Shown: positions 1 to 64,000, numbered from the stretch's first letter. The stretch: DNA of 64,000 nucleotides from Candidatus Omnitrophota bacterium (GCA_016190205.1 JACPQZ010000038.1:1-64000), one strand, 5' to 3'. The notes: a model not told the origin generated them from the sequence alone. Numbers and translations are program-made.

Positions 1-1885
1 CGAGAAGAGCCATGAGACTAGCCGTCTTTAAGCCTCGTTCCTTGATCATCATGAAGTACTGCGCGATGCACGGGACAAAAAGCGTAAGCGTCACAAGGCT
101 CACCACCGTCTGCGTGCCGGTTAAAAATCCGTTTCTTTGCAAATCATAAAACCCGGCCGCGCCGAAATCCCTGCGTAAGAAGCCCATAATAAAAGCCCCC
201 GTGGCCTTGGCGGGCAGTCCCAGCCACGAGACCACCAGGGGGCTCCCCGTCCGCTCAAGAATCCTTAAAATCCCCGACCGGTCCAGCGCAAACAAGGCCG
301 CCGTCCCCAAAAAGAAAAGGGGGACCGCCTCGCGCACATACCACTCAAGCCGCCCCAGCGTTTTGATGAGGACGTTCGACCACTTGGGCCAGCGCAGCGG
401 AGGGATTTCGTAAAGAAAGGGGCTTTCCTCGCCTCCTATAAGCTTCGCGGCCGCCTTTCCGACTACCACGAGCACCCCCGCGAGGACTGCGAGCCATATC
501 GCGGTGCCGAGCCATGAAAGAGGCGCCAGCATCGCCATCACGACCCCGAGTTGGGCAGAGCAGGGAATCCCCAGGGCCAAGAGGAGGGTGGCCAGTATCC
601 GGTCACGCCGCGTATCCAGGATGCGCGTCGTCATGGTGGCCATGGTGTCGCATCCTAAGCCTAAGACGAGCGGGAGCACCGCCTTGCCATTTAGACCTAC
701 GCACCTCAAGAACCGGTTGGCCATGACCGCGAGCCTTGGAAGGTACCCCACGTCTTCCACCATGCCGAAAAACAGGAAAAACATCCCGACGATGGGGAGT
801 ATGATGGCAAAGGCATACGGGGCCGCCATCGTGAGAATCCCATACTCCCCGATGAGAAAAGATTGCGCAAGCTCCCACGGAATAGTGGCGCGGACTGCCG
901 CTTCGGCCCAGGGCACGAAAAACCTCCCGAAGACAACCTCTTCCAGAAAGCCCACCCCCTTTTGCGCCGCCCAGTCCCCCACCGCGATGTACATGAGGGC
1001 GAGAACACCTCCTAAGAAGAACAGTCCCCAGACAGGGTGCATGGCAAGATCCCCCGCCCGCTTTAAGACCGTGCGCGAGCCGGACCCTTCCCGCCTCATA
1101 ACGGCCTGCGCCATGCGGGCCGCTTCAATCCGGCGGGCTTGCGCGATGAGATAGGAAAGCGGGTAAGAAGTCCGGTCCTCGGCGATGGCCCGGACCCGGG
1201 TGAGCGCCTTAAGCGCCTCCGGCTCAAGCTCACCTTTAAAAAACCCTTCGCAAGCCGCATCACGGGAGAGCCAAAGCAGGGCCCAGGCACGGGGGGCCGC
1301 GAGCCCCTGCGGTATAAGTCCTTCGATTTCGGCAAGGGCCTCTTCGATCACCGGGGGGTACGTGACTTGAGCACGCGCGCGCCGGGCGGCGGGCAGGGCA
1401 TGACGCAGCTTGTCAAGTCCCACGCGCTGGGTGGCGACAGTGGGAACTACAGGGATATCCAAAAGCTCGGAGAGCCTGCTCGAATCTATCTGGATGCGGC
1501 GCTCCCGCGCCTCATCCATCATGTTGAGATTGAGTACCAGCGGCCTTCCGGCCTCGGCAATTTCCAGGGTAAGGGTAAGGGCGCGCGGCAGGTTCTTGGC
1601 GTCGGCAATCTGAAGAATGACGCCATCTTCTTTTAAGATGAGGTCCCGGGCCACGAGCTCATCTTCGGAAGAGGCCGTTAAACTATTGAGGCCGGGCGTA
1701 TCCTTGACGCGATACTCCCGGCCGTCCAGAGCGGCCTTCCCTTCCGACACCATAACCGTGGTGCCGGGATAATTGGAGACGTTGACGTAGCGCCCCGTCA
1801 GAAGATGAAAAAGGACGCTCTTCCCCACGTTGGGGTTCCCCGTCACAACGAGGGCAGAATCCGCCCTCCTCTTAGATGAGCGCAT
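1..1885 (-). CDS. feoB: Ferrous iron transport protein B (C-terminus cut by window edge)
   Basis: Imports Fe(II) across the inner membrane. The reverse strand reads open from an ATG at 1885 to the window edge, giving about 628 residues. The N-terminal G domain shows GNPNVGKS (G1), a switch Thr in NYPGTT, DTPG (G3) and NMMDE in the place of the G4 NKxD. It is followed by the helical spacer and the membrane domain with the paired gate motifs LGLGCDTMAT and GIPCSAQLGV. A GTG at 1894, preceded by AAGGTGAGG, is an alternative start with a better ribosome site. No feoA is visible upstream; the gene diverges from the porin operon and shares the palindrome at 1939. Iron supply for Fe-S and heme enzymes under anoxia is the natural role. 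Confidence 0.93.
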   Translation of the reverse strand, partial: MRSSKRRADSALVVTGNPNVGKSVLFHLLTGRYVNVSNYPGTTVMVSEGKAALDGREYRVKDTPGLNSLTASSEDELVARDLILKEDGVILQIADAKNLPRALTLTLEIAEAGRPLVLNLNMMDEARERRIQIDSSRLSELLDIPVVPTVATQRVGLDKLRHALPAARRARAQVTYPPVIEEALAEIEGLIPQGLAAPRAWALLWLSRDAACEGFFKGELEPEALKALTRVRAIAEDRTSYPLSYLIAQARRIEAARMAQAVMRREGSGSRTVLKRAGDLAMHPVWGLFFLGGVLALMYIAVGDWAAQKGVGFLEEVVFGRFFVPWAEAAVRATIPWELAQSFLIGEYGILTMAAPYAFAIILPIVGMFFLFFGMVEDVGYLPRLAVMANRFLRCVGLNGKAVLPLVLGLGCDTMATMTTRILDTRRDRILATLLLALGIPCSAQLGVVMAMLAPLSWLGTAIWLAVLAGVLVVVGKAAAKLIGGEESPFLYEIPPLRWPKWSNVLIKTLGRLEWYVREAVPLFFLGTAALFALDRSGILRILERTGSPLVVSWLGLPAKATGAFIMGFLRRDFGAAGFYDLQRNGFLTGTQTVVSLVTLTLFVPCIAQYFMMIKERGLKTASLMALL

Positions 1886-1938
1886 GATTTCCACACCGTG
1901 CCTCACCTTCAAGGATACCTGGCCGGCGCTGCCTTGAC

Positions 1939-1954
1939 TATGATTTAGATCATA
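1939..1954. promoter_or_regulatory. FNR/Crp-type operator between feoB and porin operon
   Basis: TATGATTTAGATCATA is a perfect inverted repeat (TATGAT-N4-ATCATA) with the TGA-N6-TCA core of Crp/Fnr sites. Its centre (1946.5) is about 41.5 bp upstream of a start predicted from a reverse-strand -10 TATCCT at 1917-1912 in front of feoB. It is about 43 bp upstream of a start predicted from TAAATT at 1978-1983 in front of the porin operon. A single site could therefore serve both directions. Confidence 0.6.
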
Positions 1955-2071
1955 TAAACCCCCAATTCGGCCCTCGCTAAATTGATATTGTATGACGCCG
2001 GTCATTGTGTCCCCTCCCGCCTTTCTTTACTATCGCCATATATAAGAAGCAACATAACCGGAGGATACAGC

Positions 2072-3310
2072 ATGGGGAAGAAAAACAGCGGGGCGAGCTG
2101 GCAACAGATTGCAGGGATCCTTAGTATGGTGGGGGGTATCCTCCTGACCGCACCACCCGCCTGGTCAATCGACAGCGATACACTGCTCAAGCTCCTCATT
2201 CGAAAAGGCCTGATCACCGAAGAGGACATCGCGCAAGTGGAAACGGAATTAGCGCCCAAGCAAACCGAAGGAGTCCAGCCCCCGGCGGCGCTGGAAGAGC
2301 GGCTGACAAAACTCGAGCAGACTGCCGGAGACAAGTCTACGATTCACGTGGGACACGGAACACTCAAGCTCGGCGGGCTTCTCCAGGGCTGGTCGGTATG
2401 GGATGAAAACGACAACGACCGCTTCCGCGTTCGCCGGACCGAGGTCAAGTTTTCCGGCGACATCCTGGGCGATCAAATGTTCAAGTATACGGTCATGATC
2501 GACCCCGTCCAGGTCCAGGAAGACAACACGCGCCGCAGCATTCTCCAAGATGCCCTTTTCACCATTGACCACATGTCTTTCCTCCCCCATCACAAGCTCG
2601 ACCTCGGTCAATACAAGCTGCCTCTTACGGAAGAGGGCCTGCGTTCCTCAGCCAAGCTGGACACTGCGGAACGTTCCTACATCGCGCGCACCTTCGGCGA
2701 TCAGCGGGATATCGGCGCCATGCTGACAGGCGACTGGCCGGGCGTGACCTATCAGGCGGGGGTGTTCAACGGCTCCGGCCAGAACCAGGCAGACGCCAAC
2801 GATCAGAAGGATGTCGCCGGGCGCATCGTGGTGAGACCGCTCAAGGCCCTAAAGCTGGAGGAAGAATATCCCGACATCGGCCAGATCGAACTCGGCCTCT
2901 CCGGATATTACCGGCCGGACCACGGCAGCACACGGGACAAGAAGCGTCTGGGCTATGAGGCCCGCTACGAGTACAAGAACCTGTTTTTGAAGTGGGAATA
3001 CATGTTCGGCCAGGGGACCGCGAGCGCAAACGCGACGTCGGAAAACTCCACCAAGGCGACGGGCTGGTACGCGGAGGCCGGGTACACGCTCTCGCCCTGG
3101 ATCCCGAAGCTCGAGGCGGTCGCCAAGTTTGAGAGCTGGGATCCCAACGAGCTGGTTTCGCTGGACAAAGAGCGCGATCTTACCCTGGGCCTCAACTACT
3201 TCATCAACAAGGAAAACGCCAAGGTCCAGCTCAATTACATCCACAAGGATGAACAGGCTACAGAGATCGACAACGACCAACTCATCGGCGCGCTTCAGTA
3301 TGCGTATTAA
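2072..3310 (+). CDS. Outer-membrane porin, phosphate-selective OprO/OprP type
   Basis: A predicted 412-residue outer-membrane barrel. The ATG at 2072 follows a GGAGG ribosome site and begins a signal peptide ending near PPAWS. A short N-terminal helical segment (LLKLLIRKGLITEEDI) resembles that of other porins of this type, followed by a barrel with many alternating hydrophobic strands and a final LQYAY. The family forms anion-selective channels (phosphate, polyphosphate). It is the first gene of an operon with an Fe-S protein and a molybdopterin oxidoreductase (13 bp to the next gene), so it may admit the anionic substrate of that enzyme. The substrate is inference. An upstream in-frame start at 1982 is unlikely because it precedes the signal peptide. 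Confidence 0.8.
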   Translation: MGKKNSGASWQQIAGILSMVGGILLTAPPAWSIDSDTLLKLLIRKGLITEEDIAQVETELAPKQTEGVQPPAALEERLTKLEQTAGDKSTIHVGHGTLKLGGLLQGWSVWDENDNDRFRVRRTEVKFSGDILGDQMFKYTVMIDPVQVQEDNTRRSILQDALFTIDHMSFLPHHKLDLGQYKLPLTEEGLRSSAKLDTAERSYIARTFGDQRDIGAMLTGDWPGVTYQAGVFNGSGQNQADANDQKDVAGRIVVRPLKALKLEEEYPDIGQIELGLSGYYRPDHGSTRDKKRLGYEARYEYKNLFLKWEYMFGQGTASANATSENSTKATGWYAEAGYTLSPWIPKLEAVAKFESWDPNELVSLDKERDLTLGLNYFINKENAKVQLNYIHKDEQATEIDNDQLIGALQYAY

Positions 3311-3323
3311 CAGGAGGAACGTC

Positions 3324-4151
3324 ATGGCGGCAGAAGCTCTATGCGATCGAGCGGCAGGGTCTCCCGATCCTCAAGTGGAAACGATCGTTGACCGGGCCAT
3401 GGATCGGAAGGTGTTTCTGAAACTCACCGGACTGACCACCCTGGCCCTCTTGACCTTGAGGCCCGGCCAGGTCCTGGCCATGGGCACGGCCCCCCCGGCG
3501 GTGAAAAAGCGCCGCTACGGCATGGCGATCGACCTTAAGCGCTGCGTGGCCTGCCGGGCATGCACCATGGCGTGCAAGCTCGAAAACAAAACCCCACCCG
3601 GCATGTTCTATACGCGGGTCGACGAAGAAGAGCTCGGCGAGTACCCCAACGTCCGGCGGCGGTCCATCCCGACCCCCTGCCTGCACTGCGAAAACCCGCC
3701 CTGTGTACCCGCCTGCCCGATTCAGGCTACCTTTAAGCGAGAGAACGACGGGATCGTGGTGGTCGACTACGAGAAATGCAAAGGTCTTGGCGCCTGCGTC
3801 ACCGCCTGCCCCTACGGAGCCAGGGCACTCGATCTGGGAGATTCCTATCATGAGGGAAAAAGCGAATTCAATAAGATCCCGTCCGATGAATACGGCAAGA
3901 AATGGGTGCGGGAGGATGGCCAGCCGCCGATCGGCAAGGTACGCAAGTGCACCTTTTGTACACACCTGCAAGACGGCCAGGGAAATTATACGGACCTTCC
4001 GGCCTGCGCGAGGACGTGTATGGGCAAGGCGATCCATTTTGGTGACTTGAGCGATCCGGCGAGCGAGGTGAGCCAGCTCTTGGGGCAGCGCCCATGGGTG
4101 CGGCTCAAAGAGGAGCTGGGCACGAGACCATCCGTCTATTATCTGGTGTGA
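3324..4151 (+). CDS. Four-cluster ferredoxin-like electron-transfer subunit (PsrB/TtrB/ArrB type)
   Basis: A 275-residue beta subunit of a molybdopterin oxidoreductase. The ATG at 3324 follows AGGAGG. The N-terminus carries DRKVFLKLTGL, a degenerate Tat signal, suggesting periplasmic location. Four cysteine groups follow: CVACRACTMAC, CLHCENPPCVPAC, CKGLGACVTAC and CTFC...CARTC, as expected for four [4Fe-4S] clusters. It passes electrons between the catalytic subunit encoded next (14 bp away) and a quinone- or cytochrome-linked partner. No NrfD-type membrane anchor is present, as in soluble arsenate reductase ArrAB. The exact substrate class cannot be assigned. Confidence 0.88.
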   Translation: MAAEALCDRAAGSPDPQVETIVDRAMDRKVFLKLTGLTTLALLTLRPGQVLAMGTAPPAVKKRRYGMAIDLKRCVACRACTMACKLENKTPPGMFYTRVDEEELGEYPNVRRRSIPTPCLHCENPPCVPACPIQATFKRENDGIVVVDYEKCKGLGACVTACPYGARALDLGDSYHEGKSEFNKIPSDEYGKKWVREDGQPPIGKVRKCTFCTHLQDGQGNYTDLPACARTCMGKAIHFGDLSDPASEVSQLLGQRPWVRLKEELGTRPSVYYLV

Positions 4152-4165
4152 CGAAGGAGGACCTT

Positions 4166-6613
4166 ATGCAACTGGATCGACGTCAATTTCTGAAACTGAC
4201 GGGGCTGGCGGGGGCAGGCCTTCTGGGGGCTGGCGCCCTTACGCCCGCAAAGGCGCGCCTGGGCAAAGGTGCCGGGCAAGGGCCTTTTGCCGAGGGCGCG
4301 TGGCTCGCCTCCTGCTGCAACATGTGCGGGGGGCAGACGGGAATCATGTGCCAGGTGGTGGATGGCCGGCTGGTGCGGATTAAACCCAACGTGCATAACC
4401 CGAACGGGTTTTCCAATATCTCGGAGGACTTTTTTGCCAACGCGGCCACGGAGGGAGCGGTCATGTGCCCGAAGGGCAATGCCGGCATCATGGCCCTGTA
4501 CGACCCGGACCGTCTAAAAACGCCCTTGCGACGGACTACACCAGAGAAAGGAATTGGCGTTGATCCCGGCTGGAAGGCGATTTCGTGGGAGGAGGCGTAC
4601 GGCGAAATCGTCTCTCGTCTTAAGGCGCTCCGGGAATCGGGCGAGGCGCACAAGCTTTTGTGGTTCTCGGAGGATCACTCGTTCACCCACGTCCAGGCCG
4701 ACTTCTGCAAGCTCTACGGGACTCCGAACTACAACATGCATTCCAACCTTTGCGACGTGGGACGGAAGGCCTCCTTCAAGATCCTTATGGGAGACGAACG
4801 GCCGCTCATAGACGCGATCAATGCCCGGTACATGCTGATCTTCGGCTGGAACCCCCTTTCTGCAACCAAGTGGGCGCACCTGCCGCGAATCGTGACGCGC
4901 GGTATCGAGCAGGGAGCCAAACTGGTCGTCGTGGACCCTCACCTCTCCTATACCGCCTCCAAGGCCCATGAGTGGATTCCCATCCGCCCGGGGACCGACG
5001 GGGCGCTGGCACTGGCACTGGCCCACGTCATCCTGCGCGACGGGCTCTACGACACGGCATTCGTCAATGAATGGGTCACCGGCTTCGAACCCTTCAAGGA
5101 CTACGTAAAGGATAAAACCCCGCAGTGGGCCGGTGAGATCACCACGGTCCCCGCGGAGCGAATTGAGAAACTGGCAAGAGAATTTGCCGGGACCAAACCT
5201 GCCCTGGTCGACGTATGGTCCGGCACCCACCATTCCAACGGGGTCTATGCCGGGTGGGCCATCGGAGCACTCGCGGCGATCACAGGCAATATAGAGAAGC
5301 CCGGGACTCTGGTCATGCCTGAGGCGAAGGGAGGCAAGCACATTGAAGTCGAGGCTGATGAGACCGCGAAGAATACCTTGAAACAGCCTCGCCTGGACGG
5401 CGGCAAAGACAGGTGGCCCTACTTCCACAAATCAGGCGTGTATACAGAAATTATCAACCGGCTGGGCGACGGAAACACCCCCTACCAACCCAAGATGGCC
5501 ATGGTCGTGTTCCAGAACCTTCTCATGTCGGTCATGGGGACGAAGAACGTCGAGAAGGCCCTCAAGACATTGGAGTTCATCGTCGTGGTAGACACCATGA
5601 TGAGCGAGACGGCCGAGTTTGCGGACATCGTCCTCCCGGGCACAACGTACCTGGAGCGCTACGACCTCAACACCCACTGGGTGACGTGGCCGGTCGTGGG
5701 CTTACGGCAGCCGGTCGTTCAACCGCTGTTCGGTCAGCCCGCTGAGAGCGAATTCGTCTGCGAGCTTGGACGCCGGATGGGGCTCAAAGAGGCCAACGGC
5801 AACGATCTCTTCCGGCTTGGGCGAATGTCCGGCCAAAACATCGAGGACAAGTCCCGTTGGTATGAAGAGTGGCTTAGCAAAGAACTGAAAGAGGGCGAGC
5901 CCAAGATGACGCTGGAGGAACTTAAAAACCTGCCGGGCGCTACATGGGTTAGCACGAAGGGAACGCGGTACCACAAGCATCTGGATGTGATCCCGCCGGA
6001 AAAAATGGCTGATTCGATTGTGGAAGGCGGGCTTGTCTTCTCCAAGAAGAAAGACGGCTCCAAGGACAAGCCGCTCGGCATGGTGCGGGCCGATGGCACG
6101 GCGGTGCGAGGTTTTCTGACGCCCTCCGGGAAGGTTGAACTCTACGCCGCAAAACACGAGGGTAAGAAAAATGCGGAAGGTGAGCCGCTTAAGCTGCTTC
6201 CCGAGTATGAGCCCAGGCAATGGCAGCCGAGCGCCGAGTACCCCCTCTACTTGATCAACTGGAAAGAGGCTTCACAGACGCACTCCCGCACACAGAACAA
6301 TGCGTTCCTGGCCGAGCTCAAGGTAACCGACGGATTGCGGATCAACACCAAGACCGCTGCCTCACTGGGAATCCGTTCCGGCGACTGGATCTGGGTTGAA
6401 TCCCCGCATGGCAGGATCAAGATGCGGGCGGAACTTACGGAAGGGATCCATCCGGAGGTGGTCGGTACCCAGCATGGCTGGGGTCACTGGGCAATGGGAC
6501 GGACCGCCAAGGGCCGCGGGGCACATACGGGCTTCCTCGCCCCCACCCAGGCCGATCCCATCTCCGGCCAAGCGCTCAATAAAGAAATCTGCGTCCGGCT
6601 CTCCAAGGCATGA
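4166..6613 (+). CDS. Periplasmic molybdopterin oxidoreductase, catalytic subunit (PsrA/ArrA-like DMSO reductase family)
   Basis: An 815-residue enzyme of the DMSO-reductase superfamily. The ATG at 4166 follows AAGGAGG and starts a clear Tat signal (DRRQFLKLTGL). The N-terminal cluster region reads CCNMCGGQTGIMC and later AVMCPKG. The usual third Cys of C-x2-C-x3-C is Thr, with another Cys four residues on. HSNLCDVGR supplies a probable Cys ligand to Mo, as in PsrA, ArrA and NapA. Both molybdopterin-binding halves are present, ending in a typical C-terminal domain (TQHGWGHW). Its operon partners are a porin, an Fe-S subunit and a chaperone. Substrate could be polysulfide/thiosulfate, arsenate or another oxyanion; sequence alone does not decide. 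Confidence 0.88.
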   Translation: MQLDRRQFLKLTGLAGAGLLGAGALTPAKARLGKGAGQGPFAEGAWLASCCNMCGGQTGIMCQVVDGRLVRIKPNVHNPNGFSNISEDFFANAATEGAVMCPKGNAGIMALYDPDRLKTPLRRTTPEKGIGVDPGWKAISWEEAYGEIVSRLKALRESGEAHKLLWFSEDHSFTHVQADFCKLYGTPNYNMHSNLCDVGRKASFKILMGDERPLIDAINARYMLIFGWNPLSATKWAHLPRIVTRGIEQGAKLVVVDPHLSYTASKAHEWIPIRPGTDGALALALAHVILRDGLYDTAFVNEWVTGFEPFKDYVKDKTPQWAGEITTVPAERIEKLAREFAGTKPALVDVWSGTHHSNGVYAGWAIGALAAITGNIEKPGTLVMPEAKGGKHIEVEADETAKNTLKQPRLDGGKDRWPYFHKSGVYTEIINRLGDGNTPYQPKMAMVVFQNLLMSVMGTKNVEKALKTLEFIVVVDTMMSETAEFADIVLPGTTYLERYDLNTHWVTWPVVGLRQPVVQPLFGQPAESEFVCELGRRMGLKEANGNDLFRLGRMSGQNIEDKSRWYEEWLSKELKEGEPKMTLEELKNLPGATWVSTKGTRYHKHLDVIPPEKMADSIVEGGLVFSKKKDGSKDKPLGMVRADGTAVRGFLTPSGKVELYAAKHEGKKNAEGEPLKLLPEYEPRQWQPSAEYPLYLINWKEASQTHSRTQNNAFLAELKVTDGLRINTKTAASLGIRSGDWIWVESPHGRIKMRAELTEGIHPEVVGTQHGWGHWAMGRTAKGRGAHTGFLAPTQADPISGQALNKEICVRLSKA

Positions 6614-7227
6614 TTCAAACCACTGCCACCCGCCCATCTATCACGGCTGGAAACCTGCCGTCCCGGGCCGCGAGTTACCTCGTGTTTGCTCGGCTAATGC
6701 GGGAAGCGCCGTCCACAGATCTTTTGAAATTCATTACAGGGCAGGAGGTCCTGGAGGCTTCGGAGACAGAGAAGGTTGCCGTTCAATACGCCCGCCTTTT
6801 TCTGGTTCCGGGGGATGAGGCCGTTCGGCCCTACGAATCGGTGTACTGCGATGCATTAACCATCGACACGTCCACAGCCTGTTCGCCCTATTTCCCATCC
6901 AGCTCCCACAAGATCAGCCTGAATGGATACCTGGGTGGGCCCTCCAGCACTGCCGTCCGCGAAGTCTACCGTCAAGCCGGTTTGGACCTGGCGCCCGCCA
7001 GCCATGAACTACCCGACCATCTCGCTATTGAGCTGGAGTTTATGGGACGGCTCTTGGAACGCCGCCAAACAGAGCAGGGCAAGATGTTCTTTCACGACCA
7101 TCTTGCCCGCTGGGTGTATGATTGTTTACACCAGATCAAACAAAAGACTGATTCTGGGTTCTACCAAAGCCTTACCGAAAAGCTTGAGCAGTTTTTACTG
7201 AGCGAGCAAGCCCTCTTCTCTACCTGA
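6610..7227 (+). CDS. TorD/DmsD-family chaperone for molybdoenzyme maturation
   Basis: A 205-residue all-helical cytoplasmic chaperone. Its ATG overlaps the stop of the molybdoenzyme gene (ATGA). The features YARLFLVPG, PYESVY and the conserved ELPDHLAIELEFMG are diagnostic of the TorD family. Such proteins bind the Tat signal and the apo-enzyme until the cofactor is inserted, so this one most likely serves the adjacent molybdopterin oxidoreductase. The last bases overlap the 3' end of the convergent DUF2934 gene by 8 nt. Confidence 0.88.
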   Translation: MIQTTATRPSITAGNLPSRAASYLVFARLMREAPSTDLLKFITGQEVLEASETEKVAVQYARLFLVPGDEAVRPYESVYCDALTIDTSTACSPYFPSSSHKISLNGYLGGPSSTAVREVYRQAGLDLAPASHELPDHLAIELEFMGRLLERRQTEQGKMFFHDHLARWVYDCLHQIKQKTDSGFYQSLTEKLEQFLLSEQALFST

Positions 7228-7420
7228 CCTGTCCCCTCACCAATTCCTGCTCGGCCTCGACCCAATCCTGAAGATGGCTGTTCTGGGGTCTCCCCTTGCG
7301 CTCCCAAATTTGATAGGCCCGTTCCCTGATCCTGGCGATCTTCCAGGCAGGATCTTTGGAAGATACCGGCCGTTCCCTTCTTTTTTCCCTGTTTTCGCTG
7401 TTCCAATCCTGAATACCCAT
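7220..7420 (-). CDS. Small DUF2934 protein
   Basis: A 66-residue highly charged protein with the DUF2934 core IRERAYQIWERKGRP followed by DWVEAEQEL. The function of this family is unknown. The start is well supported: GGAGGTGCGAC lies directly before ATG at 7420. A -10 TATACT (7445-7440) and a palindromic Crp/Fnr-type site (7468-7483) lie upstream, so it is probably transcribed alone, although read-through from the cytochrome operon ending at 7497 is possible. It is convergent with, and overlaps, the TorD-like gene. Confidence 0.78.
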   Translation of the reverse strand: MGIQDWNSENREKRRERPVSSKDPAWKIARIRERAYQIWERKGRPQNSHLQDWVEAEQELVRGQVR

Positions 7421-7467
7421 GTCGCACCTCCGAACCTTCAGTATAGCGCCCCGCGTCCTGTTCTTAC

Positions 7468-7483
7468 CATGATGTAGATCATG
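7468..7483 (-). promoter_or_regulatory. FNR/Crp-type operator upstream of DUF2934 gene
   Basis: CATGATGTAGATCATG is a perfect palindrome (CATGAT-N4-ATCATG). The reverse-strand -10 TATACT at 7445-7440 predicts a start near 7433, putting the site centre (7475.5) at about -42. This is the class II activator position for FNR and CRP. Confidence 0.6.
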
Positions 7484-7496
7484 CGTTAAGTCCGAT

Positions 7497-9272
7497 TCAG
7501 GCCCTAACCAGGCCCCTGGCCTTCAGGCCTACAACCGCTATAAAGGCGATCTCGGCCGCAAAATACGCAATGAGTAGCGGCGGCAGAGGCTTGGCATTTC
7601 CGCCCGCATAACTGTGGAGACCCACGAGATAAAAGCTTACCCCGTAATAGGTCATGAGAAGAAAAAAGAAGCCCGCGATAGTTGCGAGGGCAAAGCCCGC
7701 GCCGCGAATCCATCCGGAGAAGCGGCCGTGGAGCATCGCGATGTACCACAAGAGCGTCACGAGCGCCCACGTCTCCTTGGGGTCCCATCCCCAGTAACGC
7801 CCCCAGGAGGCATTGGCCCACACTGCGCCCAGCATGATCCCGGCCGCCAAGAGCACGATACCCACCTGAAGCGACCGGTAAACCCAAGTGTCGAGAGGCC
7901 TCAAGCCCTCATGGCCCCGGCCATGCACCAGATACATCCCCGCATAGATGTGCGCCATGATCACGCCCAGGGCCAAGGCCCCGTAGCTCGCCACGATCGT
8001 AAGGACGTGGACCGTGAGCCACAGGTTACTGCGGAGAACCGCCACCACAGGAGAGATGCTGGGGTCAAGCGGCAGGTGATCCGCCAAGAGGAGAGTCACC
8101 GCGGCCAGGATCGATGCGCACAAACCGAAATAACGCACCCTGTAGATCGCCTCAAAAATGATGGCAAGCAAAACGGCCACAAAGGCAAGCCACAGCATGG
8201 ACTCGTAAAAATTGGAAACGGGGGGACGCCCCCCCACAATGACGCGCGCGGCGATACCACCTACGTGCATGAGAAATGCGAGCCCCATCCCCAAAAAACC
8301 CGCGCCCGCCAGCCACCGCCCTCCCCACACACAGCTCACCCCCAGGGCCACGGCCGCCATGAGATACGCCCACCGAGCCCACCGGAAAGGACTCAAGCTA
8401 TGATATAAAACCTCTAGACTTAAGCGCCAGCCGCTCGGATAGTGCGTTGGGCTGGCCGAGGCGAGCTCGGCCTTTAAGACTCGTGCTGTCAGAACGATCT
8501 CTTCATCCGTCCCGGAGCGAACGCTGTCCACGAAACCCGTCCATGCCGACTTCATGGACTCACCCTTCTTCCACTCATACCCCGCCGGTTCGAGAATGGA
8601 AAGCCAAACGGCCTCCTGGGCGGAGGGCGGCGTAACGAGGTTAAGCTCCTGCTTGGTGAGCTGGTCAAAGGTTACGAAGCGGTTATAGAGGTCCATGGTC
8701 TCGTTTTCAAGCATGGTGAGTTTTTCATTGGCCTGCTGTTTCTCAACGATGGCGGGGAGCATGCGCATAAGCTCCCGCCCGGCCAAGAGCTCTCCAAGCG
8801 AGACATGAGTTTTTTTGGGATCTAAGTTCAAGGCCTCGCGCAAGGGACGAAAGGGGACCGAAAGGATTGCCTCCCCGCTCCAGTAGTCCGGGTCGGCCAT
8901 CATAGAGAGCACGGCTTGAACAGGATCAAGGTGCCCCACCCGCGGGGAGCCGGTTAAAAGCTCCAGGGTCTCGCGGGCAAAACTATCCAAGGGCTTGACG
9001 CGCCCGCTGTGCTGGATGGGGATGGCTCTTAAGCTTTCGAGGGCCGCGGCAGGCAGGGGTTTGTGGTGAGAAGACCAGGCGAAGGAAGCGGCGAGAACGG
9101 TCATTGCGAGAGCGAGTCGGAGAATCGGGACCCTCGTCATTGCGAGCCCCGCATAGCGGGGCGAAGCAATCTCATGAGATCGCCACGGCCGCCTTGGGCG
9201 GCCTCGCGACGCTTCGCGGATTGCTTCGTCGCTCCGCTCCTCGCAATGACAGGCAGAACGTTTGCTATGCAT
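7497..9272 (-). CDS. ccsA: Cytochrome c biogenesis protein CcsA/ResC (System II heme handling), with in-frame repeat insertion
   Basis: Together with ResB it exports heme and ligates it to CXXCH apocytochromes. The C-terminal half has multiple membrane helices and the WWD motif (WGRYWGWDPKETWAL) with flanking histidines. The N-terminal half is a periplasmic domain. The preferred start is ATG 9272: GGGGAG lies 8 nt upstream inside the end of resB, and it overlaps the resB stop. Residues about 8-46 are the translation of an interspersed repeat (9136-9250) that keeps the frame open and precedes the hydrophobic signal (RVPILRLALAMTVLAASF). Alternative starts are ATG 9140, which is itself inside the repeat terminus, or 9110. 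It is the last gene of the electron-transfer operon, which makes about 36 heme c sites that need this system. Confidence 0.88.
   Translation of the reverse strand: MHSKRSACHCEERSDEAIREASRGRPRRPWRSHEIASPRYAGLAMTRVPILRLALAMTVLAASFAWSSHHKPLPAAALESLRAIPIQHSGRVKPLDSFARETLELLTGSPRVGHLDPVQAVLSMMADPDYWSGEAILSVPFRPLREALNLDPKKTHVSLGELLAGRELMRMLPAIVEKQQANEKLTMLENETMDLYNRFVTFDQLTKQELNLVTPPSAQEAVWLSILEPAGYEWKKGESMKSAWTGFVDSVRSGTDEEIVLTARVLKAELASASPTHYPSGWRLSLEVLYHSLSPFRWARWAYLMAAVALGVSCVWGGRWLAGAGFLGMGLAFLMHVGGIAARVIVGGRPPVSNFYESMLWLAFVAVLLAIIFEAIYRVRYFGLCASILAAVTLLLADHLPLDPSISPVVAVLRSNLWLTVHVLTIVASYGALALGVIMAHIYAGMYLVHGRGHEGLRPLDTWVYRSLQVGIVLLAAGIMLGAVWANASWGRYWGWDPKETWALVTLLWYIAMLHGRFSGWIRGAGFALATIAGFFFLLMTYYGVSFYLVGLHSYAGGNAKPLPPLLIAYFAAEIAFIAVVGLKARGLVRA
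9136..9250. repeat. Interspersed repeat with 11-bp inverted termini inside ccsA
   Basis: The 115-bp segment begins GTCATTGCGAG and ends CTCGCAATGAC, an exact inverted pair. Internal matching arms include GCGAAGCAATC and GATTGCTTCG. Its reverse-strand translation contains CHCEERSDEAI and LAMT, phrases typical of a widespread short interspersed bacterial repeat. A further copy of one terminus (GTCATTGCGAG) stands at 9100-9110, suggesting a nested or partly duplicated element. No transposase is encoded. Confidence 0.8.
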
Positions 9273-11007
9273 AATTTTTGCTCCCCTTCGAAGTTCGTGC
9301 ACGCCTGACAAATAAGGACACGATTCCAACCACCACAATAATAAACCCGGAGTAGACGAGCGGCGTCCCGGGATCGTTCCGGACAGAAAGCACAGTCGTC
9401 TGAACGGGGCCGTCTATCCAGCTCGACTGAAAGAGGCTAAAGCCGCGGTACTTCAAAGGATTGTTCATGCGGATGGTGCGCTCCAAGGTGACTCCGTTGG
9501 AAGGGTCTGTGAGCGCCACGTCGCTTTCAAAACCCGCCGCCATCTGGGTGCCCGGGTAATCCAATTTTCTAAAATCCTTGAGTGCCACTAAAAAAGGAAG
9601 AGGCCGCTCGGCCTGACGGTACTCTACGAGGACCTTTTCCTGGCCGAGCGCAAGTTCCTTAGTCTCGCCCTGACCCAGCCAGGCCTCACCTCGGTTTTCC
9701 CCATCTCTCACCATCACATGAATGGCCTCGTTCCGGACCTCATCGCCCTTGTTGGTCATGCTCTCAATAACCTGTGCCTTGGGGTAATGGGCCGCCACTT
9801 GAAACCTGATGCCGGCCCAGGGGTGCGCATAGTCCTTGCCCGGCTCAACGGCCTCGATCATCTCACGCTCGGCCGCGGCTCCGGTCATGATGGCCGCGAG
9901 CTCCCCTTGCGGCAACTCGAAGAGCACGATGGAATTTGGAGGAAGCGAGGACCCGGCCTCATGTATGTACTCGGCATGCACGTGAATCTTGTACTCGCGC
10001 ACGTGGAGCGATGCAAATTCGGGATGGAAGGCAAAAAGGATGTGGGGGTCCGTTCCCTCGGGGCCCGTCAACGTAAAAGCAACGGCCGGGTTTTGGGGTT
10101 CGTTCGAGCGGCTCACCGGACCCGACTCCGAGATCACAAAATCGGCAAAATAGTCCTGGAAGGCAATGGTATAGGGAGTCCCCTCGATAGGCTGGGCTTT
10201 TTTAAGCTCCTCCGGAACCGGCACCTCGACCGTCCGGCTTAAGTCCGGAAACTCGAGTCTCACGACTCCGCGCACATTTTGGGGAATGGCCGCGGGATGA
10301 GCCATCCGGGCCCACTCCTCGCGTGAGGAGACTTCCATAAAAAGAACGTGCGCATCACCCCAGCCCACGCCGAAGCGCTCCGGGTGCCGGGCGAGAAGCC
10401 ACACGGCATCCTCCACGCCCTCACGTTCGATCATGAGGTGAACCGCGGGATTGGGCGCCTCGCCTCCAGCATTGATTTCCTCCGTCACTTGAGAATTCGG
10501 GTAGTAACGGTCCACCACAAGGTCCATCGTCTTCCCTTCCATTTCAAATGAAAAAAGCGTGTGGGGCTCATGCACCCAGGCCTGCGTCTCGAAGGCGACG
10601 GGAATCACGTGGTGCGTGCCCGGATTGGGTTTGTGCACCACGATGACGGACTGGGGCACCCTTAACGTATCGTTTTTCTCCCCTTCCGGAATCACAAGCT
10701 GGCCATCCACCGCCCAAATGCCCCCGGCGATCCCGCCCAAAAGGATAAGGATAATCCCCAGGTGGGCCAATAGAAACGGGGTGTGTGCGCGCTTCCAGGG
10801 AAGCCTCTTGAGCGCGGCGAGCATGAGGTTTACAGCCAAAAACGAGAGAATTCCCTGAAACCACCAGGACTGATAGACAAAGCGCTGCACGGCCGCGGTT
10901 CCGAAGCGGACCTCATAGATCGTGCCCCAGCCCAAGACGCACGCAATCGCGATAATGAGAAAAACCGCGATCCTAAGCGAACCCAGGAGGCTAAAGAGAG
11001 TTGTCAT
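9265..11007 (-). CDS. resB: Cytochrome c biogenesis protein ResB (Ccs1)
   Basis: A 580-residue System II partner of CcsA. Three N-terminal membrane helices (FSLLGSLRIAVFLIIAIA, FQGILSFLAVNL, LAHLGIILILLGGIAGG) and a large periplasmic domain end in NPLKYRGFSLFQSSW, a ResB signature, followed by a final helix. It keeps apocytochrome cysteines reduced and delivers substrate to the CcsA heme site. The ATG at 11007 is the first start. The stop overlaps the ccsA start by 8 nt, indicating translational coupling. It is separated from the upstream CbcL-like gene by a toxin-antitoxin remnant. Confidence 0.92.
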   Translation of the reverse strand: MTTLFSLLGSLRIAVFLIIAIACVLGWGTIYEVRFGTAAVQRFVYQSWWFQGILSFLAVNLMLAALKRLPWKRAHTPFLLAHLGIILILLGGIAGGIWAVDGQLVIPEGEKNDTLRVPQSVIVVHKPNPGTHHVIPVAFETQAWVHEPHTLFSFEMEGKTMDLVVDRYYPNSQVTEEINAGGEAPNPAVHLMIEREGVEDAVWLLARHPERFGVGWGDAHVLFMEVSSREEWARMAHPAAIPQNVRGVVRLEFPDLSRTVEVPVPEELKKAQPIEGTPYTIAFQDYFADFVISESGPVSRSNEPQNPAVAFTLTGPEGTDPHILFAFHPEFASLHVREYKIHVHAEYIHEAGSSLPPNSIVLFELPQGELAAIMTGAAAEREMIEAVEPGKDYAHPWAGIRFQVAAHYPKAQVIESMTNKGDEVRNEAIHVMVRDGENRGEAWLGQGETKELALGQEKVLVEYRQAERPLPFLVALKDFRKLDYPGTQMAAGFESDVALTDPSNGVTLERTIRMNNPLKYRGFSLFQSSWIDGPVQTTVLSVRNDPGTPLVYSGFIIVVVGIVSLFVRRARTSKGSKNYA

Positions 11008-11055
11008 GAAGGGATTCTCGGAAGGTTACCTTATATTATAACTCTTTAGATTCTT

Positions 11056-11250
11056 TTAATCAGCACTTTTCTTAGGTCCCAGCGCGGCCAAGATTTCCCG
11101 GCGCTCCGAATAGCGGTGATTAAGATAGAACGCGGATAGCGCCGTTCCCCCCGTCAGGTAAAATGAGCGCGCAAACGCCTCCTCCTTGAAACACGCGTCC
11201 AACACCGTGCGATGGAGCGGGGTTAAGACTTCCGGCTTTTCGCTGTCCAA
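11056..11250 (-). pseudogene. Truncated AbiEii-type nucleotidyltransferase toxin
   Basis: The 64 residues match only the start of an AbiEii-like toxin: a helical lead then FYLTGGTALSAFYL and HRYSE. Family members continue with a catalytic DLDF-type motif. Here the frame passes into REILAALGPKKSAD and stops, so the catalytic aspartates are missing. An internal deletion joining the 5' end to the extreme 3' end is a reasonable reading. It overlaps the upstream antitoxin-like gene by 28 nt, the usual coupled arrangement. It is unlikely to be an active toxin. Confidence 0.65.
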
Positions 11251-11660
11251 AGGTCCACCGCCTCCTGCCAGTGACGTTTGACCTTGGGGTCCATCCTAAG
11301 TTCAGGAAGCGCCCTTTTAATTTCGCTTACGCTCAGATAGCTGAAAATCTCTGGCGGCCCAAGCCGGTCCAGGATACGGGCAATCAGCCACTTGCGCTCC
11401 TCAAAGGGAGAGTGCCGAAGGATCTCACGCACCTGGGCCTCGGTAAGATCGTAATCCCAAAGGAAAGAAGGCCTTTCTTTTTCCTTAAACCCGCCCTGGG
11501 GAAAAAGCGCCACCTCCCTCCTCGTGTGAATAAATTCCATAGTCGCCGCGCGCCCCAGGCTGGAGATGGACGTAAAAAGGGGGTTCTTTCGCAAGTAAGA
11601 TTGAATCTCCTTGAGCTCTTGCGGCAAAAACCGCATGGTTACGAGCTTGTTCTTAGTCAC
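11223..11660 (-). CDS. Probable antitoxin-like partner of the truncated AbiEii toxin
   Basis: A 145-residue basic cytoplasmic protein with no family I can name securely. Its position directly before and overlapping an AbiEii-like reading frame suggests an antitoxin or regulator. The start is GTG at 11660, with an ATG at 11636 as alternative. No ribosome site is visible; the predicted transcription start falls on the GTG itself, so the mRNA may be leaderless. The upstream palindrome at 11668 would suit autoregulation. Local base composition is like the neighbours. Confidence 0.55.
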   Translation of the reverse strand: MTKNKLVTMRFLPQELKEIQSYLRKNPLFTSISSLGRAATMEFIHTRREVALFPQGGFKEKERPSFLWDYDLTEAQVREILRHSPFEERKWLIARILDRLGPPEIFSYLSVSEIKRALPELRMDPKVKRHWQEAVDLWTAKSRKS

Positions 11661-11666
11661 ATATAT

Positions 11667-11695
11667 ATTGTATTCGATTCGAATACAAAAGTCAA
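11667..11695 (-). promoter_or_regulatory. Strong promoter with internal palindromic operator for the toxin-antitoxin remnant
   Basis: The reverse strand reads TTGACT (11695-11690), 17 bp spacer, TACAAT (11672-11667). Filling the spacer and overlapping the -10 is the inverted repeat TTGTATTCGA-T-TCGAATACAA at 11668-11688, placed to block polymerase when bound. The predicted start lies at about 11660, the GTG codon of the antitoxin-like gene. Confidence 0.6.
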
Positions 11696-13557
11696 CCCTT
11701 TCCTCGGCCCGTAATCCATGACCACTTCATGGGATATTCGTCGGGGTCGAACATGACGAAATACAAATGCCATACGAGGATGGCAAGACAAGCCAGGATG
11801 GCCTCGTAGTAATGGACCGCCGTCACGGCGTCAAAGAACCACTTGGGAAAGACGTTTAAGGTCCAGCTTTCACGAAGCATAAGGGCCCCGGTAGCGGTCA
11901 TGATGACGGAACCCCACACGAGGGCCCAATACTCAAGTTTCTCAATGTAGCTGTACTTTGCAAAGACAGGCTTTTGCCGGCGAAATCCCAAGTTAAAGGC
12001 AAGCAGCTGAAAAGGCTGTATCCAATCCACTCGCCGCGGCCAAAGTTCATTAAGCTCACGCCGGCCGCGCCGCGTCAAGAGCATAAAGATGAGATGATAA
12101 GCCGCAAGTGCCGTGAATAGAACGGCAGCCCAGCGGTGACCCCCGCTGCGCCAATCCACCCTCCCCATGAAGGGACTCGCCCACCAGGCCTGTGGAACCT
12201 TAAGCGCGAAACCGGTATATGCGAGCACCGTAAACGATAGGATTAAGAAGAGGTGCTGTACCCTCTCATTGACCCCCATGCGCTCGGCCGCACCGGCGGC
12301 CGCAGCCGAGCGGCGGTAATGCTCGGCAAGCTTTTTCCTGTAATCCAGCACATTGTGCAAGAGCATGCCTCCAATCACAGAAAAGATGAGCGCGAGATAA
12401 AACGTCCGCACCCAGGACACCGCGCGGTGCTCAAGACCCGGCTGTGTCCCGGAGTGAATAGCGCCACGGGCCACCTGGCTGCTCACGCCCGGGTGGCAGG
12501 CGCCGCAGGTCTGAGCCAGATTCTCGGGGTGTACGGACGAACGCGGGTCGCCCGAAGAGAGGATGTCGTGCGCCCCGTGACAGGAGGCGCAGTGCGCGGC
12601 AGTGACAGACCCTAGCTGTACCGCCAGCCCGTGAAAACTCTCCATGTAGGTCTTAACCACGTGCGATGGCATCCGGAACTTCGTCACAATGCGCTCCGCT
12701 CCGTGGCACTGGCCGCAGGTCTCCGGAATGTGCGACGGAAAAACCTTGGAGGTGGCGAGCCGCACGGCCTCGATCGTGTGCTCCCCGTGGCAATCCGTGC
12801 ACACCGGGGCTTCACGCTTTCCGGCCGCGGCCGCCCGGCCGTGCACACTGCGGGAAAAGACGCTGCGAATATTTTCGTGGCAGCGCCCGCAGGTCGAAGG
12901 GATGTTCCGCCAGTTGAGCTTCGATTCGGGGTGGGTCGCCCGGTGAAGGTCGTGCGAGCCGTGGCAATCGGTGCAAACGGCGGAAGCCGCTAGCCCCTTC
13001 TTAAGAAGCGCCAACCCGTGCACGCTTTCCGCGTAACTTGCCACAGGCGTCTCCTCGGAGAGATGAAACTTCTTCATCTCATCCACCTGCTCGTGGCACT
13101 GGGCGCAGGTCGACGGGATATTCAGCCTGTAGACTGGCGAGTCGGGATGCCGCGAGGGAACCAGGACATGGGGATCCCCGTGGCAGTCCCGGCAGGAGGC
13201 CGCCTCCGCAATGCCGGCCTTAAGCGCCCGGCCATGGTCGCTTTTCAGATACACTTCACTTTCGATCATATGGCATGTGGAACAGCTTACCGCTGGGAGG
13301 GGAACTGCGTGCGGTACAGCCTGAATTCCGCTGTGGCAGCTCGTGCACAAGTGTCCGCCATGAACAGAACTCTGGAATTTTTCCTGCTCCACGCGGGCGG
13401 GGCCGTCCGGGACGCCGTGGCAGGCAAAACAGGTTTCGTTATCTATGCCTTCCGCCCGGGCGGACGCCCCGGGCACAGCAATGCACATGACTCCGGCCGC
13501 AAGAAAACCAAGGCGCCACGCTACAAACCGCTTGTTCCTTGATGACACTGGCTGCAC
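11692..13557 (-). CDS. CbcL-like multiheme cytochrome c / diheme cytochrome b fusion
   Basis: A 621-residue inner-membrane quinone-linked cytochrome. After a signal peptide, the periplasmic half (about residues 40-380) carries 11 CXXCH sites (CFACH, CTSCH, CSTCH, CRDCH, CAQCH, CTDCH, CGRCH, CTDCH, CGQCH, CASCH, CGACH). The C-terminal half has membrane helices with spaced histidines typical of a b-type subunit. The same architecture is found in Geobacter CbcL, used in low-potential metal respiration. Its start overlaps the end of the ImcH-like gene. Direction of electron flow (quinol oxidation or quinone reduction) is not shown by sequence. Confidence 0.85.
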   Translation of the reverse strand: MQPVSSRNKRFVAWRLGFLAAGVMCIAVPGASARAEGIDNETCFACHGVPDGPARVEQEKFQSSVHGGHLCTSCHSGIQAVPHAVPLPAVSCSTCHMIESEVYLKSDHGRALKAGIAEAASCRDCHGDPHVLVPSRHPDSPVYRLNIPSTCAQCHEQVDEMKKFHLSEETPVASYAESVHGLALLKKGLAASAVCTDCHGSHDLHRATHPESKLNWRNIPSTCGRCHENIRSVFSRSVHGRAAAAGKREAPVCTDCHGEHTIEAVRLATSKVFPSHIPETCGQCHGAERIVTKFRMPSHVVKTYMESFHGLAVQLGSVTAAHCASCHGAHDILSSGDPRSSVHPENLAQTCGACHPGVSSQVARGAIHSGTQPGLEHRAVSWVRTFYLALIFSVIGGMLLHNVLDYRKKLAEHYRRSAAAAGAAERMGVNERVQHLFLILSFTVLAYTGFALKVPQAWWASPFMGRVDWRSGGHRWAAVLFTALAAYHLIFMLLTRRGRRELNELWPRRVDWIQPFQLLAFNLGFRRQKPVFAKYSYIEKLEYWALVWGSVIMTATGALMLRESWTLNVFPKWFFDAVTAVHYYEAILACLAILVWHLYFVMFDPDEYPMKWSWITGRGKG

Positions 13558-15035
13558 TTAAACTCCGTGACGTCCATCCCCAAATCGACCGGGTGTCTAA
13601 AGGGCTGGGACACGAGGCTGGCCGCCGCAACTTCCTGCGGGGGCCCCTGGGCCAAAATGGTGTGGCAGGCATTGCAGTCTTTGGTAATGGTATGGCCCTC
13701 GCCTGAGCGGTGCAGGCCGTCGTGACAGCGGAAACAGCCCTCGGAATTCAAGTGCCCGATGTGATCGGGGTAGGCCCTCCAGTCGGCCTTCATCTCGGGA
13801 AAGAAATTGCGCGCGTAAATCTTCCCAAGCTCCTCGGCGGACCGGCGGATTTCCAGGGCTTTTTCGCGTGCCAGATCAGGGAAACTCCTCTCGTAATACG
13901 CGGCAAGACCCTTTTGGATTTTGCTCACAGCCTCATCCTCCGAGAGGTACGGCTCTGCTAAAATTCTAATCGCCTCGCGCTTTAAGTAGGGAAGGGTGGG
14001 GTCCAGCCGTTCTGTTTCAAAAGCCCGTTCCACGGCGCGGTCGGGGGGATGGAAATGATGGCTGGGCCTGTTGTGGCAGTCCATGCAGTCCATGCGGCGC
14101 ACTTCACGGGACGCGAGCTCCCCGGCCGTCAGGGGGTTTTCCGTCGAGACGTATTCCGTGGCGTGCCCCCCGCGGTCCACGACCTTGATCCAGGGAATCT
14201 CCTCCCGGCCTTCGTCACGGGCCGCATAGTAGATTTCCTTATTGATATTCATATGCCAGTGGATGCCGGCCGGGGTTCCGCGCTCCGGATCACCGCCTCC
14301 CACCTTAATCAGCATCTGGATCTGCCAGGGAGAGTTTGTCTCATCGGCCAGGTAGTGCTGAAAAACTTTTTGTTTCGCCCCGAAAAACTTCTCCGGCCAA
14401 TGGCACTGTTCGCACGTCTCCTGGGCGGGTCTTAAGTCCTCGATGGGAGTGGGAATTGGGCGGGGGTACTTTTTGAGCGACACGGCATAGACCTGATAGG
14501 CCCCCGTGATTTTGGAGCGCACAAACCAGCTTGCGCCGGGCCCCACGTGGCACGACGCACAGGCCACGCGCGCGTGGGGGGAGTGCTGATACGCCGTAAA
14601 CTCGGGCTTCATGACCTGGTGGCACACGAGCCCGCAGAATTCGACCGACTCCGTGAAGTGATACGCGCGGTAACCCGTAAGCGAGAGGAGCATCACCCCG
14701 GTCATCGCGACGAGAAATGCGCCCAACAAAAAGGCCCTGTGAGAGGGCCGGTTGAGATCGAGGCTGGGGAGCCTCGTCTGCCCCAGCTCGGGCCTCCTCT
14801 TCCTGCGCCTGCGCTCCCAAAGGAGACCCAAGAGAATGAGGATTACCCCCGCGGTCGCCCCCATGGGGCATACGAGGTAAATGACGACGCCCAGGTAGGC
14901 GTTCGTGTGGCGGCTGAAAAAATCCGTCACCATGAGGGGAAGACCAACCGCGGTATTTAAGCAAGCGATACCTATCCCAAATAAACTTACCGGGTTACGT
15001 ATGAGGCCTACGGGTCTTAAAGGACGTTTATCCAC
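13521..15035 (-). CDS. ImcH-like NapC/NirT-family multiheme cytochrome c
   Basis: An inner-membrane quinol dehydrogenase type cytochrome of about 504 residues. Several membrane helices are followed by seven heme sites: CGLVCH (CX3CH), CASCH, CEQCH, CMDCH, CFRCH, CNACH and CSQCH. The region VEFCGLVCHQVM with HSPHARVACASCH is characteristic of this NapC/NirT subgroup. Size, heme number and anchor resemble Geobacter ImcH. The start is most likely GTG 15035, preceded by AAGGGA and overlapping the previous stop. A TTG at 15092 is possible but has no ribosome site. It sits between the nonaheme cytochrome and the CbcL-like gene. Confidence 0.83.
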   Translation of the reverse strand: MDKRPLRPVGLIRNPVSLFGIGIACLNTAVGLPLMVTDFFSRHTNAYLGVVIYLVCPMGATAGVILILLGLLWERRRRKRRPELGQTRLPSLDLNRPSHRAFLLGAFLVAMTGVMLLSLTGYRAYHFTESVEFCGLVCHQVMKPEFTAYQHSPHARVACASCHVGPGASWFVRSKITGAYQVYAVSLKKYPRPIPTPIEDLRPAQETCEQCHWPEKFFGAKQKVFQHYLADETNSPWQIQMLIKVGGGDPERGTPAGIHWHMNINKEIYYAARDEGREEIPWIKVVDRGGHATEYVSTENPLTAGELASREVRRMDCMDCHNRPSHHFHPPDRAVERAFETERLDPTLPYLKREAIRILAEPYLSEDEAVSKIQKGLAAYYERSFPDLAREKALEIRRSAEELGKIYARNFFPEMKADWRAYPDHIGHLNSEGCFRCHDGLHRSGEGHTITKDCNACHTILAQGPPQEVAAASLVSQPFRHPVDLGMDVTEFKCSQCHQGTSGL

Positions 15036-16311
15036 TATGAGTGGGTCCCTTTTTGTCCATACTGCGGATCTTCGCAATGAGGGCAAGGACAAAGATTCCC
15101 AGGAGGGCCACGGTAACCCAGAGACCCTTGCGGCGGAAGTAGACCTCTTCGACCGCCTTTTCTCCCGCCTTCCGGGCCTCGTCTGCGTGGGCCAGGCCCT
15201 CGCCGGCCACCGATTTCACTTTCTCGATCGAAAAGGAATGCACATAGGCCCGGGTCTGCGTGAGCCGTGAAGAAGCCTCATGGAGCGTATACTCGGCGTC
15301 CTCCATGTCCATGCCAAAATGATGGGCGCGCTGGATACTTTCCTCGGCCCCCTGGATGCGGGCCTTCAAATCCTCAACTGCCGCGCGCATCGCCTGCGCC
15401 GTTTCAAATCCTTTTGAGCCCGGCTCATGACAGCGCGCGCAGAAAGACTCCGGCCCCGTGCCCAGCATCTCATCGGAGGTCTTTTGAATGGCGTGGTTTC
15501 CGTGGCACACCTCGCATTCCGGAAGCCCCAGGGCCTCGTGGACCATCTTGTGCGGGCTGGCCGCGAAAAGGTCGCGCGAGAGGCTGTGGCACTGGGCGCA
15601 GACATTCCCTACCGCAATCGCCCCTGGCTTGGAGGCCTCGTGAGAACCGTGGCAGCTCGCGCAATGCGGCGCCCCCCGGTCACCGGCCACAAGAAGAGCC
15701 TGTCCATGCACGCTGTGGGCGTAGTCCCAGTGCTGGTTCACGGGCAGCCCGTGACGCTTCATGAGATCCGCATCCGTGTGGCAGACGGCGCAGGTCCCGG
15801 GGATATTCGTGGCGTAAACGGGAGAGAGCGGGTCCTTGGCTGAACGGATGCCGTGCACTCCATGACAGCTCGTGCAGACCGCTACATCTTCATCCCCGGC
15901 GGCGTTTGCCTTGCCGTGCTGGCTCGTCAGATACTTCGCATACTGATCGGTGGGAAGATTAGGATTAAAGCGCCGCATAAAGGCGGGATCCGCGTGACAG
16001 CGCGCGCAGAAGCCGGGGATATCCTGGCGGGCGGGACGGCCCACGAATCCCTTTTCAAGGGCCATAGAAAGAGTCGGATCCTGTGCAGCAGGGTCACCCC
16101 CATGGCAGTCGGCGCAGGTTAAGCCCCGCTTAGAATGCACATCAACTTGAAAAAGAGCGGCGGGGCCGCGGGTTTGGCCCTCCAGCATCTCGTGGCATTC
16201 GGCGCACGTGTTTAAAGGCGCGGCCCAGGCTGACACCGCCGGCCACATGGCGAGGCTTAAGCCTGCAAGAGAAAAAATAAGACGCCGTATCAATGCCGAG
16301 CTATGAACCAT
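15028..16311 (-). CDS. Membrane-anchored nonaheme cytochrome c
   Basis: The 427-residue protein starts at ATG 16311 with a signal peptide (IRRLIFSLAGLSLAMWPAVSAWA). Nine CXXCH sites follow (CAECH, CADCH, CARCH, CTSCH, CAVCH, CASCH, CAQCH, CEVCH, CARCH). After these come a long charged helical region, probably coiled coil, and a C-terminal membrane helix (WVTVALLGIFVLALIAKI). It is likely a periplasmic electron carrier tethered to the inner membrane, receiving electrons from the Rieske/cytochrome b pair encoded just upstream. Its 5' end overlaps the cytochrome b gene by 22 nt. The exact family is unclear. Confidence 0.83.
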   Translation of the reverse strand: MVHSSALIRRLIFSLAGLSLAMWPAVSAWAAPLNTCAECHEMLEGQTRGPAALFQVDVHSKRGLTCADCHGGDPAAQDPTLSMALEKGFVGRPARQDIPGFCARCHADPAFMRRFNPNLPTDQYAKYLTSQHGKANAAGDEDVAVCTSCHGVHGIRSAKDPLSPVYATNIPGTCAVCHTDADLMKRHGLPVNQHWDYAHSVHGQALLVAGDRGAPHCASCHGSHEASKPGAIAVGNVCAQCHSLSRDLFAASPHKMVHEALGLPECEVCHGNHAIQKTSDEMLGTGPESFCARCHEPGSKGFETAQAMRAAVEDLKARIQGAEESIQRAHHFGMDMEDAEYTLHEASSRLTQTRAYVHSFSIEKVKSVAGEGLAHADEARKAGEKAVEEVYFRRKGLWVTVALLGIFVLALIAKIRSMDKKGPTHSG

Positions 16312-17375
16312 TTGGCGTATACCGTCATCCCTATCATGTAGAAAACTGTCAGAAACCCCGCGAGCCAGGCGAGCCAATGCGCTTGGCCCCGGGCCGCCGG
16401 CCGGTCGAGCCAGGGGACTAAGATCAAGACCAGCCCCGCAAGACCCATGGCGACAATCGCCACAAGCTCCCCCTCAAGCCCCAGGATGTGCCCCGGGAAA
16501 AACTTGAGCGTCTGAAACATCCACAAAAAGTACCACTCCGGCTCGATTCCGGCCGGTGTCGGGGCAAAGGGATCCGCCTTCTCGCCCACCGTGGCCGGAT
16601 AATAGGCGCTCAAGGCAAGCACTATCCCGAGCATGACCGACCAGGCGGCCAGATCCCGCAGGAGAAAATTTGGGATAAAGGGCATGGCGCGCTCCGACCG
16701 CACGGATAAAGGCCGGCTCATCCCCTGAAGCTGAACCATCATAAGATGCGCGCCCAATAGGAAGAAAAGGCAGACGGGGAGCGCCGCGATATGGAACCAA
16801 AAGAAGCGGGAAAGTGTCGCGTCCCCCACATCCGCCCCGCCGCGCAGGAAAGTGCTCAACACCTTTCCGATCACAGGGACGCTTGAGGCGATCTCCGTCC
16901 CCACTTTTGTGGCGAAAAAGGAGAGCGTGTTCCAGGGAAGGAGGTACCCGGTGAAACCAAAGCCCATAAGGAGAAAAAAAAGGAGACAGCCCGTGACCCA
17001 GGTGAGCTCCCGGGGCGGCCGGTAGGCCTTCAGGAAAAACGCGCTCGCCATGTGGATGAAGGCCGAGAGGATAGCCATGTTCGCCGCCCAGGCGTGCACC
17101 GAACGCACGAGCCACCCAAACTCGACCTTCGTCATGATAAGGCGCACCGACTCGTGCGCCTCGCCCACAGAGGGCCTGTAGTACAAAAGGAGGAGGAGCC
17201 CGCTCAAGATCTGCACCGCGACCAAGACAAGCGTCGTTCCGCCCAGATAGTACCAAAGAGAGTGGCCGTGGACCGGCACAGTCTTGTGCGTGACAAGCTC
17301 GCCCAAGCCCCCCAAGTTGTAGCGGGCTTGAAAAAAAGACTTGAGCCTCTCGCGGGCGCCCATGGGTGAACCCAT
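16290..17375 (-). CDS. Cytochrome b of a bc-type quinol:cytochrome c oxidoreductase
   Basis: An integral membrane b-heme subunit of about 361 residues. Heme-ligand histidines are visible in SVHAWAANMAILSAFIHM and in FFWFHIAALP with the following GAHLMM. The quinol-site motif PEWY occurs in GIEPEWYFLWMFQ, so the N-terminal cytochrome b and C-terminal subunit IV parts are fused. ATG 17375 is chosen just after the Rieske stop; a second ATG lies at 17363. With the Rieske protein and the multiheme cytochromes it forms a non-canonical bc complex in which a multiheme protein takes the place of cytochrome c1. Confidence 0.9.
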   Translation of the reverse strand: MGSPMGARERLKSFFQARYNLGGLGELVTHKTVPVHGHSLWYYLGGTTLVLVAVQILSGLLLLLYYRPSVGEAHESVRLIMTKVEFGWLVRSVHAWAANMAILSAFIHMASAFFLKAYRPPRELTWVTGCLLFFLLMGFGFTGYLLPWNTLSFFATKVGTEIASSVPVIGKVLSTFLRGGADVGDATLSRFFWFHIAALPVCLFFLLGAHLMMVQLQGMSRPLSVRSERAMPFIPNFLLRDLAAWSVMLGIVLALSAYYPATVGEKADPFAPTPAGIEPEWYFLWMFQTLKFFPGHILGLEGELVAIVAMGLAGLVLILVPWLDRPAARGQAHWLAWLAGFLTVFYMIGMTVYAKWFIARH

Positions 17376-17379
17376 CGCG

Positions 17380-17841
17380 TTATCCGGTCTTGGTGACCAC
17401 GACGTCTTCCCCGCGCACATTCACCTCGTAGTTTTCCAGGGGACGCGGGGGCGGGCCGGAAATGACTTGTCCTTTGAGATCGAATCTCCCGTTGTGGCAG
17501 GCGCACCAGATGGAGCGGGAGGCATCGTCGTACTGAACCGTGCAGTTTAAGTGGGTACAGACGGCGGAGTAAGCTTTGAGTTCCCCCTCAAGGGTGTGCA
17601 CCAAAAGCCCCGGCCGGTTCCCGAAGCGGAAGATCTTGGCCGAATTGGGTTTTAAGTCGCCTATCTTGGCCGCGACGACGCTGGATTGTGCGGCCTCAAC
17701 GCCTGGAGGGGGCTTGAGATAACGCAGGATGGGATAGAAGGCGGCGGCCAGAATGGCAAGGAGCGAGCCGTTTAAGGCGGATTGACAGAAAGACCTTCGT
17801 GTGATGAAAAACCCGCGTGCTCCCGGGCGATCTGCCCTCAT
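17380..17841 (-). CDS. Rieske [2Fe-2S] protein
   Basis: The 153-residue subunit has a basic N-terminus with TRRSFCQSAL, a Tat-like signal anchor, and a single hydrophobic helix. The Rieske fold follows, with cluster ligands in CTHLNC and CACHNG and the proline loop GPPPRPLENYEV. It accepts one electron from quinol at the cytochrome b site. It is followed after 4 nt by cytochrome b, and preceded after 28 nt by the outer-membrane barrel gene. Confidence 0.93.
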   Translation of the reverse strand: MRADRPGARGFFITRRSFCQSALNGSLLAILAAAFYPILRYLKPPPGVEAAQSSVVAAKIGDLKPNSAKIFRFGNRPGLLVHTLEGELKAYSAVCTHLNCTVQYDDASRSIWCACHNGRFDLKGQVISGPPPRPLENYEVNVRGEDVVVTKTG

Positions 17842-17869
17842 GTGACTTTACCCCCACCCAGAGATCGTA

Positions 17870-19927
17870 TCAGAAGGTCTTGGAGACCGCAAGTGAGACG
17901 AGATGCGCCTTGTACTTTCCTATTTCAGCCTGCGAGCCGGGCTGGTAGTGGTAATACCCGTACTCGGCCCTGACCGAGGTGTCTTGAGCAAGCTCACAGC
18001 GGAGGCCGCAGGTGAGATCAATTTGACCAAAGTCCGCACCCAGCGGAAGCCCGGTCGACGTAAAATCGTTGAAATTGTCGGCCTCGGAATACTGCGCAGA
18101 GGCGTCGAGCGTAAGATTGGGTCTCATCATATAATCGGCCCCGACAAGCCAGGTATTGACGTCCGCGTTAAACACCGGGACCTGCCCGCTTGCGGCAAGC
18201 CTCGCCGGGGTCACGGTGGCCGCCGTCTGATGCGAGAATGAGCCCATCAGCATGAGCTCCCTAAGCACGTGGATGGTCAGGTCATAAGTATAGGTGTGTG
18301 AGGTAAACTCGCTTTTCCTCCTGGGCTCGCTTTCCGCGCGTGTCAGGTAATCTTTGTCCTGAAGCTGATAACGAAATGAGGTGCGGACCTTGCGGACGGG
18401 ACGAAGGCTCACGCGCGCCATGATCTCATCCGTATCGATACTCATCCCGTCCATAAAGGCTGAACGGGCCGCGGTCGAACCGGGATCGGTCTCAAAGAGA
18501 TCGTCATAGTCCTGGTTGTCCCGGCGGTGCCGGTAGTGGGTGGTGAGATCGACATAATGCACCGGGGTCACCCTGCCTCCCACGGTCACAGTCCCCCGAT
18601 CGGCATCCGTAATCGTGTCGCGCTCGAAGCTGACAGCGCCGGTGGCGTAGCTCACAGACTGCTCTTCCAGCTTGATCCTGGACTGCTCAAGCTCTAGTTC
18701 CGAGTAGAGCGCCGTATAGGGGATCCCGGTGTAATGGATGTTGAGCCCCTCCCCCCACCTCACGGCTGTCGAGTCATTGGTGCTGATTTCGGCCTCTTCA
18801 ACAAATCCGTCAGGCGTGCTGCCGCCCGAACTATTGGGATTACTATCCTCCGGATACCTGGAATTGCTGTCCCGGCTCACCAGTTCTGACTTAAGTTTAA
18901 GTCCCACTGCCACGTCCTCCCACTCATAGAGCACGGCATTTCCCACCCACGTATGGGTAAAATAATCATTATCAGCGGTGGCATCCCGCTTTTGCTTGGG
19001 GTTACTGAAATTGGTGATCACCCCGTTCTCATTCGTTTCAAAGATGTCTTCCAGTTCCGTAAAATTGAGATACGCGAACTGGTAACCCCCCGACGTAAAG
19101 AGTTTCCGGTCCCAAAACCACCTTTCTGCACCTAAGAAAGTTGTGTACAAATCGCTCTCCGGGCTTTGGAGTTGCCGCCGGATCTTTTTGTCGGAAGCTG
19201 TCGTGGTCGTGGAGAGGCTCTTTTCTACGCGGGTCGATTCGGTCCGGACGAATTCCACGTGCTGTTTCCCCGTGAGCCGCGCGCCGCGAAAGTCATCTGC
19301 GACTTCGAGCTCCAGCATATCCACCCGCTCATCAAAGTCCTGCCACGAGGGCCCGATAAAACGCGTGGTGCTCCCTTCCTTCACTCCCGCCCAGGTCAAA
19401 CGGGATTTCGCCCCATCCTTAAACTCACGCTCATACGTAAAGGTGATTTCCGGCACGTCTTCCTTGCGGAGCCCGGTCTTAAAACCGAAGTGGCCGATCT
19501 CAAGTTCAAGATCTTTATCCGCATCCTGGCCGGACAAGGTGCCGAAGCGGTAGTACACGCCTCCGGTATTGTCAAAGTACTTGCTGAACTCATTGTAGTC
19601 AAACGTTAGAAAACCCAGACCTTCTTTTTTTAGCGTAATCTCCCCTCCCAGATCGTTCTGATCTATGAGGGCATGCGCCTCGGAGGAGAGCTGGGTGCCA
19701 TCCGCGAGTCCATAATTAAACTCGAAGTCCTCCACGCCAAACACGTAACGATCGCGCATCCACTGGTGTTCCCGAAACTTAGGCCTGTCTCCATCCACAG
19801 AGATATATCGCAGCGGGAGAACAGAAATCCCAACCTCGGGATCCCCGGCCTGCGCCGGGCCGCCCCATGAGAGCAGAACCCACATCGCTCCGGCCGATAA
19901 TAACCCGATGATCTTGGCGCGCATCAT
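17870..19927 (-). CDS. MtrB/PioB-like outer-membrane beta-barrel
   Basis: A 685-residue protein with a signal peptide ending near GPAQA and many amphipathic strands up to a terminal aromatic signal (LAVSKTF). Length and position directly after an MtrA-like cytochrome gene (14 bp) match MtrB/PioB, the barrel that sheathes a multiheme wire through the outer membrane. The N-terminal CXXC of Shewanella MtrB is absent, as far as I can see. Family assignment rests on size, topology and context rather than a short motif. No extracellular MtrC-like cytochrome is encoded in the window. Confidence 0.7.
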   Translation of the reverse strand: MMRAKIIGLLSAGAMWVLLSWGGPAQAGDPEVGISVLPLRYISVDGDRPKFREHQWMRDRYVFGVEDFEFNYGLADGTQLSSEAHALIDQNDLGGEITLKKEGLGFLTFDYNEFSKYFDNTGGVYYRFGTLSGQDADKDLELEIGHFGFKTGLRKEDVPEITFTYEREFKDGAKSRLTWAGVKEGSTTRFIGPSWQDFDERVDMLELEVADDFRGARLTGKQHVEFVRTESTRVEKSLSTTTTASDKKIRRQLQSPESDLYTTFLGAERWFWDRKLFTSGGYQFAYLNFTELEDIFETNENGVITNFSNPKQKRDATADNDYFTHTWVGNAVLYEWEDVAVGLKLKSELVSRDSNSRYPEDSNPNSSGGSTPDGFVEEAEISTNDSTAVRWGEGLNIHYTGIPYTALYSELELEQSRIKLEEQSVSYATGAVSFERDTITDADRGTVTVGGRVTPVHYVDLTTHYRHRRDNQDYDDLFETDPGSTAARSAFMDGMSIDTDEIMARVSLRPVRKVRTSFRYQLQDKDYLTRAESEPRRKSEFTSHTYTYDLTIHVLRELMLMGSFSHQTAATVTPARLAASGQVPVFNADVNTWLVGADYMMRPNLTLDASAQYSEADNFNDFTSTGLPLGADFGQIDLTCGLRCELAQDTSVRAEYGYYHYQPGSQAEIGKYKAHLVSLAVSKTF

Positions 19928-19941
19928 GCCCCCCTTAGCTT

Positions 19942-20718
19942 TTAATAGCGCAAATGGTCATCAAAATTCGAGCCGTGCGGTGCCGTGTGGCACCCGGCGC
20001 TAAAACATGTCCCTTGCGCAAGATTGGCCGTATGGCTTCTCTTGCCAATGGTCGGAAAATTAACCTGGGTATGGCACCGCAGACACAGGGTGCTGTCACG
20101 CGCGATCAGCATCTTCGCATGCATGGAACCATGCACCTTGTGGCAGGTCGTGCAGCCCTCGCGCAGGGCCTCATGCTCCCACACGAAGGGCCCCCTCTGC
20201 TCCTTATGGCATTTGTAGCAGGCCTCGTTGATGTCCTGAAGGGTCGTGGCTGACCAGGGCCTGACCTCGGTCCCGTGGGGGCTGTGGCAGTCGGCACAGC
20301 TCATCTTGCCCTCTAAGACAGGGTGATGAAAGGAAAGCTTAAATTCCATTTTCTTGTCCAGGTGACATTCAAAACAGGTGCTGGGGTCCTTCCGGGGATT
20401 TACAATCCCTCCCACACCCTTCCCGCCCCCCGCCGCCACGTGGAGGCTCCCCGGGCCATGGCACATCTCGCAACCCTGCCGTTCAAGACCCTCTCCCTTC
20501 ACATTGATACGCGCATGGGTGGAAAGCTTAAATTCCTGGTGCTCCTTGTCGTGACACATGGCACACGTCTCGGTACCAACGAATGTCGCTTCTTCGGACT
20601 CCTCTCCTTGAGGCTCACCCTCATCGGCCCACACCGATGTGGCACCCAATAGACACACGGCAACGAAAGCAATCCCCCATCCCGCCTGTTTCATCAAACC
20701 TCTTCGTGAGCCGCGCAT
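19942..20718 (-). CDS. MtrA/DmsE-like octaheme cytochrome c
   Basis: A 258-residue periplasmic cytochrome with a signal peptide and a ribosome site GGAGG before ATG 20718. There are seven CXXCH sites (CAMCH, CEMCH, CFECH, CADCH, CYKCH, CTTCH, CLRCH) and one CX4CH (CFSAGCH). The spacing and linkers (STHARINVKGEG, CEMCHGPGSLH, SPHG, KVHGSMH) are those of the DmsE/MtrA/PioA family, which normally holds ten hemes. It probably inserts in the adjacent MtrB-like barrel to conduct electrons across the outer membrane. Confidence 0.83.
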   Translation of the reverse strand: MRGSRRGLMKQAGWGIAFVAVCLLGATSVWADEGEPQGEESEEATFVGTETCAMCHDKEHQEFKLSTHARINVKGEGLERQGCEMCHGPGSLHVAAGGGKGVGGIVNPRKDPSTCFECHLDKKMEFKLSFHHPVLEGKMSCADCHSPHGTEVRPWSATTLQDINEACYKCHKEQRGPFVWEHEALREGCTTCHKVHGSMHAKMLIARDSTLCLRCHTQVNFPTIGKRSHTANLAQGTCFSAGCHTAPHGSNFDDHLRY

Positions 20719-20735
20719 ATTTGTGCCTCCTTGGG

Positions 20736-21155
20736 CTATTCAGATTGTGCGGGAGTGCCCGCCGTATCCGTGCCCGCCGCACCACCCGCAGCCGGAGGGG
20801 TCACCCCCTCGGGATGCGACGCGGGATCCGCAAGATCGGTGCCCTGTTCCCATTCCATAAGATTGGCGGCTCCGTCCTGGTCGGCATCTTCCTGATCCAG
20901 GAGGTGGAAGTCCGCCTCCGCCAGGATCTTGGCCGCCCCTCCGGGCTTCGTGGCCTTGAGACTCAACCCATAGACATTGAGGTCATCCGCCTTTCCCATG
21001 GCCCCCTGGTGGCAGACCTTGCAGGAATAGGCCTTCGCGTCCTTCCCCGGATAGGCTTTTTTGAAGGTCATCAGGTTCTGAACCGTCGCCTCTGCGCCCG
21101 GGCAAACGGAAAAAAGAATAAAACTTGAGACGATTAAGAGACCTGCACGGGACAT
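20736..21155 (-). CDS. Small monoheme cytochrome with EF-hand-like calcium motif
   Basis: A 139-residue secreted protein. ATG 21155 follows AAGGAGG and starts a signal peptide (LLIVSSFILFSVCPGAEA). One heme site, CKVCH, occurs in YSCKVCHQGAMGK. Further on, DADQDGAANLMEWEQGTD is a thrombospondin-3/EF-hand-like Ca-binding loop. The tail is rich in Ala, Gly and Pro. It overlaps the end of hemA by 22 nt and precedes the octaheme cytochrome, so a role as electron carrier or assembly factor of the conduit is likely but unproven. Confidence 0.72.
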   Translation of the reverse strand: MSRAGLLIVSSFILFSVCPGAEATVQNLMTFKKAYPGKDAKAYSCKVCHQGAMGKADDLNVYGLSLKATKPGGAAKILAEADFHLLDQEDADQDGAANLMEWEQGTDLADPASHPEGVTPPAAGGAAGTDTAGTPAQSE

Positions 21156-22192
21156 GTGACTTCCTCCTTTAAAGGACCACGGTTTAACCATTCCATAAAA
21201 TGCTCTACCTGATCATGCAAGATAAGTTCACACGCCGGGAGGTGCCTTCCCCGTTCCTTGAGCGCGGCTTGGGACGCGGCGGTAAGATCATCGATATTCT
21301 TAAGGTGCACGCCGCGCACCTCGCCCGCCGCGGGGTCCACGTTGCGGGGGACGGCGAGATCCAATAGATAAACGGGTCTCCCGCTGCGGCGGGTCATGAC
21401 GGCGAGCATGTCCTCGCGGCTTAATACATAATGGGGTGCCTGGGTTGAGAGTACGGCGAGATCCACCTCTTCCAAATATCTCATCCCCTCTTCCCACGAA
21501 GCCCATCCTGCCCGGCAAATCTCCGCCAGGTCCTGGGCCCTGGAGAGGGTGCGATTGACGACCCAGAGCCGGCCCAATCCAGCCTGGGTGAGATTCCGGG
21601 CCGTAGACTCCGAGGCCTTGCCCGCCCCCCAAACGAGCGCGCTTCTACATTCAAGATCCTGTCCCAAGGACTCGCGCGCCCAGCGCACGACCATGGATCC
21701 TATGGAGGTCTGCCCCTTTGCGATATCGGTTCGCGAACGCACGAGGTGCGCGCAGTGAAATGCCTTCTGAAAAAGCCGGTTTAAAATGGAATCCGCGGCC
21801 CCCGCGCTTACGGCCGCGCCATAGGCGTGCTTGACCTGGGCCGTGATCTCGGTTTCTCCCAAAATCATGGAATCCAGACCTGCCGTCACGCGAAAGAGGT
21901 GGTGCGCCGCCTCCCGCCTTTCCATCCAGTACAAGTGTGCCTCGAATTCGGAAGGCTCCAGATGACTTAAGCCCGCTAAAAGCTCCACTCCTTGAGCGCG
22001 CGCTTCGTGGAGATTACCACTTACCGCGTAAAGCTCCGTCCGGTTACAGGTAGACAAAATAACCGCTTCCTGAATGGAAGCGGTTAAGAGTCCTGGGAGG
22101 GCCTTTGGTAAATCCCGTGACGGGATGGAAAGCCGCTCGCGCAGATGGATGGGCGCGGTGCGGTGATTCATTCCTAAGACGGATAGGGACAT
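21134..22192 (-). CDS. hemA: Glutamyl-tRNA reductase, short form lacking C-terminal dimerisation region
   Basis: Makes glutamate-1-semialdehyde from glutamyl-tRNA, the first committed step of heme and siroheme synthesis. The catalytic domain shows STCNRTELY with the nucleophilic Cys, followed by the NADPH domain (VWGAGKASESTARNL). ATG 22192 follows GGGAGGG. At about 352 residues it is shorter than usual (around 420): it ends soon after FMEWLNRGP, where family members continue into a dimerisation domain. It is the first gene of the cytochrome operon, downstream of a palindromic operator, and no other heme-synthesis gene is nearby. It may be a dedicated extra copy. Confidence 0.86.
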   Translation of the reverse strand: MSLSVLGMNHRTAPIHLRERLSIPSRDLPKALPGLLTASIQEAVILSTCNRTELYAVSGNLHEARAQGVELLAGLSHLEPSEFEAHLYWMERREAAHHLFRVTAGLDSMILGETEITAQVKHAYGAAVSAGAADSILNRLFQKAFHCAHLVRSRTDIAKGQTSIGSMVVRWARESLGQDLECRSALVWGAGKASESTARNLTQAGLGRLWVVNRTLSRAQDLAEICRAGWASWEEGMRYLEEVDLAVLSTQAPHYVLSREDMLAVMTRRSGRPVYLLDLAVPRNVDPAAGEVRGVHLKNIDDLTAASQAALKERGRHLPACELILHDQVEHFMEWLNRGPLKEEVTCPVQVS

Positions 22193-22223
22193 GACCCTCC
22201 CAAACAAACGCTGTTTGAGCCCC

Positions 22224-22268
22224 CATGATAAGACAGGTCCGGGGAGACTACTATGATACAGGTCATAG
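22224..22268 (-). promoter_or_regulatory. FNR/Crp-type operator and -10 upstream of hemA/cytochrome operon
   Basis: CTATGATACAGGTCATAG at 22251-22268 is a palindrome with the TGA-N6-TCA core. A reverse-strand -10 TATCAT at 22229-22224 predicts a start near 22217, so the site centre (22259.5) lies near -42, as for class II activation. A second possible -10 (TATACT, 22299-22294) lies upstream; from that promoter the site would repress. Confidence 0.6.
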
Positions 22269-22353
22269 AGCCAACGATCATAAATTAACCCCTAGTATAA
22301 GTTACAAGAAGGGGTCAGGTGAAGAACGAATATTAATACTATAGGCTGGGCGC

Positions 22354-23019
22354 TTAATTGCAGTTTCGCAGGATACCCTTAAGCTGCCGGGGGGCTAATA
22401 TCGTAATCCAGCCCCTGCCGGACGAAACCCATCCCTTTTGCTTGAGGTGCGCCAGCGTGCGGATGGAGGTCTCCCAGCGCGTGCCCACCATACGCGCGAG
22501 CTCCTGGTGCGTAATGGGAACGGTCCGGCCGAAGGAATTTCGGAGTTTTAAGAGGACGTGCACGAGCCTCTGCTCCACGCTGGCCTGGGAGAGGCTGATC
22601 ATCTCCGCCATGTGGCGCATGCGGTCGCAGCAGCTTAAGAGGACCCGGGATGCGAACTTGGGGTAGCGGCTTAACAGTTTAAGAAACGCGGCCCTCGGTA
22701 TGCGGAGAAAGCTCGCATCCGTAGCCGCCACGGCGCGTGTGGAGTAGACGCCCCCCCCATCCAGGGCGGAGATCCCGCACAGGGCCTCGTCGGGCGTCAG
22801 GATAAAAATGGTGGCGTACCCCCCGTTTAAGGTGTGTTTAATAAGATACACCCAGCCGCTTTCGATGATCCAGACAAACTCGGCCGGGTCCCCTTCATCG
22901 AAGATGACCTTGCCCTTCTTAAATTTAAGGAATTCCAGCTCCCGGGATAGGCCCCTCCGCGCCGAGCTCGGCATGGAGCAGAAATAGGAGATCCGGTCCA
23001 GGGAATCGAGGGTAATCAT
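22354..23019 (-). CDS. Crp/Fnr-family transcriptional regulator (second of two)
   Basis: A 221-residue regulator with an N-terminal cyclic-nucleotide-binding-like beta roll (KGKVIFDEGDPAEFVWIIESG) and a C-terminal winged helix-turn-helix. The recognition helix TRWETSIRTLAHLKQKGW keeps the Glu and Arg that read the TGA half-site in CRP and FNR. Cysteines occur near the N-terminus (YFCSMP) and at LLSCCDRM. No FNR-type N-terminal Cys cluster is obvious. ATG 23019 is preferred to GTG 23046. It lies 47 bp after the first regulator in the siroheme reductase operon and just upstream of the hemA operator. Confidence 0.86.
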   Translation of the reverse strand: MITLDSLDRISYFCSMPSSARRGLSRELEFLKFKKGKVIFDEGDPAEFVWIIESGWVYLIKHTLNGGYATIFILTPDEALCGISALDGGGVYSTRAVAATDASFLRIPRAAFLKLLSRYPKFASRVLLSCCDRMRHMAEMISLSQASVEQRLVHVLLKLRNSFGRTVPITHQELARMVGTRWETSIRTLAHLKQKGWVSSGRGWITILAPRQLKGILRNCN

Positions 23020-23066
23020 GGCGGTACCAAGATACCCCCTCGGCACGAAGTCTTCTATGATTAAGA

Positions 23067-23738
23067 TCAGGGTTTGGGAGAGTGATTGAGGAAAGCCGCC
23101 AGGCCTTCGGAATTGGTGATCGTGGTCTTGCCGCGTGAAGATTGAATCAAGCCCTGCTGCTTGAAACGGCTCAAGATCCGGATGGCCGTCTCATGGGTGG
23201 TGCCGGCGATCTCGGCAAACTCCTGGCGGGTCAACGGGATGGTACCTGAAAATTTCTTGCCCAATACGAGCAGGGTATGGGCGAGCCTAAGTTCCGCCGG
23301 TTCGTACAGCCGGCAGCCGGCCCGTTCCACGATCCTCAAGCGCTCGCAGAAAAGGCACATGACGTCTTGCGTGAAATCAAAAGACCGCCTCATGATGCCG
23401 TGCATGGCCTGAATGGGAATGCGCATGACGGTCGTGGGCTCCGCCGCCACGGCATCCGCAGGGTAGGGCTTGCGGTCTAAGGAAGGAAGACAGCAAAACA
23501 CCTCGCCGCGGGTCATGACACAAGTCGTACTCACCTTGCCGTCGGCCAGGACTTTTAAAAGATGCACGCGCCCGCTCTTGACGAGCCAAACGGCATCGGA
23601 GGGCTGGCCCTCATAAAAGATGACCTCTCCTTTGGCAAAATGCTTTTCGGACGAGGCCTCCGCCAGACGGTGCTGGTCTTCCCGGCTTAAACGGCGGAAG
23701 GGATCTGTCTTTTGAAGGAGCGCGCCATTTTCGGTCAT
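23067..23738 (-). CDS. Crp/Fnr-family transcriptional regulator (first of two), cysteine-rich
   Basis: The 223-residue regulator starts at ATG 23738, overlapping the siroheme reductase stop (ATGA). The beta-roll sensor domain (FAKGEVIFYEGQPSDAVWLV) is followed by a helix-turn-helix with recognition helix TTHETAIRILSRFKQQGL; Glu and Arg are spaced to contact TGA. Cysteines are numerous: TTCVM, VFCCLP, MCLFCERL and AGCRL, possible ligands for an Fe-S cluster or heme, or redox thiols. Likely signals are O2, NO or redox state. It is a good candidate for the protein that binds the four TGAT-N4-RTCA palindromes. Confidence 0.87.
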   Translation of the reverse strand: MTENGALLQKTDPFRRLSREDQHRLAEASSEKHFAKGEVIFYEGQPSDAVWLVKSGRVHLLKVLADGKVSTTCVMTRGEVFCCLPSLDRKPYPADAVAAEPTTVMRIPIQAMHGIMRRSFDFTQDVMCLFCERLRIVERAGCRLYEPAELRLAHTLLVLGKKFSGTIPLTRQEFAEIAGTTHETAIRILSRFKQQGLIQSSRGKTTITNSEGLAAFLNHSPKP

Positions 23739-25525
23739 ACCGCGCACTCTCCCTGACCCACGGTGAGCTTAAATTCCTCTTTTTGATCCCAGTCCACGTA
23801 CACGCCGCGGTTCGTGTCGTACTCCTCAACTTGGGCGAGGTCCTTCAAGGCCTCACGCGCGGCCTCGCGGTCGAGGCGTCTTAAGTACGCTGCGATCGAT
23901 TCACCCGGGGCGCGTTCCTTGCGATAGAGCGCAATAATACGCTCAACCGCCTCGGGCACCTTTTTGGTAGGGAGCTTCATGATGGCGCGTCCTATCTGGC
24001 AGACTTCCTGGTCCATGCCGCCCCCGAAGAACATCTGCACATGGGGAACCTCACGGCCGTTACGAGTTCCCACCGCCCCGTGAAAGCCTAAGGCCGCGAC
24101 GTGGTGCTGGCCGCAGGAATTGGGGCAGCCGCTGATTTTGATGGTCAAGTCCTTGACGTCCTCGTACTTCCCATTGCCCTGGGCAAACATCTCGTTCAAG
24201 GCCCGCGCAAGTCCTTTCGAGGACGTGATCCCGAGATTACAGGTATCCGCCCCGGGGCAGGCCAGGACATCGTAGACCTGTCCTGCCCCCGCCTTGGGAA
24301 AACCCAATTTTTGAAGCTCCACATAAAGAGCCAGGACATGTTCGTCACGGACCCAGCGGATGAGCACGTTCTGGGTAATGGAAAGCCGCACCTTGCCGTC
24401 GGCAAAACGGGTTGATAGTTCAGCCATGCCCCTCATCTGGGCGGGGGTCATATCCCCAATAGGAATGAGGACCTCGACCGTGGAGTAACCCTTGTGCTTC
24501 TGGGGGAAGACGTTGGCCGCCTTCCAATGATTGAACTCGGGGCTCGTGAGCATCACCTTTGGCGGCGGGTTTTTAGGAGAGGGGGGAGGGGCCTCCTCCC
24601 ACTTGGCTTTATATTCCTCGATATCCGGGTACCTGACGCCCTGGGCCTTCAAGGCTTCGGCCTCTTGCAAAACGCGCTTTTTAAATTCTTCAAAACCAAT
24701 TTTTCTTACCAGAAACTTCATACGGGCTTGGTTTTTGTTGACGCGGTCTCCGCATCGGTCTTGAATCCTGACGATCGCGTGCATGAGCCGGAGAAAATCC
24801 TTTTCCTGGACAAAGTCGGACAGGAGCTGGCCCACCATCGGGGCTGCCCCCAAGCCCCCGCCCGCATACATCTTAAATCCGCACACGGGTTTTCCGTTTA
24901 CAGCCTTTATCTTGGGGACCAGGCCAATTTCGTTAAACGTCACCTGCCCCTCATTCTTATGCGAGGAGGCGAAATTGATCTTAAACTTGCGCGGGAGCTT
25001 CTGGCTGTCGGGGTGCCTTAAGAAATACGCGGAGGTCATGCGCGCATAGGGGGTGACGTCAAAAGGCTCTTCTGAACTCACCCCCGCCATGGGATCGGCC
25101 ACCACGTTTCGGATGGAGTTGCCGCAGGCCTCCCGCGTTGTCAGGCCCGCCTCGTACAGAAGGCGCAATACGGTGGGCGTATCCGGGGTCTGGACGAAGT
25201 GTATCTGGATGTCCTGCCGGGTCGTGATGTGGCCCAGTTTGTGCGCGGTGTAGTTATCGATAATATCGGCGATACGCACGAGCTGATCGCGGGTTAAGAT
25301 CCCCGAGGGGATCTTGATCCGGATCATGTGGTTCGTGCCGCCCTGCCTCTGGCCGTAGACCCCCCTCATCAGGCGAAAGGGCCTGAACGTATCGTCAAAA
25401 ATCTCCCGCCTCAAGTAGCGGCTGACCATCTCGCTAAAATCAGAAAGATCCTTCTCAACTTCCACTGGAAGGGGTATCCCGGAAGGTTTGAGGGCCCGCG
25501 AGGTTAGTGCGCTGTTCGTTTCCAT
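23735..25525 (-). CDS. Siroheme [4Fe-4S] nitrite/sulfite reductase (NirA/Sir type)
   Basis: A 596-residue cytoplasmic enzyme reducing nitrite to ammonia or sulfite to sulfide with six electrons. Both halves of the pseudo-dimeric fold are present. The N-terminal half has GQRQGGTNHMIRIKIPSG and TTRQDIQIHF. The C-terminal half has cluster/siroheme ligands CPGADTC and CPNSCG. A C-terminal tail of about 60 residues ends near GQGECAV. The ferredoxin-dependent nitrite and sulfite forms are hard to tell apart by eye. It is followed by two Crp/Fnr genes in one operon and preceded by a palindromic operator, suggesting nitrogen- or sulfur-oxyanion-linked anaerobic control. Confidence 0.88.
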   Translation of the reverse strand: METNSALTSRALKPSGIPLPVEVEKDLSDFSEMVSRYLRREIFDDTFRPFRLMRGVYGQRQGGTNHMIRIKIPSGILTRDQLVRIADIIDNYTAHKLGHITTRQDIQIHFVQTPDTPTVLRLLYEAGLTTREACGNSIRNVVADPMAGVSSEEPFDVTPYARMTSAYFLRHPDSQKLPRKFKINFASSHKNEGQVTFNEIGLVPKIKAVNGKPVCGFKMYAGGGLGAAPMVGQLLSDFVQEKDFLRLMHAIVRIQDRCGDRVNKNQARMKFLVRKIGFEEFKKRVLQEAEALKAQGVRYPDIEEYKAKWEEAPPPSPKNPPPKVMLTSPEFNHWKAANVFPQKHKGYSTVEVLIPIGDMTPAQMRGMAELSTRFADGKVRLSITQNVLIRWVRDEHVLALYVELQKLGFPKAGAGQVYDVLACPGADTCNLGITSSKGLARALNEMFAQGNGKYEDVKDLTIKISGCPNSCGQHHVAALGFHGAVGTRNGREVPHVQMFFGGGMDQEVCQIGRAIMKLPTKKVPEAVERIIALYRKERAPGESIAAYLRRLDREAAREALKDLAQVEEYDTNRGVYVDWDQKEEFKLTVGQGECAV

Positions 25526-25554
25526 AACTAGTTCCTTTTAAAGGGCTTATAGAT

Positions 25555-25597
25555 TTAATAAGGCGGGGTGCGTCACTGCTCGGTGATGTACGTCACC
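25555..25597 (-). promoter_or_regulatory. FNR/Crp-type operator and -10 upstream of siroheme reductase operon
   Basis: GGTGATGTACGTCACC at 25582-25597 is a perfect palindrome with TGA-N6-TCA core. A reverse-strand -10 TATTAA at 25560-25555 predicts a start near 25548. The distance from site centre (25589.5) to that start is about 41.5, the class II activator geometry. The outer bases differ (GG/CC in place of TA/CA) from the other three sites. Confidence 0.6.
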
Positions 25598-25631
25598 TAG
25601 CGTACCACAAGGGCGGCTGCCCGGTCAAATG

Positions 25632-25674
25632 CCAGACACGCTGTCGTGTCTGCCAGACACGACAGCGTGTCTGG
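25632..25674. repeat. Perfect 43-bp palindrome at end of pst operon
   Basis: Two 21-bp arms are exact reverse complements around one central C. Each arm is itself almost a hairpin (CAGACACG-CTGT-CGTGTCTG and CAGACACG-ACAG-CGTGTCTG). The palindrome starts one base after the phoU stop codon and lies upstream of the divergently placed siroheme reductase promoter. No T-run follows, so it is not a classical intrinsic terminator. It could protect the 3' end, act as a REP-like bidirectional element, or bind protein. Confidence 0.8.
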
Positions 25675-25675
25675 G

Positions 25676-26353
25676 TCACGGGGGGGGTGCTACCAAATCC
25701 TTGGTGTGGTGCTTAATAGACTTTCCCTGAACGAGATAGATCACATCCTCCGCAATATTGGTGGCATGATCGGCCACCCGCTCCACCTGGCGGCTCACGA
25801 GGATGAGGCTCAAGGACCGTGTGATCGTCTTGGAATCTTCCAGCATATAGGTCAAAAGGGCGCGGAAAATCTGATGATCGAGTTCGTCCACTTCCCGGTC
25901 CCTTAGGCAGACTTGACGCGCGAGCCCCGCGTCCTTCCGGACAAAGGCATCCAGGCTATCCTTAAACATCCCCTGCGCGAGATCAGCCATGCGGGTGAGA
26001 TTGACCAGGGGTTTTAAGGGGGGCTCCTTGATAAGGTCCAGAACCCGCTCGGCAATATTGACCGCGAGGTCCCCCACGCGCTCGAGGTCGTTATTGAGCT
26101 TAAAGGCCATTGCAATGAACCTCAAATCGACCGCCTCCGGCTGGTAGAGCGCCAAGAGCTTTAGGCACCTCTCATCGATCGCGATCTCAAGCTGATCGAT
26201 TGATTTGTCCGCCTGGATCACGCCCTCCGCAAGTTTCGGATCCCGCGCGACCAAAGACTTCACGGCCTTACCGATGGCCTCCTCTGCAAGGCCAGCCATC
26301 GTCAACAGATCCTGCCTTAACCCTTTAAGTTCCGCCTCGATGCGCTCACGCAT
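25676..26353 (-). CDS. phoU: Phosphate transport regulator PhoU
   Basis: A 225-residue protein of two repeated three-helix PhoU domains. Metal-binding stretches are present in each half: FKLNNDLERVGDLAVNIAE and LVSRQVERVADHATNIAED. It links the PstSCAB transporter to the PhoR kinase, damping the Pho response when phosphate is ample. It follows pstB by 12 bp and is the last gene of the phosphate operon. Confidence 0.95.
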   Translation of the reverse strand: MRERIEAELKGLRQDLLTMAGLAEEAIGKAVKSLVARDPKLAEGVIQADKSIDQLEIAIDERCLKLLALYQPEAVDLRFIAMAFKLNNDLERVGDLAVNIAERVLDLIKEPPLKPLVNLTRMADLAQGMFKDSLDAFVRKDAGLARQVCLRDREVDELDHQIFRALLTYMLEDSKTITRSLSLILVSRQVERVADHATNIAEDVIYLVQGKSIKHHTKDLVAPPP

Positions 26354-26365
26354 GGCCTGCCCCTC

Positions 26366-27142
26366 TCATCCAAAACGACCTGTGATATATGCCTCGGTCC
26401 TTTTATCCGTTGGGTTCGTAAACATAGTCTCCGTCTGGTCAAATTCCACGAGTTCTCCCATCAGCAAAAACCCAGCCACATCTGAAACCCGCGCCGCCTG
26501 CTGCATGTTGTGCGTGACGATGACAATAGTATAGCGCGCCTTCAGGGTATACAACAGCTCCTCAATCTTGCCCGTAGCGATGGGGTCCAGGGCCGAACAG
26601 GGCTCGTCGAGGAGCAAGACCTCCGGACCCACGGCCAGGGTGCGCGCAATGCAGAGGCGCTGCTGCTGCCCTCCGGAAAGCCCCAGGGCGTTTTTGTGGA
26701 GGCGGTCCCGGACCTCGTCCCAGAGGGCCGCCTGCTTGAGACTGCGCTCCACCACTTCATCGATCACCCTGCGGCTCCTCTCTCCGTTCACGCGCAGCCC
26801 ATAGGCGACATTTTCATAGACCGATTTGGGGAAGGGATTGGGCTTTTGAAAGACCATCCCAACCCGCTTGCGGAGCGCACTCACGTCCAAGTTGGGGTCG
26901 TAGAGATCCTGTCCGTACAAACACATGCGGCCTTCTATGCGCGCGCCGTCAATGAGATCGTTTAAGCGATTCAAACAGCGTATGAGCGTGGACTTCCCGC
27001 AGCCGGAAGGCCCGATGAGGGCCGTCACCTGATGCTCACGAAACGGCATGGTAACGTTCGAGATAGCGTGCGCGGTCCCATACCACACGTTGAGGTCTTG
27101 TATTTCCATCGCTGCCTCTTGAGCTCTTACCGCCTCCTCCAT
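26366..27142 (-). CDS. pstB: Phosphate ABC transporter ATP-binding protein PstB
   Basis: A 258-residue ATPase with Walker [11 protein letters not shown]-loop FQKPNPFP (typical of PstB), signature LSGGQQQR, Walker [13 protein letters not shown] and the switch His in VTHNMQQA. It energises PstC/PstA. ATG 27142 is preceded by a purine-rich GGAGGAG stretch. An N-terminal extension of about 12 residues precedes the usual start ([11 protein letters not shown]). It follows pstA by 22 bp. Confidence 0.96.
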
Positions 27143-27164
27143 CTTCTCTCCTCCCTCCTCCTTC

Positions 27165-28787
27165 CTAAATCTGCGCGCCCTGAAAGCGCGTCCTAAGCCT
27201 TGCCCGTATCACGATCGCGGCCCAGTTGAGCATGAGCACGATCCCCACAAGAAGAAGGGCCGTCATAAACACCATGGGCTTGGAGGCCTCGACATTGGGC
27301 GATTGAAAACCCACGTCGTAGATATGAAACCCGAGATGCATGAAGCGCCTTTCCAGGTGAAAAAAGGGGAAGTTAAGATCGAAGGGAAGCTCGGGCGCAA
27401 GCTTCACCACCCCTGTGATCATGAGGGGCGCCACCTCCCCCGCCCCCCGCGCCATCGCGAGGATCATGCCCGTCAAAATGCCCGGAAGGGCGGAAGGCAG
27501 GACGACGCGCCAGATGGTCTGAAACCGGGTAGCCCCGCAGGCTAAAGACGCCTCACGGTAGGAACGCGGAACCGCCACCAGCGCCTCTTCTGTCGCGACG
27601 ATAACCACAGGAACAGTCAAGAGGGCAAGCGTAAAAGATGCCCACAAAATTCCCCCTCCTCCAAAGGTCGGCGTAGGAAGCCGCTCCGCGAACAGCAAGC
27701 GGTCTAGTGTTCCCCCCACGAGGTAGCAGAAGAACCCCAGCCCAAAAACCCCGAAGACGATCGAAGGGACCCCGGCCAGGTTATTGACCGCAATGCGGAC
27801 CGCCGAAACCAGGGGACCTTTGTGCGCGTACTCATTGAGATAAAGCGCCGTCAAGACCCCGAAGGGCACAACGGCCACCGCCATCATGAGGGTCATGAGC
27901 ACCGTACCGAAGATCGCAGGGGCCACCCCGCCTTCCGAGTTGGCCTCGCGCGGCTCATCGAAAATGAATTCCTTGAGGCGCGACGCGTACACACCCAGCC
28001 GCCCGAACCAAGAGAGGCTGTTGGGGGCGTGCACCCGCACGATGGAAGAAATCGGAAGCTCCTTCTTAAAGCCCTCCACCGTGGCCAAGGTCACGCGGTA
28101 GGCCTCATCCTGGGAGCGCAGAACCGTAAGTTCCTCCGCGATTTTTCCGTACCGCTCTTCAAGCCGGCGCATGGCCTCCTCGTGCGCGGCCCGCACACGC
28201 TCCATCCCCTGGGCACCCAGTCCGTATCTTAGCTCGTTACGGCGCAGGGCCAAACGCTCCCGCTCCATCGCGTCATTGAGTTTGCCGATCACATGCCGTT
28301 CGATGTGACGGATTTTTTTTGCCCGGGCCCGGGCCGCGCGCATTTCTTCATGAAGCTGCGGCAAAAGTCTGTTCTCGTCCGAAATTTTTGCTTCGGGCGT
28401 TTCGATCCCCCGGATAAACCCAAAAAACGGGCCCCATTCGAGCCTTTCGACGACCACCGCGTCCTTTGGCTTCGTGCGCCTGATAACCTCATGGTCATTA
28501 AGCCACACGAAGTCCGTTCCATAAAACTCCCTGTCGGCGATCCGGTAGAAGGTTCTCGTGAAGCCGCTCCCCACGTCCCACGTCCCACGTCCCACGTCCC
28601 TCATATATTCCCTGCCTTGCACCACCCCCAAATAAACCTTCCCAGTACCGTCCTCAACCTGCCAGAGCGGCCTTGGCCAGAAGGCCCCCAGCCCCATGTA
28701 GAGGATGAAACCCAAAAGGGACGCAATCATGATGAGCGAAAGTCCCAGCATCATGCCGGAAAGCCAGGTGTAGAGGCGGTCTTTCAT
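27165..28787 (-). CDS. pstA: Phosphate ABC transporter permease PstA with large periplasmic insertion
   Basis: A 540-residue permease against about 290 in ordinary PstA. Helix 1 is at residues 10-32, then a roughly 220-residue periplasmic insertion rich in Arg, Glu and Ala (coiled coil around residues 140-225), then the standard five-helix core. The core has the EAA-type loop [21 protein letters not shown] 7-bp tandem repeat lies in the insertion (28570-28600), read as [10 protein letters not shown]. The ATG overlaps the pstC stop (ATGA). Similar long PstA/PstC pairs occur in several Gram-negative groups; the insertions probably interact with each other or with PstS. Confidence 0.92.
28570..28600. 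repeat. Heptanucleotide tandem repeat (CCCACGT)x4 within pstA
   Basis: Four perfect copies of CCCACGT plus a partial CCC lie inside the pstA coding region. As a 7-bp unit, gain or loss of one copy shifts the reading frame about 70 residues into the permease. Confidence 0.9.
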
Positions 28788-31009
28788 AATCCCGCAAGCC
28801 TCGCGCGCAGTTTAAGCCGGACGATCTCCGCCGCCGTATTCACCACAAACGAGATGCCAAAAAGAATAAGGGCGGCCACGAAAAGCACCCGGTAGTGACT
28901 GCTTCCAAAAGGCGCCTCCGGAATCTCCACGGCGATGTTTGCGGAGAGCGCCCGGAAACCGTTAAAGATCGACCAGTCCATGATGGGGGTATTGCCCGTC
29001 GCCATGAGGACGATCATGGTCTCCCCCACCGCCCGCCCAAAGCCCACCATGACGCCCGAAAAAACCCCGGATCCGGCGGCCGGGAGAACCACCCGCGTGG
29101 CCGTCTGCCAGGCCGTCGCCCCGCAGGCTAAAGACGCCGAAACCAGATGCCTCGGCACCGAGCTAAAGGCATCCTCGCAAATGGTAAATATGATAGGAAT
29201 AATGGCAAACCCCATCGCCCAGCCCACGACGATTGAGTTGCGCTGATCATAGCGAATCCCGGCCGCTTGGTTCATCCAGAGGTCAAACCGTCCGCCAAAC
29301 AGCACACGCTCGAGCCAGGGTCCCAATAGTGCCGCCGCCCAGAGCCCGGCCGCGATCCAAACACAAAGGAGCCAGAGCTCACGGCTTGAGGAAAAGGTGC
29401 CGGATGGCGCACGCCCCTTTGCGCACAGGAGCATCCCCAAGAAGACCACTCCGGGAACTACGAGGGGGACGATGAGGACCGACACGATGTGGCGCTCAAC
29501 CAAAGGGGCGAGTACCAGACCCGCCACAAATCCCAGGACCACGCTCGGAAGAGATGCCATGAGTTCAATCACCGACTTACACGGGCCGCGCAGCTTCTTG
29601 TCCAGAAATTGCGAGGTATAGAGAGCCCCAAAAAGCGCGAGCGGCACGGAAAAGAGCATGGCATAAAGAGTCCCCTTAAGCGTCCCAAACACAAGCGGCA
29701 CGAGCCCGAACTTGGGCTCAAAGTCATCCGTCGCGCCGTGGGACTGCCAGGTGTGCTTGGGCTCATCATGGCCCTCATACCAGACCTTGCGAAAGAGGGT
29801 CTTGAGACTCACGTCTGGATGGGGATTCGCAATAAACCAGTGCTCGAGCCGGCCCGGACCATCTGTAAACACAGCCCCGTCCGCCTTGGGGGCAAAAGCC
29901 ACAGCTTCTGGGACGAACCCTAAAGCCCGCTCCGCGAGCGCCCGTTCGGTGGTCATGTGCATGAGGCGCGCCTTTCCATCCTCGAACACAGCCACAAAGC
30001 TCTTGTCGCGCGGAGAAGGAATGAGTGTCCGGACCGGAGAAGAGTGCAACTGGAAGGGATGGATAAGGGTGAGCTTTTTCCCGTCACGACTTACTGGATC
30101 CCCCACCAGTGACCAGGTAGACACGCTCCCGTCGCTGCCACCTACTACAAAAGACCGGCCGCCCAAAAGCGGGGTCAGGCCCGTCACCGCACCTTCCGAA
30201 ACAGCTCGGACTATCTCCGCGAGCTCGGGCTCCCCCTCCCGTCTGAATTTGAACCGCGCGACTTCCCCCGCCCGCGTCCCTACCAGTAGCCCCGCGCCGT
30301 CCTCCAGAACAAGGACTGTGGTTGGAGCGCCGACATCCTCATACGAAAGGATATCGCTTTTTGTCTCCAAGACGGGCTCCCCAACTAAAGGCCTCTGTAT
30401 CGCTATTCGGCTTAAGACAAGTCTCTGCTCATCCAGGATACATGCGATGACGCCATAGTCCGCGCTCCACGCATGGGAAAGAGCCGAGATAGGGTGCCCA
30501 GGCTCGATCTCGACCACCGCCTCGCGCTCAACGCGCGGTACGGTCTTTGGTTCCGTCCCCTCAAAACCCGTGTCAAGCGCGAGCTCGCCCACCCACACCG
30601 CCCCAGTATCCGTCCCCAGCGCAACGGTTGAGCCGTCGCCGGAGCGGGACGCGGCTTGAACGACCGCTCCATCCAGCCCCGCGAGCTCGACCTCCTGAAG
30701 CAGCCTGCCATCTTTGAGTGAATGCACAAACGCCTTTGGGGCACCGGCAATGATAAGCGCCTCTTCGCGGCGCTCGTCCACGAGCACAAGTCTTGGCTCT
30801 TCCCCGGCCCCCGCGAGTCGAAGCGCGGACACGCGCTCCATGCGCGCCCCGGACAAGAGCGGCAGGGCCTCAAAAAACAAAAAGGCCCCAATCCCCAATA
30901 TGGCCGCTATGACCAAGGCCGCATTGGCCGCTATAAAAATGCCCGCCAGACGGTCCTCTATCCTGGCGCGCCGCCTGAAGGGTAATTCTCTTTCGGTTTG
31001 CGTTCTCAA
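28784..31009 (-). CDS. pstC: Phosphate ABC transporter permease PstC with periplasmic beta-propeller domain
   Basis: A 741-residue permease, more than twice the usual length. An N-terminal helix (residues 25-50) is followed by about 370 residues with repeating SxxGxxVxxGTDTGxVW-like blades, probably a WD40-type propeller. The transmembrane core (from [19 protein letters not shown]) with EAA loop [20 protein letters not shown] comes after. The start appears to be TTG 31009, overlapping the pstS stop (TTGA). The propeller should lie in the periplasm, where it could contact PstS or PhoR. Confidence 0.9.
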
Positions 31010-31989
31010 TGAAGCTTCGCCCGCTCTGCCTCTGCTATTTCCTTCGCCAGAGGGACATAACCATCCTTCACCACGACCTCCTGCCCCTCGATGCTCAAGA
31101 CATACTCCAGAAACTGTTCGACCAACGGATCCAGAGGCCGCCCCGGCGCCTTATTGACATATACATAAAGGTAACGGCTCAAAGGGTACGAGCCCGCGTA
31201 CACATGGTCCGGAGTGGCCTCGTACACGCTCACGCTCCCAGGCGCCTGTAGCGGGACGGCGCGTACCCCGGCAGTCCGGTAACCCAGGCCGCTGTAACCA
31301 ATGCCCGCCCGGTCGTTCGTGATGCCCTCCACCACAGCGGCAGAACCCGGCTGTTCCTTGACCGAATTTTTAAAATCCCCTTTGCTCAAGGCATGCTCTT
31401 TGAAATATCCATAAGTTCCCGAGGCAGAGTTCCGACCGTACAAACTGATCGGTAAAGACTCCCACTCGCCTGCAAGACCCTGTTCGCCCCATGTCGTAAT
31501 GTCCCGGGGGGCCCCGCTCAAGCGCGTGCTCGAGAATATGGCATCCACTTCTTGAAGGGTAAGCCGTTCGATCGGGTTATCCTTGTTGACATAGACGGCC
31601 AGGGCATCCAGGGCCACGCCCACGGCCGTGGGCTTATAGCCAAACTTTTTCTCGAAGGCGTCTATCTCACTTGACTTCATCGGCCGCGACATGGGCCCGA
31701 GCTGGGCCACTCTGGAAATCAAGGCCGGAGGCGCCGTGGTGGAACCCTTTCCTTCGATCTGAATCCTGACGTTAGGATACTTCTTGCGGAAGCCCTCGGC
31801 CCAAAGGGTCATGAGGTTATTTAAAGTGTCCGACCCCACGCTCGAAAGATTTCCGGAAATTCCCCCCACCGTCTGATAGGGGGGTAGCCCAGGATCTACG
31901 GCCAAGACGCCCTCCCCTGTGCCCGCCCGCGCAAGATGCGCGCCGGCCGCTAGAGCCACGACCGCAGCCACCAGTCCGAATCGTTTCAT
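31006..31989 (-). CDS. pstS: Phosphate-binding protein PstS
   Basis: A 327-residue periplasmic binding protein with a signal peptide ending near LARA. Phosphate-binding loops typical of PstS are visible: [28 protein letters not shown] and [17 protein letters not shown] 31989 is chosen over GTG 31995. It captures phosphate for PstCAB. It lies 17 bp after the porin gene, so the porin, binding protein and permease form one outer-to-inner membrane uptake line. Confidence 0.94.
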
Positions 31990-32006
31990 CGTCACACCGC
32001 GTGTGT

Positions 32007-33251
32007 TTAAAACTTGGTCACCCAGTCCATTTGAACGGTGTCAAAATGATTCTTGGACCCGGTGACCTCCTTCGTATCAAAATATTTCACTCCAAACGTT
32101 GAATTTTCGAGGACCGCTAGTTTCACCCAAAATACGTTCCCCTTGTGGTTGGTTCCTCCACCGCCAAAGTCGGAGTCCACAAAACCGTCGAATGCCGCAT
32201 CGGGTTCAAGGCGTTGAATGAAATAGCCCGCCTCCCAGCCTTCCACAAGATCCCAGGGCCTCTTGGCCTTTCCCAGCTTAAGGCCCACATGGTAGCCGTT
32301 TTCATCCGACTCCACCGAGGCGTTGTGGACCCAGTCACCGAAGGCCGAGACAGGAAGGGCGCCCACCTTCGAGGAGATCTCGACCGAGGGGTTGAGTTCA
32401 TTGAAATCATCCACGGCGGCACTGTTTCCGCTCGGGGTGTTGACGAGCGCATTCTTCGCAGAATTCTTATAGTCGTAGTAGGCAAAGGCCCCCTTAACCT
32501 TAAGCTGATTTAAGAACGGGGTGTCGGAGCTCTCGAAAGGCTTCAGGGCGAGCCCCGCCTGTCCCCCCCACAGGCTGGGGTTGTCCGTCCCAAATCCGTC
32601 GGAATCGATCGGAAAGGCACCCGCGTTTAAAAAGGCTCTCACCGGTCCCAAATCCTTCTCAAGCTGGCCGGAAGCCCCCGCAAATCCCAGCTCTTCGTCC
32701 CACACCAACGGGCTCGCAGTCCAGAAAGGATTCTCGAAAATCCCCCCTTTAAGCCTTAATGATTCCACGACCGCCACGCTCGGGGCGTATTCTACGTACG
32801 CCAAGTCCAGATTGAAGGTCTTCTTCGAGAAAGTATCGTCAAAAGTCTGATTGGTGGATACCGGGTCCGTGAGACTCCCGGTTGCCAAGCGCGCTTCGAC
32901 TTTCAGTTCATCCGTGACCCTGCCTTCCATGCCGAGGCGGAGACGGATGCGCTGACGGTGGAAATCTGCATTCGCGGTGCGGTCGCGGTATTCGTCCCGC
33001 AGGCGAAGCTCACCCTTTAATCTCCAGTTCCGGCTCCACTCGGGGACGATGTCCTGGGCGATTTCCTGATCCCGTTCCTCTTTCGTTTCCTTTATTTCCT
33101 GGCGGATCAAACCCGCCTCCACACTGGAGAGCACCCCCTTGTCCACCAATTTGTCCAAGAGGATATCCATCTCGCTTAAGGCCTGGGCCTGCGCATGGCA
33201 CAAGAAAACGCCTAAGCAAGACAAGACAAAACCACGCACCACTCGTGACAT
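32007..33251 (-). CDS. Putative outer-membrane porin of the phosphate operon
   Basis: A 414-residue barrel protein with a signal peptide ending near AQAQA. A helical N-terminal segment ([19 protein letters not shown]) parallels that of the porin at 2072, and the last strand ends [12 protein letters not shown] 33251 follows AAGGAG. As the first gene of the pst run it likely admits phosphate across the outer membrane. A direct repeat resembling a PhoB/PhoP box lies 63 bp upstream. Confidence 0.8.
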
Positions 33252-33313
33252 AAGTTTCTCCTTTTCATGACACGACTACACTACAAGACGAGTGTTAGGA
33301 ATAAATAGAGGAG

Positions 33314-33330
33314 ATGTAATACCTGTGTAA
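33314..33330 (-). promoter_or_regulatory. Possible Pho box upstream of porin-pstSCAB-phoU
   Basis: The reverse strand reads TTACACAGGTATTACAT: two TTACAY hexamers 11 bp apart. This is close to the spacing of known PhoB/PhoP direct repeats (TTNACA-N5-TTNACA). It sits in the only sizeable gap of the Pho cluster, just before the porin gene, with an AT-rich stretch (CTATTTATT) further on that could be a -10. Confidence 0.35.
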
Positions 33331-33332
33331 GG

Positions 33333-35435
33333 TTATCGGTGAGGAGAGGCCGCAAGCTTAAGTTCCGTTTTAAACGTGAGGGTGACCCGGACGCCGCCTT
33401 CCTCGCGGTTTTGTACCTGGATCACTCCCCCGTGAAGCTCCACGAAGGTCTTGGAGATCGCAAGCCCGAGGCCCGTCCCTTGCTCAATCGGTTTGGTTGT
33501 GAAGAAGGGATCAAAGATTTTGGGAAGGTCCGCTTCGGAGATGCCTGGCCCCGTATCCTCAACGCTTACACTGACTACGGAGTCCCCTAAAACAAAGGGA
33601 CGGGTTTTTCCGCCGCCAGGAAAGCTGTCCAAGTCTCGGATCCTATCGACCCGGGTCTCGATGCGCAGTATGCCGCTCACGGGCATGGCATCTATGGCAT
33701 TCGAGATGAGGTTCACCAAAACCTGCATGATCTTCTGTCTGTCCAACATGAGCGGGGGAAGCCCGGGTGTAAGCCCCATGATCGGATTGATACACGAACC
33801 TCTCAATTTGTGTGTGACCTGAAGAAACGCCTCCTCAACCAGTGCATTTAAGTCCGTGGGCTCTGGCTCGATGCGAACCGGGGCTGAATACTTGAGCAGT
33901 CCCTTGATAATTCTGTCCGCACCCTCCACCGCATAGACCATATCGTCCAGCACACCTTTTAAGTCGTCCTCCGTCATACGGTCGAGGTCCTTCGTAATGC
34001 GTTCCACGCCCAGCCGCAACAGCGTGAGAGGTGTCTTGACCTCATGCACGATCGAGGCCGCCAGGCGGCCAATGGATTCGAGCTTCTCTGCCTGGATGAG
34101 CCGGGCATGCTTTTCTTTAAGCTCCGCCGTGCGCTGTTCCACCCTTCGCTCGAGCTCCTCATAAGCCCACCGCACGGCTTTCTCCCCCCTCTTACGCTCG
34201 CTGATGTCAATGATGGCGGCCAGGATAAAGGCGCCCTCCGATGTCCGGATGGGATTTAAGCCGATCTCCACGGGAATCTCCGTGCCGTCCTTGTGGCGGG
34301 CGTAGAGATCGCGGCCTTGCCCCATGGGGCGTGCAGTTGGAGCGTGAAAGAACTCCTTGCGGTGCCTCTCGTGCGCGCCTTGAACACGGCTGGGGATAAG
34401 GAGTTCCACCGGCCGCCCGACGAGTTCACTCCGGGCGTATCCAAAGGTGGACTCGGCCTGGGCATTGGCAAGCACGATGCGCCCTTCGCCATCCACGACG
34501 AGCATCGCGTACGGCGCCCCCTCCACCGTCAGGCGGAACTGTTCCTCCGCCTCCTGCCGCTCGAAGAAAATCGCCGCCACGAGGAGCCCTGAAACGGTAA
34601 TAAAGCCCATAAAAATCTGCGTGAAGAGAAACGACTCCGGGGGGGACTGCGTCGAAAACGGCCCCAGGCCCGTGCCTGCTCCCTTGACCGCGAGATACGC
34701 CATCGCCATGATTGAGAGCATCACCCCGCTCGATCCGAAGCGAACCCCTGCCCAGATAATGAAGGGAAGCACCGCCCAAGCGAGGGGATATTTGTTGACG
34801 GCAAAGGCAGAGTGGCTGCCGAAGATGAACTCGCTCACCGCAACCCAGGCGCACACGAAAGCGATCGCTTCACCCCAACGCCTGGGAGTCCAGTCGAGCC
34901 TGGAAAACTGTCCCCAGGTGATGATCAGCGGGGTTACGATGCAAACACCGATGAGATCCCCCAGCCACCACGTGAGCCACGTTTGGGCGAACGCCGCCGA
35001 ACCCACAAATCTGCCGAGCCACAGACCTGCGACGCCGCATGTAGACGCGATGAGGCACGCCACTATTCCAATTCCCAGAAACATGACCATGTCACGGGAG
35101 CGGTTGAACGGGTTCTGTGTCCCGACCCAGTTCCGGATAAGAAACGCCCCTGCCAGGGCCTGGAGAGTTGACCCCGTGGCGATCGCGCATGAGACCAAAA
35201 GTCCCGCCATACCCGCCGTCGGCATGTGGATAAAAAATATGAGGTTGGCCAGGAAGGAACCCATCCAAATACCGGGCCAAATGCGGGGGCCGCGAAGCAA
35301 GGTGCCTGCAAGCGCTAACCCCGAGGGCGGCCACAGGATGGTGACGTTACCCGGCGGGATAGCAAAAAGAAAGCCGAATAACGCGGTCGTCAGGTATGCG
35401 ACGGCCATGATGCCGATCTCTAAAAGTTTTTTCAT
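33333..35435 (-). CDS. Membrane sensor histidine kinase, MASE1-PAS-HisKA-HATPase
   Basis: A 700-residue kinase. Residues 1-300 form a MASE1 domain of about eight helices (ILWPPSGLALAGTLLRG, RIWPGIWMGSF). A PAS domain follows (about 315-440: DGEGRIVLANAQAESTFGY), then a coiled coil, the phosphorylation site IVHEVKTPL, N box NLISNAIDAM, and G boxes EDTGPGI and GTGLGLAISK. The ATG overlaps the phoR stop (ATGA), so it is made with PhoBR. It has no own response regulator here. It may feed PhoB with a second input or act on a distant regulator. Confidence 0.9.
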   Translation of the reverse strand: MKKLLEIGIMAVAYLTTALFGFLFAIPPGNVTILWPPSGLALAGTLLRGPRIWPGIWMGSFLANLIFFIHMPTAGMAGLLVSCAIATGSTLQALAGAFLIRNWVGTQNPFNRSRDMVMFLGIGIVACLIASTCGVAGLWLGRFVGSAAFAQTWLTWWLGDLIGVCIVTPLIITWGQFSRLDWTPRRWGEAIAFVCAWVAVSEFIFGSHSAFAVNKYPLAWAVLPFIIWAGVRFGSSGVMLSIMAMAYLAVKGAGTGLGPFSTQSPPESFLFTQIFMGFITVSGLLVAAIFFERQEAEEQFRLTVEGAPYAMLVVDGEGRIVLANAQAESTFGYARSELVGRPVELLIPSRVQGAHERHRKEFFHAPTARPMGQGRDLYARHKDGTEIPVEIGLNPIRTSEGAFILAAIIDISERKRGEKAVRWAYEELERRVEQRTAELKEKHARLIQAEKLESIGRLAASIVHEVKTPLTLLRLGVERITKDLDRMTEDDLKGVLDDMVYAVEGADRIIKGLLKYSAPVRIEPEPTDLNALVEEAFLQVTHKLRGSCINPIMGLTPGLPPLMLDRQKIMQVLVNLISNAIDAMPVSGILRIETRVDRIRDLDSFPGGGKTRPFVLGDSVVSVSVEDTGPGISEADLPKIFDPFFTTKPIEQGTGLGLAISKTFVELHGGVIQVQNREEGGVRVTLTFKTELKLAASPHR

Positions 35436-36796
35436 AGCGGGAGTGTAAACATAAATGCGGAGCCTTGATCGGGCCTGCTGGTAACCCAGACCCGGCCCTG
35501 GTGCGCCTCTACAATATGCTTGACGATGGCAAGTCCTAAGCCGGTGCCGCCCAGACTGCGGGAGCGGGCCTCGTCAACGCGGTAAAAACGCTCGAAGATC
35601 CTGGGAAGATCTTTCTCCGGAATCCCGATGCCGGTATCTTCAACGGCAATCTCCACATGATGGTCCCGGCTGCGCGCCGATATGGACACGGACCCGCCGT
35701 CGCGGTTGTAACTTACTGCATTACCGATCAAGTTCATAAAGACCTGGCGGATCCTCTCGGGATCCGCCTGAATGCGCGGCGCGTTTTCAAAATCCGTCTT
35801 CACAGTCAGACGTCTCTTTTCAATGGGCTGTTTGAGCAGTGAGAGGACCTCGTCCACAATGGGCTTAAGCTCTATCGCCTTAACCCGGGGAGGTGATTCC
35901 TTGAGTTCCAACTGGGCCAGCTGCAGGAGATCATCCACGAGGCGGGTAAGCCTTGCCGCTTCCTGGTCAATGAGCTCCACGAACCTCCTGTTATTCGCCG
36001 GATCATTGATAGCACCGTCTTTCAACGTTTCCGCGAGACTCCTGATGCCGGTTAACGGGCTCTTGAGCTCGTGCGAAACATTGGCAACAAAGGCCTTTCT
36101 CAAACGTTCATACCTGTAAACTTCTGTGAGGTCCTCAAACACCATGACGACCGAAGGACGCGCACTACCCAGGGCCCGTCCCAAAACCGCCGTCGCACGA
36201 AGCGTCCTCTCCGTAGGCTGGTAGATGGTAAACTCTCGGTTTGCCGTGAGCCCCTGGGCGCGAACTTCCTCAACCAGTTCATTTACCTCGCGCAATCTTA
36301 CCACCTCGAGAAGCGGCTTACCCGGCGCTTGGGCCAAATCCGTGCCGAAAAGAGACGCCGCAGAGGGGTTCAAGATGGCGATGCGGTCCTCCGCATCCAG
36401 TGCCAGGACACCCTCTGCCATACTCTCCAAAACCGCCTGGGCCTGATTCTTTTCGGTGGAGAGAGTATGCATCTCATTCTTAAGCAGACGCGCCACGGCA
36501 TGCAAGGCTCGCCCTAACTCATTGATCTCTGGGATATTTGATCTCGGTGCCGGACCACCCCACCCTCCCTGCGCTATGGATCTTGCCTGATCCGTAAACC
36601 CTGTAAGCGGACGCACAACCTTGCGGGAAAACACGAGACGTAAAAGCAGGGCGAGCACAAGGCTCGCACCCAGGCCTGCTGAAAGGGCACGTGCAATATC
36701 GTCCCCCACCGGCATGACCGCCCCCGTGAACGCAAGCGCTGCGATCACACAAGCCATGATGCTAAGGAGAAAAATTTGGTGGAGGGAAATTTTCAT
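35432..36796 (-). CDS. phoR: Phosphate-regulon sensor kinase PhoR
   Basis: A 454-residue kinase with two N-terminal helices and almost no periplasmic loop, as in PhoR. HAMP-like and PAS regions follow (LALDAEDRIAILNPSAASLFG). The catalytic core has VSHELKSPLTGIRS (His site), NLIGNAVSYNRDGG, EDTGIGIPEKDLPRIFERFYR and GGTGLGLAIVKHI. It lies 18 bp after phoB and precedes the Pst genes, so identification with phosphate sensing is strong. It probably senses through Pst/PhoU rather than directly. Confidence 0.93.
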   Translation of the reverse strand: MKISLHQIFLLSIMACVIAALAFTGAVMPVGDDIARALSAGLGASLVLALLLRLVFSRKVVRPLTGFTDQARSIAQGGWGGPAPRSNIPEINELGRALHAVARLLKNEMHTLSTEKNQAQAVLESMAEGVLALDAEDRIAILNPSAASLFGTDLAQAPGKPLLEVVRLREVNELVEEVRAQGLTANREFTIYQPTERTLRATAVLGRALGSARPSVVMVFEDLTEVYRYERLRKAFVANVSHELKSPLTGIRSLAETLKDGAINDPANNRRFVELIDQEAARLTRLVDDLLQLAQLELKESPPRVKAIELKPIVDEVLSLLKQPIEKRRLTVKTDFENAPRIQADPERIRQVFMNLIGNAVSYNRDGGSVSISARSRDHHVEIAVEDTGIGIPEKDLPRIFERFYRVDEARSRSLGGTGLGLAIVKHIVEAHQGRVWVTSRPDQGSAFMFTLPL

Positions 36797-36814
36797 GAAT
36801 GTATTTTTTAAGAG

Positions 36815-37501
36815 TTACCTATCGATCAGAAACCGGTACCCCACATTTTTGATAGTGAGAATGCGCTTTCCGGCAGCCCCAAGCTTTCGGCGGAGCTGGC
36901 TTACATGAAGATCCACCGTCCTAGACTCTATGTCCAGCGAGCGCTCATAGCCCCAGACCCGGCTTAAGAGGACGTCCCGGGAAAGGACCTTTCCCCCGGC
37001 CTGGGCCAGGGCTTTGAGGAGCTCGAATTCCTTGGACGTGAGCTCTATCCCTTTTCCCTTGACCGTCACGAGGTGTCTGGCCCAGTCCGCCTTGAGCTCA
37101 CCCAGGGAGAAAATCTCCTCATCACCTTGATCCCGGTAGCGGCGCAGAACCGCCTTGATGCGCGCAACGAGCTCCCGGGGGCTGAAGGGCTTGGTCATAT
37201 AGTCATCCGCCCCGAGCTCAAGGCCCACTACCTTATCCGTCTCGTCGGATTTTACAGTGAGCATAATGACCGGTATATGCGCAGTTCTTGTGTCCCGCTT
37301 GATTGAGCGGCAGACCTCAAGGCCATCCATCTTGGGGAGCATGAGATCCAGGACCACGAGATCCGGAAGCTCCCTTTGGCACATCCCAAGGCCATCGTCT
37401 CCATCGGCGGCGGTGAGCACGTTAAAACCGGCCGTCTTTAGCCCGTAGGTTACGGCCTCCCGAATACTCGTCTCATCATCCACAACAAGGATCTTTTCCA
37501 T
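36815..37501 (-). CDS. phoB: Phosphate-regulon response regulator PhoB
   Basis: A 228-residue OmpR-type regulator. Receiver domain with acidic pocket VVDDETS, phosphoacceptor in LVVLDLMLPKMDG, and LTVKSDETD...PFSPREL with the conserved Lys before PF. The C-terminal winged helix includes LTSKEFELLKAL and VWGYERSLDIESRTVDLHVSQLRRKLG. It activates Pho promoters under phosphate starvation. It heads the nine-gene phosphate cluster. Confidence 0.94.
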   Translation of the reverse strand: MEKILVVDDETSIREAVTYGLKTAGFNVLTAADGDDGLGMCQRELPDLVVLDLMLPKMDGLEVCRSIKRDTRTAHIPVIMLTVKSDETDKVVGLELGADDYMTKPFSPRELVARIKAVLRRYRDQGDEEIFSLGELKADWARHLVTVKGKGIELTSKEFELLKALAQAGGKVLSRDVLLSRVWGYERSLDIESRTVDLHVSQLRRKLGAAGKRILTIKNVGYRFLIDR

Positions 37502-37534
37502 ACAGCTAGAATTTTACCACGCGAGGTAAGCGCA

Positions 37535-37562
37535 TTTATATAGAAGCAACTGGGTGTGCCAA
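37535..37562 (-). promoter_or_regulatory. Sigma70-type promoter for phoB
   Basis: The reverse strand shows TTGGCA (37562-37557), a 16-bp spacer and TATAAA (37540-37535), predicting a start about 27 nt before the phoB ATG. Confidence 0.45.
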
Positions 37563-37626
37563 TTGTGCAATTTACAAATTTTATAACTAAATATTAGGAA
37601 ACAGGATGCGGAACCTCATGGTATAT

Positions 37627-37655
37627 TTGTCAGGTATTTACTTTTACTATACAAA
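37627..37655 (+). promoter_or_regulatory. Sigma70-type promoter for the secreted metalloprotease
   Basis: TTGTCA (37627-37632), 17-bp spacer and TACAAA (37650-37655) stand shortly before the ribosome site AAGGAG of the protease gene. An overlapping TATACA (37648-37653) is an alternative -10. Confidence 0.4.
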
Positions 37656-37682
37656 ACTATGCATAGCCAAGGAGACCGCCCC

Positions 37683-39608
37683 ATGCACTTCGCTCACCGA
37701 AGCTCCTTCTTACTAGGCCTGTTCGTTTTCATAGCGTTCCTGTCCACAATTTTTGCTCCAGCCACCTTCGCTGACCCTCCCTCTGCAAAACTCATCCGGA
37801 AGGCCGCTCCTTTTCAACGCACGGCCCCCGAACTGGGCGAGGTCCGCTCCCGTGCCGTGGAGCTTAACCTGGACGCCCTTCCTGGGGACATCCCGGAGTC
37901 GCACCCAGTGCATGGATACATTCGAAAGGTCGAAATCACACTCTTTGAAGATGTCGTGCTCACCCTTTTACTATACCCTTCGGAGAGAAAGGGCCCCGAC
38001 CATATCGCGTGGCAGGGTTATGTGGAGTCAGATCCCACCAGCACCGTCTTCATTGTGAGAAACAAGGCAAGCGTCACGGGAATCATTTCCACGGTGGGCA
38101 CGAGCTACGAAATCCGGTTTTTGGGTAACGGCCTCCACAGAATTCTGGAGGTGAACTACTCGGCCCTTCCGCCCGAAGCTAAGCCGCACACCCACGACGA
38201 GGGCGACGCGTCCGGGGGCGAAGCTCCTACGGGCGAAACCGCAAGCGCTGATTCCGGCGGGGTGACCGATCTCCTGGTGGTCTATACGCCGGCGGCGCGG
38301 GCGACATTGGGCGGGACGGACGCCATGAATTCTCGCATTTCGCTCTTCGTGACGCAGACCAACACGGCCCTCGCCAACAGTCAGGTCACGACCCGCATGA
38401 ATCTCGTGCACACCGCGGAGGTGAGTTACGTCGAGAGCGGAAGCTTTTCAACAGACCTCTCCCGGTTGCGCGGTTCCACGGACGGTTACATGGATACTGT
38501 GCACGAGATGCGCAACCTTTACGGAGCGGATCTCGTGTCCCTCATCTTAAACAGCGGGGATTACTGCGGCACGGGATACCTTCCCAAAAGCCTTTCGACC
38601 GGCAATAGCTCCCTGGGCTTCAGCGTGGTGCTGCGCAACTGCACCGATTACACCTTCGCACACGAGCTGGGCCACAACATGGGCTCGCATCATGATCGCG
38701 CAAATGCGGGCGGCACCCCCCTCTTTCCTTACGCCTACGGCTGGCGATTTTACGGAAATAGCGGCACCCTGTTCCGCACGGTCATGGCCTACAGCCCCGG
38801 GAGGCGCATCCCGTATTTTTCTAACCCCAACCTCCTCTACGACGGAACGCCCACGGGCGTCCCTGATTCCGAGGACAATGCCCGGAGCCTGAATCAATTC
38901 GTTCCCTACTTCTCCAACTACCGCACGAGCACCACCCCGGTGCTTGAACCGGTCCTCTCCTTTTCGCCGGTCGATTTACAGTTCGGAAATCTGGCTATCG
39001 GAGGAAGCAAGCGCCTTATCCTCACCCTGTCCAATAAAGGAGGTGCTGACTTAACCGTCACGAACATCCAGCTTGCGCACACGGAGTTCGCTCTGGCGAA
39101 CCCTGAAAACTGCATCAAGACCCTGGCGCCCTTTGAGTCTTGTTCTCTCTCCGTCGACTACCTGCCGTTTGACTCGGGTTCAGACACCGGCGTCATCACC
39201 TTCACCTCGAACGACCCCACGGGCCCGCACGGATATTACCTCTTCGGGACGGGTGTTGCTGCGGAACCGGATATCATGCTGAGCGCGACTGGAATAAGTT
39301 TCGGAAACGTGAAGGCGGGTTCCTCACAAACGAGGAGCCTCTCCATTTCAAATACCGGCAGCGTGGACCTCCTCTTAAACCGTCTGGAGATCGTAAATAA
39401 CGCCACAGGCGCCTTTCAAATCGCCTCGGATGGCTGCTCGTCCCGCGTGATCGCCCCGGCAGGCTCGTGCACAGTCTCCATCCGCTTTTCGCCACTCGCC
39501 AGCACGAGCTACTCGGCGGACCTTGTGATCGAATCCAACGATCCTGATGAGAGTTCGCTTGCGGTCCCGTTGTCCGGGCAAGTGAGAGGGGCCCGTGGAA
39601 AGAAGTAG
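37683..39608 (+). CDS. Secreted zinc metalloprotease (metzincin) with two C-terminal ASH-like domains
   Basis: A 641-residue exported protease. ATG 37683 follows AAGGAG, and a signal peptide ends near PATFA. A propeptide-like region (to about residue 185) precedes the catalytic domain with HELGHNMGSHHD, the extended zinc motif HExxHxxGxxH, and a later Met-turn candidate (TVMAYSPG). After about residue 415 two repeats of roughly 105 residues begin with FSPVDLQFGNLAIG and LSATGISFGNVKAG, like choice-of-anchor D/ASH domains. These often mediate surface or matrix attachment. It could act in defence, nutrition or self-processing. It is monocistronic and convergent with the downstream kinase. Confidence 0.85.
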   Translation: MHFAHRSSFLLGLFVFIAFLSTIFAPATFADPPSAKLIRKAAPFQRTAPELGEVRSRAVELNLDALPGDIPESHPVHGYIRKVEITLFEDVVLTLLLYPSERKGPDHIAWQGYVESDPTSTVFIVRNKASVTGIISTVGTSYEIRFLGNGLHRILEVNYSALPPEAKPHTHDEGDASGGEAPTGETASADSGGVTDLLVVYTPAARATLGGTDAMNSRISLFVTQTNTALANSQVTTRMNLVHTAEVSYVESGSFSTDLSRLRGSTDGYMDTVHEMRNLYGADLVSLILNSGDYCGTGYLPKSLSTGNSSLGFSVVLRNCTDYTFAHELGHNMGSHHDRANAGGTPLFPYAYGWRFYGNSGTLFRTVMAYSPGRRIPYFSNPNLLYDGTPTGVPDSEDNARSLNQFVPYFSNYRTSTTPVLEPVLSFSPVDLQFGNLAIGGSKRLILTLSNKGGADLTVTNIQLAHTEFALANPENCIKTLAPFESCSLSVDYLPFDSGSDTGVITFTSNDPTGPHGYYLFGTGVAAEPDIMLSATGISFGNVKAGSSQTRSLSISNTGSVDLLLNRLEIVNNATGAFQIASDGCSSRVIAPAGSCTVSIRFSPLASTSYSADLVIESNDPDESSLAVPLSGQVRGARGKK

Positions 39609-39610
39609 TG

Positions 39611-40921
39611 TCAGGTCTTGAAAATAAGCGTCGCCCGAACCCCGCCGCCTCTTCTGTTGGAGATATTTAATTCGCCTCCGTGCATGTCCATAATATTTTT
39701 GGCGATGGAAAGCCCAAGCCCCGTTCCCTGGCCGGTCTTCTTGGTGGTGAAGAAGGGGTCGAAGATCTTGCTTAAGTGCTCCTCCGGGATCCCGGGCCCG
39801 GTATCGTCGATTTCCAAAACGGCCAGGGTTTCGCCGGCCTTAAAGCGATCGCCCTCCCTCCTGCCTTTCCCCGCACCCGCGTTTCCAATCTTCTGGGTGT
39901 AGGCCCGGACGGTGAGCGTTCCTCCCACACCCATGGCGTGCGACGCGTTTAAAATAAGGTTAACCAGAACGTGCTGAACACGATTTCGATCCATGAGGGC
40001 CAGCAGGGGCTCTTTCGCAATATTCCTGACCACCTTGACGCGCAGCCGCTCGAGCTCGTGTCTCACAAGAGAAATAGAAGCCTCGAGCACCGCATGAAGA
40101 TCATCCTGCTTTAAGCTCACGGCGCTTAAAGACGAGAAATCGAGTATTCCCCTGATCACGGTATCAGCCTTGCGAACCGCATCCGAGATGTCTTCTATCA
40201 CCTGTCTTGCATCCGGGTCGCCCTCGCCGATTCTTTTGGCAAGGAAATCCGCCCCCATCCGGATAACGCTTAGGGGGTTCTTCACCTCGTGCGCCACGCC
40301 TGCGGCGAGGCGCCCGACCGACTGGAGCTTTTCGGCCTGAACGAGCATCGCCATGGTTTCCTGTAGCTTTTTCTCGCGCGTCTCAATCTCTTTATGGCGC
40401 AGCTCCAGGTCCTCCATGACATTGAGCGCGGCCAGTTGAGCGCGTTCGAGCTCCGCCAACCGCTTCTGCTCGCTTAGGGCAGCGCTTTGAGCAAGCTCCC
40501 TCTCCCTTTCAAGAGAGCGCGCGCGTTCGGTCACATCCTGTACCAAAAGAATGGCGGCCTCTTCGCGTTCGCTCAAGTGAAACCGGGACCCTTCGATCTC
40601 GAGCGACAAGACCTCATCCCCTCTCTTGAGCTGGTATGCCTCCCGCTCCATCACGCCCGTTGTCATGATGAGGCGCAAGGGATGCGCCTCCGGCGGAACC
40701 AAACGACCGTCCCGGCTCAGTGGCAAGAACCCTTCCAGGCCGATCCCCAGGATCTCAATATGGGCGCGGCCGGTGATCCTGTCAAACCCCCTGTTGCACC
40801 ACTGGACCCTGCCTTTGGAGTCCGTCCAGACGACACCCGTATCAATGGACCCTAAGGCCACCTCGAGCTTGCCTAAAATGGACCGGAGCTCCGCGATGAG
40901 AGCCGCTAAGTCTGCTACCAC
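39611..40921 (-). CDS. Cytoplasmic PAS histidine kinase (last gene of a split sensor operon)
   Basis: A 436-residue kinase with no membrane segment. PAS domain (about residues 20-130: TDSKGRVQWCNRGFDRITG), long coiled coil (140-200), then the kinase core. Core motifs are VAHEVKNPLSVIRMG (His site), NLILNASHAM, DDTGPGIPEEHLSKIFDPFF and GTGLGLSIAKNI. The start is GTG 40921 without a clear ribosome site. It is encoded 34 bp after a lone PAS protein and a HAMP membrane protein, which together look like the missing sensory parts. No response regulator adjoins it. Confidence 0.88.
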   Translation of the reverse strand: MVADLAALIAELRSILGKLEVALGSIDTGVVWTDSKGRVQWCNRGFDRITGRAHIEILGIGLEGFLPLSRDGRLVPPEAHPLRLIMTTGVMEREAYQLKRGDEVLSLEIEGSRFHLSEREEAAILLVQDVTERARSLERERELAQSAALSEQKRLAELERAQLAALNVMEDLELRHKEIETREKKLQETMAMLVQAEKLQSVGRLAAGVAHEVKNPLSVIRMGADFLAKRIGEGDPDARQVIEDISDAVRKADTVIRGILDFSSLSAVSLKQDDLHAVLEASISLVRHELERLRVKVVRNIAKEPLLALMDRNRVQHVLVNLILNASHAMGVGGTLTVRAYTQKIGNAGAGKGRREGDRFKAGETLAVLEIDDTGPGIPEEHLSKIFDPFFTTKKTGQGTGLGLSIAKNIMDMHGGELNISNRRGGGVRATLIFKT

Positions 40922-40955
40922 AGGGGCTTGATCGCCTTATGCTTCACTGAAGGCC

Positions 40956-41303
40956 TCACTCCAAAGGAGTAAGGGTCGCCCCAAAAACCCACTTGCCATC
41001 CTGTTTTTCCGCAATGATCAGGTGCTCGCAGTCAGTTTCCTTCCCTGCCTTGGTTACCGCTTTAAGTTTGAGCGGCTTATTGAGCAGGGTACCCTGCTCC
41101 GTGAGAAGAAAGCGGGAGAATCCCAGGTGGTGGGCATCATGCAGGTTTTTGGGAATGAGAACGGTGAGCGGTCTTCCCATTATTTCCTTCGATTTCCAAC
41201 CGAAAAAGGATTCGAACGAAGCATTCACCCAGCTGATGAGTCCGTCCCGGTCCGAGATGACGGCCGGAACTGCGGTTACTTTCTTGAGTTCCTCAAGGGT
41301 CAT
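40956..41303 (-). CDS. Stand-alone PAS domain protein
   Basis: A 115-residue protein made of one PAS domain (ISDRDGLISWVNASFESFFGW through LIIAEKQDGKWVFGATLTPLE). Its ATG overlaps the stop of the HAMP-protein gene (ATGA). It has no output domain, so it probably works as a separable sensory module for the kinase encoded downstream. The ligand is unknown; no heme or flavin signature can be read directly. Confidence 0.8.
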   Translation of the reverse strand: MTLEELKKVTAVPAVISDRDGLISWVNASFESFFGWKSKEIMGRPLTVLIPKNLHDAHHLGFSRFLLTEQGTLLNKPLKLKAVTKAGKETDCEHLIIAEKQDGKWVFGATLTPLE

Positions 41304-41932
41304 GCCCCATCCTCCATTTTGAGCCGGAGGGTGCCCCCGGCAGCTGAAACCTTGTCGGGAACCTCATACCTTCTAGGTTGTCCCAACTGACCGGCCAGCG
41401 TATTTATCTCCATTTTGAGCTTGATCATCTCCATCTCCCGGTCTACGGTCACGCGGAAAAACCGCTCCAGCCTCTTTTGTTTCTCTTCTAAATCGGAATA
41501 TGCCGTATCGAGCTCTTCGGCCCGCTCCTTTTCTTCCTGCGCGCCCTGTAACGCCTTTTGGGTCAAGGCCTTTTCTCTTTCCAGAAGACCCTTAAGATCG
41601 GCCGCCATTTTGTTAAATGACATGGCGAGCTGCCCCACCTCATCACGCGAGACGACCACAATCCTCGTGTTGAGATCTCCCCTCCCGACCGCCTGCGCGG
41701 CATCCCGAAGTCTCCTGATGGAAGATGTCAGTGACCGCGCCAGAAAGTCTCCGACCGAAATGACTATGGCAAAAACTATGGTTGCATAGCCGATCATAAC
41801 CGTCAGTTTATAGGGGAGTTCTGTGATCCGGATGACGATGGCAATTCCCAGCACCGCCAGGCCTATAATGAGCGCGGAAAGCAATACAAAGACTGCGGCG
41901 AGCCTCGATCTGATGCTCCGGAACATGCCCAT
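41300..41932 (-). CDS. Membrane HAMP-coiled-coil protein without output domain
   Basis: A 210-residue protein with two N-terminal helices (LAAVFVLLSALIIGLAVLGIAIVIRI and LTVMIGYATIVFAIVISV) and a HAMP domain (DAAQAVGRGDLNTRIVVVSRDEVGQLAMSF). A long coiled coil follows to about residue 170. It lacks kinase, cyclase or methyl-accepting regions. It is translationally coupled to the PAS gene and co-directional with the kinase; the three together resemble one conventional sensor kinase divided over three genes. Confidence 0.78.
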   Translation of the reverse strand: MGMFRSIRSRLAAVFVLLSALIIGLAVLGIAIVIRITELPYKLTVMIGYATIVFAIVISVGDFLARSLTSSIRRLRDAAQAVGRGDLNTRIVVVSRDEVGQLAMSFNKMAADLKGLLEREKALTQKALQGAQEEKERAEELDTAYSDLEEKQKRLERFFRVTVDREMEMIKLKMEINTLAGQLGQPRRYEVPDKVSAAGGTLRLKMEDGA

Positions 41933-41999
41933 TACTTTAGCACGGGGAGAGGCTCCTTACAACCACCGGCGCCCTGAGGTCGGCACAGGCAAATAAAAA

Positions 42000-42030
42000 G
42001 CGATGGGGGCCTTCGAACGGCCCCCATCGC
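42000..42030 (-). terminator. Intrinsic terminator after the small exported-protein gene
   Basis: Arms GCGATGGGGGCC and GGCCCCCATCGC enclose a 7-nt loop. On the reverse strand the stem is followed by TTTTTATTTG. It lies about 30 bp past the stop at 42062 in the second frame of the gene upstream. Confidence 0.85.
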
Positions 42031-42061
42031 CTGCCCCTTGCGCCGCCAGATCTCTTGGTTT

Positions 42062-42479
42062 TTACGGCTTCTCCGGGACAGTATCTTTTTCTATGGTAAT
42101 GGTCTCGGTGATGTTCTTGCCGTCTTCCTTGCGGTACCAGATCGTTTGCTTTTGATCAATAATATTTCCAAAAATTATTGGCTTCCTGGTTCCCACGGCC
42201 TCCTTCCTCAAACACGCGGGGGTTAAGCTGCGATTCGCCCGGCTCTTTCCCGTACGCTCCCTCCGAAGCAAATTGCGCTCGATAAAATTCGAGTCTCTTG
42301 TTCGTCAACTGCACGTCGGGAAGATCAAAAAGACGCTCGCTCGTATGATCAATGGAGTAGGCCTCTTGAGCAGATCCATTTGCATTCTTCACAACGACAC
42401 CGATCGGCCAGCACAAAACGGCCGCCAGCGCACACAACAAAAGACAAACCGCCCTTATTCCAAACACTTTTTCGGTCAT
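42062..42479 (-). pseudogene. Small exported protein gene with frameshift in an A5/T5 tract
   Basis: ATG 42479 follows GGAGGTGATG, an excellent ribosome site. The first frame encodes 107 residues with a signal peptide (AVCLLLCALAAVLCWPIG) and stops at 42156 just after ANNFWKYY. Removing one base of the five-base homopolymer at 42170-42174 would join it to the second frame ending IEKDTVPEKP at 42062, close to the terminator, for a protein of about 138 residues. Either the gene is frameshifted, or the sequence has a homopolymer error, or the short form is genuine. Function unknown. Confidence 0.5.
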
Positions 42480-42593
42480 GGACATCACCTCCATGACTGA
42501 AGAGTAGCAAAATCACCATGACAGGAACATGAACTTAAAATTACAATTTGTCCATGGAGTGTCTGGGGGGTTTGGATCTTACGAGGGACGTTT

Positions 42594-44114
42594 TTAAGAG
42601 CGGTCCAGACGTGGAAGCCAAACGGTACAGAGGGTCCCCTGGCCGGCGTGGCTCGTCACATCCATACGGCCGCGGTGAACTTCGGTAATCCACCTGCACA
42701 GCCCAAGTCCAATGCCCGTCGCATCTTTGGGCGCATCGCTGCGCGGGCTTGTGATGCCGTTGAAGATGTGCGCCAGCTTTGACTCTGGAATACCCGGTCC
42801 GCTGTCTTGAACGCGGAGCGAGACAATATCTTCTTGTGCCTCTACCTTGATCGTGATGGTTCCATGAGGAGGTGTGTACCTTACAGCATTATCGACAAGA
42901 TTAGATATCAGACGGTTCAAGAGCTTCGCATCGCCCTCTACCCACGCCGCCCCGTCCGTCTCGACCTCCATTTGGACCTTCGCCTTGCGGGCGATGGGCA
43001 TCCAGCGCTCCTTAAGCCGCTCCATCATGGTGGTAAGCTCGACGGGCTCCGTCCTCATCACCCCCTCGCTTCCATCTGTGCGCGCCAGGGTCAATAGCTC
43101 TCCCACCACCTCCGTCATCTCCTCCACCGTGCCGAGCTGCAGGCGCAAAAGGTCCTGGTATTCCTTGGGGCTTCGCGGCGAGCGCAGGGCGAGCTCCACC
43201 TCGCCCCTCATGACCGTGAGCGGGGTCCTTAGCTCATGAGAGGCGGCGGCGCTGAACCGCCTTATTCTCTCAAAGGAATTTTCAATGCGCGAAAGAAGGC
43301 CGTTGAAGGTCACGGCGAGCCGCTCCAATTCGTCCCCGGTCTTCGGCACATCAATGCGGTCAAAAAGACTCTCCGCGCTGATGCGTTGGGCCTGCCGGAT
43401 CATGCGGTTTATGGGATGAAGGGCGGTTGAGGCCACGAGCCACCCCACGAGAACAGCGATGGCAAGCGCAGGCGGCACGAGCAGAAAGAGCCAGAGACGT
43501 AATTCCCTGCGCGCAGCATCCACCCGATTGAGCAAGCCGCCCGTTTGTATGTAATAAAGCCCCTCGCCGTCTTCTACCGCCGGATGGGTTAGAAACCGAA
43601 TGCGGCTCTCTGCTGTCTTGTGCGTACGGTGAACCGGGTGACGTGAGGCCTCATCCGCCGTCACGAGTTCCGGAGTAAGCGACTCAAGTCCCTCAAATCC
43701 CCAGGACGCCGCCAGGACATTACCCCCATGGTCCAGAATGCGGAAGGGGCGTGCCGTTTCAAGCATGCGCGTCGCTTGCGCCCAGGCCGCGATTACTTCG
43801 GAGAGCTTCCCCTCGCGGACGGCAGCCTTGAGCGGCTGTTGGGGCGACTCCATCCAGTTCCCCAACTCGCTCTCGCCTCTCCAGTAAGCGCTGATTGCGC
43901 TTTCGACTCCCTCGGCATGCGATCTAAGTGTCTGGTCGAGCTGCCGCCCCATCCCCGTAGACAATATGGAATAGAGAATGACGGTAAAGATAGCCAGGAC
44001 ACAAGCCCAGACGCCCACGTACCACAAGGTGAGAGAAAGCCGTATGGAGGTTTTGTGGCGCCTGAACTTCCCCAGCCGGCTCCTATGGGGCGCCTGGGCG
44101 GTCGACATGCTCAT
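42594..44114 (-). CDS. Heavy-metal-type sensor histidine kinase (CusS-like)
   Basis: A 506-residue kinase with helix 1 (VGVWACVLAIFTVILYSI), a periplasmic domain (about 55-205), helix 2 (LFLLVPPALAIAVLVGWLVA), HAMP, then SHELRTPLTVMRGEVE (His site), NLVDNAVRYTPPHGTI, DSGPGIPESKLAHIF and GIGLGLCRWITEVH. This subclass commonly senses copper, silver or cell-envelope stress. It overlaps the response regulator gene upstream by 32 nt. No metal efflux genes adjoin, so the signal is open. Confidence 0.88.
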   Translation of the reverse strand: MSMSTAQAPHRSRLGKFRRHKTSIRLSLTLWYVGVWACVLAIFTVILYSILSTGMGRQLDQTLRSHAEGVESAISAYWRGESELGNWMESPQQPLKAAVREGKLSEVIAAWAQATRMLETARPFRILDHGGNVLAASWGFEGLESLTPELVTADEASRHPVHRTHKTAESRIRFLTHPAVEDGEGLYYIQTGGLLNRVDAARRELRLWLFLLVPPALAIAVLVGWLVASTALHPINRMIRQAQRISAESLFDRIDVPKTGDELERLAVTFNGLLSRIENSFERIRRFSAAASHELRTPLTVMRGEVELALRSPRSPKEYQDLLRLQLGTVEEMTEVVGELLTLARTDGSEGVMRTEPVELTTMMERLKERWMPIARKAKVQMEVETDGAAWVEGDAKLLNRLISNLVDNAVRYTPPHGTITIKVEAQEDIVSLRVQDSGPGIPESKLAHIFNGITSPRSDAPKDATGIGLGLCRWITEVHRGRMDVTSHAGQGTLCTVWLPRLDRS

Positions 44115-44784
44115 CCGTACCTTCTAAAATGTAACCACTCCCTCTCACCGTCCGGATCAGGCCGTCCCCGGAATCACCTCCCAGCTTCTTCCGAAGCCGG
44201 GCGATCAAGACGTCGATCACGTTTGACATGGAATCAAAGTCATGCTCCCAGACGTGCTCAGACAGCATCGTCCTCGTTACAACTTTCCCCTGGTTACGGA
44301 CGAGAAACTCGAGCACCGAGTACTCTCGTGTCGTCAACTGGACCATCTGCCCGGCGTGCGTGACGCTGTGCTTTGAGGTGTCCATTTCCAAACCCCCCGC
44401 CCGGAGGACCAAGGGGTACAACTCACCCTGTCTCCGCAAAAGCGCCCGCAGGCGCGCGAGGAGCTCTTCGAATTTAAACGGTTTGACTAAATAATCATCT
44501 GCCCCTTTATTGAGCGCTTCCACCTTGTCCTTTAGATCATCCTTTGCGGTCAGGACCAAGACAGGCACCTTATTTTGATGAGCACGGAGGTGTGTCAAGA
44601 CCTCGATCCCATCCCGCTTGGGCAGGCGCAGGTCCAAGACCATGGCGTCGTATTCCCCGGTCTCCGCCATAAACAGGGCCTCTTCGCCGTCCTGGGCCAC
44701 ATCCACGGTAAATTGCTCCTCCCGCAGGCCCCGGCGTACAAACTGCGCTACTCGCGGTTCATCTTCGACCAAGAGAACACGCAC
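44083..44784 (-). CDS. OmpR-family response regulator (CusR-like)
   Basis: A 233-residue regulator. The start is GTG 44784, seven bases after GGAGGG; the receiver domain begins at once (VRVLLVEDEP). Phosphoacceptor in AMVLDLRLPKRDG and Lys in LVKPFKFEEL. The winged helix has LTTREYSVLEFLVRNQGKVVT and SNVIDVLIARLRKKLG. It is partner of the overlapping sensor kinase. A candidate target is the barrel protein gene directly upstream (44998-45567). Confidence 0.9.
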   Translation of the reverse strand: MRVLLVEDEPRVAQFVRRGLREEQFTVDVAQDGEEALFMAETGEYDAMVLDLRLPKRDGIEVLTHLRAHQNKVPVLVLTAKDDLKDKVEALNKGADDYLVKPFKFEELLARLRALLRRQGELYPLVLRAGGLEMDTSKHSVTHAGQMVQLTTREYSVLEFLVRNQGKVVTRTMLSEHVWEHDFDSMSNVIDVLIARLRKKLGGDSGDGLIRTVRGSGYILEGTDEHVDRPGAP

Positions 44785-44845
44785 CGTCAAACCCTCCACA
44801 CGCTCGTCTTTCAAGTATTATATTCCTCAAGCCGCCCCAAAAAAA

Positions 44846-44875
44846 GGGCCGTTGAAGCACCCACTTCAACGGCCC
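44846..44875 (-). terminator. Intrinsic terminator after the OmpX/OmpA-like barrel gene
   Basis: Arms GGGCCGTTGAAG and CTTCAACGGCCC enclose a 6-nt loop. The reverse-strand copy is followed by TTTTTTTTGG, marking the end of the transcript from 44998-45567 before the two-component pair. Confidence 0.88.
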
Positions 44876-44997
44876 CTTCAGCGTCCTTACGGGGGGGAGA
44901 CCCCGCTTTTTAATCCCCGGGCCGACCTGCCCCACGAGGTCCTGCGCCGGGGAATCTTTTTTCTCCGGTTTCCCCTTAAGGAGACGCCTTAATAACG

Positions 44998-45567
44998 TCA
45001 AAACCGGAGGCCGACCGACACCCCCGGCATTACATCTGCATCCGCCCCGCGCCCATTTTTAAGGTCTGTAAAATTCACCGTGAGCCGCGTATCCAGGCTT
45101 GTGTTCGGTGAGATGGCATGATCATATCCGAACCCGACCGGAATAAGCCATGAGGTATCGGAATCACGGAAGTCGGAATGGACAAACCCGGCGCCCGCAT
45201 GGAGGTACACCCTCCCGACCCCTTCCGTCTCGGGGAGATCCATCCAATATTTTCCCTGGCCCGAGAGCCCGAAGAGCGCCATGTCATCTGAAAAGCCCAG
45301 CTGTGCCATGGGGCCGAATGACACCCGATCGCTCACGAAACGGTCCAGAGAGGCATTGAGCGTAAAGGCCGTGTCATCGGGTGTGCTGGCAAGAAATCCG
45401 GGCCCAAAGCCGAAGGACCATTCGTTTTCTGATGGAGCGTGTACCTGTGTTACAGCACCTTCGTTGTACGCCGAGGTGGCCGTCGCCCCCTGCGCCCAAG
45501 AGGGTTGCGGTACGAAACAGATGGCTGCAAATCCCCACACGAACCACTGGTGCAACTGTCTCATCAT
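44998..45567 (-). CDS. Small outer-membrane beta-barrel protein
   Basis: A 189-residue protein starting at ATG 45567 behind GGAGGGAG. Signal peptide ends near QPSWA; about eight strands follow with aromatic girdles and a last strand GVSVGLRF, as in OmpX/OmpA-barrel or OmpW-like families. Specific function unknown. It has its own terminator and lies just upstream of the CusRS-like genes, so it may be one of their targets or an envelope-stress protein. Confidence 0.75.
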   Translation of the reverse strand: MMRQLHQWFVWGFAAICFVPQPSWAQGATATSAYNEGAVTQVHAPSENEWSFGFGPGFLASTPDDTAFTLNASLDRFVSDRVSFGPMAQLGFSDDMALFGLSGQGKYWMDLPETEGVGRVYLHAGAGFVHSDFRDSDTSWLIPVGFGYDHAISPNTSLDTRLTVNFTDLKNGRGADADVMPGVSVGLRF

Positions 45568-45665
45568 GTGAGCTCCCTCCAGCTTTACACCCGAAAGTCT
45601 ACCACCCGGCAGGTGACACAAAGATGACAATTACATTAAAAATCTGTCATGTTTCAGGCAGGGGA

Positions 45666-46442
45666 TCAACGCTCGTGCAGTTCGAAGGCGCGCAGCGCTG
45701 TGACGAAATTGCCGTAATGGGCGGGGTCTTTGACAAACCCGTCCGCGCCGCTCTTGAGGGACCTGACCTCATAATCAAAACCGGAATAGGAATACACGAG
45801 GACTGGAACACGTGTCGTGATCGCCCGGTCCGAAAGCGCGGTGGACAATACCTCCTTTACCCTACGGACTGCCTCCTCTCCCGGCAGTTCCTTCTGAACA
45901 TATTCCATGAGGATATAGTTGGGGAGTTCTTTTCTCAGGGCCCCCTCCAGCTTGCTTATATCCTCTATCAAAACCACCTGATAACGCTCCTCTTTGAGAC
46001 AGTCCATAAGCCCTTGACAGTGGGGATTGGATTTTAAGTCCAGCAAAAACACGACCTGCGCCTCGATCTGCTCCCAAATGAGCCTCATCTTGAGCAAAAG
46101 CTCATCCATCTCGAAGGGCTTCGCGAGAAAGGCATCCGCGTCCACGTCTTGAAACGTGCGGCGCAAATCCTCCCGCGCCGTCATGATGATGACGGGGTAA
46201 CGGGGCCGGGCATGCTCCGTGCAGAGTTTTGTGTAGACAGATATCCCGCTCTCTTCCGGCATGGTGAGGTCGAGCAAAATCATATCGGGCGCAATAGTAT
46301 CCACCGCCTCAAGCGCAGTTTTTCCATCATGGGCGGTGAAGACATCGTAGCCCTCAAGCTCCAGGTTTCTCTTTAAAAGAGCGACCAGATCCTTTTCGTC
46401 ATCTACCACCAGGATCTTGCGGGGACTGGCTTGAATTTTCAT
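45666..46442 (-). CDS. Response regulator with receiver plus degenerate second receiver-like domain
   Basis: A 258-residue protein; ATG 46442 overlaps the stop of the VIT1-type transporter gene (ATGA). The first domain is a full receiver (VVDDEKD, PDMILLDLTMPEESG, FLAKPFEMDELL). The second half (from about residue 130: AQVVFLLDLKSNPHCQG to the end) has the alternating pattern of a receiver fold but no clear phosphoacceptor. There is no DNA-binding or enzymatic output. It may act by protein contact, possibly on its coupled transporter or on orphan kinases nearby (39611, 33333). Confidence 0.8.
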   Translation of the reverse strand: MKIQASPRKILVVDDEKDLVALLKRNLELEGYDVFTAHDGKTALEAVDTIAPDMILLDLTMPEESGISVYTKLCTEHARPRYPVIIMTAREDLRRTFQDVDADAFLAKPFEMDELLLKMRLIWEQIEAQVVFLLDLKSNPHCQGLMDCLKEERYQVVLIEDISKLEGALRKELPNYILMEYVQKELPGEEAVRRVKEVLSTALSDRAITTRVPVLVYSYSGFDYEVRSLKSGADGFVKDPAHYGNFVTALRAFELHER

Positions 46443-47152
46443 TGCATCATCTCCTGACAATAACTGAAGGCCTTCCCGGCTAAGAAACCGATCCCAGCCG
46501 AGCCCACGGCCACCGCAAAGAACTGTAAGCCCGATAGGAAAGCGGGGCGCCTGGCTACAAGCCCCTTCCAATAGCCCACCCCGAAAAGCACGAGGGAGGA
46601 GAGGAGGCAGGAGGAAGGAAGCGCGCCCCCTCCTTCCATGAAGAGATACGGAAGAAGCGGGATGCCTCCCCCGATTACAAATGACATATACATGACTGCG
46701 GCCGCCTTGATAGGATCCCGGATCTCGGCCGTGCCCAACCCCAGCACCTTCTCCTGAAAAGTGCGCAGGAACACCCGCTTTTCGTGCGCGAGGAGTTTGA
46801 CCAGACGATAGGCCGCCTCTCTGGAAAGCCCCTCTCCGGCCAAGGCCTCCAAAAGGCCCTCCCTGGCCTCGTGAGGTTCCTCAACCGCGAAGGCCTCCTG
46901 GTCTTTAAGCTCCTTGTCGAAAATCTCCTTTTCGGCATGCGTAGACAGATAAGAGCCCGTGGCCATGGAGAGCGCTCCCGTCACGACCGCAGCAAGCCCA
47001 GTCAAAATCACCGCCGGCCGGCTCCCGGTCGCCGACTGAATGCCGGTCAAGAGTCCCACCGTGCTGATGAGACCATCCTGGATCCCGAACACGAACTCGC
47101 GTATCCGCCCGAGCGACGCTACCCGGGCCTTTTTCTTGTCAAGTGCTTCCAT
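46439..47152 (-). CDS. VIT1/CCC1-family iron/manganese transporter
   Basis: A 237-residue membrane protein. Characteristic N-terminal stretch FVFGIQDGLISTVGLLTG, then ALSMATGSYLSTHAEKEIF, a cytosolic acidic helical hairpin (EEPHEAREGLLEALAG), and helices with GGGIPLLPYLF. The family exports or sequesters Fe(II)/Mn(II), which fits an organism with FeoB uptake. It is followed in the same operon by a receiver-only protein and preceded by peroxiredoxin 5 bp upstream, which suggests an iron/oxidative-stress unit. Confidence 0.87.
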   Translation of the reverse strand: MEALDKKKARVASLGRIREFVFGIQDGLISTVGLLTGIQSATGSRPAVILTGLAAVVTGALSMATGSYLSTHAEKEIFDKELKDQEAFAVEEPHEAREGLLEALAGEGLSREAAYRLVKLLAHEKRVFLRTFQEKVLGLGTAEIRDPIKAAAVMYMSFVIGGGIPLLPYLFMEGGGALPSSCLLSSLVLFGVGYWKGLVARRPAFLSGLQFFAVAVGSAGIGFLAGKAFSYCQEMMQ

Positions 47153-47157
47153 GGGCT

Positions 47158-47685
47158 CTAGTATTTAAACTCCGGGTCTCCCGTTTCCTCACCGGGTCTC
47201 CAGTCAGCCGGGCAGAGCCTTTGGGTCTTAAGGGCCTTCAAGACGCGCAGGGTTTCCTCCACGCTGCGGCCCACGTTCATATGGCTCATCACAGAATAGG
47301 CAACGGTCCCCGCGGGGTCTATGACAAAGGTGGCGCGCAGGGGAAGATTTGACGCCGCATCCAAAACGCCGTAGCTTTTTGCAAGCGCGCGGTCAGGGTC
47401 GCTTAAGAGCAGGTATGAGATGCCGCCCAGCTCCTCCGCCCAGGCGGCATGGGTTTCGAGGGAATCGGCGCTCGCGCCCAAAAGGACTGCCCCCTCATTC
47501 CGGAAGGCCGCCGCCGCCTTTTCAAAGCCGATGACCTCGGTCGGGCAGATGAAAGTGAAATCCTTCGGATAAAAAAACAGAACCGCCCATTTCCCCTTCA
47601 GTTGACTTAAAGAGACGCGTATTTTGTTCCGTTTCTCGATCGCGCCGAGAGAAAAGGGCGGGGCAGGCTGGTTGACTGACAGCAT
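47158..47685 (-). CDS. Peroxiredoxin, AhpC/TSA 2-Cys type
   Basis: A 175-residue peroxidase with peroxidatic Cys in FTFICPTE and resolving Cys near the C-terminus (RLCPADW), reducing hydrogen peroxide and organic peroxides with thioredoxin-like donors. ATG 47685 is preferred; an in-frame GTG is at 47700. Divergent from the alternative oxidase gene, with only 54 bp between them, so the two oxygen-related genes may share control. Confidence 0.92.
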   Translation of the reverse strand: MLSVNQPAPPFSLGAIEKRNKIRVSLSQLKGKWAVLFFYPKDFTFICPTEVIGFEKAAAAFRNEGAVLLGASADSLETHAAWAEELGGISYLLLSDPDRALAKSYGVLDAASNLPLRATFVIDPAGTVAYSVMSHMNVGRSVEETLRVLKALKTQRLCPADWRPGEETGDPEFKY

Positions 47686-47739
47686 GTGCCAATTGTACAC
47701 GTAAACCCGCTTGGGCTTCCATGATAAAATAGACTTGCC

Positions 47740-48414
47740 ATGAACCCTGACGAGACTGAACCCCTCACCGGCAGCGGGGACCTAAAGCGCGAGGCGGAAA
47801 AAACCCTGGGCTCGGCCCGGCGCCGCTATGGGCTCCTCGCCCGGATGCTCTTTGTGACCCTGGACCTCGTCTACGGCCGCAAGAGGACGCTCTCGAAATT
47901 TAAAGTCCTCGAGGTCATCGCCAGGGTCCCCTACCAGGCCTGGGAGCACGTGGCCTACATCGCCGTGACCCACACCTACCGCTGGCCGGATTTCGCCCGC
48001 CGGATCTTTGACTTTGTCAAAGAATCCCGGGCCCAGCAGGACAATGAGCAGTGGCACCTCCTCATCCTGGAAGAGCTCGTGCAGAAGAAAGGAATCCGGG
48101 AGGGCTTCTTCCGGCACCGGCTCTTGCCACAGTTCATCGCGTTTTTCTTTTACCACACGAGCTGGCTCCTGTACGTCATCAGGCCCGCCTTAAGCTACTC
48201 TTTGAATGCGGACTTCGAAGACCACGCCGAGCACGAATACATGGAGTTTGCGAAAGAGAACCCCAGTTTTGAGCACGAACCTTTCGACAGTACATTCAGG
48301 GAAAACTACGCCCGGCTCTCGAACCTGGCGGATTTATTCAGGCGGATAGGGCTGGATGAGCGGATGCATAAGGAGGAAAGCTTAAATCGCATTGAAAAGG
48401 CGCGGTTCTCGTAG
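47740..48414 (+). CDS. Alternative oxidase-family di-iron quinol oxidase
   Basis: A 224-residue four-helix di-iron protein. KVLEVIARVPYQAWEH matches the first AOX/PTOX helix (LETIARVPY). DNEQWHLLILEEL, FEDHAEHEYMEF and LDERMHKEES supply the further Glu and His ligands of a di-iron site. The family oxidises quinol with O2 without pumping protons, protecting against oxygen or an over-reduced quinone pool. ATG 47740 follows a possible -10 GATAAAAT. Divergent from peroxiredoxin, it fits a microaerobic or oxygen-detoxifying role. Confidence 0.82.
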   Translation: MNPDETEPLTGSGDLKREAEKTLGSARRRYGLLARMLFVTLDLVYGRKRTLSKFKVLEVIARVPYQAWEHVAYIAVTHTYRWPDFARRIFDFVKESRAQQDNEQWHLLILEELVQKKGIREGFFRHRLLPQFIAFFFYHTSWLLYVIRPALSYSLNADFEDHAEHEYMEFAKENPSFEHEPFDSTFRENYARLSNLADLFRRIGLDERMHKEESLNRIEKARFS

Positions 48415-48424
48415 CTCGTTCTCA

Positions 48425-49450
48425 ATGAAAGCCACCAGTCGGATTTACCGGCTTGCGGCGGCCGTTCTAAGTGCATTCGTCATCGCTTCACAAATTGAGG
48501 GACCGCTGGCGTCCCCGGTTGAGGAGAAAGGAAACGACATGGAGATGTACAAAGTAATCCCCGATTCGGCTTCTATCATTCTGCGCGCGACGCACATCCT
48601 CTTGGTGCGTGTTGAGGAAGTTAAGAAGGGGCCTCCCGCCCGCGAAGCTGACGCAGGTCTTGTGACGGAAAGGTTGCGCCTAAAGCTCGCGCTGGAAGAA
48701 ACGCTTAAAGGAAGGACGACAGAACCCGGCGGAACTGTGTTGGATGTCGAGGTGCTTCAGCACAGTTTGCCCACAGGCCGGATCGCCGCGCTTCCAGGGG
48801 TGTGGTCGGGGTGGGACGTTAAGCCCGGCACCCGGCTCATCGCCTTTTGTGTGGGTGCGGAGCTATCGGCCGCCAAGCTACTCGCCGATCCCAATATCCA
48901 GAAGCTAAAGGGCGCCCAGGAAAGTCTCACCGGGGTGCGCCTTGCCCTTGGCGCCGAGGGCAAGAATTTAAGTCCAAACGCCCTTCTCGACGCCGCAGCC
49001 TCCGAATCCGCAGAGCTCGATGAACTCTTCGCCGACTACTTCTGGTGCCGTTTGGAAGCGCCGGCCCTCAAGGATTTCAAAACATTCGATGCCGTGGCGA
49101 ATCTCATCGAGCGCCCTGACCTTTCCCCATCCTTCTGCGCCATGTTGCTCGATTCCGTCAACGCCTCGCTCGCCGCCTCGGACACGGTACCGGCGGGCCA
49201 TGTCCACCGCCTGGCCGTTCTTTTCTTCCGCCTGTGCGCGCTTAAAACAGCTCGCGAAGTCCACGACGACATCGTGGGCACTTACCTACCGGCCCTCCTT
49301 CACCTGGAAGACCCCGACGAAACCCCGTTAAAGCCATCCGAAGTTTTTAAGGACTACCCCACTGACCGCCCGCGCGCCCTGAAGGCCCTGGCGGGCTACC
49401 GGGGCGATCAGGCCGACTATGCCGCACAGATAATTGATTGGCTGCGTTGA
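48425..49450 (+). CDS. Hypothetical secreted protein
   Basis: A 341-residue protein with an N-terminal hydrophobic signal (YRLAAAVLSAFVIASQIEG). No family recognised. An N-terminal half rich in beta strands (ILRATHILLVRVEEV, VLDVEVLQHSL) is followed by a helical half. ATG 48425 lies 11 bp after the oxidase stop; a TTG at 48392 overlaps that gene. Possibly co-transcribed with the alternative oxidase. Composition is like its neighbours. Confidence 0.65.
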   Translation: MKATSRIYRLAAAVLSAFVIASQIEGPLASPVEEKGNDMEMYKVIPDSASIILRATHILLVRVEEVKKGPPAREADAGLVTERLRLKLALEETLKGRTTEPGGTVLDVEVLQHSLPTGRIAALPGVWSGWDVKPGTRLIAFCVGAELSAAKLLADPNIQKLKGAQESLTGVRLALGAEGKNLSPNALLDAAASESAELDELFADYFWCRLEAPALKDFKTFDAVANLIERPDLSPSFCAMLLDSVNASLAASDTVPAGHVHRLAVLFFRLCALKTAREVHDDIVGTYLPALLHLEDPDETPLKPSEVFKDYPTDRPRALKALAGYRGDQADYAAQIIDWLR

Positions 49451-49514
49451 AGATAAGTACGTGCGCCCAGCCCTTCGACTTCGCTCGGGACGGGCGCCAA
49501 CTCCTATAAGAACT

Positions 49515-49588
49515 TGCGCCCAGCAAGATTCGAACTTGCGGCCTTCTGATTCGTAGTCAGACGCTCTATCCAACTGAGCTATGGGCGC
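49515..49588 (-). tRNA. tRNA-Arg (anticodon ACG)
   Basis: The 74-nt cloverleaf pairs GCGCCCA with TGGGCGC at the acceptor. The D arm is in TAGCTCAGTTGGATAGAGC, the anticodon loop CTACGAA gives ACG, and the T arm contains GTTCGAATC. Discriminator A; CCA is not encoded. Confidence 0.96.
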
Positions 49589-49614
49589 GGAAGGACGCTT
49601 GAGTATAGCAAATT

Positions 49615-50286
49615 TCAATGAGTAGTTATAGATCTGCTTGCCAGATAGTTTAGGAATGATTCAAAGCCCCTCTTCTCATAATGCGCTCTGATTTCCTTCT
49701 CTAAAAGGCCCCCCAATGCAGCTTGGTAATCCCTCTTGGTGAATTGGTGAATGTGTGATATGAGGGCCTTCCTATCTTGATTCGACACCTCCGGCTTAAT
49801 CCCTTTCTTAATAAGAAACTCGAGATCAAAATAGTCCCTCAGCTCGCTCCTTGTAAGAGCCGCCTCTACCTTTCGTCTGGCCATTTCTTCCAAGGATAAG
49901 GTTTTAACAAGGACTTGACGTGACCCGTATTTTGAAAAAGCGATTCTTTCTTCAATGCCCTGCTTGGCCATCTCCTTTCTGATTTCGATCTTCATCCTTC
50001 TATGATACATGCCGGACCTGAACTCAAACAGCAGGGTAAATCGCTTGCTCTTGTGATCTGTCATTTCGTAGCGATTCGACAAAATGCGCAGCATTTTCTT
50101 GAAAAAGATGCCATACTCGAGCCTCTTTACAAACCAAAAATCTAAATCAACGGAATATCGAGGCAGCTCATGGCAGAGACGCAGCATCGTCCCGCCTCCA
50201 AAGACAAGAGGTTTTAACGCCCCTTCGCTATGCAGGGCTTCCAAAACCTCCATCTCGAACAATTCGTGCCGGCTCAAATCTGCCAT
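49615..50286 (-). CDS. AbiEii-type nucleotidyltransferase toxin
   Basis: A 223-residue protein with the nucleotidyltransferase signature GGGTMLRLCHELPRYSVDLDFW, including both catalytic Asp residues. A later LVKTLSLEEMARRKVEAAL and SELRDYFDLEFL are typical of AbiEii. Such toxins inactivate tRNA or other targets and give phage-resistance. It overlaps the antitoxin-like gene by 13 nt. The toxin looks intact, whereas the antitoxin gene carries an early stop. Confidence 0.85.
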   Translation of the reverse strand: MADLSRHELFEMEVLEALHSEGALKPLVFGGGTMLRLCHELPRYSVDLDFWFVKRLEYGIFFKKMLRILSNRYEMTDHKSKRFTLLFEFRSGMYHRRMKIEIRKEMAKQGIEERIAFSKYGSRQVLVKTLSLEEMARRKVEAALTRSELRDYFDLEFLIKKGIKPEVSNQDRKALISHIHQFTKRDYQAALGGLLEKEIRAHYEKRGFESFLNYLASRSITTH

Positions 50287-50858
50287 AGGGTTTTTAAGAT
50301 CCTTCTCGTCGGCTCGGGAAAGCGTTTAGAAAAATCCTTGAGCAGCTTCACATCAAATTTCGCCTTATCTACGCTGCTGACATCCAGGCGGTACCTCCCG
50401 AGCGTCATGATATATAAGGCATCCAAAAGCGCCTTCTCCGGCCTCGCAATAAAATAGTTATTCCTCTTTACAAACCCGAAGTACAATTCCTTTGCCACCT
50501 TCGTGTACTCAAATTGCCGCGCAACGGTCACTACCTTTTTGGTTCTCTTGACAGCTATAGACTCGACAAAGTCTTGTTGAACCTGTGTCGTTGCTTCATA
50601 AAAAGCAAGGGCAGTGGTAAGAGATATGTACGAGGGGACCTGAAGTCTGTTCGCCAGCATGAACAGCTCATCATCCCTAGCGCGTTCCCACCGTCCGCTT
50701 AGGACATAGACGTCTCTCATCGGCCGTATGAGCAGACCCTGCCGGACGTACCGCGAGCAGCTCACCTTGGCCGAGGCCGCCTAAACCTCCAGGGCCCTCG
50801 CTGCGTCACGCACCGAGAAGTAAAAGGACTTTATGGCACTTAGCCGAGTTATTTTCAT
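50274..50858 (-). pseudogene. AbiEi-type antitoxin gene with in-frame amber codon
   Basis: From ATG 50858 the frame encodes the winged-helix N-terminus typical of AbiEi (ITRLSAIKSFYFSVRDAARA), meets TAG at codon 26 (50783-50781), and continues in the same frame through AASAKVSCSRYVRQGLLIRP to the normal C-terminal domain ending ILKTLWQI. Restarting at GTG 50765 would give 163 residues lacking half the DNA-binding domain. A single change (for example TCG to TAG) explains the stop. The gene may be inactive for autoregulation yet still neutralise the toxin through its C-terminal domain. Confidence 0.75.
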
Positions 50859-50867
50859 AGGTACAAA

Positions 50868-50919
50868 TAGTTAACACTTTTGTTAACTAATTATACTTAA
50901 AACCTTAAGGGGGGGTCAA
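50868..50919 (-). promoter_or_regulatory. Promoter and inverted-repeat operator of the AbiE module
   Basis: The reverse strand has TTGACC (50919-50914), 18-bp spacer and a perfect -10 TATAAT (50895-50890). The inverted repeat TAGTTAAC-N6-GTTAACTA at 50868-50889 covers the predicted start, as expected of an AbiEi autorepression site. Confidence 0.65.
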
Positions 50920-51199
50920 GGGGACGCGTTAACTTATGGGGGTGAAAATTTTGCGTTGTTATAACCCTTATTCTTCCACGTGGTTAAATTTTTTGTATAT
51001 TCTATGTACATTTTCGTTTCCACGCTTTTTGTGTTATCCTTTGTGCATCCTGATTCTCATTCGATACTTAAGAGCCAAGTTTTAAGCGCGCTTTTCAAGG
51101 CTTAACATTCCGTGTTAGGTTGCTCGAGCTCGCTCGGTGCGTTGCAAGACGGCTTAGGATTGAGGGTTTTTTATTCCTATAAGGAAGGGGGTGAAAGTT
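50896..51199 (+). other. AT-richer non-coding stretch before the 47-residue peptide gene
   Basis: About 300 bp without a convincing gene. It contains AT-rich promoter-like sequence (TTTTTTGTATATTCTATG around 50990-51006 and TTATCC near 51036). A long leader ends in GGTTTTTTATTCC and the ribosome site AAGGAAGGGGGTGA. No riboswitch or tRNA-like fold was recognised. A structured leader or small RNA is possible. Confidence 0.4.
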
Positions 51200-51343
51200 A
51201 TGTTACCTAAGAAGAAGGGGACGGGTAAGAAAGGGGAGAAAAAAGAGGCCCAGGAAAAGCCGAAGGAAGAGACTCGCTCGGAAGGCTGCTCTTCCTGGGA
51301 CTGGGATAAAAAGTCGGAGGGAAAGAGCGGGGGCTGCCACTAA
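51200..51343 (+). CDS. Small 47-residue Lys-rich protein with C-terminal Cys/Trp motif
   Basis: ATG 51200 follows AAGGAAGGGGGTGA and the frame runs 47 codons to TAA, followed 18 bp on by an intrinsic terminator. The sequence begins MLPKKKGTGKKGEKKEAQEK, and after an acidic linker ends with EGCSSWDWDKK and SGGCH. Two cysteines flank a WDWD motif; there is no signal peptide. No family recognised. The strong ribosome site, long leader and terminator argue that it is a real gene. It could bind nucleic acid or metal; function unknown. Confidence 0.6.
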   Translation: MLPKKKGTGKKGEKKEAQEKPKEETRSEGCSSWDWDKKSEGKSGGCH

Positions 51344-51361
51344 AATTTGTATTAACATAAC

Positions 51362-51396
51362 AAAACGGGATGCTTGAATTCAGGCGTCCCGTTTTT
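51362..51396. terminator. Intrinsic terminator between the small-peptide gene and the DUF membrane protein
   Basis: AAAACGGGA and TCCCGTTTT pair around a loop; the plus strand continues TTATTTTG and the minus strand TTTTGTTATGTT. It can therefore end both the 47-residue peptide transcript and the convergent transcript from 51407-51718. Confidence 0.8.
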
Positions 51397-51406
51397 ATTT
51401 TGAGGC

Positions 51407-51718
51407 CTATTTTTCATTTAGCGTAACGTCTATTCCCCCGAACAAAGACGCGAAGATATTATAGATGAGGGCCGAGAGGGCGGAGCCCAACCCGAGAATA
51501 AGCCCATACATGACGCCCGTAATGCCCCCCAGAAAGATGACCCGCGTGGCCTTTGCCGCCCCGGCAATGAATGGCAGATTGGCCAGCACGGCGGGGACCT
51601 CCAGCCTATTCGCCGACGCGAGGAAAATCCCGCCAATGACACCGAGTAAAATCCCTGTCCCTCCGTAAAAGCGAAACACAGAAATAGGATGAACGGTTTT
51701 CACTTCGACTTTTCTCAT
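51407..51718 (-). CDS. Small membrane protein of unknown function
   Basis: A 103-residue protein. A conserved-looking N-terminus (KTVHPISVFRFYGGTG) leads into helix 1 (ILLGVIGGIFLASA), then a loop and helix 2 (FLGGITGVMYGLILGLGSALSALIYNIFASL), resembling DUF3566-like or related two-helix proteins. No catalytic residues apparent. Monocistronic, between the bidirectional terminator and a secreted protein gene. Confidence 0.65.
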   Translation of the reverse strand: MRKVEVKTVHPISVFRFYGGTGILLGVIGGIFLASANRLEVPAVLANLPFIAGAAKATRVIFLGGITGVMYGLILGLGSALSALIYNIFASLFGGIDVTLNEK

Positions 51719-51772
51719 GATCGGTCTCCACAGTTTGCGTATAGCATATCGCTTCTGCCGGTTAGCGTAAAC

Positions 51773-52213
51773 TCATTCCTCATACGGAAGAATCTTGACG
51801 ACGCGTTGCTCCTGCCGTCCGCTCCTAAGAAACAGGGTTTCGTCAAAAGTGGCTGCTCCGTCTTGAATCTTAAGCAGCTTTAAGATGCTCCATTGGCGCG
51901 TCGTTCCCACATTACAGCTCTCCCCGGGCCTTAGCCAAATTTCATCCGGCTGACGGCCCTTCGGAAACTCCTTCAGCTCCCCGCCCGCTGTGAAATAATG
52001 CCCCTCATCTGTAACCCCACCCTCGGGCGATCTGGAATCCAACACGTAATCGCTGGACTTTAAATAAACCTTGTCGGGACCAACAATCTGCACCTTTTTA
52101 ATTTCGAATAACCTTCCCTTGTTCGTCATCACCTGGTTATCCTCTCCTCGCAAAGGGCTTGAAAACGCGAAGCAGAACGCAAGTACGAGTACGCCCATCA
52201 TGCCGCGGTTCAT
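51773..52213 (-). CDS. Hypothetical secreted protein
   Basis: A 146-residue exported protein. ATG 52213 is preceded by AGGGTGGTGA and opens a signal peptide (MMGVLVLAFCFAFSSPLRG). The mature part is mostly strand-forming (KGRLFEIKKVQIVGPDKVYL, QWSILKLLKIQDGAATF). Longer open frame upstream runs through a repeat next to tRNA-Ser and is not coding. No family recognised. Confidence 0.65.
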   Translation of the reverse strand: MNRGMMGVLVLAFCFAFSSPLRGEDNQVMTNKGRLFEIKKVQIVGPDKVYLKSSDYVLDSRSPEGGVTDEGHYFTAGGELKEFPKGRQPDEIWLRPGESCNVGTTRQWSILKLLKIQDGAATFDETLFLRSGRQEQRVVKILPYEE

Positions 52214-52251
52214 GTTCGAGTCACCACCCTGCTTTATATAAAAATAACTTC

Positions 52252-52424
52252 GGAGAGGGGGAGATTCGGCGGTTTGGGCTCGCGATGTTGAATGCTCCTT
52301 TATAGCGCGTTTCCTATCGCTCGCCCAAACTCGGCCCCTCGCCGCGCCAAGGATGGTGGCGCTCCCTATCCGGTCGCGCCACATTATGTTGGGGGGCGCG
52401 GCTCACTTTCGAATCCCCCCCTCT
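52252..52424. mobile_element. tRNA-Ser-linked terminal-inverted-repeat element, copy A
   Basis: A 173-bp non-coding unit bounded by GGAGAGGGGGAGATTCGG and its near reverse complement TTCGAATCCCCCCCTCT. Both match the 3' end (T arm and acceptor) of the neighbouring tRNA-Ser. A 17-bp spacer identical to that of copy B separates it from tRNA-Ser(CGA). Inside is the stem GTGGCGC/GCGCCAC (52356-52362 with 52376-52382) and a longer GTTTGGGC/GCCCAAAC pairing. No open frame of merit. It looks like a MITE-like or tRNA-derived element. Confidence 0.6.
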
Positions 52425-52441
52425 AAGAGCGAAAATAAATC

Positions 52442-52529
52442 CGGAGAGGGGGAGATTCGAACTCCCGAGGCCCAAAAAGGACCTAACGGTTTTCGAGACC
52501 GCCGCATTCGTCCGCTCTGCCACCTCTCC
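52442..52529 (-). tRNA. tRNA-Ser (anticodon CGA)
   Basis: An 88-nt class II tRNA with acceptor GGAGAGG/CCTCTCC, D arm in GTGGCAGAGCGGACGAATGC, anticodon loop CTCGAAA (CGA), long variable arm, and T arm with GTTCGAATC. Discriminator G, as is standard for serine tRNAs. Confidence 0.95.
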
Positions 52530-52807
52530 CTGATCCACCTTGTCGGTTATCGGCGTTCGGCGATCGGTTATCGCAAGCGGCTTTAAGTTTGCGATCACCG
52601 ATAACCGATTCACGATCACCGAATCAATTGCTCGCCCAAACTCGGCCACCTGCCGCTCGAACCCTTTTTCAGGAAAAGTTTTTTGAGCAATAGAACAATA
52701 GAGCAATAGAGCATTCGACTGCAATTGAGCTTTTAATCTATTGTTCTATTTTCTATTGCTCAATTGCTCTGCCAATTTTGCCCCAGTCTAACTCAGGCAA
52801 AAATGGC
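52530..52807. repeat. Intergenic hairpin repeats between tRNA-Ser genes
   Basis: No gene here. ATCGGTTATCG (52563-52573) pairs with CGATAACCGAT (52599-52609), with TCGCAA/TTTGCGA extending the stem, and a further CGGTTATCG copy stands at 52544. GAGCAATAGAACAATAG (52685-52701) pairs with CTATTGTTCTATT...GCTC (52738-52761), forming a large AT-rich inverted repeat. Part of copy A (GCTCGCCCAAACTCGGCC) recurs near 52631. Confidence 0.6.
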
Positions 52808-52985
52808 GGAGAGGGGGGGATTCGGCGCCCTTCGCTCGCCGAGGTTGACAGCTCGGCTTCTAACTTGTTTTTGAGCCGGCTCGCTGCGGGTCGGCCACTC
52901 GCGCCGGCCGTGGAAGGCGGTGCTTCCTATTCGGTCGCACCGCATATTTTGGGGGGCCGGCGCTCACTTTCGAATCCCCCCCTCT
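52808..52985. mobile_element. tRNA-Ser-linked terminal-inverted-repeat element, copy B
   Basis: A 178-bp relative of copy A with the same type of ends (GGAGAGGGGGGATTCGG and TTCGAATCCCCCCCTCT), ending 17 bp before tRNA-Ser(GCT). The interior has diverged, yet the hairpin is kept as GCGGTGC/GCACCGC (52917-52923 with 52937-52943), with two compensatory base-pair changes relative to copy A. No coding potential. Confidence 0.6.
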
Positions 52986-53002
52986 AAGAGCGAAAATAAA
53001 TC

Positions 53003-53092
53003 CGGAGAGGGGGGGATTCGAACCCCCGTGGGAGGTGTTAGCCCCCCGGCGGTTTAGCAAACCGCTGCCGTAAGCCGCTTGGCTACCTCTCC
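53003..53092 (-). tRNA. tRNA-Ser (anticodon GCT)
   Basis: A 90-nt class II tRNA with acceptor GGAGAGG/CCTCTCC, D arm in GTAGCCAAGCGGCTTACGGC, anticodon loop TTGCTAA (GCT), long variable arm, and T arm with GTTCGAATC. Discriminator G. Confidence 0.95.
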
Positions 53093-53134
53093 ATGATGAA
53101 AATCTAAGAAAGAACGATGCTATACGCTAACAAA

Positions 53135-53221
53135 CGGAGGAGGTAGGATTCGAACCCACGGTGCCCCGAAGGGCACAACGGTTTTCAAGACCGCCGCATT
53201 CGTCCGCTCTGCCACTCCTCC
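53135..53221 (-). tRNA. tRNA-Ser (anticodon TGA)
   Basis: An 87-nt class II tRNA with acceptor GGAGGAG/CTCCTCC, D arm in TGGCAGAGCGGACGAATGC, anticodon loop CTTGAAA (TGA), variable stem GTGCCC/GGGCAC, and T arm with GTTCGAATC. Its 5' end abuts the stop codon of the M50-like protease gene. Confidence 0.95.
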
Positions 53222-53893
53222 CTAGAAAAAAAGCTGTTTAAAGATCGACTGGTAGGCCTGACGTATCCTAAGTGCGGACTCCCAAACGTACGCTTTAAAC
53301 TCAAGCTGCGGCACGGCAACTGACAGCACGCCTGCCAACATCACGATGTTCACCAGGGCAATCACGACCAAGGAAAAGAGCTGTCCTGTGCGAATGATAT
53401 CGGGCTGGTCCATGCGGATGAATTTGACCGTCATCACGAGATGCATGGCCCACGTAAACCCAATGGCCGCAAGAAATGGTTTAACAAAATAGGCCGCATG
53501 ACCCGTCATGCGCAGCACAAGAAACGCGACCATAAAGATGAGGGTATAAAACGGCACAAGATACGGCCCCAAGGAGATCAGGAAATTGGACTTGGAGAGG
53601 GTAGTCGTCCCCCCGGCGGCCGAGATCTCCACGCGGGACACCTTCGCTCGGAAGAGAAGCCCGAAAAAGGCGTGGGTAAGCTCGTGCCCCAGAACGTAAA
53701 ACCACGTGGGCTCCCAAACGAGTGTATGCAAGACAAAATAGCAAAACACCCCTCCGGCAAAATAGGCCCCGCCCCCGCTAAAAAACGGAGCCGACTCTAC
53801 GCTCCTCCACAGGACCGCCCCCGCCACATAAGCGGCCGGGACAAAAAGGACTCCGATCAAAAACTTGCTGCCCTTTTCCAGAATGGCGATCAT
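53222..53893 (-). CDS. Membrane zinc metalloprotease-like protein (M50-type HExxH)
   Basis: A 223-residue protein with about six helices. The zinc motif is in YVLGHELTHAFFGLL, and further hydrophobic segments include FLISLGPYLVPFYTLIFMVAFLVL. The N-x-x-D/PxG motif of classic site-2 proteases is not obvious, so it may be a distant family member. ATG 53893 overlaps the serS stop (ATGA). It ends at the boundary of tRNA-Ser(TGA). The substrate is unknown. Confidence 0.72.
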   Translation of the reverse strand: MIAILEKGSKFLIGVLFVPAAYVAGAVLWRSVESAPFFSGGGAYFAGGVFCYFVLHTLVWEPTWFYVLGHELTHAFFGLLFRAKVSRVEISAAGGTTTLSKSNFLISLGPYLVPFYTLIFMVAFLVLRMTGHAAYFVKPFLAAIGFTWAMHLVMTVKFIRMDQPDIIRTGQLFSLVVIALVNIVMLAGVLSVAVPQLEFKAYVWESALRIRQAYQSIFKQLFF

Positions 53894-55161
53894 TTGAGGA
53901 TGAGATCCCCGCCGAGGTAAGGGGCAAGACACTCCGGCAGGCGCACGGTTCCATTTTCCTCTTGTCCACTTTCGAGAAGTGCCGCAACGGTTCTGGCCAG
54001 GGCCACCCCTGATCCGTTCAGCGTATGAACAAACTCGAGTCCCTTGCCGGTCTTAGGCCGATAACGAATGCCGATACGGCGCGCCTGGAAATCCTCAAAA
54101 TTGCTGCAACTTGAAACCTCGAGCCACTTTTCCACCCCAGGCGCCCAGACCTCCAGGTCGTAGCACTTCGTTGAGGCAAAACTCAAGTCTCCGCGGCAGA
54201 GCTCCATCGTTCGAAAGGTTAGCCCAAGCGCCTTGAGCACCTCTTCGGCGTTCCCCACCAGCTTTTCCAGCTCTTCATACGAGGTCTCCGGCCGCACAAA
54301 CTTCACAAGCTCCACCTTGTCGAACTGATGCACCCTCAAGAGTCCTTTCGTGTCCTTCCCGTAGGATCCTGCCTCCCGCCTGAAGCAGGGGGTGTAGGCC
54401 GTGTAATAAATCGGAAGGGCGTCCTCACCTAACACTTCACCCTGCAGGAGATTGGTAACAGGTACCTCCGCCGTAGGGATCAGAAAGTAATCCTCGTCTC
54501 TTAAGCGGTACATATCCTCTTCCAGATTGGGGAGCTGACCTGTCCCCGTCATAGACTTTCGGTTGACCAGTGCGGGAGGCCATACCTCCACGTAGCCATG
54601 CTTGGAGGTGTGAAGGTCCAGCATAAAATTGACAAGCGCCCTCACCAAGCGGGCCCCTTTACCCATAAAAAGGGCAAACCCGCTTCCCGCAATTTTACTT
54701 GCCCTTTTAAAATCTAAAATTCCCAACTTCTCACCAATCTCTAAGTGAGTTTTGCACTTATAATTAAAGCGTTTCTCATTACCATGCTGACGCACCTTCT
54801 TATTGTGTGAACTATCAGACCCTTGTGGTGTAGAAATATGAGGGAAATTTGGGACCTTATATATCAAAACATCTAGTTTTTTATCTATATCCTCCACATC
54901 AGTCAGAACTGAAGAGGCGCTTTCTGATGTTTTACTCAACTCTTTTATCTTCGCACTAAAATCCTTGTTTTCTCTCTGCAAAACGCCGATTTCTTTATTG
55001 GCTACGTTCTGCCTCGCGCGCAGGCTTTCCAGCTCAACCAAAAGCTCGCGCCTTCGCTCATCGAGCTTGAGCAGCTCATCGAGGTTAAACGAGTATCCTC
55101 TATCGCGCAATGCTTCCCGCACCCTTTGGGGATTTGACCGAATCATTTTTATATCGAGCAT
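53890..55161 (-). CDS. serS: Seryl-tRNA synthetase
   Basis: A 423-residue class II synthetase. N-terminal coiled-coil arm (about residues 30-100) binds the long variable arm of tRNA-Ser. Motif 2 lies in TPCFRREAGSYGKDTKGLLRVHQF-type sequence (central residues CFRREAGSYG), and motif 3 is GSGVALARTVAALLE. Residues about 57-157 (54690-54990) are encoded by noticeably AT-richer DNA with Lys/Ser/Asn-rich codons, unlike the rest of the gene, suggesting a recombined segment. It lies upstream of three tRNA-Ser genes on the same strand. Confidence 0.96.
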   Translation of the reverse strand: MLDIKMIRSNPQRVREALRDRGYSFNLDELLKLDERRRELLVELESLRARQNVANKEIGVLQRENKDFSAKIKELSKTSESASSVLTDVEDIDKKLDVLIYKVPNFPHISTPQGSDSSHNKKVRQHGNEKRFNYKCKTHLEIGEKLGILDFKRASKIAGSGFALFMGKGARLVRALVNFMLDLHTSKHGYVEVWPPALVNRKSMTGTGQLPNLEEDMYRLRDEDYFLIPTAEVPVTNLLQGEVLGEDALPIYYTAYTPCFRREAGSYGKDTKGLLRVHQFDKVELVKFVRPETSYEELEKLVGNAEEVLKALGLTFRTMELCRGDLSFASTKCYDLEVWAPGVEKWLEVSSCSNFEDFQARRIGIRYRPKTGKGLEFVHTLNGSGVALARTVAALLESGQEENGTVRLPECLAPYLGGDLILK

Positions 55162-55164
55162 GGG

Positions 55165-56634
55165 TTACCCTTTAATGACTCCGAGCGGCTTTAAGCGCGC
55201 CACCGGCCGCGCAATCCCCGCCCTTTCAACGACTGAAACCACGCTATTGACATCCTTGTAAGCCTGCGGCTGTTCCTCATCCAGACCATGGCGATCCCGC
55301 GCCATGGCAACTACACCAGCATCTTCGAGCTCGCGGGCGATGTCCCTCCCCTTCGAAGCTCGGATGGCGGCCTTCCTCGACATCTGCCTTCCCGCCCCGT
55401 GGCAGCAGGTACCGAAGGTCTCTTGCATAGCCTGCTCCGTGCCAACCAAGACATAGGAGGCCCGCCCCATGTCTCCAGGGATGATGACGGGTTGACCGAC
55501 TGCGCGGTATTCCTCCGCAAGTTCAGGGTGCCCGGGGCCAAAGGCCCGGGTGGCCCCCTTACGGTGTATGCAGAGCTCTTTTTCCTTGCCGTTTACGCGA
55601 TAGCGTTCGAACTTGGCGATATTATGCGCCACGTCGTAGACCAAATCCATACCCAAATCGCGCGGGCCCATTTTAAAAAAGCGCTCAAACGTGTGGCGCG
55701 CGAGGTGTAGTAGGCACTGGCGGTTGGCCCAGGCAAAGTTCGCGGCCGAGCGCATGGCGCCTAAATAACTCTGCCCCTCGCGCGAGTGGATGGGAACACA
55801 GCACAGTTGCGGGTCCGGCATCTGGATCCCATATCTCCCCATTGCCGCGGTCATAACCCTCAAGGTATCCTCACACACCTGGTAGCCCAATCCTCGAGAC
55901 CCCGAGTGAATCATGACCGTGACTTGGCCCTCATGCAAATGAAGTACTTGAGCTGCCTCTGGAAAGAATATCTTCTCGACCTTCTGCACCTCCAGAAAGT
56001 GGTTCCCGGAACCCAAGCTCCCCAGCTGGCGCTTGCCCCTTTCATACGCCCGCTCGCTCACCTCGTCGGGCCTGGCCTCCTCGAGACAGCCCTCGGCCTC
56101 CGTTGCCTTTAAATCCTCTGGACGCGCAAATCCTTTATCCAGCGCCCAGTGAGACCCTTCTTCCAAAACACCCCTAAGCTCACTCCGGCCGAGCTGAATC
56201 TCGCCCTTGACCCCCAGCCCCGTCGGGATCTCGTTAAAAAGTGTCGCGATGAGACTCTTAAGCCTCGGCCGCACCTTTTCTTCTTCCAAATTCGTCCGCA
56301 CGAGCCGGACCCCGCAATTGATGTCGAAACCGATCCCGCCAGGTGTAACGACACCCCCCTCATCCGGGTCCGTGGCCGCCACCCCGCCGATGGGAAACCC
56401 ATAACCCCAGTGAATATCGGGCATGGCCAGGGAGTAGCGCACGATACCAGGTAGATGCGCCACATTTACCACCTGCTCGAGGGCCTTGTCCTTTCGGATT
56501 CCTTCCAAAAGTGTTTCATCCGCAAGAATAAGTCCCGGAACCCGCATGCCCGGATCAAACGACTTTGGGATACGCCAGCGGCAGTCGTCGATCTTTTCGA
56601 GAGGAATTCCCGAAGTCATGGAGAGACTAGACAT
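55165..56634 (-). CDS. rtcB: RNA-splicing ligase RtcB
   Basis: A 489-residue 3'-phosphate RNA ligase. Metal- and GMP-binding motifs are present: GGIGFDINCGVRLV (Cys ligand), GSGNHFLEVQ, MIHSGSRGLGYQV, and the guanylylated His region TCCHGAGRQMSR. It joins 2',3'-cyclic phosphate ends to 5'-OH ends in RNA repair or tRNA ligation. ATG 56634 follows GGAGGT and overlaps the archease stop; ATG 56619 is an alternative. The archease partner directly precedes it. Confidence 0.95.
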   Translation of the reverse strand: MSSLSMTSGIPLEKIDDCRWRIPKSFDPGMRVPGLILADETLLEGIRKDKALEQVVNVAHLPGIVRYSLAMPDIHWGYGFPIGGVAATDPDEGGVVTPGGIGFDINCGVRLVRTNLEEEKVRPRLKSLIATLFNEIPTGLGVKGEIQLGRSELRGVLEEGSHWALDKGFARPEDLKATEAEGCLEEARPDEVSERAYERGKRQLGSLGSGNHFLEVQKVEKIFFPEAAQVLHLHEGQVTVMIHSGSRGLGYQVCEDTLRVMTAAMGRYGIQMPDPQLCCVPIHSREGQSYLGAMRSAANFAWANRQCLLHLARHTFERFFKMGPRDLGMDLVYDVAHNIAKFERYRVNGKEKELCIHRKGATRAFGPGHPELAEEYRAVGQPVIIPGDMGRASYVLVGTEQAMQETFGTCCHGAGRQMSRKAAIRASKGRDIARELEDAGVVAMARDRHGLDEEQPQAYKDVNSVVSVVERAGIARPVARLKPLGVIKG

Positions 56635-57043
56635 CAAAAATGACCTCCGCGACCCATTTCCCCTTCTTCTCTTCGACCCGCAGCCCATGCCGGGTGACTG
56701 CCTTGACTTCCTTCTTGAGTACATGCGCCTTCTGATCCAGCCCTTCGCCCCCGACTTCTGCGACAAGACCTATGGAGCCCTTCCAGCGCACATTAAACTT
56801 TGAAAAAAGGCTCTCCCCAACTTCCGCGCGGTACAAAAGCTCGCTCAACCATTCAACGAAAAGCCCTTCGACGCTCGAGGATTTTAGCTCAAGGTGAAGA
56901 GCCTTCCTGGGTTTGACGCGCCTAAGATCCGTCATAAGAGAAAAAAGCCCCGCCGCGGCGTTTTCAAAAAGCTCTTCGCGGGAGGCGCCAAACACCCTTA
57001 AGGCCGCATCGGCCGTATGCTCAATCGTTTCGTACCGCTTCGT
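56627..57043 (-). CDS. Archease (RtcB cofactor) with apparent ACG start
   Basis: A protein of about 138 residues that promotes RtcB guanylylation. The conserved N-terminus [18 protein letters not shown] is encoded upstream of the first standard start (GTG 56995), which would remove the HTAD motif. No ATG, GTG or TTG precedes it in frame nearby. ACG at 57043 stands exactly where ATG would be expected and is 9 nt after GGAGG inside the end of gyrA. ATT at 57025, overlapping the gyrA stop, is the other option. It overlaps rtcB by 8 nt. Confidence 0.8.
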
Positions 57044-60000
57044 TGCCCAAGGCCTCCGCCTGTTCTTCTCCCTCCTCCGGCTGGATCCGCGCCACCCCTG
57101 CCACTTTATCCCCGGCCTTAAGCGAGATTAGTTTCACCCCCTGCGTCCCGCGCCCCATGACCCGGATATCGCGCACGGCAACCCGCACCACCATACCCTG
57201 CGACGACATGATCATGAGCTCATCTTCATCCCGCACCATCTTGGCGTCTACCGCGTCTCCATTTTTGGCGCCGGTCAAGATGTTGCGAACCCCCTTGCCG
57301 CCGCGATTGGTCTTCCGGTAGTCCTCAAACTTGCTGCGTTTTCCCCGCCCCTTGGCCGTTACGGTAAGAAGTGTAGCGTGCTTCTGCGAAACGCACATGC
57401 CGATCACCCGGTCTCCTTTGGCGAGGCGCACGCCTTTGACCCCGCGGGCGCCGCGCCCCATCGCCCGCACCTTCGCCTCGTCAAACCGGCACGCCTGACC
57501 CTTCGCCGTAGCAAGAAGAATCTCCTGCTTTCCATCTGTCTCGCTGGCCTCGATCAGCCGGTCTCCCTTATCCAGAGTGATGGCGATGATGCCGCCCCGG
57601 CGTGGATGACTAAAGTGGGAAAGGGAACACTTTTTGATGACCCCCTGCTCCGTCGCCAAGACCAGAAAGTGGTCCTCGGCAAACTCCTTGACGGGCATGT
57701 GGCTCGTGATCTGTTCGCCCTGGGCGAGCTCCAGGAGGTTTACGATCGCCTTCCCCTTGGCCTGCCGCGAGGCCTGCGGAATCTCAAACACCTTGACCCA
57801 GTGCACACGGCCCTTATCCGTAAAAAAGAGCATGTAATCATGGGTGGAGGCCACGAAGAGATGCTCGACAAAATCCTCCTCCTTCATCTTTCCACCCGTC
57901 ACCCCCTTGCCGCCGCGCCTCTGCTTGCGGTATACAGACACCGGCAGGCGCTTGACATAGCCGGCGTGACTCACCGTGATGACCACGTCCTCTTTGGCAA
58001 TCAGGTCCTCGATCTCAAAATCCTCGGCCTGGGCCAGGATCTCGGTCCTGCGCTCATCGTTATACTTCTTCTTGATCTCCTCGGTTTCCTCCTGAATAAG
58101 CTTTAAGACCTTGGTGCGAGATTTTAAGATCGACTGGTAGAGCTCTATCCTTTTGATGACGTCCAGATACTCCTCCTCGATCTTGTGCCGCTCAAGCTGC
58201 GTGATCCGCTGAAGCTGGAGTTCAAGGATCGCCTTCGCCTGTATCTCGGAAAGCTTGAAGTCCTTCATAAGGCCGGCCTTCGCCTCCTCGGGCCCCTTGG
58301 ATCCCCGGATGAGCTTCACGATCTTGTCAATATTGGCCTGGGCAATCTTTAAACCCTCCAGGATATGCGCCCGCTGCTCCGCCTGGTCCAGAAGGAACCG
58401 TGTCCGGCGTGTGATCACCTCTTCGCGGTGTTTGATGAAGTACTCGATCATCTGCTTAAGCGACAAAACCCGAGGTCTGTTGTCCACCAGGGCCAGCATG
58501 ATGACGCCGAAGGTCTCCTGCATCTGCGTGTGCTTATAGAGCTGATTGAGGACCACCTGGGCATTGGCATCTCGCTTGATCTCGATCACGATACGCATCC
58601 CTTCCCGATCCGACTCGTCTCGGATATCGCTGATGCCCTCCAAGCGCTTACCGGTCACGAGATCCGCAATGGCACTGATCAAGGTCGCCTTATTCACCTG
58701 ATACGGGATTTCGGTCACGATAATAGCCTCCCGGTTGCCGCGAAGCTCTTCGATCGAGGCCCGGGCCCTGACCAAGACACGCCCCCGGCCCGTTTCATAG
58801 GCGCTCCGGATGCCGTCCCGCCCAAAAATGATCCCGCCCGTCGGAAAATCAGGACCTTTTACGGTCTTGAGAAGCTCCTTCGTACCGAGCTCTGGATTCG
58901 CGATCACGGCCTGAATCCCTTCGCAGATCTCGCCCAGGTTGTGCGGCGGGATATTGGTGGCCATGCCTACGGCGATGCCATTTGAGCCGTTCACCAAAAG
59001 GTTGGGTATCCTCGCCGGAAGAACGGTCGGCTCTTGAAGGCTCTCATCGAAATTCGGCATGAAATCCACGGTCTTTTTGTCCAGGTCCTCCAAAAGCTCG
59101 TTTGTGATGCGGTCAAGCCGCGCCTCCGTGTACCGCATCGCTGCCGCCGCATCACCATCTACCGAATTGTGGACAAAAACTCCGGCATCGAGCAGGAAGT
59201 TGTGGTGCTCGTCAACCGTGATGTCGTAAACATCTGCTGTTTCCTCAACAGGCCGGACACTGATTATTCGGTGATTTCGACCTCCCGTGGCACCAGAAAG
59301 TTCTTCCGGGCTCTTAAAATAGGTTACCGCTATTCTATAATGCGGCACCCAAGCCCCAGGTCTATTCTCGTCGAATAACTCTTCTGTGACAGGCGCATCA
59401 CCCACGCGCTCCCTAAGCCGTGTCAAATATCTTTCTATTCTGGAGCGCATAACGCGCTTCCGGTACTCATCACTTTTCCATCGCTCCCTAAGACTCTTGG
59501 CTGCAAGCCGAGAGAGCCGCTCCATCATTTTAGAATCTTCCTGAATTCTTGCCCTGTTGCTTTTCTGTACCCCGGCCCTCTGGGCTTCTCGAAATTGAGC
59601 TTCCTGCCATTGTCTTGCGATTTTTTCACGGTGCTTCAAAACTGTGTCGGGAGCCGACCACAAGATCCTGGCCATGCGCCTATGGTGATCCGTCTTGTAC
59701 TTAGCCCTATAAGAAGCATCCAACCACAATGCCTTGGAATTTTCAGATATCTTTTCCCTCACAAGAGGATTGCTCAACGCCTTCTGGATGGCCTCGCGAA
59801 GCAATTCCCTCTTGCTGGGATCTCTCCACATGGCAAAATTTTTCTTCGAAACAATTGCAGAAACACGCCTTCTTGTTTCATCATCCAGCGGCTTCTTTGT
59901 CAAACCTGTTAAAACGCGCGCCATCTTCTCCCGAAAAGAAGGCTCGCTCCACCGCAGCTTTGCGCCGCGGGCCATCCTCACACGAAACTCTGGATGCTCC

Positions 60001-61154
60001 TTATAAAACCGTTTCACCGAGGCGACGCGTTTTTGCTCACTTTTCGGAGTCCTATAGACGTTTTTCTGGTTGGCAGCACGAATGCGCATACGCCTTTCTT
60101 CTCTCGCAAGCGGGTTGGCATCGTAGTAGCCTTTCACTCCGGCACGTTGAGCTGCACGGAATTCCTCGTCTTGCCAAAGGGCCTTGGCATGCTGACCGTG
60201 CTTTTCATTATGCTCACGGAAAGAGAGTCGCTCAATGTTATCCGGAGAATTATTGAAACGGTTGAAATCCTTGTGATGTCGAATTCGTCCCGCGCTCCGA
60301 AGGTACTTGCCCTCATTGATATTAAACTCGTCGGCTAGCCCGTGTACGAACGACCGACTTCCGTCCACTTGCTGGATTCTTAAATAATCGTTCGAGCGCC
60401 TCTCACGAACAGGAGCAAAATCAAAGTACCCAGCCATCAAACTGTCCTGAGGGGTGAGGTCCACTGCCTGCTTGTAAGCACCGTTTCGCAAAAGAAACAA
60501 ATGGTCCGGCGTGCACCGTATGATCTCTCCGTTGTCCAGCAAAACCTGAACGAGTTTTGCCTGCCTGCGGGTCACGCGCGCGTTCCGGGCTCTGCCAATG
60601 ACAATACGGTTGCTTTTATCGACAGAGTAAACATAAAAGTTTGTTCCCTCCGGGAGCCCGGCCAGTTGCTCAAAGGTTTTCACGGAGCCATCGGTCAGTT
60701 TTATTTTTGTATCACCCGTAAAACAACCAAAATTCCCCTGCCCATCCACCAAGGGATAGCGCAGGCTAAAATCCTGTACCATGCGCACCAGCGCGTCGTA
60801 CACCGCCGTGTCCCCATGCGGGTGGTATTTTCCAAGGGTCTCGCCTACGATGCGCGCGCTCTTCTTATACGGCCTGTTAAAATGGAGGCCCAGGTCATCC
60901 ATGGCATAGATGATGCGGCGGTGCACAGGCTTCAAGCCATCGCGCACATCCGGGAGGGCCCGCCCGATGATCACGCTCATGGCATAATCAATATAGCTCG
61001 TCTTAACCTCTTCCCCAATGTCACGGTCGACGACCTTTTCATTCAAGGCGTAGGGATTCCTAGGGGCCGCCTTGTCGGGAGCCGCCTGCTCTTCCGGGGG
61101 ATTCGGTGGGGTGCCTTTTTCCCCGTCACCGCCCTTGCTCTTCTTACGCGCCAT
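57021..61154 (-). CDS. gyrA: DNA gyrase subunit A with in-frame intein
   Basis: A 1377-codon frame: 857 extein residues plus a 520-residue intein. GyrA parts include [30 protein letters not shown], the catalytic Tyr in [11 protein letters not shown], and the C-terminal beta-pinwheel with GyrA boxes ([24 protein letters not shown]). A lysine- and proline-rich extension of about 35 residues precedes the usual start. The gene follows gyrB by 22 bp. Splicing should restore the junction GNFG-SVDGD. Confidence 0.97.
59166..60725 (-). mobile_element. GyrA intein with HNH homing endonuclease
   Basis: GyrA residues 144-663. Splicing motifs: Cys1 in CFTGDTKI (block A), TPDH (block B), and [17 protein letters not shown] with terminal His-Asn, followed by Ser+1. 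Within it [19 protein letters not shown] is an HNH nuclease core. Some six copies of a W-x4-[FY/K]R unit follow ([42 protein letters not shown]), resembling NUMOD-type DNA-binding repeats. The insertion point is 5' of the catalytic Tyr, not at it as in mycobacterial GyrA inteins. Confidence 0.92.
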
Positions 61155-61176
61155 GCCTTAGAACCGCCTCTTCCAT

Positions 61177-63772
<2,596 letters not shown>

Positions 63773-64000
63773 TCATACCCTGCCCAGCCTGAAATGAACA
63801 GCGGTCACCGCTCCCCGGCCCAATGCCCGGGACAATTTCTCCAACAGCGCGACCTTTATCCTTTGGTTGAGATCGTAAAGCCAGGTGGGATGATCCACGT
63901 ATACCAAAAGCTGGCCGTCTTTAATCCGAACCGGCCTACTGTGCCGTGCGGCCCTCCCACCTACCCAGCGCGGCCACTCTCTGAAAACAGAGCTTTCTTT
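63773..64000 (-). CDS. DUF721/DciA-like protein (N-terminus beyond window)
   Basis: The last 75 codons of a reverse-strand gene ending at TGA 63773. The visible part (VFREWPRWVGGRAARHSRP, RIKDGQLLVYVDHPTWLYDL) matches the DUF721/DciA family, loaders or helpers of the replicative helicase DnaB, usually found near dnaA, recF and gyrB. Its position before gyrB agrees with that neighbourhood. Confidence 0.75.
   Translation of the reverse strand, partial: KESSVFREWPRWVGGRAARHSRPVRIKDGQLLVYVDHPTWLYDLNQRIKVALLEKLSRALGRGAVTAVHFRLGRV

Follow-up and report, generated by a model that had tools for sequence, protein, structure and literature searches.

A putative Crp/Fnr operator shared by six promoters of an iron, heme and cytochrome gene block in an uncultured bacterial lineage

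Which protein reads the palindromes that stand before the iron, heme and cytochrome genes of this locus, and what does it do there? A first-pass annotation of the window (the whole stretch of 64,000 nucleotides that was analysed) had listed four TGAT-N4-RTCA palindromes, and all of them are present: TATGATTTAGATCATA at 1939–1954, CATGATGTAGATCATG at 7468–7483, CTATGATACAGGTCATAG at 22251–22268 and GGTGATGTACGTCACC at 25582–25597. Read in the direction of the genes, these sites are TGATCTAAATCATAG for feoB, TGATCTACATCATGG for the DUF2934 gene, TGACCTGTATCATAG for the hemA operon and TGACGTACATCACCG for nirA-crp2-crp1. While the four sites are real, the set was incomplete, and a scan for the 12-mer together with a -10 box added TGATCTTAATCATAGA at 23058–23069 (crp1) and TGACGCCGGTCATTG at 1993–2004 (porin). 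Six promoters within a 25-kb iron/heme/cytochrome block thus have a common docking sequence and a common distance to the predicted start. They are given below with their -10 boxes (from a pattern scan), the gap between 12-mer and box, and the score against a matrix built from the sites of relatives only.

1912..1917, minus strand: -10 box TATCCT of feoB
1941..1952, minus strand: operator 1, TGATCTAAATCA, within TATGAT..ATCATAG; feoB; -10 box at 23 nt; matrix score 31.1 (the highest)
1993..2004, plus strand: operator 2, TGACGCCGGTCA; porin-molybdoenzyme operon; -10 box at 23 nt; matrix score 19.3
2028..2033, plus strand: -10 box TACTAT of the porin operon
7440..7445, minus strand: -10 box TATACT of the DUF2934 gene
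7470..7481, minus strand: operator 3, TGATCTACATCA; DUF2934 gene; -10 box at 24 nt; matrix score 26.5
22225..22230, minus strand: -10 box TATCAT of hemA
22254..22265, minus strand: operator 4, TGACCTGTATCA, within CTATGAC..ATCATAG; hemA-cytochrome operon; -10 box at 23 nt; matrix score 29.1
23029..23034, minus strand: -10 box TATCTT of crp1
23058..23069, minus strand: operator 5, TGATCTTAATCA; crp1; -10 box at 23 nt; matrix score 22.8
25555..25560, minus strand: -10 box TATTAA of nirA
25584..25595, minus strand: operator 6, TGACGTACATCA; nirA-crp2-crp1; -10 box at 23 nt; matrix score below 7.0

The gap of 23 or 24 nt, found in six cases out of six, places the centre of the palindrome at -41.5 or -42.5 by the inferred -10 boxes, in agreement with the 41.5–43.5 bp estimated earlier. 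The half-sites TATGAY and RTCATAGA would accordingly be centred 41.5–42.5 bp before the start. Site 1 had been assigned jointly to feoB and the porin operon. This holds for feoB, as the box TATCCT at 23 nt sits on the feoB side, but not for the porin, where the nearest box is TAAATT at 25 nt; site 1 was consequently rejected as porin operator, that operon being served by its own site at 1993–2004. Operator 5 overlaps the stop codon of crp2, and in other genomes, too, a site occupies the equivalent place before crp1. Operator 6 is the weakest of the six, with TATTAA as its -10 box and a C at a position that is always T in relatives; the nirA genes of those relatives have good sites in front.

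The genes that follow these promoters, apart from the regulators, are:

1..1885, minus strand: feoB, incomplete at the contig end, with the ATG at 1885 as likely start
2072..7227, plus strand: porin, FeS subunit, PhsA/ArrA-like molybdoenzyme and TorD-like chaperone
7220..7420, minus strand: DUF2934 small protein
7497..22192, minus strand: hemA, multiheme cytochromes, outer-membrane barrel, Rieske protein, cytochrome b, NapC-like protein, ResB and CcsB, presumed to form a long operon
23735..25525, minus strand: nirA-like siroheme nitrite/sulfite reductase, at the head of the regulator operon

The feoB frame is open upstream, across operators 1 and 2, as far as an ATG at 2005, so that the annotation may overextend the gene at its 5' end; translation more likely begins at the ATG at 1885 than at that at 2005. 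The extent of the presumed single operon at 7497–22192 was deduced from gene order, and its products could form an electron conduit. The front half of this hemA-cytochrome block is conserved beside crp2 in two other genomes, G145 and G279 (49–77%).

It might be argued that the palindromes are chance matches to TGAT-N4-RTCA that happen to fall between genes, and for the bare 12-mer there is something to be said for this. Although the window has 5 copies of TGATN4ATCA where shuffles predict 0.63, and 13 strand-matches to TGATN4RTCA against 2.5 predicted, the 1.65-Mb genome contains 33 copies of TGATN4ATCA and 59 of TGATN4GTCA, and nearly all of those examined outside the window are intragenic. 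The bare 12-mer was therefore dropped as a regulon marker. The composite of operator and promoter, TGAYN4RTCA-N22-24-TANNNT, occurs only 9 times in the genome (a backwards control gave 1). Five of these matches lie in the window and are all promoters, the remaining four being intragenic, and the probability of finding 5 of 9 within 3.9% of the genome is about 1e-5. The nirA site is not among the five because its box TATTAA falls outside the pattern TANNNT. Relative to gene starts across the genome, the bare motif is thus scattered mostly as chance would have it, while the window's composites are not. Given these counts, the fixed spacing of 23 nt, and the conserved flanks and the link to crp2 that relatives display (see below), we regard a chance origin as extremely improbable. 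These genome-wide figures refer to a genome that is 92.8% complete, with gene starts and operons predicted by a simple script. Several candidates for further sites were rejected: one on contig C31 (position 11905) runs into the start codon of a purH-like gene, those on C8, C29 and other contigs are intragenic, and one on C62 (position 6763) is intergenic but has no downstream gene on its contig.

As the composite pattern was partly shaped by the window's own sites, tests in relatives carry more weight. In the loci around crp2 in related genomes the composite recurs between genes, and 29 promoters from 13 of these genomes yield the consensus TA-TGAY-N4-RTCAT-AGA. Base +12, which was not a selection criterion, is T in 29 of 29 sites, where FNR sites have A; in the flank, +13 is A in 25, +14 is G in 22 and +15 is A in 22 of the 29. 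When 33 sites were picked by TGAYN4RTCATAG alone, without regard to a -10 box, in 16 loci fetched for crp2, TANNNT stood at exactly 23 nt in 20 of them and no other spacing was found more than twice. Variants with a spacer of N3 or N5, as well as a scrambled motif, were absent from the crp2 loci. With the matrix built from relatives only, the five best-scoring sites in the window are those before feoB, hemA, the DUF2934 gene, crp1 and the porin gene (31.1–19.3); simulated sequence scores 13.7 at most.

In 6 of 43 class II sites of relatives (loci L214, L216, L219, L220, L222 and L249) an ATG that opens a long frame occurs exactly 6 nt past the -10 box, and these genes are probably leaderless; for crp1 of the window a leader of about 3 nt is predicted. 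If such genes are leaderless (compare PMC3160421), their starts lie where the class II model puts them. The predicted -10 boxes and the positions of these ATGs both point to the centre at -41.5 that is typical of class II sites.

Candidates for the reader are two adjacent genes of the last operon:

22354..23019, minus strand: crp1, tandem Crp/Fnr paralog that probably forms a second tier
23067..23738, minus strand: crp2, encoding the Crp/Fnr protein that probably reads the sites, with a cNMP_binding domain followed by HTH_Crp_2

These are the only two full Crp/Fnr proteins found in the genome (92.8% complete), and both are encoded in the cluster. They share 33–37% identity with each other and score above the Pfam thresholds of PF00027 and PF13545; all NCBIfam equivalogs score far under their cut-offs. 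The recognition helices read TTHETAIR in Crp2 and TRWETSIR in Crp1, so that both proteins have, as previously annotated, the Glu and Arg residues for recognition of TGA (ETAIR, ETSIR), and these residues are kept in relatives.

A survey of 384 genomes of the phylum yielded 17 further genomes with a crp2 ortholog (49–63% identity), in which a crp1-like gene often lies nearby. Of the 18 crp2-positive genomes, 17 contain the extended composite, compared with 28 of 366 others (Fisher P 1e-16), and at least two copies are present in 14 of 18 vs none of 366 (Fisher P 2e-22); these P values ignore kinship, and since the genomes are related the counts are not independent events. The extended composite was not found in G125 and G390, which have crp2, and the incompleteness of draft genomes makes presence and absence less certain in such comparisons. 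In one family with newly sampled genomes, 7 of 8 crp2-positive members carry 2–4 sites, and three members in which crp2 was not detected have at most one site each, perhaps owing to incomplete genomes. The predicted pairing of operator and regulator is thus conserved over several families of the phylum: the proposal of a local regulon with class II spacing is supported but was drawn too narrowly. Two of the loci examined, L217 (G270) and L218 (G112), are identical in sequence, though reversed, and come from genomes placed in separate families (f43 and f25); one of the two was probably binned wrongly. These two genomes should be counted once among the 18, which leaves the result unchanged.

Either protein might be the main reader. 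In favour of Crp1 as principal regulator, or of a mixed Crp1-Crp2 dimer as the only form that binds, its recognition helix shares Glu, Ile and Arg with that of Crp2, and its gene is often near crp2. In six site-bearing genomes, however, crp2 is present and a crp1-like protein was not detected at E 1e-15, which makes Crp2 the better candidate and the alternative unlikely. We consider it highly probable, from sequence comparison, that the palindromes serve Crp2 as operators, and probably Crp1 as well, and propose class II activation. A Crp2 dimer on the site would occupy the -35 position and activate RNA polymerase much as FNR does at its class II promoters.

Sequence does not reveal the direction of control, and Crp/Fnr proteins can repress. 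The same operators of Crp1 and Crp2 could in principle serve repression, which would tolerate many positions; the strictly fixed -41.5 suits activation, and we judge repression to be improbable.

The class II layout, the anaerobic-respiration targets and the Glu and Arg of the recognition helix would also suit a strict oxygen-sensing FNR, with an Fe-S cluster held by N-terminal cysteines and the operator TTGAT-N4-ATCAA. The N-terminal cysteine cluster for [4Fe-4S] is absent, however, from Crp1, Crp2 and their relatives. Both proteins have Ile in place of the Ser of the FNR pattern E..SR, at a helix position occupied by Ser in FNR and by Gly in CRP. On the operator side, the outer base is T, not A, in all 29 sites of relatives, canonical TTGATN4ATCAA is missing from 260 kb around crp2, and the looser TTGAYN4RTCAA has only 4 strand-matches there. 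Nor does the genome, at 92.8% completeness, contain a third full Crp/Fnr gene that might fill this role. A strict FNR is thus very improbable as the reader, and the earlier label "FNR-type" does not apply in its strict sense; the observation that the operator differs from the canonical one proved correct. Taken together, the class II layout and the absence of FNR cysteines and operators indicate FNR-like control, yet no FNR: the system as predicted behaves as a set of class II FNR promoters would, and its proteins belong to the Crp/Fnr superfamily but are not FNR.

Compared with known systems, the sites resemble FNR/DNR class II promoters (TTGAT-N4-ATCAA) in the 12-bp core TGAY-N4-RTCA, the centre at -41.5 and the targets in anaerobic respiration and heme synthesis, but differ in the outer base (RTCAT, not RTCAA) and in the AGA extension. 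The half-site is ATGAY/RTCAT, unlike the TTGAY half-sites of HcpR, DNR and NnrR. In our partial coverage of the literature, the nearest published operator found is that of HcpR of deltaproteobacteria, wyTTGACnnnnGTCAArw, with hemerythrin and cytochrome targets (PMC1274295). HcpR is likewise a Crp/Fnr member with a TGAC-N4-GTCA core and hemerythrin-like, cytochrome-like and nitrite reductase targets, but the outer operator base and the flank differ, and hcp/frdX was not seen among the targets examined here; this separation is based on operator and targets. The same study ties helix residues 180 and 181 of CRP to bases G3 and A6 (PMC1274295), and the equivalent of residue 181 is here Glu, as expected for TGA. 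E. coli CRP (TGTGA-N6-TCACA) is similar in domain layout and in the equivalents of Glu181 and Arg185, but differs in spacer and outer bases and in having Arg180, which has no equivalent here; its operator is absent from the loci of relatives that were examined. Herbaspirillum seropedicae, with three Fnr orthologs in a multi-Fnr network (PMC5934665), also employs more than one Crp/Fnr protein in a respiratory network, but here there are two genes in tandem, of which the second is preceded by a site of its own. In the literature covered, which was partial, we found no prior description of TATGAY-N4-RTCATAGA and nothing directly relevant on Ser212 of FNR.

What Crp2 might sense is suggested by its targets and its own cysteines. 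Cys73, Cys82, Cys83 and Cys142 as well as His59 are invariant in 17 Crp2 sequences, with Cys131 in 16 and Cys128 in 13 of the 17; an AlphaFold model of Crp2 from a two-row alignment (pLDDT 57.6) was too poor for placing the cysteines. Our guess, from the sequences, is that Crp2 may respond through this set of cysteines to redox state, oxygen or nitric oxide, and iron uptake, heme and cytochrome synthesis and the anaerobic reductases might thereby be induced together. As a site precedes crp1 here and in five other genomes (G295, G381, G379, G316 and G291), crp1 would form a second tier, switched on by Crp2. A more far-reaching and rather doubtful idea is that Crp2 represents the type of a separate Crp/Fnr subfamily, which would combine the distinct operator TATGAY-N4-RTCATAGA, read by means of Ile in place of Ser/Gly, a non-FNR set of cysteines (73, 82, 83, 142 and mostly 128 and 131) as sensor, perhaps through a thiol switch or an Fe-S cluster ligated in another way, and a two-tier cascade from Crp2 to Crp1.

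Besides crp1, the genes preceded by sites in relatives include feoB, nirA, resB, an FeS subunit, radical SAM proteins, a MobA-like protein, a COX2-type protein, PEP carboxykinase and, in several genomes, hemerythrin-like proteins. The analysis thus supplies a predicted operator, promoter layout, regulator and target list for respiration genes in an uncultured lineage of bacteria, and with operator and layout defined, targets in other genomes of the phylum become predictable from sequence. The system provides a clean case of operator change within Crp/Fnr proteins, and Crp2 is a candidate redox or gas sensor of a new type. The scheme as a whole is the known one of class II Crp/Fnr control, with a changed operator and perhaps a novel sensor.

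Palindromes of another kind are found at 25633–25673, where two 20-bp copies of CAGACAC-N6-GTGTCTG, mutual reverse complements, stand back to back. There are 28 such CAGACAC/GTGTCTG palindromes in the genome, several of them in pairs and always with 6 central bases when 4–16 were allowed, and a backwards control found none; they look like dispersed REP/BIME-like elements.
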